The translations under genes and the position numbers were made by a program. The notes under the pieces are model-generated. The model was not told where the DNA came from and did not search any database. It saw only the letters and a program-made list of their open reading frames with translations. A DNA stretch of 64,000 nucleotides from Echinarachnius parma (lineage: Eukaryota > Echinodermata > Echinoidea > Clypeasteroida > Echinarachniidae), in contig JBAMJV010003818.1 of the NCBI GenBank assembly GCA_037951105.1, positions 62,001 to 126,000 on the forward strand, written 5' to 3'. Shown one piece after another: positions 1-64,000 of this stretch; the first letter of the stretch is position 1, and every line of letters begins with the position of its first letter.

Positions 1-19
1 CACGCCCCGAGCCCCTGTG

Positions 20-199
20 TATTTTTTCTCTGGCATGGATGGAATTGGCTCTTGCTTCTTGCTCTAGGAACTAAGGTCAAAGGTCAAGGTTAAATCTGGA
101 CTCACCTGTAGTCTACATTCGGGTACCAGGAGCCCCTGCCAGCCACACAGCATTGCGTAGCTTACAGATGGAATCAGCACTTGCTTCTTCAGCTGGGCC
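20..199 (-). pseudogene. Truncated copies of HERC2 exon 26 (3' part)
   Basis: At 106-199 the donor-side two thirds of exon 26 recur with a GTGAGT donor, 183 bp from the real one. A shorter third trace (about 36-66) repeats the stretch around the Lys-Lys-Gln codons. Confidence 0.85.
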
Positions 200-288
200 A
201 TTCAAAAGAGCAAGCCCTACACCCAGTTTTCATTAAGTACTACATGCTCTTGGAAATTAGGTCAAAGGTCAAAGCTGACTGAACTCAC

Positions 289-425
289 CTGTGATCTACA
301 TCTGGTTCCAGTAACCCCTGCCAGCCACACAGCATTGCATAGCGAACGGACGGAATCAGCTCTTGCTTCTTCAGCTGAGCTATCATGGCCTCTGACCCGG
401 CTAGCCGACACTCCGCCCTCTCCAA
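289..425 (-). CDS. HERC2: HERC2 exon 26 (last exon in window)
   Basis: 137 nt. It begins [10 protein letters not shown] (human LERAEVRLEG) and includes [14 protein letters not shown] (human SVQYAMFCGWQRLI). Acceptor GTCGCAG, donor GTGAGT. The next exon lies beyond the left edge. Confidence 0.94.
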
Positions 426-1802
426 CTGCGACAAGACAAAGGAAGGAAACACATTTAGATCATATTTTTCTGGGGGGCTACTTTACAACCATTTCAATTA
501 TTTCAGACCCAGCTTGCCTGTTCTACACTTGACCCTCTAAAAATATGACAAGAACAAGTATGGGGCATATTTAATTGAATTTTAAGGGGGCTACTTTCAA
601 CCATTTCAGTTATTTCAGACCCAGCTATATTATACTCTGCCCTCATTCAATTATAAAGAACACAAAGCATGGGGGAATTAAACTTTATTTTAGGAGGCTA
701 ATGCAAGCCTCCACACTAACTTTTTTCTCTACTGGCCCTTTCAGGCAAGTACAATCATAAATTTTGAAGGTTTACTTGCCCCAATATAAAATTTACTTGC
801 CCTCTTACTTCTTGATGAGATTTAGATGTAAGAAATTACATTGTTCTCTTATAGTTGAACAATTATTTAGTTGCCTGATCGAGCAAGCATCTATCTATCT
901 ATCTACTGCAGTTAAATGGTATGGCATATATTTATCAAAGACACACATAAAAGTCAGTACGTTCCTACCTGACAATAGAGGGCTCTCCTGAGCTTTTCAG
1001 TGTTGACGTTTTCTGAGTGGATGGCGAAGTCGATGATCTCGGTCATGAGGGCGGTCTGGGATGCCGACCCCGTCATGCGCTGTCTCAACCACTTGAACTT
1101 CCTCGCACTCGTTATGGCATTGGCGACCGACTTCCAGGAGTCCTATAGAGAACAACAAAAAATGATCGTAATTAAAGTTGATTGCATAGAAATTCAAGAA
1201 ACAAAGCAGGGAAAAAATACATGGTATATTCAAGGGGTTACTTTTCATTACATTTGGGGTAGGTAGTGCTGTAACCGATCATCGGATCGGCATGCCGATC
1301 ACGATCCGATCATACATGATCGGACCGTTTTTGCCGATTTCCGATCATGCAGAAAAAATCGGAAGATCGGATCGGCAAAAAAAAAAAAAAAAAAAAAAAA
1401 AAAACTTGTTTTTTTTTCTTTGGAAAATGATCCCAAAAAACATATTTTGGGAATATAAATGAATACCAAAGCAACATATATCCATATTAATAAGCCCAAG
1501 GTAATCTTGTATGGGTATGCTTTCATTTAAAAGTGATTACCTCTCCTTTTACAAAATTATTCGCGCCGATTTTGAGCTTAGTCCCATGTGTTTCTGAAAG
1601 GTTACGCCAAATTAATCACATGGGACTAAGCTCAAAATCGGCGTGAGTAATTTTGTAAAAGAAGAGGTAATCAGTTTGAAATGAAAGCATACCCGTGCAA
1701 GATTACCTTGGGCTTATTAATATGGATATATGTTGCTTTGGTATTCATTTATATTCCAAAATTGTGTTTTTGGGGGATCATTTTCCAAAGAAAAAAAAAA
1801 CG

Positions 1803-1844
<42 letters not shown>

Positions 1845-4800
1845 GCCCATCATCCGATCCCAATCATCGATCCGATTTCGAAGATCGATAAAATTTTGCC
1901 GATCCGATCAAACGATCCGATCATCAAGGTCAGTTACAGCACTAATTTGGGGGTGGCGGCTACTCCCCCATTATGAGCTACATCTAAACTTACCATGTCT
2001 CTGAGTTTCCTCTCTGTCTTGCTGTGCTGGCTGGCTTTGCCAGGGAATATCTTGACCACTCCTTCGTTGGGAGAGGGGCTGGTGGGGGTGGTGCCAGTAG
2101 TAGGGGTGGTGGCAGTGGTGATGGTGGAACTACTTAGCAACGTGAGCTACATCTAAACTTACCTTGTCTCTGAGTTTCCTCTCTGTCTTGCTGTGCTGGC
2201 TGGCTTTGCCAGGGAATATCTTGACCACTCCTTTGTTACAAGAAGGGGCCGATGTATGTGACCATTCCCTCAAATACCTTCTAACTGCGAGGACACAAGT
2301 CTCTTCATAGCAAGCATAAGCTTAACTTACCTTGTCTCTGAGTTTCCTCTCTGTCTTGCTGTGCTGGCTGCCTTTTCCGGGGAATATCTTGACCACTCCT
2401 TCGTTGGGAGAGGGGCCGGTAGGGGTGGTGCCAGTTGTAGGGGTGGCAGTGGTGGTTGAGGCTGAGGAGGTCGGAGTAGAGGCAGCAGAGTCTGGATCAT
2501 CTTCTGTCTTCTGCTTCCCTTCCTTGTCTGCTCTGGCTCCTCCTAGCATCAATCATCAGGACGGTGTAGTTGTATTAAGCAGCATTCAACATGCACATGT
2601 CTTTATTCAAAGCTTGAAATTAGCACAGACCCACTGGACTGGGGCCACTAAAAATAAGCTTTGGGCACCAAATTTCATTGATACGTAATTTAACTGGGCT
2701 GAATGGGCAACTTAATATAATAGAGTTTGACATGATTTTCTTTGTTTGGGGCAATCAGATTCAGGTTTCAGCCACTAGATTTAAAGAATCTTGTTTTTAT
2801 ATGGCCGACTGGGCCAGAAGGCAAAAAAGTTACATTCTAGCATATTTTGTATGTATGCATCTTATTTTAAGTTCTGTGCATATATCGGAAAGAAAATGTT
2901 TGTAAGTTTTATAATTATGCATACCTGCAGAGACCGCTGCCCGCTTCTCCCTGATCATCCTCTGGACGATCCTCTTCCAGCGGGGCGGGGTGTTGAGGAT
3001 CCGCAATCTGGACAGGGCAGACACCTCGTTGGCGATGGCCGGACGCAGCTCGTTGAACAGGAACCTCAGTCTCTCGATGACGGGAGCACATAGCTCCTCA
3101 TAGCTCAAAGTTCTCTCTTGATGGATCTGGCAAACAAGGAAATAAATGAAAGATACTCCAGTCATTTCTTACATTTCAGGATTCATAATGATTACTGGTA
3201 ATGGATATTTGTAAAAAATAGCTTAAGTATGATCATTAAAACTGTACATAAACACATTTGAACGACTTAACATACCTTGACCAATGTGCGCTTTGCCTGG
3301 AAGACCACCTTGCAGACGTCGGCGATGGACCTCGGCACGAACGCATGGTGGTGCCTGTGGATGGCCGTGGGGACCCCCTCAGTCTGCAGGCTGTGCTCCA
3401 CCACAGCCAGGGCCACGTGACCCAGGTCATGGTGCTTCAGGATGCAGGCCATGAGCAGGCGCGACACGTTGTCCATCCCGTTGGCTGGGCAGAAGTCGAT
3501 GGGTAGCACCAGGTGGTGTGAGCGGCAGTAGCGGTCGCACTGGGCCAGGAAGGTCTTCACATTCAGATCCTGGAGCCTGCCTTCGGCTAGCGCCTGCAGG
3601 AAGGGCTTGGCGACGTCTGCCTGGGAGGCGCAGCGGGAGAAGGACTTCATGTTGTCATCCAGCTTGTGCAGCTGTGGAGGCACTGCGTCCTGGCTGGGGG
3701 ATGTCAGCAACGCAGGACCCTGCTGCTGCTGTTGGTCGGAGGCAGAGCTGCCAGCCGTTGCCGGACGTTCACCTATGTTACTTCCATCACCTCGCTCAAA
3801 GTAGCTGGGTCGCTGGCCCAGCTGCATCCCGCTGCTGAACAGCCGTGACTTCAGCCAGGACTGGTACTCCACTTCCGGAGGGGTGAGCGGGAGGCTCCGG
3901 GCCTGGTGGCAGGAGTGCAGACCCAGCAGCAGGCCCAGGGCCCTCTCGGTGTCCATCAAGGGGGAAGAGATTACCCCGCTGTTGACACTCTGGATCTCAT
4001 CTTGCTCGGGCTACAGAGGAATACAAGGTGTAAAGGGGATATGAAGGATAACAACAAACGAGAAGTAAGAGATGTAAATGGATGAAATAACCATACCACA
4101 AATACGGTGTTAGTCTACATAGGGTGCCATCCCAATGCTAATTATTCTTACTTAAATACTGTTTGATTTAATCATTCTTATCTCATATAATATAAATTTA
4201 AACATTAATATTATATAAATATTACATTTATGACATATTGCATTTGTCAAGTAACATCCGACTGACACTGTACGTTATGCCCAGCTTTCAGAGGGAAAAT
4301 GTTTGCAACTTAAAGAACGTAAGATAAATAAAACATTTATCTTTAGTACGTTAGACATATACTTTTTGTTAATGAAACATAATTGAACATGCAAAGAGAA
4401 GAACGGACAAACATACCTCTACATAGACACCAACAAGGAACTGCTCTCTCATCTGCAGCACCTCAGTGGACTGATGGCCCTGGGCGGCATGGAAGGCTTC
4501 TGTGGCATCACGAGCTGTGAAAAAACAATTGAAAAGAAAAAAGAAGCATACATTTGAACTTTCATTCCAACTTCATATTAAATTTTAATAAAAAAATTTA
4601 TATAAAGCATTTTTCTAGGTATCTTATTCAGAGGCACTTTATCATTATCCTTGCTCATTAGGTACAGTTCAAACCCACACAATTAGCTTCTGCACAATCT
4701 CAACTTCCTGAAGAGCATACTAGCATACTTTCTTACCTATATACAGTGCGAGTCAAAAAAAACAAAACCGGACTTTGATAGCTTATAAATCCACAATTAC

Positions 4801-6257
4801 AAACATATATATGCTGATATTGGTATCACATTAAAGCTTGGGAAATTGCCTTTAAAATGATATATAACACATTTTGAGCACTTTACGCATCATCGAGCAA
4901 GATCTTATTATCCAAAGTCATGCAAAAACTACCCGTGTCCAAGTTTGCCGTCGTCTTGTTCTAAACACAACAAAACAAGTTAAGTCCCCCCTAATCAAAA
5001 TAGCATAACTTTTTAACGAAAAAGTTTTGAGCAAAATAACTTGAGCAGGATTGTTTATACACTTATTGAATAATGTGCGAAAATAAAATTGGTCCGTCGA
5101 GTCACGCATGAGTGAGCACACATTAAAGACAAAATGTTCACTTTTTGACTCTTGTGACTTTTGAAAAGTGACAATTTTGCCTTTAATTTGTGCTCACTCA
5201 TGCATTACATGGCGGATCAATCTTATTTTCACAGAAAAGCTAGTCAATCAGTGTAGGAACAATCCTGCCAAGTTATTTTGCTCAAAACCTTATCGTTTTT
5301 ATGCTATTTTGAATAGGGGGGACTTAGGTTTTTTGTTGTGTTTATCATGAATGAATGCGTCTGTTTACGTTTTCTTCTTCAAAGTAACATTTCAAAAATA
5401 TCATTTGGTGAATCACAACAAAATATCAGGTGGTTGCCAGTTTTGTCATGTTTATCAGGGTGGAAGGGGATCACACACTGTCCTCACATCAGCAACCACA
5501 CTGTTTGGAGGGAGGGGCCCCTGAATAGGACATGCAGGATGAAGTTATCTTTGACAATCAAACAACAGATGCAACCATTCACAAAACAAGAACACTGCAA
5601 ACTTGGACACGTAGTTTTTGCATGCCTTTGGATAATTAGGTTGCGTTCGGTGAAGCGTGAAGTGATCAAAGTGTATGATATATCATTTTAAAGGGAAGTC
5701 CTCAAGCTTTAACATGATACCAATATCAACATATATACTTTTGGATTTATGGATTTATAAGCTATCAAAGTCCGGTTTCGGTTTTTTTGACTCGCACTGT
5801 AGAGTAGTAATGATTGGTAAGAAAGTATATTTGAACTTTATATTGAACTTCTTTATTCAAATCTGTTTAAATTGTAACTATATAAAGTACTGTTATGTTT
5901 TTGGTAGGAAAGACCTACTGGCAATTAAAGTTCAAGATTTATTGTTCATGCTGTGCAACTTTAATTGGTTCACCAAAGGTCCTTTGTACTAGTATTTGCA
6001 ATGTAAGGATCATTGTTGTGCTTATTCCCATAGCTTACTAATATTATAAATTCTGCATTATCATCACCATCATCATCATCATCATCATCATCTTATTATC
6101 TAGGGCTACTGACCTGCATACTGCTGCAGTGTGTCGGTCCCGCATGGAGCCACCGTGTGGAAGTCCTTGAGGTCATAGACCCTGCCTTCTATCACCACCC
6201 ACAGCCCTAGATAACTTACTTAATAACATTATGAAATACGGCATTATCATCATTATT

Positions 6258-6289
<32 letters not shown>

Positions 6290-9200
6290 TGCCGGCTACT
6301 GACCTGCATACTGCTGCAGTGTGTCGGTCCCGCATGGAGCCACCGTGTGGAAGTCCTTGAGGTCATAGACCTTGCCTTCTATCACCACCCACAGCCCTCC
6401 GTCCTTGTTGTGGTTCTCCAGGTCAGCTTTCCTGATCAGGGGCACCTCATCCGGCGACACGGGCTCAGAATTTACGCTGATTGGCGTTCCTGCAAACAGG
6501 CAAACAAAATAAAATTTGTTAAATATCCCATTCCTTCCAGATTCTGAAATCCCCATAGAAAAAAAAATATCATCAAACTGAACTAATGTAAAAGGGGTAA
6601 ATCATATCATTTAAGTTCTACAGTGTGTATGCATGTATCAATTCAAGCACTGTTTATGATATTGGTTTTCTGCATTCTCCCTCTTTCATTTTCTTTCCCA
6701 GTTTGTAAATTAGAATTGTAATCATTTAATCTATATTACTTACATCTATGTTATATTATTTCTAAAATTTACTGATTGTAATTTTGTATACATTTCATAC
6801 GGAAAATGCAGAAATAACTACTGAAACTTAAACTTAAATAATATCCTAAATTTTCAGGTGAACACAATATCCTTTGATCTACCCAAAACATAGTATGGGG
6901 CTGGAGGTGAAAAAACCCACTTGAAGTGGCAGACAGGCCAGGCCAGGCTAGGTCATCGGAATCCTCCTTGTCCAGGGCTGGAGCCAGCCGGTTGAAGGCG
7001 TCCAGCATGTCCAGTAGGTCCACCAGGCCGGTGACGGCTCCGCAACGCTGGATGATCAGAGGACACTTGTTCTGCAGCAGCACAAGGCACGTCACCAACT
7101 CTGGCAGCAAGACACCTGTGAGCATGAATGATGTACATTTATTCATGAGTGAGCACAACTAATTTCCATATAATAACTAGATGGATCTTCGATTGCGCGC
7201 AATCGAAAATTATGTCTCCGCTATCACGCGATTTTAATATCAAGCCCAAATTAACATGCACTGATTTAATTTTTTTAAATATTTTTCTTATATTTTGAGT
7301 CCTGTGACCTTGACCATATGACCCCAATCTTTGATGGCTCCCTAAAATACAGTCAGGTACCAAGTTTGATTGAAATCTGACATTTAGTTCTTGAGATTTT
7401 GGTATTACAAGCTTTTTTGCATGTATAATGAGTCCCGTGACCTTGACCTCAATCTCATGACCCCAACATTTTATGGCTACATTGACTCTTTATGATACAT
7501 TCAGGTACTAAGTTTGATTGAAATCTGACATTCAGTTCTTGAAATTTTGCAATTACAAGCCATTTTCGCATACATATTGAGTCCTGTGACCTTGACCTTT
7601 GACCCCATGACCCCCCAAATCTAATCGGATCAGTGGCACCCCGATATGTACACTCATACCTAGTTTGTAATTGATCCGTCAACCGGTTCTTGAGATATCG
7701 CAAGAACGAGGCATTTTTGCACATACATCGAGTCCTGTGACCTTGACCTTTGACCTCATGAACCCCAAAATCTGATCAGATCATTGCCACCCCAATATCT
7801 ACACTAATACCAAGTTTGAATTTGATCCGTCAACCAGTTCTTGAGATATCGCGAGAACGAGGCATTTTGCATATATATTGAGTCCTGTGACCTTGACCTT
7901 TGACCTCATGACCCCTAAAATCTAATCAGATCATTGTCACCCCAATATGTACACTAATACCAAGTTTGAAATTGATCCGTCAACTGGTTCTTGAGATATC
8001 GCGAGAACGAAAACGGGACGTACGGACGGACGGACGGACGGACGGACGGACGGACAACCCGAAAACATAATGCCTCCGGCCACTTTGTTGGCGGAGGCAT
8101 AAAAAAGAATGAATGAATGAACGAATGAACAAACAAACGAATGAAGAACAAACAGAGGAATGAACAAATTATCAAATTAACAAACCAACGAATGAACTAA
8201 CAAATGAATGAATGAGAAGTCTGTTCACCTGATAGGTCTGACTCTATGATGTCAGCGACAGAAGCAAACTGCTTGGGAGATCTTGAGGCCAGGTTTGTTG
8301 CTGTGGGCATGATGTCTCTGATGTGAGTCATCAGAAGAGTGATATACTTCTTGAGTAGAGAACCAGCACCGAGCAGCTCAGCATCTACAGGAGTGACAAG
8401 AAACAAGTCAAACTGTCAAACATAAGCTGGGCAAATAATTAACATTGTCACAAACATCAAATAGCGTCTCTTTTGGCGTCTTTTGAAGGTCTGAAAAAGT
8501 GCAGGATTTGTAGGGTTAAGATTGTACTGACCTGTTCCCTGTGAGCACGCCTTGAGTTTCTCCTCCTCAAAGGGGAAGAGTGTGTGGACGAGAAGGCGCT
8601 GGAACTTCAATAGGAGCTCCAGAGAGGTGGACTTGACCCTAGACGTCATCTTGTCCGAGTGCTGCTCCAGCTTGTTGAACTCTGCCGACAGCTCCTGCAG
8701 CTTGGACAGGGTCAGGGAGGAAGCATTCCTACAGAGAAGAAGGGAACACAGAATGAGAAAGGGTCAACATTTGTACAGATGACTATGTTGAATTGTTAAG
8801 AAAATGTTTTATCAAAGAGGAGGACATGACCCCAGGACATCATCTTTGTCCGAGTGCTGCTCCAGCTTGTTGAACTCTGCCGACAGCTCCTGCAGCTTGG
8901 ACAGGGTCAGTGAGGAAGCATTCCTACAGAGAAGAAGGAAACACAGAATGGAAAAAGGTCAAAATTTGTACAAATGATTATGTTGAATTGTTAAGAAAAT
9001 GACTTATCAAAGAGAGGTGGACTTGGCCCACGACGTAATCTTGTCTGAGTGCTGCTCCAACTTGTTTAACTCTGCAGACAGCTACTGCAGCTTGGACAGG
9101 GTCAGTGATGAAGCATTCCTACAGACGTTACACAGAACACATAATGGGAAAGGGCCAGCATTTCTACAGACATAATTTTAACTAAAATCAAGATATTAGC

Positions 9201-12200
9201 AGTGACACATAAACGTCAAATGTGCAGAGAGGTGGCTTGACCCTAGATGTCATCTTGTCAGAGTGCTGCTCCAGCATTTCTAGAAACACATATTACAATC
9301 AAGATATTGACACATTAACTATGTCCAATCATTAAGGCAACGTTTGATCAAAAGGAGGTACACTTGACCCTAGACGTCATCTCATACGAAAGCTGATCCG
9401 GCTTGTTAAACTCTGAGGCATTCCTGGGTAAGTCTCTAAGTAAATACCAATCAATTGGGAAGTGGAGATAAAAGGGCAAGTTCTGACCTGAGTAGCTGTT
9501 GCACCAGCTGCAGGAGAGGGATGCTCATGCTCATGCCCCCATCCTCGCTGGTTGCCACGCTAACCGTCTTCTTCTTGGACCTCCTCCTCTGCCTCCTGCC
9601 CTCCAGGGGGGACAGTAACTGATCAGCCCCCTGCAGGGAGTCCTCGGCCGCCTGCTGCGAGGTCCTCCTCTCGACCCCGTCCTCCTCCTCCACGTCCCCG
9701 TCGCTGCTGGGGTCGGCTACGTCCTTTTCGCGCTGACTCTCCATCTGTCTGATCTCAGCCTTGATGGCCGCGTGGAGAGCCGACTCCAGCCCCCCGTCCG
9801 CCATCAGGCTGCCCACCAGCAGGTCCATCATGAAGCGACGCCCCGGCGTCATGGAAACCGTCTCTGTGCCTAATGATAAGTATGAGTGAAAGACATACAA
9901 TGGCCCCATAACGATAAACATTTACAAGTAATCAAACAATCAATTGATCAAATAAGGGACTCTATATGTACATGTACATCTTGCTTACATCTGCTTGCAT
10001 CTGCAGTAGAGTTGACAGAGCTTACTAATATTTCCTAGAGTGTCAGAGCAGACAATACCTAGAAAGGTGGCCAACTGTCTTTTGGTAGGGTAGCTCAGAT
10101 AGCTTCCTCCCAAATCCTTTTTACAAGAAATATGTGCAAGACACTGAGGGCAAAGCTAGAAATTAGCCCTTTTTTTCATAGTAGCCCAATCAGGCAAGTA
10201 CAATAAAGACCTATGAAATTCGCTGGCCCTAAACATAGAAAGACATTTTAAAAAGTCTTCTAATTTTAGTTGCCAAGACGGGCAAGTGAAATTGACATTT
10301 AATTTTAAGTGGCCAATAGCTCATTTTTTTGGTGGCCCCAGGCCAGCAGGCCCATGCTTATTCCATGTCCTGCTGAATAATAATAATAATAATAGTTCTG
10401 GGGCCCGTTTCATGAAACGCTCTTAACTATGTTCTTACACAACCTTGGTATAACTTTGCTAGCGTACTTCCAACTTTGTCCTTTGTGATCAGAAAACAAA
10501 CGCCATCCCTATGTCTGTAGATCAGTCACAGTCACGCGACAGTTAAGACGGCCTTTCATGAAACAAGCCCCTGATTATTAGCGCGTAATATGATACGATA
10601 TCATCTCTAAGCGCTTTACAATATTATTATCCTGGTCATAGGATACAATGCCAGCACGCAAACATTGTGTGCACCATCTCCACTCCCTTGGGAGCATTCC
10701 TTGAAAAGCTTACCTCCGCTAGGCAGGAGAGCCGAGAGTGCCTTAGCCCGCTCCTCGGCGGTGGGTAGCAGCATGGACCAGCCGGTCTGCAGGGTGGCCT
10801 GGGCTGCGCCCTGGACGGTGCTGATGATCCCCGCCCTGCTGGCTAACTCCACGATGCGCTGCTTGAGGCTTGACAGCAGCGGGCTTCGAGGACCGAGCCC
10901 TAGACTCTCGTGGTCTTGGTTCTGGCTGATCGCCACATGCAACTGTTGGGGGGGGGGCGGAGGGGGAAGATCATGGGTGGAACATGACAAAATGTATTGT
11001 ATAATTATTTTAACTGATCAAATGTAAAGCACATTGAGACCTAGTATAACGCACTAATTAATTACTGAATCTTCTGAGTAAATTAAAACCATGCAATTAT
11101 TTATTGTTACAGTGGCAAATATGTGAGAAATATGGAGATGTTGTTGATGGTACCAACCTGTAGTCTGAGCAGGTTGAGTGCTGCCACCACCATACACTCC
11201 TTCTCCTGTGGAGGTGGCCAGTCCCCGGACCCTTCGATCCCCTCACACACCCTCTCTAGCAGTAGGTCCAGTTTCTCAAACGTGGTCCTGGTCACATCGA
11301 CGCTGAACGGCACGTGCAGACCCACCGACCAGTGGGCACTGGAGGTCCATGCAAACGTCTGTGAACAAGAAACATAGCAAAATCTTTAATCCTATGCATA
11401 ACAGATACAGGAACATGATTTGTCATGTATTGGCAAAATGGACATGACAGCATGCTGGCAGTAACAAGGTAAACACTATCTTGGCTTTTGTACTTCAATA
11501 AAAGGTAAAGAAATTTATATATCACTTTACAGCAATGAATACACATTTTGCATTACTTATCTTTTACATTCGTCCAATACAGTTTGAGTTGCCTCACGAC
11601 TCTGATTATGCCAGTCGGGAGCAAGTCTTATTATCATATTACCAGTTATCATTATAATCATTGTCATTATTAATGGTTATATTTCTGTACCTGGTTAGCT
11701 CCACACACGAGGCCACACAGCTTCTTCCCCTCCATACACTCCACCAGGGTCGGTTCCCCTTTGTTTGTCTTCAAGGCTGCCTCCCCCAGCCCCAGCTGGC
11801 CTTGGTCATTACGCCCCCAGCAGTAGAACTCCCCGGACTCAGCTACGGCGACGATGTGGCACCCCGCTGTCTGGACATCGATGATCTTCTTCCCTCGCAG
11901 GGATTCGATCATCTTGGGGAAGCGTTGGTGCTCCTCCGTCCCATGGCCCAGCCTGTGCCCGTCTCCCTTTCCCCTGGGAGAAAAGATGAGAAGATTCATT
12001 ATTTAAAGGGATAGTTCAGTTTTGGTTTAGAGGGCCCCTTGAGAAATAATTGTTTTGTGAGGTAATGAAAAACTAAGTGAAACGTTTTGAGCGATCACAC
12101 AATTTTCAAGATAGAATCAGCTTTGTTAGATCAAAAAACAGCTGAAATATCTATAAATACATCTGATGGGAATAAATATTGGGGACTAACTTTTATTCAA

Positions 12201-15200
12201 TAATTTTAGAAAATATTTAAAATGGTTTTAAAGTTGATTTTGATGATCTCTCTTTTGAATAATTATTTTAACTGGAGGGCACCCTCTTTTTGTGTTAGCA
12301 GCCGCTTTTGCCGCCTTGGTGAGTGCTAGAGAGATCTGGCTGCCATATACATCTTCTTCTGGTGAGAAGAGAGGTGTGATGGTGTTAGGGACCTGCTTTT
12401 GGGGCAGAATCTCCAGAAGAAGAGTCAATATAATTGTGGTGCTTACCATGTGTATATGGTTGCGGCCTTGGTGAGTACCAGAGAGAACTGGCTGCCACAG
12501 CAGACCTTGATGACGTGTTGTCCCTGCAGCTTGTCCACAACTTTAGGCACCTTGCAGCCATCGCTGCCACCGCGCCCCAGCTTGCCATAGTCACCGTTGC
12601 CCCACGAGTACAACACACCTGCAACAGAACAAGCACGTAAATGTTAAACCGATCCATTAACTTCACAAAATTGTTCAATAAGTAATAATTTAGATATCAT
12701 AGAAAAGGAACACTGTTAATAGCCCGGTCACATATCAACGGATTGCGTAAACGGACGTCAAACGGAGAGCTAAATTTTCCATCCGTTTGTCTCCGTTCGT
12801 ATGCGTTTCTTGTCCGTTCCTTCTTTTGTACATAAAGCAATGGAGACAACTTTCATCACCGGATAATTTCATTTCGCAAATTTTCTATTCGTTGGGCATT
12901 CGTTTCCGCTATCCGTTTATATCTGACCGGGCCATTAGGTAGTGAAAATGTGGATGTCAGATTTTATCACCTACTGCCCAATTATTTCTGCAACAATCAA
13001 ACAGCATCCATGGAACGATTATCATTCAATCATATATATCTCAAAAATTACGGAGACATTCAAAAATCTAAACCCACTTCATTCTTCTAGTAATACCATA
13101 AGCCTAACAACAGGATACAAGATAAATTTGAGAGAATTTAGTTTCTGCTTTCATTTCCTAATGAAAATCACAGCAAGATATTGTCGGGAAATTAAATCCA
13201 GCAACATGAATTTGTTTAAGTCATGTAAAGTCATATATATGACAATTGTTACCAATTTTAAGAAGCCAATTATAACTATTCATTTTATATGCTCAGCCAG
13301 ATCAGGCTCATTGAGTTCAAAGGAAATTCCAACCAAAGCATCAGTGTTACCAACAATTTACACTAATGTTTTTTCAGTCCTGCTAATTAGTGTTTATATG
13401 GCTATTGCAAACATTTTATATATATTCAAAGGATTCAAATGCCAAAGGGTTTATTTTGTGATCACACCATGACATTTTGTATGGCTTCCTGTGAAATAGA
13501 CCTTAACCCCGTGCCTACGGGAACCTGGTGTGCTATGTACAAAATCTATGGAGATTTCAGAATCTCAAAGGGAAAGGGTTAAGTAAAAAGTGCTAGTAGA
13601 TTTATTATGAACGTACCTGTATCTGTTATGGCTAATGTCTGTCCATCGTTGCTGCCCAGTGCTATGTGTTCAATCTTGTGCTCCTTCAGGCCTGCCACTA
13701 ACTTTGGTGTCGTCTGATCATCGCTGTTGCCTACAGTCGTATGAAAACAAAGTTGTCGTCAAGTACATAGCCTAATCAGGGAAATAATTAAGATATATTT
13801 TTCGGGGCAACTGTTCAAGCTCACCTGCATGTTAAAGGGGAGCATATCTAGTCATATTTGTCCCCTTAGGTATCACAAATAATGAAAATAATCAATGTTA
13901 TTTCAACCACTATCATCTGTTTTGACTGAACACCGGAGGTTGCCATGTTTTCCAACTGTACCATATGAAACTTCATTCAATCAGCACTAACAAAGGCGGG
14001 TTACATAACCACTGACATAGCAGCAGATTCAACAAAAGCGGTTACATAACCTGCTTTTGTTAGTGCACGCTCAGATGCGCTCAGATGATGCAGTACCCTT
14101 GGAAAACATGTTGATAGTGGTTTCAACAAAAATTATTATTTCCATTATTAGTGATACCCAATAGGAAATATTGACTAGAAGTGAAAGGAATTATGCACGT
14201 TTCAGTAAAAGTAAGCGAAAATTACAGCGTTTCATTTCCCTTGAATAGTATTCTTTGTTTTGCATTGAGCTTTATGCAATTTTAAAGGGACGCTTTAATG
14301 ATTTTGGGGGGATGTACTTGTTTCACTGCTAACAATCACATTATATAAATTATTCTATTTCTTAAATTTTTAATCAAATACTACAAACAAAAATGCAGCA
14401 GGTGCTAAATGCAAACCTCTGAATATTAAAGGGTATAGGAGCAATTTTACAGGGACTCTTTAATGATTTTGGGGGGATGTATTTGTTTCACTGCTAACAA
14501 TCACATTATATAAATTAGTCTTTTTCATACATTTTAATCAAATTGTACAATAAATGCAGCGGGTGGTAAATGCATACCTCTGAATATTAAAGGGTATGGA
14601 ACAGAAAATTATGTTCAAACCATTCTTTTCATAACTGGAGGTGAACAAATAACTAGCAATGTAATCCCTCTGTGCCCCTGCATACTCTTTTTTTATTTTT
14701 GTTTTACTTGTGAAGGGTTTCTTACTATGTCCTAGCCAGCCGTACATGCCTCATCATCATGTGTACACCTCTCCATTAGATGCGAGAGCCTCATCCCCAT
14801 GTGTACACCGCTCCATTAGATGCGAGAGCCTCATCCCCATGTGTACACCGCTCCATTAGATATGAGAGCAGCATTTCATAAACTATTTTCTGGGGCTGTG
14901 TTTGGCATTTCAATGGTTAAAATCGCCCTATGACCCACAGTGTATTTTCATTTAATATTTTACTGGTGAAAGGGTGAACATTTCTTACCATGCCCCAGCC
15001 TGCCGTACATGCCTCGTCCCCACGTGTACACCTCTCCGTTAGAAGTGAGAGCAGTAGTTAAAAATCGCCCTATGACCCACAGTGTATTTTCAATAATATT
15101 TTACTGGTGAAAGGGTGAACATTTCTTACCATGCCCCAGCCTGCCGTACATGCCTCGTCCCCACGTGTACACCTCTCCGTTAGACATGAGAGCAGCGCTG

Positions 15201-18200
15201 TAGGAGCTGCCACAGGCTATCTGGGTGACGTGATGCCCTGAAGTCTTGGCCGGCAGACCCTGTTGGATCAGGGTAGGCTCTTCTCGTGGGCTGCAAGGAT
15301 TGATAATAATGATTATAGTAATGATAATGGTAATGATAAAGATAATGATACCAATGACAATGACGATAATGGTATTGATACAGATAACGACAATGACATC
15401 TCTAATGATTACAATGAAAACAATAAGTTAACAATGACGATAGCTATAGTATTTGTATGAAACCATTTTAATAAGTCATCAAAAGATATCACATAAAAAC
15501 AAACGAACGAACAAAAGAACGAACGAACGAACGAACGAACAAACGAACGAACGAACGAACGAACGAACGAACGAACGAACGAACAAACGAACGAACAAAC
15601 GAACGAACAAACAAACGAACGAACAAACGAACGAACAAACGAACGAACGAACGAACGAACGAACGAATGAATGAACGAAAGAACAAATGAACAAACGCAG
15701 GAAGGAACGAACGAATGAACGAAGGTATGAACAAACATACGAACGAATGAACGAACAAACAAACAAAGAAATGGAATGCACTGAAATCCTACCTGGTGTC
15801 TCCTAGTCCCAGCCTGCCTGATTCCCCGTTGCCCCAAGCATACACCTCTCCTTCGGCCGTCAGGGCCAGGTAGTGCTTGGCCTCAGGGTGGGACGCTATC
15901 TGCATCACATCCTTGTTACACAGACCCTCAATCAGATGCAAACCCTACAGATAATAATGGAATAAAGAAAACTGAATAAATTGTCAGATAAAAATATGTA
16001 TGCATGATTATGAATTGGAGTACTGTATTTAGAAATAAGGTTGATATTTAAAAGCTTGTTTACAAGTGGTTGCAATAAAACTTTAAAACTACCAAACCAA
16101 GAAACATTTTGTATTATGTCCCTATCTCATTCTGTGATAACGTAACATTATATACATTTCTGTACCATGCATATTTTCTTTCTAGGAAATGCAATAAATG
16201 AAATGAAATGAATTGAAATTATATAGGTTCAAAAAGAAAAGTCACTTACAACATTCAAAATAAATTCCTTGATTTACACAAAAACTGAATATAGAATTAC
16301 AAAACAACATTTGGTCCTTCTTTGATTAGAATGGCAAGCTAACTATCTAATGTGTACTCACTGGAGGTTCATTGTTGAAGTACTGCATGTAGACCTTGCT
16401 TGTCCTGGTGAGCACTAGGAGACATCTCTCGGAGCAGGTCATCTGGACTACCCCCAGCTCTCCCAGGACCTCCAGCATACAGGGGCTGGCACAGATAGGG
16501 TTGGCGCTGGACGCCTTGAAGGGCACCACGCCCCATCCCCACACCTCCTGCCCCTGCGGGATCAACGGACCCTACAAAAACAGGTTGGTAAAACACATCA
16601 TTATTAACAACTTGCCATGATTCACAACAAAAAAAGGGGTACAATTCCACTGATATCATTAGTTTAGAACTCTCCCATGACCTCCAGCATACAGGGACTG
16701 GCACAGATAGGGTTGGCGCTGGACGCCTTGAAGGGCACCACGCCCCACCCCCACACCTCCTGCCCCTGCGGGATCAACGGACCCTACAAAAACAGGTTGG
16801 TAAAACACATCATTATTAACAACTTGCCCTGATTGACAACAAAAAAGGGGTACAATTCCACTGATATCATTAGTTTAGAACTCTCCCAGGACCTCCAGCA
16901 TACAGGGACTTGACTAGATAGGGTTGGCGCTGGATGCCTTGAAGGGCACTACGCCCCACCCCCACACCTCCTGCCCCTGGGGGATCAGCAGACCCTACAA
17001 AAACAGGTTGGTAAAACACATCATTATTAACAACTTGCCATGATTCACAACAAAAAAGGGGTACAATTCCACTGATATCATTAGTTTAGAACTCTCCCAT
17101 GACCTCCAGCATACAGGGACTGGCACAGATAGGGTTGGCGCTGGACACCTTGAAGGGCACTACGCCCCAACCCACACCTCCTGCCCCTGCGGGATCAACG
17201 GACCCTACAAAAACAGGTTGGTAAAACACATCATTATTAACAACTTGCCATGATTCACAACAAAAAAGGGGTACAATTCCACTGATATCATTAGTTTAGA
17301 ACTCTCCCATGACCTCCACCATACAGGGACTTGAATAGATAGGGTGAGCACTGTATGCCTTGAAGGGCACCATGCCCCACCCCCATACATCCTGCCCCTG
17401 CGGGATCAATGGACCCTACAAAAACAGGTTGGTAAAACATATCATTATTAACAACTTGCCATGATTCACAACAAAAAAGGGGTACAATTTCACTGATATC
17501 ATTAGTTTAGAACTCTCCCATGACCTCCACCATACAGGGACTTGAATAGATAGGGTGAGCACTGTATGCCTTGAAGGGCACCACGCCCCACCCCCATACA
17601 TCCTGCCCCTGGGGGATCAGCGGACCCTATACATCAGAGGGGCAAATACAATTATTACATCATGAATATATGTACCACGAAACCTGTCTATAAAGGGAGA
17701 TAAAAAAGTGCTATTTATAGAGAGGTTCATTCACATGCAAACTGCTTCCTAGAGATTCAAGCATAGTGGTCTTTATAATACAGGTGGTCACTAGTCACAA
17801 TTCACAACAACAAAAACAAATGGTATAATTCAATCGATATAAGTTTAGAACTCATGAGCTGATATGTATTAAGAGTTGCATTCCATTTGTTTGTGTTGAA
17901 TTTGTAACATGAGATGTCTGACATTCTGTGTGAGCGGTGGAGGCATACAGGGTGCAGCTAGGCGGTCTAGGTGAGACATGATTATGCCAGCAGCTTGCTT
18001 CATGTCCACCGTGTGTATGAAACTGTGAACATTAATTTACTTTTACTTGCCGCAAGCCAACGAATCAGTGCTAGCATCGAGTCTTGTAAGAGCAATATCA
18101 TTTCTAAGAATTTGCAACTCTGACTTACCTTCTGTGTGAGCGGTGGAGGCATGTAGGGTGCAGCCAGGCGGTCCAGGCGAGACATGATGATGACGGCAGC

Positions 18201-21200
18201 TTACTAGAAGTCCACCATGTTTATGAAACTGTGAACATTAATGAATTTTAACTTGCCCCAAGCGAACCAACTAGTGCAAGTGTCTAGCCCTAATATAGCG
18301 ACTTAATTTCTAAGAATTAACAACCCTGACTGACCTTCTGTGTGAGCGGTGGAGGCATGTAGGGTGCAGCCAGGCGGTCTAGGTGAGACATGATGATTAC
18401 AGCGGCTTGCTGGAAGTCCACGGAAGCATCCTCGTCTTCGGGTATCTCCAGGTAGCGCAGGAAACACTCTGTCGGACTCGGCATCAATCCAACCTAAAAG
18501 ATATACAAACATTACCACTATTAGTAAAATAAATTCAACATCACCCAGAGGTCCTAATACAAAACAAATTGTTCTAAACTCGTCTCATAACAATATATAA
18601 TTGAACATAACTTCGCAAAGAATTTGACTGAGGGTGGAGGAATGTTCTATCCAACACACTACAAAAAGAAAATTGACTTCCCGTATCTTATTTACAGACA
18701 TATATATTGATTAAAAGGAAGAAATAATCCTCATACTTACAAACGTACAAAAGTGTGAGTAAATTAGTGTATTCTAAAGGAACATCTTGGTCCTACAGCG
18801 TAATGTTCAATTTCACCTCGGCTTTACAAAAAAATATCCTACTGACTTATCACATAGTAAGATCAAGTTATGCACACAAACAAAGGTAAAACAAAAGTAG
18901 CCACTTACCTCAGGAGAGCTTGTGGCACCCTCGATGAGGAAGCGTCCGCAGGGACACGGCACGTTCTCAAAGCGCCTGAGCAGGGGGACCAGGGGTGCGG
19001 TGGTTCCCTGGGGGCTGTTACGGTTGTCAGGCTCCTGCCTGCCCTTGTCCCACAGCTGTAGCAGCAGGAGGGTGGCGTCCAGCAGGTGGCCCAAGGTGCC
19101 ACGCTGGACGGCCAGCTCCAGAAGCAAGGCCAGGGCACTGTGCTGGTCAGCTACTGGGATGGTGTCCACGCCCTTGGCACTCGCACATGCATTCAGGTCA
19201 CTGACAAATTTTAAAGCAATCACATTGGATTTATTCATTTGGCCACGGGTTACAGTCCCACGTCCAAGTCCGCTAAAAAAACAGCCTTGAGTTTGAACTA
19301 AACTACAGTACAACACTGCTAGAAACTCATAACAAAGACAAATAATCATATTTTGCTAGATCGAAATCAGAAATTATAAGAAAGAGGTCAAAGAGGTAAG
19401 CCTCTGGAAGGGACTGTAGTGCTTCCAGGGCATCCCCCAGAGCTACGAGCACAGTCATGTAATCAACATTTATGAGGACATACAATGAGGATGACTTTGT
19501 AATCATTAGACCTGGGAAAAAGATTTGAATATTCAAATAATTGGAATAGCTGAACACCTGTTTGTATTCGAATATGACTTATTTTTCCTATCCGATTATC
19601 CAAATACTGTCCCAGGCCAAGGTAACTCACCCAACAACAAATGACTTGAGAAAGTTGGTGGCCTTCTCGATCACCTCGTCCCAGACACTGGACATGGAGG
19701 ATTTGTCAAAGAGGGTAGCCTCTGGAAGGGTCTACAGCGCTTCCGGGGCATCCCTCAGCAGCTCTGAGCAGACATACATACACGTAGTCACAATTGATGA
19801 GGGCACACAATGAGAATGATTTGGTATATAACTCACCCAACAACGACAGACTTGAGGAAATTGGTAGCCTTCTCCACCACCTCCACCCAGACACTGGACA
19901 TGGATGATTCATCAAAGAGGGTAGCTTCAGGCAGAGACTGTAGCGCCTCCAGAGCATCCCTCAGCAGCTCTGAGCACAGGTCGGAGTCTTCCCCCGATCG
20001 CCACGCCCGTCGCAGGAAGGCAAAGGCGAAGGAAAGGGCTGTGCGTGCACCAACGCGGGCGAGGGATGCTGTGGCACGTTCTTTGTGCTTCTTCACACTG
20101 TCAAACACAAAGAGAATTTGTTTTTTTATTTTATTAGAATAAATGTGGCTTCAGTAAAAGGACAGGGCTGTGCGTGCACCCATGAGGGCAAGAGAGGTGG
20201 TGGCACTCTCCTTCTTTTTTTTTACACTGTCAAACACAATAATAATTTGTTTGTTAATTTTATCAGAGGAAATGTGACTATAACAAACATTTCAAGAGCA
20301 CACCACAGCATAATTGTTAATACTACAAACACAAAACAATACAAATCTTTACTTTAATCAATTTTAAAACTTGATTGTTTACTGCTTTATTTTGATTTCC
20401 ATTCTAACATTGCTACTTCAAAATTATTTAAATTAAACATGAAAGAAACTACAAAAGGTACGAACTAATAATACAAAGATAATTCATTAGAGTGTGTCAG
20501 TACCTCTTGGTTTGTTCCACCTGCTTGGTTGACTCTCCTTCGGGGGCCTTGCCGATGATTGCAGCCTTCTGCTCAGGGCTCTGTCGGGCCAGAGCCACAA
20601 AGTATCTCTCCAGGATGACGAGCCGCTGGCGCAGTCTGACTGACGAGAGGGTGGACAAGGCAGCCTGGCCTAGTAGGTCCCGCTGCTCGGTGATCAGAGA
20701 CGTCAGGCAGCTACGGAGCTCCACAACATCTGGGACAGGGGAAGAGTTAGAGTCAGGGATGATAGGATAAGTCTCTAGGAACAGAGCTAGTCTGTATCAC
20801 AATTCAAATTACTTTCTAAATGTACACAAGACAGGGTGAACAAGGCAGCCTGGCCTAGCAGGTCCCGCTGCTCGGTGATCAGAGACGTCAGGCACCTACG
20901 CAGCTCCACAACATCTGGGACAGGGGAAGTCGAAGTCAGAGATAGTACTTAGGGTAAATCTCTTGATACAAAGCTAGCCTCTATCTCTATCACAGTTCGA
21001 ATTACTTACTATTATGTACACAAATTACATACATCAGACGGTTTATCCATCGAGTATAAAATGTTTACTGTTTGGCAAAGATATATTTGTTGCTTATTTA
21101 TCTTGTTATGGTGATTATGTATCCAACAAATGAAGTTGCTTTTAACTCTTATCACCCAAAGTTATTGATGCTTCATGAACATAATGGCTGAATTCTCATC

Positions 21201-24200
21201 AGTGGCACAAATAGTTTAAATAGTAACTGGTAAATGTATGTCCTTCAAACAATGATAAACCTGGACTAAAATTGTGCCACTGATGAGAATTTGGGCCAAT
21301 GTGTATGATGTGTATTTCATAAACCTGCACTCCTGGAGGACTTACCTGGCTGCGCCCCCCACGCCCAGGACTCCATGAAGCTGGTGGAGTGCAAGGTGTC
21401 GCGCCCCTCCATCTGCTTCTCCTCCTCGTCCAGCTTCTGACAGGAGGGGCAGTTGCACCCATTGGTTGGCCCGCAGCGCCCATCACAACAGGTGCACGTC
21501 ATCACCCTCCGACCGCAGTAGTGCTTCCCGGATTCTCCTAAAAAACAGGACAACACAGATTTGAATCAAACAATACATGAATGTGAGGATTAACTTCAAC
21601 TGAGCATTATGGCTTAGCAGATAGAGTCCAAGGTGGCAGTTTCACTCATTGGTTGGCCTGCATTGCCCATCACAACAGGTGCACGTCAGCACCTTCCGGC
21701 CGCAGTAGTGCTTTCCCCGATTCTTCTTAACAACAACAAATAGATAATAATGCATTTGGAATTGCATCCATGACCCTCATATTGAAAGACAAATGCCCGA
21801 ACCATTATACCACAACAACCAAAAAAATACACGGGGCGACGCCGCGACGGGCGATTCGCCCCCGAAACCTTTGAAATCGCCCCCGTGTGCCGTCTGCATG
21901 ATCGGAAAGCGCCAGAAACGTACCAAACATGGCATAATCGGATAGGTCACATCATGATGAATATTGATAATCATGTATTAGACCCGTGAGCAGTGTAAAC
22001 GATGTAAACAAAAATAAGAGCCCCTGTGAGCTCTTTGAAATCGCCCCCGTGTGCCGTCTGCATGATCGGAAAGCGCCAGAAACGTACCAAACATGGCATA
22101 ATCGGATAGGTCACATCATGATGAATATTGATAATCATGTATTAGACCCGTGAGCAGTGTAAACGATGTAAACAAAAATAAGAGCCCCTGTGAGCCCCAA
22201 AATAGCCCTCGTGAATAATTTCACGAGGGCGTTTTTCTCCCTCAAAATTTTCAAAATAGCCCTCGTGAAAAAAAAAAGTTTTTTTTTTGTTGTACCACAA
22301 CACTCCCATAATCAAACATCACATTCACATGAATATGGGGAATAACGTTTCAACCTAGCATGGTGGCTTAGCAGTTAAAGGGCAATGAAACCCAAGCAAA
22401 ATGTTGCTTTCATAGTCTTGAAGAGATTAAGAAGAACAATCTCTGAAAGTTAGAGCATAATCGGGTAAGAAACAAGAAAACTACGGCTCTTTGAAGATGT
22501 CCATTTATTCCTATGGGGTACTCAAATTGGCAACGCACTCTGATAAGTGTGTGGACAACTCCCCATATGTTTTGTACACAAATGTTCCCATTTTTACAGT
22601 TTTCTTCATAGTCACATTTTTTTTATTCCCCCAACTCATGATATGTTATGTATAAAAGCATTCTACAAAACATATGTTGAACTCGAACGAAGGGTAAACA
22701 TAAATTTTGAGAAAATTGAACAAAACTGAAATTGTGTGTACAAAATGTATAGGGAGTTGTCCACAACTTTGCCAGAGTACGTTGCCAATTTGAGTCACTC
22801 GAAGAAATACATGGTTCTTTTTAAAGGGCCATAGTTTTCTTATTTCTTGACCGATTGTGCTCAAATTTTCAGAGACTATTGATTATATTTAGTGTTTTAT
22901 AGTACATACAACAATTTGTCTGGATTTCATTGTCCTTTAAGAGTGTCTGCCACATACATGGGAGGTCCCGGGTTCGATCCCTGGCTGGGTCATACCAAAG
23001 ATATTTAACAAATTATATTTTCTGCCTTCCAGCCAGGCACTTAGCAATCAAATGATGGAGAAGGGAAAATGTAATGCACAGAGTAAGCAGAGGACTAAGT
23101 CTCCTTTGTAGCTTTCAGTACTTAAGTAGACATGTGGCCTAGGGCTACAGAATCTGAGATATGCGCCGCCTTATGAGCCAAATTGGCACGGGAAGGACTT
23201 AAACCAAATTATATATCCTGAGAATTTGTAAACTAACAAACCTTTTAACACACATGGATAATAATAGTACGAAAAGTGAAATAAACACTGTGTGAAACCA
23301 TAGTTTCAAAATTTTCGCCCATAAGGCTTCCTCAGGGATTTTATTTCTGAATGAAAACAAAACTTGGTTTGAATGTCAAGATAAAAATAATAAGACTGGC
23401 GCAAAAGAGCGCCCAAAGCTTTGTTTTCACAGTGTTTATTTCACTTTTCGTACTACCCAATTCTATTACAATGGCGCAGAGCAACGTCTTAAACAGATAA
23501 TATATGTACATCCATTGTCAAAGTCTACATGTTGTACATATAATTTTGAAATCACAATAATTCCACACATTTGTTTATATTGTTACATTTTGTTTTTTTG
23601 CATGCTGTGCATATTAGAAGCAGTCTGATAGAACATTAGACAATATGTAGTGTAGTACTGTATAAATGTAAATACCTACTACAGGCAAATCAGAAAGTAG
23701 CAGATAAATGTATGTGTATGCATGGGATCATGTACAAGATTATTGATAATCCAATTCCATGTTATCTACCATTGTTCAAGTAAAAGGTACTAATAACTAT
23801 TTAGCTGCAACACAAACATAGAGATCTAGATGGAACTGAATATTTAATATCATAATTAAATTGACACATAGGCTATGCATAACTAGAAAATATATTCATA
23901 GCATGAGCTTAACCATGACTATTTTGCCTGGGGCAAAGGCTCTCTCTTCACCAAAATTATATTTTTTTATTTAATTATTTATTCACAAGTTGATCTCTTG
24001 TGGGGCGCTGCAATAAAAATACATGTTTACAATGTAACAACCTGACATACAAATTTAAACAATTTAAAACAAATTTCAATGATTGCTCTAATTGATTATT
24101 ATTGTCATCACTATCAACATTAGTTAGTATTATTAACATTATTTATTTCAATTATTATTATTATTATACATTCTATTCAAACTACAAATGACTAAACATA

Positions 24201-27200
24201 TTCCCATCAGATGTTGTAATTAAATTACAGTACATACATACATGTACTTTGTACATTAACGTGTCAAGTAGACTCTTACAAGTGATCTATATGTTAATAG
24301 AGTATGTGACAAAGTAAACATATTCATGCAGTCCAATACATACATTTTCTACTTGCAATTGATCAACCATTCAATTTAAGAATAAATATTTAAGGTGCAC
24401 CTGTAAAGTGTCAGATATTGCCCAGAATGACATTTGAGACTTCAATCCTGTACCAAAATCATTGTAAGATATGTTCGAATGATGTGTGAAAGTTTCATTA
24501 AAAAAGAACACTGCTTTCCTGGTTAAAAAAGCGAAAATATGCGTCAGCTTTTACAACGAATTACTGTATGACATTTATGAGGTTTATGACCGTTCATTAA
24601 CGCTCTTGACCTGAATGATAGATATCGTCATACTAAAGGGGCATTTGAAAAAATCTAACCCTATTTTATTCTTCTCTTACCATAAGCTAAACAACACGGT
24701 AGAAGAGAAACGAGGAAGCTCCAAGTAATTTTCGTGGAGTTAGACACTTTACAGGCATGTATGTACATATATGTAGTATTCATTTCCTTTATGAACCTAG
24801 CTTATTGACCTTTATACACATTATGATTTTACAAAACAATGTAAACTACGGTTTACCTTATCTTTGTGTAAACACATGAGATTACAAAATGGAGGAATCA
24901 AAAACAAAGTGTCGAACATTAATTTATTAATCCAATTTTCTTTGCTCATTTTTCATTAATCTAATTCATCTTAGAATCTAGCCTTTACCATCAAAACCTT
25001 CAATATCTACCGCAGAATAGTTCACATTGTAATACAAAACAGAGACAAAAGAATACAATTCTATTACGGGAGACGTAAAAGAAAGATATTCTGCTCTTTG
25101 AAAATGTCAATAAACACATGATTTTACGAAACAATGTAAACTACAGTTTACCTTATCTTTGTGTAAACACATGAGATTACAAAATGGAGGAATCAAAAAC
25201 AAAGTGTCGAACATTAATTTATTAATCCAATTTTCTTTGCTCATTTTTCATTAATCTAATTCATCTTAGAATCTAGCCTTTACCATCAAAACCTTCAATA
25301 TCTACCGCAGAATAGTTCACATTGTAATACAAAACAGAGACAAAAGAATACAATTCTATTACGGGAGACGTAAAAGAAAGATATTCTGCTCTTTGAAAAT
25401 GTCAATAAACACATGATTTTACGAAACAATGTAAACTACAGTTTACTTTATCTTTGTGTAAACACACGAGATGACAAAATGGAGGAATCAAAAACAAAGT
25501 GTCAAACATTAATTTATTAATCCAACATTCTTTGCTCATTTTTCATTTATCTAATTCATCTTAGAATCTAGCCTTTACCATCGAAACCTTCAATATCTAC
25601 CGCAGAATAATTCACATTGTAATACAAAACAGAGACAAAAGAATACAATTCTATTATGGGAGACGTAAAAGAAAGATATTCTGCTCTTTGAAAATGTCAA
25701 TAAACAGCAGCTGTTTGAATCTGAGCTCATTAAACATACATACTGATACATGCAGTGAATATTTAATTAAAGAACCAGTTGAATTCAAACATAGGAGGAA
25801 ACTGACTAGAAATATTTTAAATGAACAAGTTGTGACATCATATACTTAAGTTTGAGATTACTCCATCTAATGCATATGTACATACATGTTTTAAAATGTA
25901 ATTTTACAAATATTGGGATAAATATTGGACAATTATTTCATAACATTATCCCTTCCATCCAGCTGTAACAAATCAGTGGGAAGATTCATACAGGTATGAA
26001 AGAATAAAACAAATATTTGAATCGACATATATAATGGCCCGGTCTAACCATATATCGCAAATCTAATCTAACAACACAATTAGCCCAGCCTGTAGGCTAA
26101 ATGCTACCTTTTTGGCATACTGGTACTGATGAGGAAATACATCCTGTCACTTCTAGCCAAACATTTCCTCTTGGATATCACTAATAAATAATGGAAATAA
26201 TAGTTTTTGTAAACAACTGTTCTCTGCTTTTACTGTTTGACTTCCAAAACAGTTCAAATACAAATCAAGTACAAATCTATTTACAAGACTAATTGCAGTA
26301 ATTTCCTTGAAAAACTGTACAGAGATCCTGAGAAAAGTAATGCTATTGAGCATTTATTAATTATCTTCTTACCCTCTTATCCTCTTAGGGATGGTTGGCA
26401 GGATCTGCTTCATTCAAATATCTCCATGGCAACACTCCAAAAGACTTTCCTGTTAGCTTCAGCTAGTTTCGGTTTAATGACCCACAGAAAAAGGAACAAA
26501 CTTATTTGTCTTTGCTCCCCAAGGAACAAGTTGTGAATATAATGAACACAAAATGTAATTTATCTTATTAGTTAGTTACTTTCAGGGGGAAATCTAATCT
26601 AACCATTGCTCAATCGATTATAATAAAGCATTTTGAACATTAGTGATCGCATTGATTAAAACATTGTTTCCTACGGTTACAGTTTTTCAATACTTGTTTT
26701 AATCTAAGCTCTCTTTTACATCCTTCCCATTTTCTAATCACTTTGAACTTTTTATAATCATATTTCCCCCATTTTTTCACAATTGTACAATGAAATGCAA
26801 TTCACATTTTGTAAAGCACTATGATACAGGTACTAAGCACGCAATGGATACGCTTAAAGGCCCAGTCACATCAGCAAGACCAACAACAGAATGACAGCAG
26901 ACCAAACTAGATGGATCTTCGACTGCGCGCAGTCGAAAATGATGCCTCCGCCATTACGCAATTTATTTATATCAAGCCCAAATCAACATATACACTGAAT
27001 TAATTCTGTACACTGAATTAATTCTGTTAACTCAATTTTGATGGTACTCTGTCTTTTAGATCTTGACGTATCACAATTATGAGCTATCAGTGACCTTGAC
27101 CTTTGCCCTCATGACCCCAAAATCTAATGACTACAATTGTTCCCTAAGATACATTCAGGTATCAATTTGGATTGAAATCTGATATTCAGTTCTTGAGATT

Positions 27201-28657
27201 TCCAATCTCAAGCTACTTTTACATATAATGAGCCCTGTGACCTTTGACCTCATGACCCCCAAAATCTAATCAGTTCATTGGCTCTCCAAGGAACATACAT
27301 GTACCAAGTTTGTTCAGAATCTGTCAATCCCTTCTTGAGATAACGCGATCACGAGCTATTTTTGCATATATAATGAGCTCTGTGACCTTTGACCTTTGAC
27401 CTCATGACCCCAAAATCTAATCAGATCATCGGCCCCCCAAGATACATACATGACCCAAGTTTGGTGAAAATCCGTCAATCGGTTCTTGAGATAACGGGAT
27501 CACGAGAACGGGACGTACGGACGTACGGACGGACGGACAACCCGAAAACATAATGCCTCCGGCTACTTCGTTGCGGAGGCATAATAAAATCAACAACACG
27601 GTTGCTGGGTGATCATAGTAAGCCAACACAATAAATGTAGGCTGCAATGTTTTAGATGGTGCACACGCAAGGCAAAGGGTCGCTGTGGCACGGTCACTGG
27701 GTGATCATAGTACGCCAACGCAATACATGTAGGCTGCAATGTTTTAGATGGTGCACACGCAAGGCAAAGGGTCGCTGTGGCACGGTCACTGGGTGATCAT
27801 AGTACGCCAAAGCAATAAATGTAGGCTGCAATGTTTTAGATGGTGCACACACAAGGCAAAGGGTCGCTGTGGCACGGTCACTGGGTGATCATAGTACCCC
27901 AATGCAATAAATGTAGGCTGCAATGTTTTAGATGGTGCACACGCAATGCAAAGGCTCGCTGTGGCACGGTCACTGGGTGATCATAGTACGCCAACGCAAT
28001 ACATGTGCACTCACTGCGCTGCTACTTTTGGTACGCACACAATGTGTAGGCCGTATTGCTCGCCTCAGTTGTATATTATATCTACGAACGTTGTATATGC
28101 AAAAGCGGTTTAAATTTTGGTGTGCACAGAGACTTAGCTCCCCGAGGTATATCGGCGGCTGCCACAAAGTGGCACTTGGCCTCTCGTTTCATATATTTCT
28201 GGTCAGTTTCCTCTATGATTGAATTGGGTTTTGTTTAAGGGTAGCTTTATGCGTTACCTTTTTTAGCGGGAAACCCAGCAGAGTTGATGATGTTGTCAGC
28301 CATTCCCAGGGTCACTTCCCCCTCTCGCACCAACTCATTCCACAGGTGACTCAAGGTGACATTCCCAAAGGCACCCTGCAATCAAACCAAATAAGAATAT
28401 GAGAACAAATCAACATAATTATATAAATGAGGGGATTGCGGGATATCATATTGGACCCAGAAAAGCCTAGAAATTAGAAAAGCAGCCTTACTTTCTTTCA
28501 TTCCACAGGTCAGTCAATGTGACTTTCCGAAAGGCACCCTCCAATTGCACCAAACAGGATGAGGAGCACAAAACAGGCTTGAGGGCAGAGGCATAACTAC
28601 GGAGGATGGGGGGCAGGTGTCCCCCCCACCCCCCCCCCCCCCCCAAAAAAAAATATT

Positions 28658-28695
<38 letters not shown>

Positions 28696-30927
28696 TAATT
28701 AATTAATTTAATTTAATTAAAACAAATAAAATAAAAAAAACTTTTAAAAACATATCAGGAACATTTTTTTAAATAAAGAAATTCATAAATGTCCCCCCAA
28801 ATTTGTCTGATCACGCTATGTCACTGCTTGAAGTAGATCATATATATATGTATTTATGCTTTAACCCATTCCCTTAGAGATTCTGAAATCTCCATAGACT
28901 TTGTACACAACCCACCCGGTTCCGGTAGTCAAAGGGTTAAAAGGAAAGCACCCTAAATTATCATTGATTACAATGGAAACAAAATTAGCTTGAGCGTAGT
29001 CCTCCATTACAAATAAAATGTCAACATTTCCCCCTGAGCATGATGAGAGATTGGCAACGAGACAAGAAACCCGAGTACAGGGTGAGAGAGGACGAGAGAG
29101 AGAAAGACAGAAAGAGGGGGCGAGAGAGAAATATAGACAGACAGAAAGATAATTGTGCGGGTTTGACCTGTACCTGATGACCAAGGATAATTATAATGCG
29201 CTTTAATAGAAACATTGTATTAAGCGCTATATAAATGTAATATATTATTATTATTATTATAGAGAGACAGATATAAGCAGACAGACAGACTGACAGAAAT
29301 AATTAGGGAGAAAGATGGATATAGACAGAGAGGTAAGCAGATGGGGAAGAATGATGAAGAGAGATAATAAATGTTGGTGGGAGGATAATTAAAGGGACTT
29401 AGTAACATTGTCCAAATGCTCAAAACTTACTTGGAACTCTAGTGGTTCTCTCATACCTTATCATACTCATATTAACAATAAAAGCACGGGACAGGTTACG
29501 GTTTTTCAAATATGAAATTATCTACGGGATGATTTAAGCCCTGTACAAAGTAAGTACAATGAGTTAGTGAATATCACTTTGCATTTTTGCTCATAACTCA
29601 GCCAAAAAACATCCAATCAACGTGAAATTTTCAAACATAACTTTATGAACATATCAGATCTCTCCAATACACATGTTATTTAATCACTCATCACTTTTCG
29701 CACTTGCAAACAAAGTTACTAGATCCCTTTAATGTATGGATGCCAAAAGGTGATATAGAATAAAGAAGTAAAGATGGATATTGAAAGGTGGTGATACATC
29801 AAGATGGATGGAGGGTAGGGAGAAAATATAAACAAATGGGGAGAAATATAACAATGGAATACAAATAAAAAGGAGAAAATATGATAAAGGCAGAGAAAAG
29901 AGACGGGGAGAGAAAAGAGAAGTGAAGAGGTCTGAAAGAGGAAGGAAGGGATGGAGGACATGATTCAGGCAGCGAGAGGTTTCTGATGACAAGCTTGCTA
30001 TACAAATACAGAGCATGACTTCCTTTGCTTCTTCCTATTTACATAAATGATACAATTCATGTAACATGTTTCATGCCTACAACCAGGTGACAAGCACACA
30101 TACCATACTATTTTTTGGAACTTCTCATTAACATTTCAAAATTTTGACAAGATTTTTAAAAAAGTGTTGTCTGCATTATTTCATATATGATTGCAATCAA
30201 CTACATCTATCACTAATTTTCCATTACGGTATTCTAATTATTGTTTTCAAAATATTTTGAAGATGCTTTGTTTCGGGAAACATTAACAGTCAAACTTGTG
30301 TTATTGGCCACCTGTCTAGCAGCCAACCTGATAGTGGCCACCAAAAGTGATCCCATGTAGAGAAAAGCATTGTTATAGAATTGTCTTTACAGCTTACCTG
30401 TCTGCAAAGGCTATTTGTCTTGTTTCCCATAGGTGTTCACTATAATGACTATAGTACTAACTTTAATAACCAATTTTAAATAGAGAGGCACGACTCACTT
30501 GAATATCAATCTTGAGCCACTTTGTGTCGAGGCGCGGCTGGGTGCGCAGTTTGATGCCATGCTTGGTCACCCGTCTACATTAACTACTTTTCTTGTTTTT
30601 CTTTAATAGATGGTATATAGAAAGGTATTATACTACCTTTAATAACCAATTTAAGAGAGACAAGACTCACTTGAATATCAATCTTGAGCCACTTTGTGTC
30701 GAGGTGCAGCTGGGTGTGCAACCTAATACCATGCCTGGTCACCTGTCTACAATGGCTACTTTTCTTGTTTCCCATAGGTGGTCACTATAGAGTATAGACA
30801 GATAATGACTAGTACTAACTTTAATAACCAATTTAAGAGCAGAGACAAAACTCACTTGAATATCAATCTTGAGCCACTTTGTGTCGAGGCGCGGCTGGGT
30901 GCGCAGCCTGATGCCGTGCCTGGTCAT
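289..30927 (-). CDS. HERC2: HERC2 orthologue, 5' part (26 exons, runs off left edge)
   Basis: HERC2 is a giant HECT-type E3 ubiquitin ligase (human protein about 4,800 residues) acting in DNA-damage signalling, centrosome function and protein turnover. The 26 exons listed below read continuously in one frame (5,516 nt, about 1,838 codons) and follow the human protein order from the N-terminus to just before the MIB/HERC2 domain. Recognisable parts are an alpha-helical N-terminal region (exons 1-7), the first RCC1-like domain (exons 8-13), a helical linker (14-19), a cytochrome-b5-like domain (20) and the following helical region (21-26). The MIB/HERC2, CPH, ZZ, DOC, second and third RCC1-like and HECT domains are expected beyond coordinate 1. 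The start at 30927 is preferred over an in-frame ATG at 30972: it gives the same 24 residues before the first intron as in human, and its -3 base is A. Homology was judged from remembered family sequence, not a search. Confidence 0.96.
426..968. repeat. Intron with repeated GGGCAAGTA-type sequence
   Basis: No exon is seen. Two copies of a ~60-bp stretch (about 468-530 and 583-640, sharing ATTTCAGACCCAGCT) are followed by text with TTACTTGCCC. A similar TACTTGCC / GGGCAAGTA family recurs near 10150-10370 and 33990-34160, with GGCCCG-rich relatives at 46000-46250 and 63030-63300. It looks like a degenerate dispersed repeat. Confidence 0.55.
969..1142 (-). CDS. HERC2: HERC2 exon 25
   Basis: 174 nt, phase 0 to 0. 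It encodes [10 protein letters not shown] and KFKWLRQRM (human DKWQPLLSTV and KYKWLKQNV), ending RRALYCQ (human RKCLLKQ). Acceptor CTATAG, donor GTAGGA. Confidence 0.93.
1266..1942. mobile_element. Foldback element with ~330-bp arms
   Basis: GTGCTGTAAC at the left end is mirrored by GTTACAGCAC at the right, both flanked by TA. Almost the whole element folds on itself: GATCGG-rich ends, poly(A)/poly(T) tracts, then a long stretch around GCCGATTTTGAGCTTAGTCC that is mirrored with few mismatches. The loop is at about 1596-1615. No transposase is encoded. TA duplication suggests a non-autonomous Tc1/mariner-type element. Confidence 0.85.
1994..2128 (-). pseudogene. Second truncated copy of HERC2 exon 24
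   Basis: Donor-side ~135 nt including part of the Thr/Pro linker, again with a GTAAGT donor. It lies next to the right end of the foldback element at 1266-1942. Confidence 0.85.
2163..2240 (-). pseudogene. Truncated copy of HERC2 exon 24 (3' end)
   Basis: Donor-side ~78 nt with GTAAGT, downstream of exon 24. Confidence 0.85.
2331..2542 (-). CDS. HERC2: HERC2 exon 24 (low-complexity linker)
   Basis: 212 nt. It encodes a charged and Thr/Pro/Ser-rich linker ([17 protein letters not shown]) ending TERKLRDK. It is poorly conserved, as the human region also is. The frame and the GTAAGT donor support it. The acceptor is TGCTAG. Confidence 0.85.
2925..3126 (-). CDS. HERC2: HERC2 exon 23
   Basis: 202 nt. 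It encodes [18 protein letters not shown], identical to human over this stretch, then [14 protein letters not shown]. Acceptor TTGCCAG, donor GTATGC. Confidence 0.96.
3276..4010 (-). CDS. HERC2: HERC2 exon 22 (large exon)
   Basis: 735 nt, phase 0 to 0. It encodes [14 protein letters not shown] (human [14 protein letters not shown]), a short Gln run, [18 protein letters not shown] (human IQDHNVKDFLCQIERYCR) and [14 protein letters not shown]. Acceptor CTGTAG, donor GTATGT. It is the largest exon here and has no detectable duplicate. Confidence 0.96.
4417..4514 (-). CDS. HERC2: HERC2 exon 21
   Basis: 98 nt. It encodes a helix ending [11 protein letters not shown], matching human MHAFCVGQYLE, and completes the b5-like region. 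Acceptor TCACAG, donor GTATGT. Confidence 0.9.
4744..5799. mobile_element. Non-autonomous Tc1/mariner-like element with nested palindrome
   Basis: The termini CAGTGCGAGTC and GACTCGCACTG are flanked by TA. Outer arms of about 210 bp (4744-4955 and 5585-5799) match with few differences. Between them lies a second, independent inverted repeat (about 4960-5150 against 5160-5345) and ~240 bp of unpaired spacer. No transposase frame. Inserted in the HERC2 intron between exons 20 and 21. Confidence 0.88.
6114..6207 (-). pseudogene. Truncated copy of HERC2 exon 20 (3' part)
   Basis: The donor-side 94 nt of exon 20, nearly identical, downstream of it. Both the real exon and the copy are next to an ATC-trinucleotide microsatellite (6058-6093 and 6238-6290), so the ~190-bp unit includes the microsatellite. 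Confidence 0.9.
6304..6489 (-). CDS. HERC2: HERC2 exon 20 (cytochrome-b5-like domain)
   Basis: 186 nt. It encodes [20 protein letters not shown] and [10 protein letters not shown], the cytochrome-b5-like fold of HERC2. The heme-ligand HPGG motif of true cytochrome b5 is replaced by APCG, so heme binding is not expected. The human protein also lacks HPGG here. Acceptor TTGCAG, donor GTCAGT. Confidence 0.96.
6921..7115 (-). CDS. HERC2: HERC2 exon 19
   Basis: 195 nt. It encodes [13 protein letters not shown] and DDLAWPG, matching human VLLPELVVSIVLL and EELAWPG. Acceptor CTCACAG. The donor AA|GTGGGT is weak but keeps the frame. Confidence 0.92.
7177..8102. mobile_element. Helitron-like element with internal ~115-bp repeats (copy 1)
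   Basis: On the minus strand the 3' end has a hairpin (TTCGATTGCGCGCAATCGAA), 7 nt, then CTAG followed by T, as in Helitron 3' ends. The other end has a GCCTCCG...CGGAGGC hairpin and a GGAC tetramer run. Between are five or six diverged repeats, each with GTGACCTTGACC and ATGACCCC. No 5' TC end is visible, so the class is an inference. Confidence 0.7.
8103..8220. repeat. GAAT/AAAC-type microsatellite
   Basis: A degenerate tetranucleotide tract (GAATGAAT, AACAAACA) directly adjoining the Helitron-like element and reaching almost to exon 18. Confidence 0.85.
8229..8384 (-). CDS. HERC2: HERC2 exon 18
   Basis: 156 nt. It encodes [20 protein letters not shown], matching human GVGSLLKKYTALLCTHIGDI. 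Acceptor CTGTAG, donor GTGAAC. Confidence 0.94.
8532..8728 (-). CDS. HERC2: HERC2 exon 17
   Basis: 197 nt. It encodes [19 protein letters not shown], matching human LDLLLRFQRLLISKLYPGE. Acceptor CTGTAG, donor GTCAGT. It is the complete member of a five-copy set. Confidence 0.93.
8826..9425 (-). repeat. Four truncated copies of HERC2 exon 17 (5' parts)
   Basis: Copies end at about 8923 and 9118 with the CTGTAG acceptor kept. Two more decayed ones lie at 9222-9275 and 9354-9424. All cover the acceptor-side half, sit upstream of the real exon, and lack the donor. Similarity falls with distance from the real exon. Confidence 0.85.
9488..9869 (-). CDS. HERC2: HERC2 exon 16
   Basis: 382 nt. It encodes [20 protein letters not shown], near-identical to human. 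Then follow a variable charged insert with an acidic run (EEEDG) and a basic cluster ([10 protein letters not shown], a possible nuclear signal), and VQQLLR. Acceptor CATTAG, donor GTCAGA. Confidence 0.95.
9870..10713. other. HERC2 intron 15-16
   Basis: No exon is seen. At about 10140-10370 it holds a degenerate copy of the GGGCAAGTA-type dispersed repeat, then a short ATA/ATAATA tract and repeat-like sequence with GTTTCATGAAACG palindromes. Confidence 0.5.
10714..10942 (-). CDS. HERC2: HERC2 exon 15
   Basis: 229 nt. It encodes [20 protein letters not shown], matching human [20 protein letters not shown]. The acceptor CAACAG follows an uninterrupted C run on the coding strand. Donor GTAAGC. 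Confidence 0.95.
11158..11358 (-). CDS. HERC2: HERC2 exon 14
   Basis: 201 nt, phase 0 to 0. It encodes [19 protein letters not shown], matching human [19 protein letters not shown]. Acceptor TTCACAG, donor GTTGGT. Confidence 0.95.
11691..11973 (-). CDS. HERC2: HERC2 exon 13 (end of RCC1-like domain 1)
   Basis: 283 nt. It encodes [14 protein letters not shown] (human [14 protein letters not shown]) and a further blade ending LVCGANQ. Acceptor CCCAG, donor GTACAG. Confidence 0.95.
12296..12346 (-). pseudogene. Decayed copy of the 3' end of HERC2 exon 12
   Basis: About 50 nt coding for a [13 protein letters not shown]-like peptide, matching [13 protein letters not shown] of exon 12. It lies downstream of the real exon and its donor is lost. 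Confidence 0.65.
12447..12618 (-). CDS. HERC2: HERC2 exon 12 (RCC1-like repeat)
   Basis: 172 nt. It encodes [19 protein letters not shown], almost identical to human [19 protein letters not shown], then [12 protein letters not shown]. Acceptor TTGCAG, donor GTAAGC. Confidence 0.96.
12717..12937. mobile_element. 221-bp MITE
   Basis: Inverted termini ATAGCCCGGTCACATAT and ATATCTGACCGGGCCAT, flanked by TA. Inside, CCGTTTG/CGTTTC-rich motifs are partly mirrored. A short non-autonomous element. Confidence 0.75.
12938..13616. other. HERC2 intron 11-12, remaining part
   Basis: A plus-strand open frame of 176 codons at 12942-13472 has no recognisable similarity and an AT-rich composition with no gene context. 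I regard it as chance. The ~80-bp MITE at 13502-13581 lies at its end. Confidence 0.4.
13502..13581. mobile_element. ~80-bp piggyBac-like MITE (copy A)
   Basis: Begins TTAACCCCGTGCC and ends AAAGGGTTAA. Shares internal GAGATTTCAGAATCTC with the element at 28861-28942, in the opposite orientation. TTAA ends are typical of piggyBac-type elements. Confidence 0.65.
13617..13730 (-). CDS. HERC2: HERC2 exon 11 (RCC1-like repeat)
   Basis: 114 nt. It encodes [19 protein letters not shown] and [10 protein letters not shown], matching human PMLVAGLKGLKVIDVACGS and AQTLAVTENG. Acceptor CTGTAG, donor GTACGT. Confidence 0.94.
13834..14243. mobile_element. Inverted-repeat MITE with TTAAAGGG termini (copy A)
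   Basis: Arms containing GTATCACAAATAATG and CATTATTAGTGATAC, with TTAAAGGG-like ends and the internal palindrome GGTTACATAACC. Related copies are at 57403-57826 and a fragment near 26166-26240. Confidence 0.65.
14282..14605. repeat. Two tandem copies of a ~170-bp unit
   Basis: ATGATTTTGGGGGGATGTA recurs near 14299 and 14463 with the following ~120 bp. Intron of HERC2. Confidence 0.85.
14718..14878 (-). pseudogene. Decayed HERC2 exon 10 copy expanded into a short tandem repeat
   Basis: A more diverged exon 10 fragment. A ~48-bp piece coding for the VYTWG region is present three times in a row (CATGTGTACACC recurs), so exon sequence has itself become a minisatellite. Confidence 0.75.
14989..15056 (-). 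pseudogene. Truncated copy of HERC2 exon 10 (3' part)
   Basis: Donor-side 68 nt of exon 10 with the GTAAGA donor, downstream in gene sense. Unit period is about 141 bp, and the flanking intron is repeated too. Confidence 0.85.
15130..15290 (-). CDS. HERC2: HERC2 exon 10 (RCC1-like repeat)
   Basis: 161 nt. It encodes [20 protein letters not shown] and GMYGRLGHG, matching human IACGSTYSAAITAEGELYTW and GNYGRLGHG. The acceptor is TTGCAG and the donor GTAAGA. Confidence 0.96.
15480..15775. repeat. GAAC-type microsatellite
   Basis: An uninterrupted run of GAAC tetramers with occasional AAAC and GAAT variants, in the intron between exons 9 and 10. It makes long artificial open frames (Arg/Ser/Phe/Val-rich) on both strands. 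Confidence 0.95.
15793..15944 (-). CDS. HERC2: HERC2 exon 9 (RCC1-like repeat)
   Basis: 152 nt. It encodes [18 protein letters not shown] and GRLGLGDT, an RCC1 repeat matching human HYLALAATGEVYSWGCGD and GRLGHGDT. The acceptor is CTGTAG and the donor GTAGGA. Confidence 0.95.
16362..16571 (-). CDS. HERC2: HERC2 exon 8 (start of RCC1-like domain 1)
   Basis: 210 nt, phase 0 to 0. It encodes the first blade of the propeller with [11 protein letters not shown] and a [16 protein letters not shown] stretch, matching human EVIGWGLIGWK and CAEKRFLILSRNGRVY. The acceptor is TTTGTAG and the donor GTGAGT. It is the only complete copy in an array of six. Confidence 0.93.
16572..17640 (-). repeat. Array of five truncated HERC2 exon 8 copies, 211-bp period
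   Basis: Five copies of the first ~115 nt of exon 8 with acceptor and intron flank follow one another upstream of the real exon. Exon parts end at about 16783, 16994, 17204, 17415 and 17626. All keep the TAG acceptor, and all are cut at the same point in the exon (after the CMLEV codons), so none has a donor. The leftmost copies are nearly identical to the real exon. The two rightmost share their own substitutions, so the array grew in steps. Confidence 0.9.
17924..18009 (-). pseudogene. Second truncated copy of HERC2 exon 7
   Basis: Another ~206 bp downstream. The same exon part is more diverged and the donor context has decayed. Confidence 0.7.
18129..18215 (-). pseudogene. Truncated copy of HERC2 exon 7 (3' part)
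   Basis: Donor-side part of exon 7, downstream of it, with a GTAAGT donor that looks stronger than that of the real exon. It lies in a repeat unit of about 206 bp. Confidence 0.8.
18335..18493 (-). CDS. HERC2: HERC2 exon 7
   Basis: 159 nt, phase 0 to 0. It encodes [11 protein letters not shown] and [13 protein letters not shown], matching human SFLRYLTLPQD and AHLDRLATPCMPP. The acceptor is TTTTAG and the donor GTCAGT. Confidence 0.93.
18909..19200 (-). CDS. HERC2: HERC2 exon 6
   Basis: 292 nt. It encodes [19 protein letters not shown], matching human [19 protein letters not shown]. The acceptor TTTGTCAG at 19201-19208 was chosen because it restores phase with exon 5 and gives the human spacing. 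A more upstream AG at about 19274 would also be in phase and add 25 residues. The donor is GTAAGT. Confidence 0.92.
19383..19452 (-). pseudogene. Second, decayed 3' copy of HERC2 exon 5
   Basis: A weaker copy covering the leucine-rich [10 protein letters not shown] coding stretch, further downstream. The donor end is missing. Confidence 0.6.
19631..19768 (-). pseudogene. Truncated copy of HERC2 exon 5 (3' part)
   Basis: About 138 nt of the donor-side half of exon 5, downstream of the real exon, with an intact GTGAGT donor and no acceptor end. Confidence 0.8.
19837..20097 (-). CDS. HERC2: HERC2 exon 5
   Basis: 261 nt. It encodes one of the best conserved stretches, with [18 protein letters not shown] and [10 protein letters not shown], nearly identical to human. 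The acceptor is GACAG and the donor GTGAGT. Confidence 0.96.
20158..20226 (-). pseudogene. Truncated copy of HERC2 exon 5 (5' part)
   Basis: The acceptor-side ~70 nt of exon 5, upstream of the real exon. A T-rich expansion (A-rich in gene sense) has disturbed the lysine codons. Confidence 0.7.
20504..20729 (-). CDS. HERC2: HERC2 exon 4
   Basis: 226 nt. It encodes a helical segment with [16 protein letters not shown], matching human [16 protein letters not shown]. The acceptor is CCCAG and the donor GTACTG. Both ends are split codons compatible with exons 3 and 5. Confidence 0.93.
20833..20914 (-). pseudogene. Truncated copy of HERC2 exon 4 (5' part)
   Basis: The first ~80 nt of exon 4 with the same acceptor recur upstream with few changes. 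The copy is cut off inside the exon and has no donor. Confidence 0.8.
21184..21299. mobile_element. ~115-bp MITE with TTCTCATCAGTGGC ends
   Basis: TTCTCATCAGTGGCACAA is mirrored by TTGTGCCACTGATGAGAA. The same terminal motif begins the elements at 52107 and 54330. Confidence 0.75.
21346..21537 (-). CDS. HERC2: HERC2 exon 3, with a cysteine-rich module
   Basis: 192 nt. The second half ([11 protein letters not shown]) aligns with human ILDSWVWGKQP, confirming the placement. The first half holds eight cysteines in 26 residues, including the core [16 protein letters not shown]. This looks like a small zinc-binding knuckle. I do not recall such a module at this place in human HERC2, where the stretch is acidic and low-complexity. 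The acceptor is TTTTAG and the donor GTAAGT. Confidence 0.88.
21636..21725 (-). pseudogene. Truncated copy of HERC2 exon 3 (5' part)
   Basis: The acceptor-side part of exon 3, including the Cys-rich coding stretch, recurs just upstream of the real exon with scattered substitutions. It stops near the Thr-Asn-Gly region and has no donor. Confidence 0.75.
21870..22197. repeat. Near-identical 167-bp tandem duplication
   Basis: GCCGTCTGCATGATCGG and the ~160 bp after it occur twice (21870-22031 and 22037-22197) with no visible difference. Flanked by degenerate GCCCTCGTGA repeats. Intron between HERC2 exons 2 and 3. Confidence 0.95.
22355..23215 (+). mobile_element. tRNA-derived SINE, interrupted
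   Basis: A box A (TGGCTTAGCAG, 22364-22374) and a box B (GGTTCGATCCC, 22971-22981) of a tRNA-type pol III promoter are split by the insertion at 22379-22936. Removing it brings them to tRNA spacing. A non-tRNA body runs to about 23215. Not a functional tRNA, as the anticodon arm and acceptor stem are not recognisable. Confidence 0.75.
22379..22936. mobile_element. TTAA-flanked inverted-repeat element inside the SINE
   Basis: Flanked by TTAA on both sides (22375-22378 and 22937-22940). Ends AGGGCAATGAAA and TTTCATTGTCCT. Long imperfect arms include GGACAACTCCCCATA mirrored by TATAGGGAGTTGTCC. No transposase. TTAA duplication points to the piggyBac group. Confidence 0.8.
23267..23453. mobile_element. 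187-bp MITE with perfect ~26-bp inverted ends
   Basis: GTACGAAAAGTGAAATAAAC at the left is mirrored exactly at the right, flanked by TA on both sides. Non-coding. Confidence 0.85.
23454..24800. other. AT-rich intron sequence, nothing recognised
   Basis: Part of the 6.7-kb intron between HERC2 exons 2 and 3. No exon or repeat with clear boundaries is seen. Confidence 0.5.
24821..25712. repeat. Three tandem copies of a ~298-bp unit
   Basis: TGTAAACTACAGTTTACCTT (variant in the first copy) and the following ~270 bp recur with starts near 24821, 25117 and 25415. Copies 1 and 2 are almost identical; copy 3 has a few substitutions. Each carries the palindrome-like GTAAACTACAGTTTAC. Confidence 0.95.
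25713..26907. other. AT-rich intron sequence
   Basis: Contains a fragment of the TTAAAGGG MITE family near 26166-26240 and otherwise no recognised element. A 99-codon open frame at 26237-26536 shows no family features. Confidence 0.4.
26908..27583. mobile_element. Helitron-like element (copy 2)
   Basis: Same family and orientation as 7177-8102, with fewer internal repeats. The terminal hairpin reads TTCGACTGCGCGCAGTCGAA, a base-paired double change relative to copy 1. It ends with the same GGAC run and GCCTCCG/CGGAGGC hairpin. Confidence 0.7.
27600..28010. repeat. 93-bp tandem repeat, about 4.5 copies
   Basis: GGGTGATCATAGTA recurs at about 27608, 27701, 27794, 27887 and 27980, with TAGGCTGCAATGTTTTAGAT in the first four units. 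Near-identical, directly after the Helitron-like element. Confidence 0.95.
28258..28375 (-). CDS. HERC2: HERC2 exon 2
   Basis: 118 nt, phase 0 to 1. It encodes a segment containing [11 protein letters not shown], matching human LWNEMVKDGEI. The acceptor is TTGCAG and the donor GTAACG. It joins exon 1 and exon 3 in frame. Confidence 0.9.
28497..28538 (-). pseudogene. Truncated copy of HERC2 exon 2 (5' end only)
   Basis: About 42 nt of the 5' end of exon 2 recur upstream of it with several substitutions. The acceptor-side AG is kept and there is no donor end. Confidence 0.75.
28605..28770. repeat. Homopolymer and TAA microsatellite block
   Basis: Runs of C and A followed by TAA trinucleotides and TTAATTAA. 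Probably the decayed core of a repeat related to other C/G-run elements in the window. Confidence 0.8.
28861..28942. mobile_element. ~80-bp piggyBac-like MITE (copy B)
   Basis: Begins TTAACCCATTCCC and ends CAAAGGGTTAA. Inverse orientation to copy A, with the conserved GAGATTCTGAAATCTC core. A fragment of the same core appears at about 58090-58125. Confidence 0.65.
28943..30490. other. HERC2 intron 1-2, repeat-like
   Basis: Contains GAGAGA/GACAGACA purine-rich tracts (29085-29385 and 29780-29960), a TTA tract near 29245 and no exon. Confidence 0.5.
30499..30570 (-). pseudogene. Tandem copy of HERC2 exon 1 (copy 3)
   Basis: A third 72-nt copy, again with GTG in place of ATG, an open frame ending in [11 protein letters not shown], and a GTGAGT donor. 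The repeat unit of about 180 bp includes flanking intron. Confidence 0.75.
30671..30742 (-). pseudogene. Tandem copy of HERC2 exon 1 (copy 2)
   Basis: This 72-nt copy has the same donor (GTGAGT), but the initiator ATG has become GTG. The frame stays open, ending again in [11 protein letters not shown]. An AG dinucleotide sits exactly before the GTG, so the copy could in principle be spliced in phase after exon 1. The tract before that AG is not pyrimidine-rich, so use as an exon is uncertain. Confidence 0.75.
30856..30927 (-). CDS. HERC2: HERC2 exon 1 (initiator exon)
   Basis: It encodes 24 residues ending in [12 protein letters not shown], against RLDSKWLKTDIQ in human HERC2. The donor is GTGAGT directly after the Gln codon, phase 0. 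Another in-frame ATG lies 15 codons upstream (30972), with an in-frame TAG seven codons before that. Translation could therefore start at either Met; the downstream one has the better context. The exon probably continues into 5' UTR. Two shorter copies lie just downstream (30671-30742 and 30499-30570). Confidence 0.9.
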
Positions 30928-30957
30928 CTTCAGGTCCCCACGACCCGGCTTCTCCTT

Positions 30958-31990
30958 CTGTTTCTCCTTCATTGAAGTCTGCTCTTCTGTCTATCTAATA
31001 CCATCCAGTCATCATCGATTGCAGCATGCGGTATACCTGTGCTCATCACAGGTCTATCTTGCACTCTCCTTTATTTCTTGCGGAAGTTTCTTCCCTGGAT
31101 GATAATAAGAAGAAAAATTTAAAAAATAGATAATCATAATATAGCTCAAATTGCAAAGAGCCTAGCTAAGTGTAAGTAGTGTAAAATCAGGGACCTGGCC
31201 GCTGATCCATTCAAGTAGAGTTTGTGTACAGGAGAGCTTTGAAAACAGAGATTCAAGTGAGAGGGTTTAGATTAAATTAGATATTCAAATGTTGATAAGG
31301 TATGATGATAACAAATGATCCGACTAGTCCTTCTGTTTCTCCTTCATTGAAGTCTGCTCTTCTGTCTATCTATTACCATCCAGTCATCATCGATTGCAGC
31401 ATGCGGTATACCTGTGCTCATCACAGGTCTATCTTGCACTCTCCTTTACTTTTTTCTGAAGTTTCTTCCCTGGATGATAATAAGAAGAAAAATAAATAAC
31501 AGATATTCGAAAAATTAAATAAAATATTTTGCAAAGAACCTCTAAGCACTTGTAAGTGTAATTAGTGTAAAATCAGGGAGCTGGTCGCTTATCCATTCAA
31601 GTAGAGTCCGTGTATAGGAGACCTTTGGAAACTGCGATTCAAATGAGAGGGTTTAGTTATAAATTCAAATGTTGATAAGGTTTCATGATCAAAATGATCC
31701 GGCTAGTCATTGAAGTCTGCTCTTTTTTCTTTCTAATACCATCAAGTCATCTTTTATTGATAGCTGCAGCATGCAATACCTGTGCACATCACAGGCCTCT
31801 CTCTTGCCTCTTGTACTCTCCTCTTTTCTTGCTGAAGCTTCTTTTCCTCGGCAATTACTGATTAAAGAAGAGTTTGTGCACAGGAAACCTTTAGGAACAG
31901 AGATTGATTAGTGACAGGATTTAGTCATGAATTCAGATGCACCTTGGAAACAAGGACATTTTGTTGATTAAGGATGATCAAAACTATTTT
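30958..31990 (-). repeat. Three tandem copies of the HERC2 5' flank / 5' UTR region
   Basis: A block of about 380 bp starting beside the upstream Met codon recurs near 31325 and, more diverged, near 31705. Each copy has the shared stretches CATTGAAGTCTGCTCTT and ACCATC(A/C)AGTCATC. It probably represents repeated 5' UTR or promoter-proximal sequence. No further exon could be defined upstream. Confidence 0.7.
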
Positions 31991-34890
31991 CTGGGATTTC
32001 CTTGTTTCCTCGATTTCCTTGTTATCTGTCACTGGTTTTATACATCGTAATTATTTCTCATTTTAGCTTGTAAAAACAGTTTTTCATTTGTTTTCACAAT
32101 ACATTGTGGTTGTGTCGAGATAGACATTTATTTAGCCATGGATATTCTAGTTCTAAAACAGGGAAAGACTAGGGATACTTAAATGTCATGCTTATATGCA
32201 TGAACATAGCACTCTCTAGATATATGCAAACTTATATACAGACTCTTTTATGATTAGGGGGGCTCTATGGGGCTCTTTTTTTTAGGGGACCTACATGTAA
32301 ATCCTGAGCCCAAGTGTATTTCTCTGACTGCTTTTAAAAATTATAAAACAATTAGGAAAATATAATTATATTTTGTGGTATTTCAAGCACATAATTATGG
32401 CAAACTTTTATTAGAAGTTAGAACTGACTTCTTGACCTCATTTTGTTAAAAATTGTGTAATATTTCCTCTCCTTCCTCTCCTTTTATTTGCAAACAACTC
32501 ATATTGAGTGTGGACTTCCACTTTAATACCCATTACTCATCTGTCTCTGGCTATTAAAAATAGCACTTGATTTATGATGTACAGAGATGCATGTGAGCAC
32601 ACGTACGTGTGCAGGAGCTTCAGGAAGCATTTTCCCACTTTTGCTGTCTCTCTTTTTATTATGGATTGTAAATTTAAAAGTTCTATTGTAAACACAACAT
32701 TGATGATTTTCTAGCAGTCAGCGTCAGGAAGCATTTTCCCAGTTTTGCTGTCTCTCTTTTTATTATGGAATGTAAATTTAAAAGTTCTATTATAAACACA
32801 ACACTGATGATTTTTAGCAGTGAAAACAATACATGTACATGTGGGCTCAGGGCAAATTCGCCCCCGAAATGCCAAAATGAGCCCCAGAAAATCATAAAAG
32901 AGCCCCTGTAAATTTGCATAGAGTTCAAAATTAGAAAACAAATTTTATATTGCTATTTAATGCTGGCAAGCTTAAAAAGTAGCCTTCAAAAAATTAATTT
33001 TATCCCTGATTTTTAGAAATATATGTTGTTCTCTATATCTTTCATTACACACGAAAATACAATTTTCCCATTTTGAGGCTGTAGGTCTGTTAACAAAGTC
33101 TATTGAAAATATTTGTCTCTACCATGGGCCTACCAAAAAGGATATCAACAGTTACAAATAGGAAAAGAGGCCCATGAGTAATTTAAGGCAGATTTAACAG
33201 TTTACAACTTGATCCGATGTATTTTTAACCTGTTAATTAATATTGAGACTAATGAAATACCCATGTAAACAAGATTCCTCCATGACCTGGACTAGATCTA
33301 GTGAGTAGTGAAGTGAGCGTGCACAAAAGAACCAATCGGTATCTTACTGACCATGTTATATATAATTTTGTTGCTATTTGTTTCTCATTGACCCAACGGT
33401 AAAACCACTGGTCACAAGTAAAATAAAACACATGTAATAGGAATGAATTATTAGGTTCTGCAAAAAATCAAAATCCACCACTTGAGGGATAAATTATTTT
33501 GTATACAAAGTTTACACTCACAAACTCACAAACTTTGCTACGCTAAAATTGTAATAAAATATTAAGTGGGCTTTGGATGAAACTCATATTTTTCATTTTT
33601 GTTGTTGTCAAATGAAATATTTTGCATTTTTATAAAATAAAATAGCCTTTTGTAGAAACCTATTAAACCTGGTTCCTGTCTGTAAAGAATTCCAATGAGA
33701 ACCTGGAATATTGATCAGGTTTACGTTGTTACCATGTTAATACAGTTTTTAGTCAGTGTATACAGTAAATGGTTGCATCACCAGTCAAAGAAAACATACA
33801 TTTTATAGCATGCAATTACCAACACGGTATTACTCAATGTTGGCAAATGGTACTTGCTGGTAACAGCGATTTAAATGGACAGAATTACCCATTTTGAAAG
33901 CAAAAAAAAAAAAATTTACTGACAAATTATTTACATGTAATGAAGATAGTCTTTAGAGGCATATTTTTAAAATAGTGAGTAGGAGTATTTTCTTCCCAAG
34001 TTATTCCAGATTTTAAAAACACTAACTTTATTTTCTACTTGCCCATTTGGGAAAGTAAAATCAGTAATATTCATATTTTACTTGCCCAAACAGAAAATGT
34101 AATGCCCGAATAGAAAATGTACTTGTTGAATATAGGAAATTGACTTGCCCCAAAATTGTGGGGAAAAAAGAGAAAATGTTATAAATTATTGTACTTCTAC
34201 ATGTAGTTCTGGGTAGCTTGGCAAATTTCTCTCAGTTTCTAGATGAGATGTACACGTCAGGAATCATGTTTTACTTGTACTTGAACAGATTTGAGTTGCC
34301 CACAATCACACATAGCTACATGTACATTACTAACTCTAGTAATAGTGTTGTACTTGTACGGAGCAAAACCACTCCTGCTTGCTGCACTATTCAGCACTTA
34401 TATTTTTACTGGCTGATTCCTCCCTCCAATTCAGGGTAGGAAATATATGAGGGCTGAGGGCGATTTTGCCCCCTAATTTTCAAAATAGCCCCCTGAAATC
34501 AGTAGGTAGCCCCTAAAATTACCATAGCCTTGGGTATTATTAATTATCACTATTATGTGAAAAATATCTGGATATCCATCAGATTGGAAAAGTAGCCCCC
34601 TAAAATTAAATAATTCCTGAGTTGCTTCATTTACCTGCAAATAAGCAAAAAAAAATTTTGTTAATGTTATCAACAATTCATATAATTTGATAATACCAAC
34701 TCTGTTGTTTTGAAGACTGCAATATAATGAATATGTAGAAAAACATGATTATTTCCAGTCCGGTTCTGTAGCACTAGCGCCTTTTAGCGGGGCTTCCCAA
34801 AACCAACGGTACTAAAGTGTTGAATGGGAATTAATATTGCTCAATAGAAAACTGTACGAATGGCTGGTATGCTTTGCTACACCTTATTAA
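31991..34890. other. Upstream region of HERC2, no gene recognised
   Basis: AT-rich. Holds two copies of an ~80-bp stretch (about 32620-32700 and 32730-32810, TTTTGCTGTCTCTCTTTTTA) and degenerate copies of two dispersed repeats: AGCCCC-rich at 32260-32300, 32840-32940 and 34440-34620, and TACTTGCCC-type at 33990-34160. A HERC2 promoter is expected somewhere here but cannot be placed. Confidence 0.4.
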
Positions 34891-34902
34891 CGTTATAGCG
34901 TG

Positions 34903-34930
34903 TAAATGGTCCAGCTGACTGGACCATTTA
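34903..34930. other. Short perfect hairpin
   Basis: TAAATGGTCCAG and CTGGACCATTTA separated by four bases. It lies ~80 bp from the larger hairpin at 35012-35159 and may belong to the same element. Confidence 0.7.
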
Positions 34931-35011
34931 CTTTATTAGATGTGCCCACAATCGCGTGCTATCAACGATACCCAGGCCAGCCGGCTACGGCAATGCTCCG
35001 CACAAGCGAGC

Positions 35012-35159
35012 GATCGAGGCATTCTCTTCAAAGACGTGCCCACGACTTGGCATGCATGACTAAAAGAACCGATGCGCTATACAAATTACATAGAGCATGG
35101 GTTCTTTTAGTCATGCATACCAAGTCGTGGGCACATCTTCAAAGAGAATGCCGCGATCG
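35012..35159. other. Long hairpin with ~59-nt arms
   Basis: Arms at 35012-35070 and 35101-35159 pair with about five mismatches around a 30-nt loop. Both arms, each read outside-in, contain the same short open stretch ending in TGA. Confidence 0.8.
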
Positions 35160-35707
35160 ATACGTTCACCAAACCGCTGCACTGGATTGAAATCTGGGAA
35201 TCGGATCGTGAGTCGTGACCCGACCGGCGACCATCTTCCATTAGCGATTGCTTTAACGTTGCTCACATATTGACAAGATTGTAAGTCAACACACATCTGA
35301 ACAAACCAGTCAGGACAGGCAAGACAAAGAAGATTCAAAACCATCATTCAATCATTCAACAAGTCAACACTATTATTTTCACTTTATTCATAATCATATT
35401 CATGACTCATGCAATTTAATAAGAATTATTTCACATTTCATCATTACGGAAGATCGAAGCATAGCTACAAATATGTACAATGCATACCTGTGTCCAAATA
35501 TAAAGATGCTATTGCTGGAAAACAAAATGTTTTGCCTTGTTTGGTTTAAAAGGTTGAGTTGATGAGTCTTGATGTTGACTTCAAAATCCGGTAATTCCCC
35601 ATATTGGCAATAGTGTGGACTTGACTAGACTGGACGTATGCAACAACCGCGTACTTTATGCACAGTACAATAATGCACTGCACTGTATTGCATGCACGAC
35701 CTAGGTA

Positions 35708-36060
35708 CCTACCAACGAACGTTGAGGGCGTGTAACACTTGCGTGTTGCCTCGAGGAAGGTCAACTCGAATTATTTTTTGTGACCACTTGAAGGGCGCCC
35801 CAGTTGACAGTAACGTTTTTCCGTAGATTGTAGATTTGATACACCAACCAGAAGTCCGATTTTGTACAGATTGACACTGAACATATAATTTTTTCTGGAC
35901 ATTTCATCAGATATGTGAAATGTAACCAAAATTGGTCATTCAAATTAATTTTTTAATAAAAGAAGTTACACCGGCATTTCTAAGTTATTACACATATTTG
36001 GCATTTCAACTGTGTGTACAAATCACAATAGTGAATGAGCCTTTTAAAATAGCAGACGAC
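35708..36060. repeat. Left arm of a 5.6-kb-spaced inverted repeat
   Basis: Contains CAACGAACGTTGAGGGC, GGGCGCCCCAGTTGACAGTA and AGTCCGATTTTGTACAGATT. All are found in reverse complement at 41330-41735. Similarity fades towards 36060. Confidence 0.8.
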
Positions 36061-37415
36061 AACGTACAGCTGTTGAACGGCGGAATCCAACTTTCACAAA
36101 ATAGTAAGTCGATTTTATTTTAAAATGCTGTAATACCTTATTTTATAGATTGTGTCTACTTGTCATCATGTCGACAATTTGATTGAAATAATATCTGAAA
36201 CTAGTTTGTGAGTTCATTTTCATTAGGCCTATTAATTTGAAAGAAATATTTGGAAGTGGAACTGGTCTGAGGGCGGGGCGCGGCTGGAATAGATCGACAA
36301 ATCTTTTGTTTTTGTGGCATCTTTTAACATTTAATTTCAGTCTCTTACTGTCGGCCATTCTATTACTAAAATAACCAGTAAAATAGGCAATGAAAACGAT
36401 TCATTTTGTCGATCGATCTAACTCTAAGACCGAATAATGGATGGCAACAAAGACATGCAAGTGCTGAACTAAAGTAAAAGTCGGTAACTTCACCGGCTTT
36501 GCCTTTGCCGGTGCCGGTGGGCTAGAGTAGAACAAGAAGTGAGCCACGCCGGTCTTGTCGGCAGGCGAAGCTAAGCTAAGGTGTCCCTCTCTCATACTCG
36601 GCTTCTCTGGCCGTCTCGGCAATCTGGACTAATAATTATACTCGGCCTTAAAACGATGGTTTGCCATCTACCTTAGATAATCCAAGAACCGGTAATGTTT
36701 AATCACATTAGATTTAGAGAGATCAGTTGACTTGTCCTAGCAATAGGCTACATCTTTCAATGATTTATTAATCATTGATTTTTATTGCGGTCCCGACTCC
36801 TGCCATGGCCCTGGTTAATAATAATTTATTTAAATTTAAATTAAAAACAAGAAAGATTCCGAGAGTGAGAGACTGACCCTAGGCCTGGCTAATTGTTTTC
36901 TTCCAGCCACTGCACTGACATTCAATTTGTCCTGCAAACACATGCCAGCCCCAGACTGGAAAGCATTAATTCACATTTTTATCTGATGTTTTTGTTCAAC
37001 CCCTTATTACTCTGATTGCACGTTTAGGATGTATCGTTTGTAGCCCATTCTAAATCATTGATGACAATACAAAATGATGGACCAAGAAATGTCTAAGTAA
37101 TAAAAAAAACTTCTTTTCAAGGATTTTTTTTTTTACGTTTACTTAACTGGCTCTTGACTGAAAAGTAAATGTAGTACCTAATCATCAGTTTAAACCCTAA
37201 AGTCAATCAATCAATTTTGCATTTTTTAACTGAGACTTTACAGGAGCTCGTTTGTCATTTCACTGTTTTCAGGAGCTAATTACTAATTTGCACTCTCTGA
37301 ACAGATGTATTTTTTTACTATTTTGGTCTAGTATTTTCATTCCACATCAAGAACATGTTAGTGAAATTAAGTGAATATTTTTTCTTATGAATGTTATATT
37401 TTTTTCATCTCATAG

Positions 37416-37553
37416 CAATATTTTGAGGATGTGGTTCAACAAGGACTGGCGACTGGTGATATAGGCTGGTGTTACAGTGTACTTCAGGATTACTTATCTG
37501 CCGGTTCTTTACTCGCTATATGCACAGCTATCCACAGCTATCCACAGGCACAG
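37416..37553 (+). CDS. Candidate internal exon, gene unknown
   Basis: 138 nt bounded by a pyrimidine-rich acceptor (TTTTTTTCATCTCATAG) and CAG|GTATTC. It is open in one frame over 46 codons and protein-like (VVQQGLATGDIGWCYSVLQD). No Met and no recognised family. Read in phase, the next acceptor at 38129 gives Ile-Phe-Gly-Leu-stop. It may be a real 3'-terminal gene part or a chance open stretch. Confidence 0.3.
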
Positions 37554-38129
37554 GTATTCTTTCTACTATAATTTAATCATCCCACTCATTTTTTTGGTGC
37601 AGGATTCTTTTTTTTTCTTCATAGCTTAGCTTTTTCCCCGTTATTTATAATTAAGTATTAATTTGGATAAGAGGAATAATTAAGGCCATTCAAGTTTTTC
37701 TTTTCATATTTTGAATTCATTATTTATTGGTATTATACATCCTAACTATCTCGGAGATCAACTTCTCAGTGAATTTATTTATTGGTTTGTGGCAATGAAT
37801 GATTAAACTTTAAGCTATATAATTCAAGCAAATTTCTTCATTGTGTTCAATATCATTTGTCACCTTCTTATTCAATTTATTTGCATGTTTTGGTAATTTT
37901 TGTTGATAACTTTTATTACTCTACATGCTTTTTGAGGTCAAGACAATTTATTTTAAAGTTTATAAAGTTTTATTAATATTAACTCATTCATGACTGTTCC
38001 CTAAAAATACTCCACTCTGTTTTCCATGGACTCGAGAATATGTTATACCAAAATCAATAAATGAAAGTGCAATTGCTATCTATAGTCTAACATTCTTTCT
38101 CTGTGTGTGTTTGCATTCTTTAATTACAG

Positions 38130-38215
38130 ATCTTCGGACTATAGGAGCATGACAGATCACCATGGCTGTTACTTGGTAGTGTTCACAAGCAATGGACAAG
38201 CCATGCTATATCAGG
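38130..38215 (+). CDS. Candidate exon following a strong acceptor
   Basis: Starts after a good acceptor (CATTCTTTAATTACAG) and ends at CAG|GTACCT. Phase 0 from the 37416 exon gives four codons and TAG; another frame is open throughout. Unresolved. Confidence 0.2.
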
Positions 38216-41120
38216 TACCTCGTTATAATGAAGTTTGGTATAAAAAGGTTCCACTGTAACAAAATTAGGCATTCCTAATTCTTTTAAATCCAAACATATG
38301 GGAACTGATCAGAAATAAATTAATTTAATGAAACTATGAAAGTGAGCAAAGAAAATAGGCTTATGATTCTACCTAAGACCTGTCAATTGCTTTACTGTGT
38401 TCTAACCCGCACTGAGCTAGAATGCATCTCATAGTGGTACTTTCCTGAACCCGTCTAGTATGTGCATTGAGGAAGAATCTTTGAAGGAGTGCCATGTAGC
38501 TCAGAGGTTAGAGACTTATAGAGCATGACCTTGCAAAAGTTGACGTCTCTAGTCATTTTAGTTGGTGAAATCATTTGCAGTGATAAAGAATTAAAATGAT
38601 GCAAGAAAAATGATATTTCCATAATCTAATTGTCTAACCCTCAGGCTCATTTCTTTTCTATTCTGAATCTATATTATAGATTTCCATTTTCCTCATGGTC
38701 AAGTTAAAAGAAAAATGATAAAATCGCCCCATAACAAAATTGATTGAATCACTTTCATTGTAGGCAAACCTGAATAGATGTAATATTTTGTTTGTGAAAA
38801 TTGATCATTATATTATAGTGGAACCTCTTTATAAGGAGACCTGTTATCACATAAGTTACCTGATAATGATATAGTGCAGGTAATTGCTTTAAACCCAAGG
38901 CTATCTGAGAACCATCATGCTCGTTATAACAAGGTTTCACTTTACAGATTGGTAAAAGATCTTAGTTAGACTGATGAAATGGCTGTTACAACCTTTTGTT
39001 ATTTCAAGATCTGAATTTTAAAAATGTTCCCAGGTATTTTCTGTAGTATATTATTAGGGTCTTTTTCTTCCGTTTGGTACAGTCCACCAGCGCGGTGTAT
39101 TTTCGTAGGAAAACCCAGACTAGTTGCAGTCTAGACAATTCTAGATTTGCCTAACTGAATGTAGGTCAAACAGTGACCTGTTGTTGTACTTGTAAACAAC
39201 ATAAACTATGTAGACTGCAATTGCATTGTACATGTGATGTGCATGGGTTGCATGCATAGCTTTAGGCATGCACTTTCTGTATACAACCAGAGTGTATATA
39301 ACCAGTGTGTACATGTTACAAGCTGATTTTCATATACTCTCCCAATGAGTTCAATAAACGATGCATGAAAGAATGCATTCTTAACTGAAACGAATGGTGC
39401 AATGTGTAATTATTGGTGGTTTAGACGACCAGCCTTCAATTTACCTCAACATGCATGCAGAGATTACATTTCCAAGCCCCTTCTCAGGCTAGCTTTAAAA
39501 ACATTTTTTTCCTTCATATTATAATTATGTCTCAAGTCTCAACCATTTGCTTTGTCTTTCAAAAAGAGGACATCATGTTTAAATCTATTCAACTCTCACT
39601 CATTCATTTGACTTGGTCTCGGTGTGTAGATAAATAGATTCATGCAAAAGCCACATTTTTATCAATGAATGGTTTACTTTCATTTTCTGCTTGCATCCAT
39701 CTACAACTTTCAATATTGCAAACAAAATAATCTATGAAATATCATAATTCAAGAACAAATCTTATTACTTTGGTATCTAATGTTTATTTCTTATTTTTAA
39801 ATTGAAGCTAAATGAGACTATATTTGTTGGCACACTGATTGTGGTGATAATGGTTAGTGGATGATGTTGAGTGTCATGGTGGAATTCCTGATTGGAGAGC
39901 TCCTCTTAACTAACAGGGTGTATGAAGTGTGGCATGATAGTCTTATATTTTCCCCTTCAGGTCAGGATATTTTTGTCAAATCATTGCAAAACATGTATGT
40001 TTTACTATTTTGACCCCCTCCTGTTAAATGATTAGTTGAAAGGTGGCTATGATGGTGATTAAAGAAATTGATGTAAATTATTTTGTTTTGATAAATGGTG
40101 CATAGTCTTCAAGCCTGAAGCTGCACTTTATTGGAAGAGGAATAAGACATCGACATCTATTCAGTGGAATATTACAGGCTTGATTCTGGACCACCCCCAT
40201 CCTTTACCCAAATGAGAAACAAAATGGAAGTATTATGCCAGTTTCCTTTTACGCTGCCTAGCTTCCTTTTTTTGTTGTTGAGTTCCTGGAGTAAAGATTT
40301 ACAAAATAATTCTATCTATTTTAGGCATTAAACCCCCTTTACATTAATGCAATCATGACCACATATTCAATGAAAGATAATAAAGGGGTTCAAATAAGTA
40401 AGCCTACACTCCTAAAGAATGGACACCATGTTTATTTTGGCTAATTTCTCCCCACTCATGATCATACTGGTTGATGCAGGCAACTATGTACATGCCTTTG
40501 GGGTTGGATAGTCTTATACCCCCCCCCCCCCCCCACAAAAAAAAAAAATGCAATTTGCACTGTGATTTGAATTGACTTTTCTTTTTGTTTTGCAAACCAG
40601 ATCTAATTTAAATGTAATTAAACCTGGTGAAACGTACTATTACCCCAAATAAGGGCTTAAGGCTAAGACCTATCTAAATAGGGCCTACCCTAGCCTGCCT
40701 AGGCTACGTCTAAGCTAGACATTTCTTTTTTTAACTTGACCAACAAAAACAGGTATCAAATTCAAGCGAGTAAAAAGGTCCAATAGTCAATACAAGACTC
40801 AAAGTCAAAGATTGAGGTGAAATCTCCAAGAACAAGACTAATTTACATGATTTGGGTTGGAATTGATAAACTGGATCTCCTTCAATAATGATACAAAGTA
40901 GGCCATACATTAGGTAAAAATAAAACCACGGCTTTCGTATAAAGACAGAGACGCGGGACCGAGACTGACTGCATGAAGATGAGCTAGCGTCGAGTCAGAG
41001 CCGGAGCAGAAGAGCGGTGAATGAGCGGCAGACTAGCCTCGCCTGCCGCCGACCCGACCGGCGTAGCTCATTCTCAGACACCGTATCGCGAAGTCACTTG
41101 CCGGTCACTATCGTATACAA
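38216..41120. other. Non-coding region between the inverted-repeat arms
   Basis: AT-rich. A C run followed by an A run is at about 40518-40548. A more GC-rich stretch at about 40950-41120 precedes a short ATG-containing open stretch and a GTAAGT donor (41128-41157), which might be a first exon of an unknown plus-strand gene. Support is weak. Confidence 0.3.
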
Positions 41121-41329
41121 ATTACAATGTCAATGCCAATGAATGGGCAAAAGTAAGTCGCAAATTTGTTTTAAATAAAGCACATTAATGTGCTTAATCG
41201 GCAGAGTCGCCACAGAGTCTAGTTCTAGTTTAAATGATGTTATACCCTAACGTCAGTTAATTATCCTAAGTCTAAGACAGGAATAAATAGCATACAAATA
41301 CAATTCCGGCATTTTGAGAATGCTCGTTT

Positions 41330-41735
41330 TTGTCGTCTGCTTAATATCTCGATACGTCATCCTCACTCACAAACGGTTTTTGTACACACATTTTTGCCGA
41401 CAAAAATTGTTATCATCATGAAAATGCCGATGCGGTTTATTTTAATAAGACTATGATTGGAATGAGCGATTTTGTAAAAAAATCCCATATGTACATGAAA
41501 TGTCAAACAAAATTATATATTTTAGTGTCAATCTGTACAAAATCGGACTTCTGGTCTATTTATCAAATCTACAATCTACCGAAAAACGTTACTGTCAACT
41601 GGGGCGCCCTTCGAAATGGTCACAAAAAATAATTCGCGATTTCTCATAGACTGCGTGTATAACAATATACGAGTTGACCTTCCTGAAGGCAACACGGTCT
41701 CGTGTTTACCGCCCTCAACGTTCGTTGGTCAGAAT
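41330..41735. repeat. Right arm of the inverted repeat
   Basis: Reverse complement of 35708-36060, with a ~35-bp insertion (about 41637-41671) relative to the left arm. No transposase or other protein is recognised between the arms. Confidence 0.8.
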
Positions 41736-42097
41736 GCAACTCAGCCCGATTCCACTGTATTTATTCATATCGTATTCATAGATTTCCGAACCGCACGCAC
41801 CAATGAGCAAAGCAGAGGGGTATTATTTTGAGCTTTATGGAACCTTAACATAGTCTTTAATGAATGAATGTGGTATCAAATGTTAGAGGAAGAATCATAT
41901 TTTATGTCTATCATAATTAATCAAGTATTAAATCAAATTTTACCAGTGCAATTTGTTGTCAAATATCACCAAAAAATAATAAGTTCAGAGGTGAAAAATA
42001 ACAGTTTATGCTTCTTGCGTCTCATTGATTTTATAATCATTGTAAAGCATGTTTTATACTCTTTCAGGATACGTAGGTTTTATTTTGTTGCGTTGGA

Positions 42098-42430
42098 TAA
42101 TCGGGTCAGGAGCCAAGAAAATACCACTCAGGTACAAATTAAGAACAACTAAAATGCGAACGAGCATTCCCATTGGATGGTACGAAGGGGTGTGTTTGAA
42201 GCGGGCCAGTGATTGGCCTCATTCAAATAACGCAATACCAGGCTCCCCTCGGAACAACGCGCTGTGCGGGGAAAGAGAAATTCTCTCTCCCCCTCTCTCT
42301 TCTTCGCGAGACGTGTAGAATCTGCGTGATGCTGATTCAACCAATCAACGGGCTGGATTGCCGCTGAAAGCCAACAATATGATATTTTATTTTGTCCTTT
42401 GCTGGTCTTTGTTGGCTCCTGACCCGATTA
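42098..42430. mobile_element. ~330-bp element with CCAAT boxes inside inverted ends
   Basis: TAATCGGGTCAGGAGCCAA is mirrored exactly by TTGGCTCCTGACCCGATTA. The terminal TA may be the target duplication. The GC-richer interior has three CCAAT boxes (CCCATTGGATGG, GTGATTGGCC, AACCAATCAAC) and resembles a promoter more than other MITEs here. Confidence 0.6.
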
Positions 42431-44059
42431 AGAAATAAACGGCTTCAAAATTGACATATTTGTAAAGTGTATTAAATTACCTTTCATATGGTATTAATAT
42501 GAAGGAGACGCAAGTACATTTTGTAAGTTTTCAAGCCGAATGAAAAAGAACTTTCAAAAACGAATTTTGTCAAGTTATTACACTTGATTTTCATCTTTTT
42601 GTCGTTGTTGAATTAAAAATATAATTATATGGAAGCAAAGAATGACATATTTTCTACAATGTCATATATCACATTCTACAATTGGTTATTGCAAACTGAA
42701 GTTATCGCATTTTTAAAATGATGTATCTCCAGCCGAGTACTATTCGGGTGAGAAAGTTCGATCGTTGGAATCTGAATTAAGCGAGCGTTTTAGCCGCATT
42801 AAAACATGCTTTGCTCTATGACTGCTACCCTTAGAAACTGAACTGGTAGAAATTTTGAGGAGAAATAATGCGTAGATCGTCCGCTACGAGTAATACAAGT
42901 AAATACGATAAATAATACCAACATCGCACAAGAAATTTTGAGTTGCTTGCATTGTCAATGAGGGTTGAGGGGGTGACGGTATTAAAAACACTTCGAACTC
43001 GTGAATCCAAAAAACAACGCGCGCGTTCGAAGGCGATATCTCAAAATATAATTAATATATCGCAAATCTGATCATCGCATCGGAATCTGCACTATTTTTT
43101 CAATACGTGAGTACAATTTCAAGAAATTTTAATGTTTTTTAAGTCTTAAACTGTCGGAAATGTTTTAGGGTGCCGATGCGGGGGTCACTCAATCATACAT
43201 AAAATGGATTTGGCGGCCATTTTTAATGTTAATTTTGCCTTAAACACAATAATAAGCAGCTTTTACCACATATTTAGTTTCATTTTATTGTAAGTTAACT
43301 CGAGGAACAAAATTTAATTTGATTTATTTGTGTAGAATGGCGTTTAATTTAAGATTATATCATTCTGGGGGGCTAAAAGAGGCAAATGTCCATGTTTCGG
43401 CAACCATTTTGGATTTTCGCGTTTAGAAAAAAACGCTCAAGGTTTTGTGTCTGGCATCAACCGGATTTGGAATCAGCACCCCCGAATTGACAAGAAACCA
43501 TCAAAAAACGTTGTATATATCAAAAAACAAGGTCAGGTGGTCTCTAGCTCGGACTAATAATGGAACAAATCATATTTAATTATAATAATAATATAGAACA
43601 TTTATATAGCACTAAATATAAAAAGACTTTCAAAATACTATACTGTATTCTCACCTGAGTTTGTAGAAGACTTTATATATATACAAATTCACTCCATGCA
43701 ATGAAACAAAACGTGAATTATTGCTGTCCTTCCAAACGTGCACAAGCTCATTATTGTAGAGCGCTTTGAGTTACTGTTACATTAACAATCCATATTCACA
43801 TTGTCCACAAACTGTCTGAAGACTTTGATCTCAGTGCAAGCCTACTCTTTCAGGTTAGAAAACAAAATTATTGCATGGCAAAATGAACGTCAGAATTTCG
43901 GCTGAGAAATATTCAAAACTCGATCTTCACTGAAGTGATGCTGTAGAACTTTGATGAGCTTCATTCTATGGCGATCAAAACATACTATTAACGATTCGAA
44001 CGGACGCGCGCTGTTTCTAGACTTTGATGTCAGTGCAACCGACCGTTATTACTTAATTT
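42431..44059. other. No gene recognised
   Basis: AT-rich unique sequence with no exon-like stretch. Two related traces of TAGACTTTGATGTCAGTGCA type are near 43820 and 44017. Confidence 0.4.
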
Positions 44060-44263
44060 AGATAGTGGTGTAGTCCGTTAGATAGAGAGAAATGGAAGGG
44101 GGCGGCGCTAAGTTGGCCGTAAGATTTCCCCCATAATCGAGGGGGGGGGGGGGGGTGGGAAAAGACTATTGCATTGTGTATGTCTTTATTGATTTGGGGC
44201 TCATGAGGGGGGGGGGGGGGAGGGCAAATACCCTTTACACCCTAGCTACGCCACTGGTTACAT
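44060..44263. mobile_element. Short element with AGTGGYGTAG ends and G runs
   Basis: AGTGGTGTAG at the left, CTACGCCACT at the right. Two long G runs inside. Similar ends (CAGTGGCGTAG, TACGCCACTG) occur at 48064 and 45276. Resembles hAT-type MITEs, by motif only. Confidence 0.5.
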
Positions 44264-44269
44264 ATGAGG

Positions 44270-46965
44270 CTTGCCAAGATTGTGTTTATCTTTGGACATT
44301 TGAATGAGGGGAATTCCATGTTTCTATTTATAACTGGTCTCTGTACCTTGCCCATTGATCCTGATAATTATCTATGAATTAATTGCACAGCTATATTGTT
44401 TTGCTCTATCTCTCCTCAAACAGTAGACCTCATATGTATAACACATTGTCTTTGTGCACTTGGTTTACCAACGATCAACTGCATGTTAATAACCTTATCT
44501 GGGAAGTAAGCGGTTAAACTTAACTTTGATTTACATGTTTATTCAACTAGCAGATGCAGAGTTTCTCATGAATATTTTTTCTCTCAATGATATTGTAACA
44601 CTCCTGAAATCCATATTGGTTTGGAGAAACAGTTACATACAGTAGCTCTTAGTATCATTACTGATGAGATATCAGTACTAATACTAATGCATTATTATTT
44701 AACTGTGTAGTATTTATTTAATATGATTTATTTGTGGTAGTGATGGAATAAAGGTCATTTTCAAAGCATGTATAAAATAAATGTGCAAATAATACATTAT
44801 TGCAATCTGTGAAAATAGAAACTCATATTTATAAGTCCATAAAGAATGATTTGTTAATTTAAAACATAAAAAAAAAATCTCAACACAAGCATCTTCAGTG
44901 AAATCTAATTAAAAGTCACCTTGTTGAATTCCACCCCCCTTTTTCTCTGCAAATCTACCTGCTGATTCGAATGGTGCTGAGGTGTTTTAGGGACACCCTT
45001 CTCCTTTTCATCCTGACACTAATATATTACTTAAATTTTTAAAAAGGCACGTAAAAGCACTAACGCACATTATAGTACATGTCATCAAGTCATAATTTCC
45101 TCTCTAGGTATGCACTAGATTGCACAGTTTAAAATCCAAAAATGCAAAAGCTCCCTACCGTGGGAGGGGGGACACCCCCCTCCCACACCCCCCCCGCTCA
45201 GTCGCTTCGCTCCCTCGCAATATCAGGTGGTGATGCGGATTTGGTTTAGCTCCCCCAAAAGTTTTTGCGCATTACGCCACTGTGTTACGGTGAAAATTAA
45301 ATGCAAGAGACTGTTTGAAGATCATTATGATGGACTCTATGCTAATAAGGTGATGTAGTGACATTCAGTTGGTTAATTCATGTATAATTTATGTTCTTGT
45401 TTGTAAGAAGAATAGTATTAAGCGGAACAAATTTAATATTTATCATCTGACCAAACTTTTGTATTATAATCTGTGATAGTGAGAAAATGTTTTTGTTCCT
45501 ATTTATAATAAGAAAACAATATTATTACAATGTACAAAGTTGTAATGTGTATCATCTGACCAAATGTTTGTATTAGGTTGAAAACAAAAAGCTAAGGACT
45601 GCTAGAAATTCTTCATAAAGGTGCTTTTTAAAACTAAAACAATTACAGCTGACTGTATTCATTTTAGACATTTGACTCAAAGCTTTCACAATGTGAAAAG
45701 AAGTACAAATGTACTTGTATGACACAATGTTTTCATATTATGGAGCTTTATGGTTACTTTTTATGACCAGCTGAACTGTGATAACTCATGGAAGGAGCAA
45801 AGTGAGTTCTGGATGTTTAAGGATGTTGAAGCTGGATAGCATGTCACGTTTTATGAGACATTTCACTCAATTGCTATAATTGTATTTATTTATTTAATCA
45901 TCTTTTTAAAGGGGGGATGGGCATCCTGATCCAAACAATGGGTCCATTGTCTGATCAAAATCGCAGCAAATGAAAAAAAGCAGGGCTCCACACTTACCTT
46001 TTTTTAATCAGTGGCCCGGTCGGGCCAGTGAAATAATTTCTTCCCCTTATCTGATGGCCCGAAAGAAAAATGTACTGGCCCAAAAATTATATTTCATGAG
46101 TAAACTTTTAACTTTTCAAAATATCACTCTTTCCTGATCAAACCTGTGATTATAGATATGCATGACATGGAAGAACACAAGATTTTTCTAATTTTGTCAA
46201 TGTCAGGTTGATAATCTGCTTGTCCGATCGGGCCATCAAAACATTTACCGAAGCATTAATGAGAATATCAATTCAGTAAACGTTCTTTCCATGTGTATTT
46301 AATTCAGTGGTATGAATGTACGTGTATACACATTATTTCTTGTAAACTTCTGTTTGTAAACCTTGTACATTTCAATCGACTTATTGTTTTCCTTTAACAG
46401 AATAAAATTCTGTATATATACATGTATGTATGGTGACTGTGTTCACTAACTTTTATGATATATTTGACTATATTTACATGGTATTTGTACAGTGTGTTTT
46501 AATAAGTAGCAATAATGATTAAAAGTGTCTTCATTCTTATAAAGATATATTTATCATTCTTAGGGAATAAAACGGAAAAAAAATACAAAAGATATTAACA
46601 GTGATAATTGATTTTGTTCTGTTTTTTCCCGCTATGGGTTCATGTGGAAGATTTTTAAAAGATTTAATCTGTTCAAAAATAGTTAGGGTTGTGGTTTTTG
46701 GAAAACGCATATTACCAAATTAAATTATGCAGCAACATAATAAAAGTTGAGACACATTTACTTCCACATGCACTTGTCAACATATTTATTTATCTTTCAT
46801 AACAAGGCACGATAATGATTTACAATTATAAATTGGGTTTCATCTTAAAGTAACTAAATGTTTATATAACTGATCTACAAACTGGCATGATTACAATATA
46901 AAACCCACACTCACCATTAATTTAAAATGACATGATTGTTATAAGCATTACTCCTTATGCAACTA
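44270..46965. repeat. Degraded duplicate of the PLPP 3' region
   Basis: 44310-45010 resembles 56850-57950 (for example GATTTATTTGTGGTAGTGATG), and part resembles 53280-53580. 45290-46965 resembles 62310-64000 closely over ~1.7 kb in the same orientation. The stretch matching PLPP exon 6 and its 3' UTR is absent. Confidence 0.8.
44952..45012 (+). pseudogene. Decayed copy of PLPP penultimate exon
   Basis: ATCTACCTG..ATTCGAATGGTG and GGGACACCCTTCTCC match the exon at 57879. Translation begins IYLLIRMVLRCFRDTLLL, against IYLQMRMVPELFRNTLLR. The acceptor CAG has become CAA, and similarity ends after ~60 nt, before the catalytic motif. Confidence 0.85.
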
Positions 46966-49319
46966 GAAACTATATAAATGGATAACTTTTATACAATAAA
47001 TAGTGAGTTTTTCTTATAAGTGTATATACTAAGCAGTATGTTGACTTTTCAGGAAAAAAATTTGTAATAGCAATAACTAATATTCTTTTGTACATTATTA
47101 TGTCTATACATTTTGTATGATCTATATACGTAGATCCACATTTGCAGTAATTGTTCATGTTTAATTTATCTTACGTATTGTCTTGAAAAAACAGTAAACG
47201 TGGACCAATAAACTAAATATATTTAACCAAATTTGAAACAATGTCTTATTTGTCTGACTTAATATCTTAATATTCGATTTGAAATGGTGTTTCTTCATAC
47301 AATCTTGCTCATTGTCTATTTGCTATATGCTTACAGTTTATATAGTACACACTGTCACAAACAAATATATATTTTTTATATTAGAAAAAGTTTTAATGTC
47401 CAACCAGATGAAAAAATCAAATTTTAAAATTTGTTTTCGCAAACACTAGAATATCAAACATCGGTCCTCGTTCATCACATAGATACATTCATATGATAAC
47501 AATGTGGAGGAATTTTCACTAAAGACAAAGATCAATTGTCTAATATAATTACATTGATATATTTATGGGTATTGTAACAAAAATTACTTAAAAAACTAAA
47601 AAGTAACTATAAAATGAAAACAGTAATACAAATGAAAATTTCCTTCCAATAAGCTTACATGTCAAGGTCACAATATTCGCTTTACTTATTTACAAATGAT
47701 AGATTGTCATAACAAATTCATAGATAAAATGATCTTACACTGAAATCATTAATAAACATAATACCCAAAAACAGTACGGAACATGAAACACCTCCTTGCC
47801 ATAATTTCATATCTCATCTCAGTCACAATAATTTATTGTAATCATCATTTCAACTTATTTACAAATATAATTTGGTTTTATTCTCTTTCATTCTTTTCAA
47901 TTCCATAATCAAATATCAAGCATAAATTAACATGTGCAGACAATCTGAGAAATAGAGACAATTTACGATATACAATACAACATTCAAACTGTAAAGATCA
48001 TTGAATGATTGGAATTAGGATACATGCAAGCAATTAGTTACAAGTATTATATGTGATGGTAACCAGTGGCGTAGCGTGGTCGTATGGTCGTACTAATCGG
48101 GGTATGGGGTTGGGGGGGGGGGGGGGGGGGGGCACACACAATTATTGGGGGAGAGGACCTGGTGTCCCCTTCTGTTTCGTATTGTTTTTCTTTCAAATTA
48201 TTTTAAAGAGGGGCACGGCCCCCCCCCCCCCCCCCCCCCCACCCCCCACACCTCCTCCCCGTCGCTATTCCACTTATGGTAACATTGTCTATAAAGGTAG
48301 CGTGGTGTGAATTATACTGGGTAAAGAGTAAACATATAAAATTGCTTAGAAAACATTGCTAGATTTTAGGTCCGTCTGGGGTAATGTTTGGGAGTTCCTT
48401 TTATCCAAGCTTTTGGTTTGACATCGGCCGCCAAACGGGGTGCAGAGATAAATAAAAAAGAGTGCTCATTTATTATGGGTGGTTTCATCATGTTTATGAC
48501 AAAAATTACTAATTTATTGACAGCATTCAATGAGATGTATTCATTGAAATTCAAGCATCTAATTATCATTGTTATTTCCTTTGAATATATTACACATTGT
48601 TAAGAAAAATATAACATACAGCGAATTCAATGTACATTGTACATATCAATTATAACTGATTTCGATCACTTAATTACGATTTATCTTACAAATCATTCAT
48701 GAGGTAAAGGTGGTGTAACAAATATTAAAAAATATTTTGAAATTTAATAGTCAAATAAAAATATTAATCAAAATTAAGTTGAATTCTACAATGAAATACC
48801 AAATAATTGAAAGAAATTAATTTCCATCAAAATAAACATGAGTTATAATGTAACAAGTATCCTAACATCACAGTTTCTTATTATGATAGTGTATATTTCA
48901 TACTAAATCATTATATTTGTTTCTAACAATGAAATTCCATAAATTTTGTTTAATTAATATGAAATGAAACAAATTAAAATGCATTTATACATTAGTAAAT
49001 AAATAACAAATATGAAAAAAGGAACATGATACAAAATGAAACTCATAAATATACAATGATATCATTATTTTATAGCAAATTATATGTGGATACAATTGAT
49101 TGCAGTTTAACTATGTATCTGCAATATTGCGAAATTAATTAGTTATTTCTACAATAGTGAACCAATTACACTACCATAGTTGTCTTGATATGCTAGACAG
49201 ATGAAATTTAAAAAATACATCTAATAGAAATAAAAATACATAAAATAGAAATGTAATGAATAATCATAATGCAATCATTTGATGATTGTTTATTTCATTC
49301 TAGCATTTCTATGCGATGA
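46966..49319. other. AT-rich region, no gene recognised
   Basis: 47455-47630 resembles 58190-58360 (CATACGATAACAATG-like text), so it is a dispersed repeat. The rest is AT-rich with only short chance frames. Confidence 0.45.
48060..48260. repeat. CAGTGGCGTAGCG end with long G and C runs
   Basis: Same family as 44060-44263 in appearance: a G run, ~60 bp, then a C run. No matching right terminus was found. Confidence 0.55.
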
Positions 49320-49324
49320 CATAG

Positions 49325-49530
49325 TGGACTTGATACATAATGATTTTACCTTGAGAATGTGCAGCTGAAGTTAGTCTCTTTGCAGCGTTCTTTTGTTTTG
49401 ATACCATTGGGAGATGTGAGTTGCCAACTGTTTGAGGTAAGTGATTCCATAACTTTGGTGACTGTTTGGAAACTGTTTTGTGGAGGTAGAATTTGACTAG
49501 TCTGTCTTTGAACTGGCTTTGTTGATTGAT
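49325..49530 (-). pseudogene. Possible LINE reverse-transcriptase tail
   Basis: One minus-strand frame contains LVKFYLHKTVSKQSPKLWNH followed by LP. This resembles the (K/R)LWNxLP motif near the C-terminus of many non-LTR reverse transcriptases. Only ~60 codons are open and no catalytic core is seen. Confidence 0.3.
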
Positions 49531-49703
49531 CCTGTGTGGATGATTTCGGCTCTGTCAGTGCACCTAAGGTCGTTTATGTTTGTTGTGGGAAAGGTCTTGC
49601 GGAGTTGTTGTAATTTATGTGTGGACTTTGTGATGTTACTGCCTGAAAATTGAGTCTCTGAGTATTTGAACGTTTTGTAGCATTTCCCAGGACACTCACG
49701 CTT

Positions 49704-50702
49704 CTATTCGGATATGTATTTGTCCAGTTTCCGCTTTCTGCTAATACCACCAAGATAGTCTATCTTTGTCTGGGTTTCCCCATCAGGTATGTTTGCTTTC
49801 GGTGTTGACTGCGTCTTCTGACTAGAACAAGGGACTGGAGTGGCATGTTCCCCCGAATCTGTTTCCTGTACGGAGCCAATGCCATCACCTTTATAGTCAC
49901 ATTGTGGAACGGGGGCTCTTACTCTAACGTGCTTGGTTTTCTTTTGAAAGCTAGTACCCGCGGGCTCTTCCCTAGGATCTGCCTCCTCTCCATACATTGT
50001 ATCTGGTGCCTCTGGGCTAGTACCCACCTCCTCTGTAGATTGGCCAAAGTCTGACTCTTTCTTTTTCGAGCAAATGATTCCATCACTCTCGAGACAGAAA
50101 CAATCTGGAATTATGTTCATCAAAAGATTGTCGGGATCTCTTCCGAGTTTTGATATTTTATCTAAGAATGTGTAAAATAGATTTGTATCCCTGCCAACTA
50201 AGTCCGATACCTTCTTCCCTGCCATTTCCTGTTTAATCTTGAACAGAAAGGTAAGTGGACTGATGATCCATTCCCTCGGTTGGCAGAAGCCCTTTTCTTC
50301 AGACAGTTTTCTTGCCAACGGCCAGCCAAGGCTTCGCCTGGCGGTGTTCTCAATCTGCTGGTCTGTGGAGAACTCAGACCTGCCAAGGCCCAGCTCAAAC
50401 TTGCAGGACTCGTCGATCTCGCACAGTGTTTTGGACTGAATACTCTTCACAAGTTGCTCAATGTTGTCCGTTTTGCTAACTTTACAGTAGCGCCATTCCT
50501 CTCCCCTCGTGTCGATAAGTTTGGGACCTGGAAGCTCGATGGGCAGGCAGTAAACCATGAAAGTATTGCAACTCGGTATCCGTGTGTCCGGCGATGCGTC
50601 ATTTAGGGTCTTGATCAGGTTGTCACAATTGCTCCCTTTCCAAATCCACTCTGAAGATTCTTCTGGCTCAAAGGGTTGGATTTGGTCACTGTCTTCTGCC
50701 AT
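49704..50702 (-). CDS. Intact 332-codon ORF, unknown protein
   Basis: Single-exon frame with a good initiator context (AACCATGG) and an in-frame TAA eleven codons upstream. The N-terminal ~210 residues look globular (WRYCKVSKTDNIEQLV, LGWPLARKLSEEKGF, TFLFKIKQEM). The C-terminal ~120 are acidic and Ser/Thr/Pro-rich, ending in a basic RKRKLDKYISE that could be a nuclear signal. No signal peptide or membrane segment. I do not recognise the family. After the TAG the same frame stays open for 68 more codons. Its lack of introns suggests a retrocopy, a mobile-element ORF or a single-exon gene. Confidence 0.6.
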   Translation of the reverse strand: MAEDSDQIQPFEPEESSEWIWKGSNCDNLIKTLNDASPDTRIPSCNTFMVYCLPIELPGPKLIDTRGEEWRYCKVSKTDNIEQLVKSIQSKTLCEIDESCKFELGLGRSEFSTDQQIENTARRSLGWPLARKLSEEKGFCQPREWIISPLTFLFKIKQEMAGKKVSDLVGRDTNLFYTFLDKISKLGRDPDNLLMNIIPDCFCLESDGIICSKKKESDFGQSTEEVGTSPEAPDTMYGEEADPREEPAGTSFQKKTKHVRVRAPVPQCDYKGDGIGSVQETDSGEHATPVPCSSQKTQSTPKANIPDGETQTKIDYLGGISRKRKLDKYISE

Positions 50703-50920
50703 GGTTGGTAGCTTTCTGTGATGGTGCCTTTAGGTGGAAATGTAGTGGAAAGAAGTTTTAGTTATTGATTTACAATTTAGCAAACACAGAATCTATGCGA
50801 TACAGCTTATACAAAACTGCCGTCTTATGATATTTGACAAAGAATATTATAATACTTACCAACCTTGCAAAAACTAATATTTTATTCTGATATATCAATG
50901 TTTTCTTTCTTTCTTTTCAG

Positions 50921-50974
50921 ATTATCGTTTCCATCGGGCCATCATCCTGAGTGGTTTTCTTCTCCACATACTGG
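50921..50974 (+). pseudogene. Damaged PLPP exon with the PSGH catalytic motif
   Basis: It follows a strong acceptor (TTCTTTCTTTCTTTTCAG-like). One frame reads SFPSGH, the second PAP2 signature motif. The frame that would join exon 57879 reads VVFFSTYW before a weak GTGATA donor. The two frames differ by one base, with a TGA between them, so the exon as given cannot encode the enzyme. Confidence 0.7.
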
Positions 50975-50994
50975 GTGATAAAACGGTTACAGTC

Positions 50995-51240
50995 CGTTAT
51001 TCCGAAGGTTCGTTATTCCCGAAGGTTCAGTTATTCCGAAGGTTCGTTATTCCGAAGGTTCGTTATTCCGAAGGTTCGTTATTCCGAAGGTTCGTTATTC
51101 CGAAGGTTCGTTATTCCGAAGGTTCGTTTATCCGAAAATAAAATCGGGTTCGTTATTCCGAAGGTTCGTTATTCCGAAGGTTCGTTATTCCGAAGGTTCG
51201 TTGATCCGAAAATAAAATCGGGTTCGTTATTCCGAAAATT
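50995..51240. repeat. 16-bp satellite, forward array
   Basis: About 14 copies of GGTTCGTTATTCCGAA with variant units containing AAAATAAAATCGG. Confidence 0.95.
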
Positions 51241-51414
51241 AAATCGGGCTTGTTATAATACTATAGTTTGCGTTTTGTTTATTTAATTTACAGCCTGCAT
51301 TAAGCATACCCCTCCCCCTTTCCCTCCCTTGGCCAGACCAATCAAACATTTACGTTTATTTTATCTCTTTATATGAAATTATAGCATTATAACAAACCCA
51401 AATTCATTTTCGGA

Positions 51415-51800
51415 TTAACGAACCCGATTTCATTTTAGGAATAGCGAACCTTCGGAATAACGAACCCTCGGAATAACGGACCTTCGGAATAACGAACCTT
51501 CGGAATAACGAACCCGATTTCATTTTAGGAATAGCGAACCTTCGGAATAACGAACCTTCGGAATAACGGACCTTCGGAATAACGAACCTTCGGAATAACG
51601 AACCTTCGGAATAACGAACCTTCGGAATAATGCAACAAATGTTCGGATTAACGAACCCTATTTCATTTTCGGATTAACGAACACTCAGGTATAGGAAATT
51701 TGCGTGTTCGGAATAACGAACCTTCGGAATAACGAACCTTCGGAATAACGAACCTTCGGAATAACGAACCTTCGGAATAACGAACCTTCGGAATAACGAA
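51415..51800. repeat. 16-bp satellite, inverted array
   Basis: The same unit in reverse complement (TTCGGAATAACGAACC), ~20 copies, also with ATTTCATTTT variants. With the forward array it could form a very long hairpin around a ~170-bp centre. Confidence 0.95.
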
Positions 51801-52013
51801 CCGCACCCGATAAAACAAGTGCATAACTTGACAATGATCCTTTACTATTGCTAGTGATATTCATCTAATGCTACGTTTGCTCATACAATACGTTGCGTAT
51901 CTACCGCCTACGGTTGCATGTACAATTAAAAAAAACATGTCAGTGAAGAAATACATGAAGCGTGCCCCCAATAAATTGTGTCTTCCCAATCACTCTGACC
52001 ACGCTAGTTTGTG

Positions 52014-52071
<58 letters not shown>

Positions 52072-52106
52072 GCAGATCTGCCAACCTGGATCAACAAGTC
52101 ACCAAT

Positions 52107-52590
52107 TGCCCGAATCCTCATCAGTGGCTCAACTTGAGCCCGGCCTAAAAAGACAAAGACTACCGGTAACCAGAGTAAACGATTTTGCACCTGCAGACCC
52201 ATTGGTTGTTGCTATTCGCCACCGGATATATTTTAATTGTTCCTTTCATTATCCAGTCAATCCATTGAGTTCTGCACAATGGCCCCCTTGAAATTCAGTC
52301 ATAGTATAGCCTGTCATCAGCCAAATCGCGTCCTGGATCATCCAGGACTTTGTATTGCTGCTGACTGGGTATATTATTATTGAAATAGCAAGCAGCCCTT
52401 TGTAAATTCCTAAGCAGAACTAGATGGATTTACTGGATAATGAAAGGAAACAATTCGAATATCTCTGGTGGCGTATAGCAACAATCAATAGGTCTGGAGG
52501 TAAAAAATGGTTTAACTGGTTACCAGTAGTCTTTGTCTTTTTCGGACAGGCTCAAGTTGAGCCACTGATGAGAATTCAGGCCATTGATCC
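52107..52590. mobile_element. ~480-bp MITE (copy 1)
   Basis: CTCATCAGTGGCTCAACTTG near the left end is mirrored by CAAGTTGAGCCACTGATGAG at the right, with ~75-bp arms including AAAAAGACAAAGACTAC. Its terminal motif is shared with the 21184-21299 element. Confidence 0.8.
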
Positions 52591-53048
52591 TTCGTTATTA
52601 AGTTAGTCCGAGGGTTTTCTGTTTATTTTACTAAACGTCTGAACGTTGCCTCTATTAAAAGTTTTTTTAAACGTTTAAACGTATACAAAAAATTTAAAAA
52701 AGGAATAGCACACTAAAAATCGTACTACCGTAATCACATTACAAAACGTTCTATTATGGCAAAGAACGGGATGGTTGGCAGCTCTGCTACTGCTACTGCT
52801 AAAGCAATAGAATAAATATTAAAAACAATGTATAAACGATGTTCTGAAAATGAAATTATACCGAATCAAATCATATAAATTAGTAATAAATCAATCAGTA
52901 CGATAACAACTTCTTGAAAAAAGGGGGGGAAATGGCTTTGGATTTTTTTTAAAAGGTGATTGTAAATGGGAACGAATTATATAAAGCTATGTAGGGATAA
53001 TGTACATTATATCAAAGGAATTTCAGAATTCTACGTGGTGTATAATAT

Positions 53049-53264
53049 ATGGAAAAAATAATACTTGAGTTTGCAGAACACTTGAGAATTTACTCCGAGC
53101 AACAAAACCGAAGCACTGTACTTCCTGATGTTAAAATTCAACCTAAAGTGCACAGTCTAAGTGGTGCAGAGAGCCAAGTCTATGAAAGGACAGAAACCTG
53201 CATAGCAAAAATGCTGAGAACTACTATTACAAACTCTCCTAGTGATGTTGTAAAACTTGAATGA
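53049..53264 (+). CDS. 71-codon ORF in duplicated block (copy 1)
   Basis: Starts MEKIILEFAEHLRIYSEQQN and ends DVVKLE. Protein-like composition but no family recognised. TTGAGTTTGCAG inside could be a splice acceptor, so this may be an exon or chance. Confidence 0.25.
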   Translation: MEKIILEFAEHLRIYSEQQNRSTVLPDVKIQPKVHSLSGAESQVYERTETCIAKMLRTTITNSPSDVVKLE

Positions 53265-53589
53265 GATTAATGCTAATTGTGAAAGTTTGATGTGGGAATT
53301 CCATGTTTATATTTAAATCCGTCTGTTTATTGATATCTGTGAATTGATTGCACAGCTATATTCTTTTGCTCTGATTTATATTTGATGAACAGATGCAGCG
53401 TTTCTCATGAAAATAATATTGTGAAATAATTGGCATGCAGCTACATTCTATTGCTCTATGCCTCTATCTACCTCAAACACTCAATCACATTTAACACAGT
53501 CATTGTCTTCGAGCCCTTGGTTTACCATCCATCAACTCCATGTTAATCATTTTATCAGAGAAGTAAAGTGGTTAAACTTAATTTTGATT

Positions 53590-53935
53590 TAGTAAATATA
53601 TACATATACATCGAGTATATATACTCCCAATATCTGATTCATCCGTGTATTATATGACGAGTAAATATAAACATGTACATCGAGTATATATACTCGAAAT
53701 ATCTGATTCATCCGTGTACGATAAGACGAGTAAATATATACATATACATCGAGTATATATACTCGAAATATCTGATTCATCCGTGTACGATAAGACGAGT
53801 AAATATATACATGTACATCGAGTATATATACTCCCAATATCTGATTCATCCGTGTATTATATAACGAGTAAATATATACATGTACATCGAGTATATATAC
53901 TCGAAATATCTGATTCATCCGTGTACGATAAGACG
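53590..53935. repeat. ~70-bp minisatellite, five units
   Basis: Units contain ACATCGAGTATATATACTC and ATCTGATTCATCCGTGTA. The CGAGTATATATACTCG core is palindromic, so each unit can form a hairpin. Confidence 0.95.
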
Positions 53936-54237
53936 AATAACGAACCTTCGGAATAACGAACCTTCGGAATAACGAACCTTCGGAATAACGAACCTTCGGA
54001 ATAACGAACCTTCGGAATAACGAACCGCACCCGATAAAACAAGTGCATAACTTGACAATGATCCTTTACTATTGCTAGTGATATTCATCTAATGCTACGT
54101 TTGCTCATACAATACGTTGCGTATCTACCGCCTACGGTTGCATGTACAATTAAAAAAAACATGTCAGTGAAGAAATACATGAAGCGTGCCCCCAATAAAT
54201 TGTGTCTTCCCAATCACTCTGACCACGCTAGTTTGTG

Positions 54238-54304
<67 letters not shown>

Positions 54305-54339
54305 GCAGATCTGCCAACCTGGATCAACAAGTCACCAAT

Positions 54340-54823
54340 TGCCCGAATCCTCATCAGTGGCTCAACTTGAGCCCGGCCTAAAAAGACAAAGACAACCGGT
54401 AACCAGAGTAAACGATTTTGCACCTGCAGACCCATTGGTTGTTGCTATTCGCCACCGGATATATTTTAATTGTTCCTTTCATTATCCAGTCAATCCATTG
54501 AGTTCTGCACAATGGCCCCCTTGAAATTCAGTCATAGTATAGCCTGTCATCAGCCAAATCGCGTCCTGGATCATCCAGGACTTTGTATTGCTGCTGACTG
54601 GGTATATTATTATTGAAATAGCAAGCAGCCCTTTGTAAATTCCTAAGCAGAACTAGATGGATTTACTGGATAATGAAAGGAAACAATTCGAATATCTCTG
54701 GTGGCGTATAGCAACAATCAATAGGTCTGGAGGTAAAAAATGGTTTAACTGGTTACCAGTAGTCTTTGTCTTTTTCTGACAGGCTCAAGTTGAGCCACTG
54801 ATGAGAATTCAGGCCATTGATCC
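54340..54823. mobile_element. ~480-bp MITE (copy 2, in duplicated block)
   Basis: Same element as 52107-52590, carried in the second copy of the 2.2-kb duplication. Confidence 0.8.
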
Positions 54824-55281
54824 TTCGTTATTAAGTTAGTCCGAGGGTTTTCTGTTTATTTTACTAAACGTCTGAACGTTGCCTCTATTAAAAGTTTTTT
54901 TAAACGTTTAAACGTATACAAAAAATTTAAAAAAGGAATAGCACACTAAAAATCGTACTACCGTAATCACATTACAAAACGTTCTATTATGGCAAAGAAC
55001 GGGATGGTTGGCAGCTCTGCTACTGCTACTGCTAAAGCAATAGAATAAATATTAAAAACAATGTATAAACGATGTTCTGAAAATGAAATTATACCGAATC
55101 AAATCATATAAATTAGTAATAAATCAATCAGTACGATAACAACTTCTTGAAAAAAGGGGGGGAAATGGCTTTGGATTTTTTTTAAAAGGTGATTGTAAAT
55201 GGGAACGAATTATATAAAGCTATGTAGGGATAATGTACATTATATCAAAGGAATTTCAGAATTCTACGTGGTGTATAATAT

Positions 55282-55497
55282 ATGGAAAAAATAATACTTG
55301 AGTTTGCAGAACACTTGAGAATTTACTCCGAGCAACAAAACCGAAGCACTGTACTTCCTGATGTTAAAATTCAACCTAAAGTGCACAGTCTAAGTGGTGC
55401 AGAGAGCCAAGTCTATGAAAGGACAGAAACCTGCATAGCAAAAATGCTGAGAACTACTATTACAAACTCTCCTAGTGATGTTGTAAAACTTGAATGA
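55282..55497 (+). CDS. 71-codon ORF in duplicated block (copy 2)
   Basis: Identical translation to the ORF at 53049-53264. Identity is explained by the recent duplication and is not evidence of function. Confidence 0.25.
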   Translation: MEKIILEFAEHLRIYSEQQNRSTVLPDVKIQPKVHSLSGAESQVYERTETCIAKMLRTTITNSPSDVVKLE

Positions 55498-55822
55498 GAT
55501 TAATGCTAATTGTGAAAGTTTGATGTGGGAATTCCATGTTTATATTTAAATCCGTCTGTTTATTGATATCTGTGAATTGATTGCACAGCTATATTCTTTT
55601 GCTCTGATTTATATTTGATGAACAGATGCAGCGTTTCTCATGAAAATAATATTGTGAAATAATTGGCATGCAGCTACATTCTATTGCTCTATGCCTCTAT
55701 CTACCTCAAACACTCAATCACATTTAACACAGTCATTGTCTTCGAGCCCTTGGTTTACCATCCATCAACTCCATGTTAATCATTTTATCAGAGAAGTAAA
55801 GTGGTTAAACTTAATTTTGATT

Positions 55823-56315
55823 TAGTAAATATATACATATACATCGAGTATATATACTCCCAATATCTGATTCATCCGTGTATTATATGACGAGTAAATA
55901 TAAACATGTACATCGAGTATATATACTCGAAATATCTGATTCATCCGTGTACGATAAGACGAGTAAATATATACATATACATCGAGTATATATACTCGAA
56001 ATATCTGATTCATCCGTGTACGATAAGACGAGTAAATATATACATGTACATCGAGTATATATACTCCCAATATCTGATTCATCCGTGTATTATATAACGA
56101 GTAAATATATACATGTACATCGAGTATATATACTCGAAATATCTGATTCATCCGTGTACGATAAGACGAGTAAATATATACATGTACATCGAGTATATAC
56201 ACTCCCAATATCTGATTCATCCGTGTATTATATGATGAGTAAATATATACATGTACATCGAGTATATATACTCCCAATATCTGATTCATCCGTGTATTAT
56301 ATGATGAGTATTTAT
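55823..56315. repeat. ~70-bp minisatellite, seven units
   Basis: Same repeat at the end of the second duplicated block, with two more units than the first. Confidence 0.95.
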
Positions 56316-57402
56316 ATGCATTCATCTCTGTACCAAATGTAAAAGCCAACTTCATAGATATGGCAGGGTTTTTGTTGACAGTTGTACATATGTTGTCAAT
56401 TTTTTTTCTGAATAAATGGCATTAAGAATTCATTTAATAATTTTTTGTTTGTGTTTTTCATTGAATGAATGGCGAACATTGTTTGAGAAGTGATATACGA
56501 TAAGTGAGTGTCAATTATATTGATTGCATTGCATGTAAAGATATATTAATGTTAGAATGACTTTACTATGCGTTTTTTAAATGAATGAATGGTGAGCATT
56601 TTTTGATTGAGAAAGTGATATATGATTATCGAGTGTCAAAAATAAGAAATAAGAGCAGTCGTGAGAGGTCATTCAGATGAAATCCAAGATCAACATACTG
56701 GGTTCATAACTGCTACAATTTAATGGTCAATAAACAAATGTGGCATTGAGAGCATCAAATTTAGGTAAAAATATCAGCATTTCGGATTCAAACAACCCCA
56801 AATTGACAAACGAACTAATAATCCGATTTCTTTTGAAATAATTTACTGTTTTACATGTTTATTCCACAAGCAGATGCAATTTCTCATATGAATATTTCTT
56901 TTCTCTCAATAACATTGTAACATTCCAGAAATCCATATTGGTTTAGAGAAATAGTTACTTAGAGAGGAGTATCATTACCGATGTGATATGCAGAATTATG
57001 AAATTCTGTAGTATGAATTTCTCATGATTTATTTGTGGTAGTGATGAAATAAAGTTTATTTTTAAAGCATGATTGCCTTGCAAAATAGGAGTATATTGTT
57101 AAGTTTAAATTGCAAAGTAACCAAGTTTATTATTGCGATCTAGGTAAAATAGTTACTCATAAAAGTTCATAGAGAGTATCCGTCTCTGTTATTATCTTCA
57201 AATATTATTTTTTTGAAGAAATATCACTGTTATTTCAACATTTATTTGTAAAAATTGCTCCATTCTTGTTCGTATTGCTGTGAAATCCGAAACGATTTTT
57301 ATCTACGTAATTATTTATTCACTTATGTCTTACCAGTCGTTTTGGGGGAAGGGGGAGCCTTGTTTCAAAACTAACGTTCGTTACCCAAAATATTACCATC
57401 AA
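56316..57402. other. PLPP upstream intron sequence
   Basis: Two ~120-bp related stretches (about 56455-56520 and 56575-56640, TGAATGAATGG(C/T)GA), then sequence resembling 44540-44790. No exon recognised. Confidence 0.5.
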
Positions 57403-57826
57403 TCTTTAAAGGGAAACAAAATGCTGAATTTATGCCTAGTGTTACTGATAGGGGCATAGTTCATGTCAGTTCTAGTCTCCTCTTGGGTATCACTAATAAT
57501 GGAAATAATCGATGTTTTTAAAAAACACTATCCTCTGTTTTTGACTGATTACTAATATGACTAAGGGCTGTCATGTTTTCCCAGGGTACCCCATGTCATC
57601 TGAGCACATCTGAGCATGCAGTAACAACACTGGGTTATGTAACCGATGTTCTTTAATCTGATGAACCCACTTTTGTTCGTGCCATTCAAATGATGTTTCA
57701 TGAGGTACCGTTGGAAAACATGGCAGCTTCCAGTGTTCAATCAAAATAGATGATAATCGTTTAAAAAAAAAGATTATGCACTTATCAGTAGCAGTTAGCA
57801 AACATTCTAGCTTTTGGCTCCCCTTT
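57403..57826. mobile_element. Inverted-repeat MITE with TTAAAGGG termini (copy B)
   Basis: Same family as 13834-14243: GTATCACTAATAATGG near one end, GGTTATGTAACC in the middle, CCCCTTTAG at the other end. It lies just upstream of the PLPP exon at 57879. Confidence 0.65.
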
Positions 57827-57878
57827 AGAATTCAAACAGTAACAAAATAACTCTATTTAATTTTTTTTTTCTTTGCAG

Positions 57879-58061
57879 ATCTACCTGCAGATGCGAATGG
57901 TGCCAGAGCTGTTCAGGAACACCCTTCTCCGGCCATTCCTCCAGGTGGCGGGGATCCTGACCGCCATCTTGGTTAGTCTGTCCAGAGTCTCGGACTTCAA
58001 GCACCATTGGAGCGACGTCTTTGCGGGAAGTGCGCTGGGCTTGGTGGTCGCCATCTTGGTG
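57879..58061 (+). CDS. Phospholipid phosphatase (PLPP/PAP2) penultimate exon
   Basis: 183 nt, phase 0 to 0. PLPP enzymes are six-pass membrane proteins that dephosphorylate phosphatidate, lysophosphatidate, sphingosine-1-phosphate and related lipids at the cell surface. The exon begins IYLQMRMVPE (human PLPP1/3 LYLQAR), followed by a hydrophobic segment. Then comes the third signature motif SRVSDFKHHWSDVFAG, whose second His is the nucleophile-activating catalytic residue. A last membrane segment starts with LGLVVAILV. Acceptor TTTGCAG after a T run, donor GTGAGT. Which PLPP paralogue this is cannot be told. Confidence 0.93.
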
Positions 58062-58086
58062 GTGAGTAGAAGATGTGACTCTGGTT

Positions 58087-58960
58087 TCTTAACATGTTCC
58101 CTACAAGATTCTGAAATCCCCAAAGATATTATAAACCGAACACAAAAAGTAACTACCTCCCTAAACAACAGCTCATAATTTCATAACCAAACATCGGTCA
58201 TTCACCACATACATTACATTCATATGATAATAATGCGGAGAAATAAGTACAAAGATAAAGATCAATTATATAAGATAATGCGTAGATATATATAATTATT
58301 GTAACAAAAATACTTAAGAGAACAAAAAAAGTAACGGTAAAATGAAAACAGTAATTCATAAATTCATAACCAAGAATCGTTTCAAGATTTCGTCTTGCGA
58401 AAATATTTAAGGTAGTAAGGAAAACAATGTGTAAAAATAAGAGATAACGGTTAAACCATTATTCCATGGTTGATTAAACACACATTAAAGAGAAAATGGT
58501 AATATTTCAAAATTCGCAAAAGTAATATTTGTATAACAGTATATTGAGTATTGATGAATTTCAAATTGCACTGTTTTACAATTGCAAATAATGCATTTAA
58601 CCACATGTGCCATTAACAAATCTAAATGGATGGAATTTTAATCAGCATTGTTTCACAAACCAAAATTAATGCATTAAGACACATGTGCTGTTTCACAACA
58701 ATGTACAGGCAAGCGAAAGTTATTGTGACTTTTTAAATTGGGTAATTTTGTCTTTAATCTGTGCTCATTCACCCATATAGTATTGAATATCTCTGATTTT
58801 CACACAAAATGTACATAACAACTGGTGTATTGTAGATGACATCTTGAATCAATTATCAGTTATGAAATTATAAGCAGTTGTTAAGGGGGTAGTTACTTTT
58901 TTGTTCGGTTTATATAGCCCACCGGGTTCCCGTAATTCTTGAAATACATGTAGACAGTGT
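58087..58960. mobile_element. Inverted-repeat element(s) in the PLPP last intron
   Basis: AAACCGAACACAAAAAGTAA near 58132 is mirrored by TTACTTTTTTGTTCGGTTTA near 58892. Inside are a stretch shared with 47455-47630 and a palindromic block (about 58480-58800) related to the inner palindrome of the 4744-5799 element (CTTTAATCTGTGCTCATTCA). Looks like nested insertions. Confidence 0.6.
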
Positions 58961-59782
58961 ACATAACCAACCAGGGGGGTGTTTCACAAAGATTCTATAA
59001 AGTTGAACTTAACTGTAAGTTGGACTTTACTATTATGGAAAGCCATTTGTAGCCTAGAAATACAATATATTCAAAAGCAACAAAGCAAGAATTTTAGACT
59101 TTTCATAACTGTTGCATCAATAACATGAAATCTTCAAGATAATATAATTATTAATGGATTGAATCAACATTTATATGCTTTTGAAAAAGGACATTTACAA
59201 CAATTTTCAGAGAAACTAATGGCTTTCCATACTTTTAGAGTTCCCGTAGGCAATGGGTTACATGAAAATGTACAAGATTAATGGGCTTCCCAGGGAAACA
59301 AACCACAAAGCACCGCTGTAGTCTTTGCGGGAAGTGTGATTTTTCCCTCTTTTTTTTTTAGAAGATGGTACCTCTGTCCTTCACCAAAACCAATCGGCTT
59401 AGCACCATTTATAAAGATAAGGAAGGATTTGTAAGTCCTGAAATGGACTATGTTAATTATCTTTTCTAGGTTAGTCCTGAAAAATTAAAAGGATTGTGGT
59501 AGTCCAGAAAAGAATTGTAGGTTATGCTTTCTTGAACTACTTCTAGTCCCAGGGGACTGCATCACAGGTCTATTGAAGGGAAGGAAAGGGTGGTAGGAGG
59601 GAGAAGTTCATGTTTGGTAGTTAAGTTTGAAGTTGGGGATATAACTTTCCTGCATCATGTAGTAGACCAAATGGTTGAAACCGATGCACTCATATAAATT
59701 ATACAAATCAACTACAAATTCCTTACAATTTTCGTAGGCTATGCACTAACTATGATTACAGTTGGTTTCTTTTCCTGTCCAG
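58961..59782. other. PLPP last intron, remainder
   Basis: An inverted pair GGAAAGCCATT/AATGGCTTTCC lies at about 59037 and 59219. At 59321-59338 a 16-base echo of the previous exon (GTCTTTGCGGGAAGTG) suggests another tiny exon-derived duplication. No exon. Confidence 0.5.
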
Positions 59783-59947
59783 GCCGTATTCATCAGCGAT
59801 CTCTTCAAGGTGCACGTACCGCGCGAGGCGAACATCGAGAAGGCTGAATCGATGCCCCTCTACGGATCAGGATCAGTCGCTAGCGAGCAACTCAGTGGGG
59901 ATAGCAAGGATCACGCCAATAACGACATCAGGCATCCGACGCTGTGA
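59783..59947 (+). CDS. PLPP/PAP2 last coding exon
   Basis: 54 codons and TGA. It begins AVFISDLFKVHVPRE, matching the end of the last membrane helix and start of the cytosolic tail (human VYVSDFFKER, FFVSDLFKTK). The rest is a short hydrophilic tail. Acceptor TTTTCCTGTCCAG. Joins the previous exon in phase 0. Confidence 0.92.
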   Translation, partial: AVFISDLFKVHVPREANIEKAESMPLYGSGSVASEQLSGDSKDHANNDIRHPTL

Positions 59948-60785
59948 CATTCCTTGTCACGCCCTGTCACAAAATCATTGACACTTGACATACACTGTGA
60001 GACAGTGCTATGTGACTGACATAAAATGTGACAATGTGACACACCACGTCACACCCTGTCACACCTTTGTTGACCACGCAATCAACAACATCAGACATCC
60101 GACGCTGTTACACAGTCATACAGCGTGACACAGTGATTTGCAACCTAGATGTGACACAATGATATATATATATATATATACACTGTGATATTATTTGTCA
60201 CACCTATTCCTTTTTTATTGACCATCTACATACACCCTAGATGAGACAGTGATGCGAAAGTTACACTGTGATACAACTCGTCACACACTCACTGACATAG
60301 TAAGATACCATGTCACAATCTCTGTGACATATCTCGTAAACAGGCATACGACATCTTGTTATGCAAGTTGTATGACATCCAGTGACATGCGGCAAATTGA
60401 ATGAACAAACCAAAACAACAAAACATCCGGTTAATTCATAATGCATAAGAGAAGGGCGCTCAGTCACTTTTTGTACTTCAGAGATAACAGTGTTTAAAGT
60501 TTCGAAGCCGTGTAGAAACCAAATTTATCATTCTTTTACTTTTGATAAATATCCCCTAATTAGAAATAAGTATGCCAATATCGTACCAAATCGGCCTAAC
60601 GCCCTTCTCACTGCTATGGCCAATTTGTAATTTGTATCTATTTCATCACCACCAGTATTTTTAATTGTTATTTTATTTCCTGGTATTTTTAAATGTTCAG
60701 TTGATGTTTGTGTGTTATATTTGGTGGAAAGAAATGCAAAACGGTAGTGGAGTTTAAATTAATAAAGATATGTTTTATGGTCCAC
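59948..60785 (+). other. PLPP 3' UTR with poly(A) signal
   Basis: AATAAA at 60761-60766. The first ~400 bp is a degenerate field of TGTGACA / TGTCACA motifs and repeats the last coding bases (CATCCGACGCTGT at about 59935 and again near 60092), so it grew by local duplication. A TA dinucleotide run is at 60163-60181. Confidence 0.7.
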
Positions 60786-62200
60786 ACATTAATTAATGGG
60801 GATGAGATTGACTCTTTTAGGGGATGGAAGTAGGCATTATGACGTCATAATATTATATTTGAATATCACTTTGAAAATCCACATTTTCTGATCGAGCTCA
60901 GAGGCTAAAAGGGAGAAGATTTGTAACGTTGGTACCTAGACTAAGACATATAACATTACAGATGTTAACTTTGTTATTGGGAACATCATGGATGTTTCTT
61001 AAAGAAATTAAAATCGTTTTTTGGGAAGACAATACATCTTGAGATGTATAGTTTCCCCTCAATATCATTTCAATTCACTCGGAGAAGAACATTCCGCGAT
61101 GTTCCCTCCTCCATCAGTATATAAAATGTCATATATGTATCGCAACATCACTATACATGTACCTAAATGCATCTCAATTTAGTCAACCTTTTTGTTACCC
61201 TATGCAAAGTTCACCTAATATTGAACGATGAACTAATATTTGGTGCTCGAATACCAATTAAAAAATATTCTAGCAAAATGTATTATTTTGTTTGCTATGC
61301 CACTCTTTTTTATTAATGTTTTTGCTCCGTCCATCGAGCATTGATGCCAACACTTATGTTAAAGGGACAGGTCCACTTTTACAAAACGTCTGAACAGCTT
61401 TCAGTTGACGGATGGGGATCAATGTAACACGCAAAAAAAAAAATCAGAGCGAACAGCCCTCTAATTTGGATTCTACGAATGAAAAGCGAATGCGTCCCTC
61501 CATTTAAACTATATATCGGTCAATAAAGGAGTTCAACTGATTTAGCATAATATTACAACAATATAGTACTAATTCTCGTAAAGGTATTGTGAAGCCGACA
61601 TTTGTTAACGTATGTCACGGAAAAAGATCTCAAAAAGAAAGAATATATAATTACATGTAGTCAGTTTAAGCGATGTTTGGGTATTTTGCTTGGTAAACGC
61701 TCACACATTAGAACTTATGCGCGGGTCACGTAGGGGCCATGCATACCGATCTGGCACTCCGTGAAATCTATGTACGAACTTACTCACCGGCCGAAAATAC
61801 GTATGTACCTAATTAACCGACGTCCCTCAGTTTATTAAGTTTTAGGTCTATAACTCCACCAAAAAGAGATTCCAAGCCCTAATTTGTTCAGGCATGCTAT
61901 TAAATGACATTTCCTTTCATATAAGACAATAACCTCGCAACTTTTGAATTTTGGCTTGCAAAAGTGGATCTCTCCCTTTAATGTTCAGAGTGTCTTTAAA
62001 TGAACTCTCAAATGATGTCAAGTTATGGTAAGATATATTTGTATCACATTACATGCACATTTTTGTTTTTTATATGCCAGCAATGCTCCGCATTTTCTCG
62101 GCGTATGAATCTTTAAAAACAAAATCAGCAATTGTAGTTACTTTTAATTAATGTGGTGACTACTTTATGCAGCATTATGCAACTCTGTTATATTAAGGAG
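60786..62200. other. Downstream of PLPP, nothing recognised
   Basis: AT-rich intergenic sequence without an exon-like stretch or clear repeat boundaries. Confidence 0.45.
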
Positions 62201-62204
62201 TGAC

Positions 62205-64000
62205 ATTTAAATTGTGTATGTATGTATAATTTGTGTTCTTATAAGGAAAAATTATTATTCAAACGGTAAACAAAATTAAAAAAGTATCATCTGACCAAAT
62301 GTTTATGTTACGGTGAGAATTAAATGCAAGAGACTGTTTGGAGATCAATATGATGGACTCTTTGATAATATAGTGATGTATTGCCATTCAGTTTGTTAAT
62401 TCATGTATAATTTGTTTTCTTGTTTGTAAGAAGAATAGTATTAAAGTGGAACAAATTTAATATTTATCAGCTAACCAAACTTTTATATTATAATGGAAGT
62501 TAAAGACTGTTGGAAAATCATCATATGATGAACTCTGTGATAGTGAGGAAATGTTTGTGTTCCTATTTATAACAAATTATTAGAATGAACAAAACTGTAA
62601 TGCTTATCATCTGACCAAATGGTTTTATGAGGATGAAAATGAAAAGCTATAAAGGACTGCTAGAAAATCAAAATAAAGGTGGCTTTTAAAACTAAAACAA
62701 TTATAGCTGACCGTATTTATTTTAGACATTAGACTCAAAAGACAAAAGTTATCACAATGTGAACAGAGGTACCTGTATAAACACAAGGTTTTCATATTAT
62801 GGAGCTTCATGGTTACTTTTTATGACCCACTGAACTGATAACTCATGGACGGAGCTAAGTGAGCTATGGATGTTAAAGGATGTTGAAGCTGGATAGCCTG
62901 TCATGTTTTATGAGACGTTTTACTCGATTGTTATAATTGTATTTATTTATTTATTCATCTTTTTAAAGGGGGATGGGCATCCAAAAGACGCAGCAATGAG
63001 TCCATTGTCTGATCAACATCGCAGCAAATGAAAAAAGCAGGGCTCCACACTTACCTTGTTTATCAGTGGCCCGGTCGGGCCAGTGAAATAATTTCTTCCC
63101 CTTATCTGTTGGCCCGAAAGAATTTACTGGCCCGAAAATTGTATTTCATGAGTAAACTTTTTACTATTCAAAATATCACTCTTTCCTGATCAAACGTGTG
63201 ATTCTAGATAAGCATGACATGTAATGTCACAAGATTGTTCTCATTTTGTCAATGTCAGGTTGAAATTCTGCTTGCCCGATCAAGCCACCAAAACATTTAC
63301 CGAAGCATGAATGAGAATATCAATTCAGTAAACGTTCTTTCCATGTGTATTTAATTCAGTGGTATGAATGTACGTGTATACAAATTATTTCTTGTAAACT
63401 TCTGTTTGTAAACTTTGTACATTTCAATCGACTTATTGTTTTCCTTTAACAGAATAAAATTCTGTATATACATGTATGTATGGTGACTGTGTTCACTAAC
63501 TTTTATGATATATTTGTAACATATGATTATTTGACTATATTTACATGGTATTTGTACAGTGTGTTTTAATAAGTAGCAATAATGATTAAAAGTGTCTTCA
63601 TTCTTATAAAGATATATTTATCATTCTTAGGGAATAAAACGAAAACAAATACAAAAGATATTACCAGTGATAATTGATTTTGTTCTGTTATTTCCCGCTA
63701 TGGGTTCATGTGGAAGATTTTAAAAAGATTTAACCTGTTCAAAAGTAGTTAGGGTTGTGGATTTTGGAAAACGCATATTACCAAATTAAAATATGCAGAA
63801 ACAAAATAACAATTAGACACATTAAGTTTCATATGCACTTGTTAACATATTTATTTATCTTTCATGAAAAAGGCACAATAATGATTTACAATAAAAAATT
63901 GGGTTTCATCTTAAAAGAAACTAAATGTTTATATAACTGATCTACAAACTGGCATGTATACAATAGAAACCCACACTCACCATTAATTTAAAATGACATG
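62205..64000. repeat. Region repeated from 45290-46965, with internal periodic units
   Basis: From about 62310 it follows 45290-46965 closely to the window end. At its start a degenerate unit of ~160-190 bp recurs (ATCATCTGACCAAATG near 62286 and 62608, ATCAGCTAACCAAAC near 62466). Confidence 0.85.

Follow-up and report, generated by a model that had tools for sequence, protein, structure and literature searches.

Truncated tandem copies beside half of the exons in the 5' part of a HERC2 gene resemble amphioxus mirage minisatellites

Why should half of the exons of one gene be accompanied by incomplete tandem copies of themselves, most of which retain a single exon border? The window (the whole stretch of DNA analysed, 64,000 nucleotides, with a G+C content of 38%, or 35% in 31-64 kb, and no N) carries on its minus strand, from 30920 to 289, a HERC2 gene of which it includes the 5' part, in 26 exons with a median length of 194 bp. 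The gene was followed by tblastn with a human HERC2 segment, a guide that served as a lead only and that finds its exons in order over ~1,700 residues. Independently of this guide, the exon at 6489-6304 (exon 20) matches the HERC2 cytochrome b5 domain structure 2keo (E 3.2e-14); Pfam also gives a Cyt-b5 match, and RCC1 repeats are matched by two other exons tested. A PDB search with exon 22 and an Rfam search returned no match. The exon model was built from splice sites and reading frames, exons 21 and 24 being placed from frame and not from the guide search, and several borders, such as those of exons 6, 11, 13, 18 and 24, are approximate. A reading of the same DNA from its letters alone (hereafter the sequence-only reading) had arrived at the same number of exons.

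Comparison of the window with itself (blastn, word 7, E 1e-4, keeping same-strand local repeats, followed by alignments) revealed same-strand tandem partial copies within ~1.1 kb of 13 of the 26 exons, namely 1, 2, 3, 4, 5, 7, 8, 10, 12, 17, 20, 24 and 26. This is exactly the list that the sequence-only reading had given, and its range of one to five copies per exon was found again. The same search of five dinucleotide-shuffled windows yielded 0 local same-strand matches in each, and a search at E 1e-3 printed no exon copy that was inverted or lay at least 4 kb away. The gene and the exons with copies are as follows.

289..30920, minus strand: 5' part of the HERC2 gene, running from high to low coordinates and continuing past position 1 (tblastn, 2keo match, Pfam RCC1 and Cyt-b5, splice sites)
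30396..30929, minus strand: exon 1 (coding ~30920-30856) and two downstream copies (30744-30590, 30569-30415) that keep the donor and not the start codon; offsets 185 and 357
28335..28575, minus strand: exon 2 (28375-28258) and an upstream 5'-edge copy (28575-28498); offset 163
21445..21745, minus strand: exon 3 (21537-21346) and an upstream 5'-edge copy (21745-21631); offset 185-188
20645..21023, minus strand: exon 4 (20729-20503) and a directly adjacent upstream 5'-edge copy (21023-20830); unit 194
19387..20279, minus strand: exon 5 (20097-19837) and an upstream 5'-edge copy (20279-20158); offset 129
19770-19623, minus strand: first downstream 3'-edge copy of exon 5; offset 206
19501-19387, minus strand: second downstream copy of exon 5, ending before the 3' end of the exon
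17915..18421, minus strand: exon 7 (18493-18335) and two downstream 3'-edge copies (18215-18024, 18009-17915); unit 206
16458..17629, minus strand: exon 8 (16571-16362) and an array of five upstream 5'-edge copies; unit 211
14663..15195, minus strand: exon 10 (15290-15130) and donor-bearing downstream copies at 15054-14919 (97%) and 14789-14663 (73%, gaps counted)
14788-14872, minus strand: two nested 40-bp copies from exon 10, without a border, between the donor-bearing copies
12308..12497, minus strand: exon 12 (12618-12447) and one 38-bp downstream copy (12345-12308), the exception to the polarity
8620..9415, minus strand: exon 17 (8728-8532) and four upstream 5'-edge copies; unit ~195, the two most distant with deletions in the exon part
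6034..6398, minus strand: exon 20 (6489-6304) and a downstream 3'-edge copy (6208-6034); unit 190
1974..2461, minus strand: exon 24 (~2544-2331) and two downstream 3'-edge copies (2251-2153, 2127-1984); unit ~167
1..383, minus strand: exon 26 (425-289) and a downstream 3'-edge copy (201-55), offset 182, with the start of a further copy at the window edge

Which part of the exon does each copy keep? Counting by hand gave 29 copies, of which 28 can be scored; the other, the second downstream copy of exon 26, runs off the end of the window. Among the 28, 24 retain one border, on the side predicted, and these are distributed over all of the 13 exons except exon 12. Thirteen upstream copies keep the 5' end with its acceptor edge (one each at exons 2, 3, 4 and 5, five at exon 8 and four at exon 17, the two most distant of exon 17 having been scored by eye from the sequence because the aligner stopped at their deletions), and 11 downstream ones have the 3' end with its donor edge (two each at exons 1, 7, 10 and 24, one each at exons 5, 20 and 26). 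Four copies keep no border. Two are the nested copies of exon 10 and one is the second downstream copy of exon 5, which is a second-generation copy. The last, that of exon 12, consists of internal sequence (exon positions 122-159 of 172) with no splice site and no donor, and a search further downstream for its missing part did not find it (score 19.6; mean after shuffling 19.4). None of the 28 scorable copies has the reverse polarity, and none has both splice sites. The polarity is real but not strict: the direction that had been claimed is nowhere reversed, and the strictness is lost with the four borderless copies. Beside the copies there remains in each case a complete exon that appears functional, as judged from its open frame, candidate splice sites and homology.

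The alignments show repeats that join intron and exon sequence head-to-tail, except at exon 12, and they give good support to the earlier proposal of tandem duplication across a single exon border. We count 14 events, with unit lengths of 129-211 bp (mean 179, s.d. 25; 3 of the 14 at most 160 bp). Either edge was duplicated about equally, in 6 five-prime and 8 three-prime events, the latter including exon 12. The copies are very probably minisatellites of the mirage type, that is, chance local tandem duplications that span an exon border, drift mostly as intron and carry sites that splicing ignores. In this model, pieces of DNA of ~130-210 bp would be duplicated in tandem and would by chance fall across one exon-intron border, some of the duplications being later amplified into arrays. 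A piece that straddles the border in this way would leave a complete exon adjoining copies that bear just the duplicated border, which is the arrangement shown by the alignments. The copies would then drift mostly as intron sequence. Splicing would most likely ignore them, since exon definition pairs an acceptor and a donor one exon length apart, and splicing to a copy's site would bring in a premature stop, the stops themselves being present in the sequence. In favour of this explanation count the head-to-tail units, the copy of exon 4, which self-BLAST places exactly adjacent without imposed limits, the polarity, the nearly equal use of both edges and, as detailed below, the class frequencies expected under random placement, a pattern of drift confined to the copy, stop codons inside copies and the lack of any stop-free extension. 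Against it count the four borderless copies, an excess of third-position differences and a deficit of gaps in the exon parts.

Divergence of the copies bears on both sides. Identity of aligned bases ranges from 79 to 98% over the 25 measured copies, of which 17 differ by 8-21%, to a degree that varies between exons; the nearest to their parents are the first copy of exon 10 (97-98%) and the nearest three of exon 8 (96-97%). Stops in the parent's frame occur in 6 of the 25. With one copy per event (where an event has several, the one with the most diverged exon part), the 14 events show mismatches at 34/393 first, 27/394 second and 84/390 third codon positions, and at 91/548 sites in the intron parts; for all 25 copies the values are 49/722, 38/725, 124/722 and 152/1291. 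First and second positions together (61/787 sites) thus show about half of the intron value, which fits an exon held constant and a copy that drifts. The third-position ratio is 2.78 (bootstrap 2.07-3.48), against a ceiling of 2 for a freely drifting copy, and is 2.3 without exon 5 and 2.94 without CpG sites. Gap openings number 9 in 2013 bp of exon parts and 40 in 1289 bp of intron parts, a drop beyond simple halving, to be read with the caveat that the aligner favours gap-free exon stretches and that the intron parts are A+T-rich (parent G+C 0.34). Neither the third-position excess nor the scarcity of exon-part gaps is what would be expected of copies that had evolved neutrally ever since they arose; both could stem from mutation bias or from exchange between alleles that had diverged. 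An age gradient, with copies younger towards the exon, was not established: by exon-part identity it appears in 5 of 7 arrays (exon 1 against, exon 24 a tie; P 0.11), and by whole-alignment identity in 4 of 7, exon 7 also being opposite.

Does the polarity call for selection? The sequence-only reading had concluded that only splice-silent duplications were tolerated, and a filter of this kind, which would have purged whole-exon and within-exon duplications and left the border ones, is compatible with the mirage-type explanation. Whenever a duplicated piece lies partly in an exon and partly in an intron, the complete exon ends up outermost and the border-only copies on the other side, so the polarity follows from geometry. 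Random placement of the 14 unit lengths over the 26 exons puts 81.6% of units across a single border, 5.0% around a complete exon and 13.4% wholly within one, and the probability that all 14 events cross a border is 0.058; this figure treats the exon 12 event as a crossing one, even though its copy is borderless. Beside 14 crossing events, chance would provide 0.86 whole-exon and 2.30 internal duplications, and the probability of finding none of either, as is the case if exon 12 is a crossing event, is 0.042. Because about 82% of placements cross a border anyway, the absence of whole-exon copies does not show selection, and that of internal duplications is the only hint of it; the exon 12 event may itself be internal, and random placement then fits closer still. 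Selection was therefore set aside as the cause of the polarity, since random placement already yields it, and the argument built on it was overdrawn. As an additional filter, selection is possible and not demonstrated, and we judge it somewhat less probable than its absence.

Other repeats and open frames were recorded in the window outside the exon edges.

24823-25707: intron array overlapping no exon (295 bp, 3 copies, 97%)
27597-28006: intron array overlapping no exon (92 bp, 4.5 copies, 94%)
7281-8010 and 27076-27506: tandem arrays, in two introns, of a dispersed 151-bp repeat
30942-31843: tandem duplication of ~376 bp at ~80% identity, plus part of a third copy, immediately upstream of exon 1
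51711-56173: direct tandem duplication of 2.2 kb, 99.5% identical, amid 69-bp and 16-bp minisatellite arrays
57861-58178, plus strand: PAP2-family exon (Pfam PF01569)
49704-50729, minus strand: open frame of 341 aa, with no Pfam match at E 0.01

The ~376-bp duplication adjoins exon 1, so that it also doubles what is presumed to be the promoter or 5' UTR. The 2.2-kb duplication is either very recent or an assembly repeat, and the 341-aa frame perhaps comes from a mobile element. Human PLPP1 as query found no other plausible exon of the PAP2 gene in the window; this gene is possibly broken or has distant exons.

Are exon edges a preferred birthplace of such duplications? Of 21 tandem loci within the gene body, 14 touch exons, against 30-35% expected (P 0.0007-0.003); the count includes exon 12, takes exon 5 twice and rests on loci hand-picked from the self-BLAST table, with the AACG simple repeat (15773-15497) and one pair at a 754-bp offset (22380/21626) dropped. 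If the time for which edge pairs can be detected is assumed to be longer by a factor of 1.6 or 2, P becomes 0.016-0.12 (0.05-0.12 for 2-fold alone), and the gain of 1.43-fold simulated for a pair with one conserved member gives 0.008-0.025. Of the seven loci confined to introns, two come from a single dispersed 151-bp family. Unit lengths at the edges are also narrower, the variance ratio giving P 0.002 in comparison with the seven intron-only loci and 5e-05 in comparison with all 13 non-exon units, among which the six upstream ones were hand-picked (from the 50.9-56.3 kb arrays the 69-bp unit was taken in, the 16-bp and 2.2-kb units left out); the Levene test of the same spread gives P 0.058. 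With loci chosen by hand and introns unmasked for young transposons, both the excess at exon edges and the narrow unit length are suggestive. As for a control gene, the window provided just the one PAP2 phosphatase exon. A bolder account would make exon edges the favoured site of roughly nucleosome-sized duplications (179 +/- 25 bp) and of conveyor arrays, in which unequal exchange between diverged alleles would repeatedly move a once-functional edge outward as a truncated copy, hence the coding-type substitutions; we regard it as unlikely.

Could the copies act in splicing? GT or AG is retained in 22 of 22 copies measured, and in 14 of them the splice score, from a simple matrix made for this analysis, equals or exceeds that of the parent exon. 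The copies are orphan sites and are not silent for lack of signal. For each of the 22, an exon lengthened to the copy's site would contain an in-frame stop, as intron sequence generally provides. It is plausible that copies with a single splice site are skipped, and exon definition probably passes over their orphan sites. Decoy sites that serve in or regulate alternative splicing would accord with the retained signals, the third-position excess and the 9 of 22 extensions that are a multiple of 3, but the stops in every extension, the unit lengths (3 of the 14 divisible by 3, P 0.41) and the suggestion that published mirages do not disturb splicing (PMC3087553, PMC3902484) make such a role very improbable. 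An assembly artefact, for instance haplotypes laid side by side, would suit the few copies very similar to their exon (exons 10 and 8) and recalls a published mirage that was mis-assembled in a draft genome (PMC3087553), but it is very unlikely given the 8-21% divergence of 17 of 25 copies, unequal between exons, tandem units of just 129-211 bp and a window free of N.

The kind of repeat is already described, as the mirages of amphioxus, a connection that the sequence-only reading had not made, and what seems new is its density, with 13 of 26 exons and both types of edge in one gene. The original paper on amphioxus Adh is reportedly that of Canestro and others in 2002. Tandem duplication of whole exons is a class used in alternative splicing, and the HERC2 copies are like it in that extra exon sequence adjoins the exon, and unlike it in that they lack at least one border and meet stops if the exon is extended. 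Mirage minisatellites are described in amphioxus Adh3, the globins BflGb6 and BflGb9, and PGBD5, with further cases cited; the authors suggest no interference with splicing and find the mechanism unclear (PMC3087553, PMC3902484). In BflGb6, units of 150-160 bp, 81-100% identical to one another, are repeated 6 times on one haplotype and 3 times on another, and BflGb9 has a 157-bp copy of a 3' boundary (PMC3087553, PMC3902484). The HERC2 copies share this anatomy, in which a tandem unit spans a border, a complete exon is left and either edge may be involved. Nevertheless, the mirage units given there (10-72, 60, 108 and 150-160 bp; PMC3087553, PMC3902484) are mostly shorter than those of HERC2, and each globin or PGBD5 gene named there has one or two borders affected. 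Short tandem duplications within a gene that duplicate splice signals have been proposed as a possible seed of new introns (Rogers 1989; Gao and Lynch; both as cited in PMC3087553). The HERC2 copies resemble such duplications in being short, in tandem, inside a gene and with splice signals duplicated, and differ in that the sequence gives no sign of a copy that turned into an exon or of an intron created. No mirage-like copies in HERC2 are described in the titles and abstract openings of the literature matches listed, some of the lists giving the best 20 of 807, 10 of 71 and 6 of 189.

Fourteen edge duplications of different ages in a single gene turn what was an amphioxus oddity of a few genes into something that can be counted: the rate of birth, the unit length, the decay of splice signals and, in relatives, any copy on its way to becoming an exon or an intron. 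They also illustrate that a striking polarity can arise from geometry without selection. Should the host lie outside the cephalochordates, mirages would be more widely spread than the amphioxus reports say (PMC3087553, PMC3902484).
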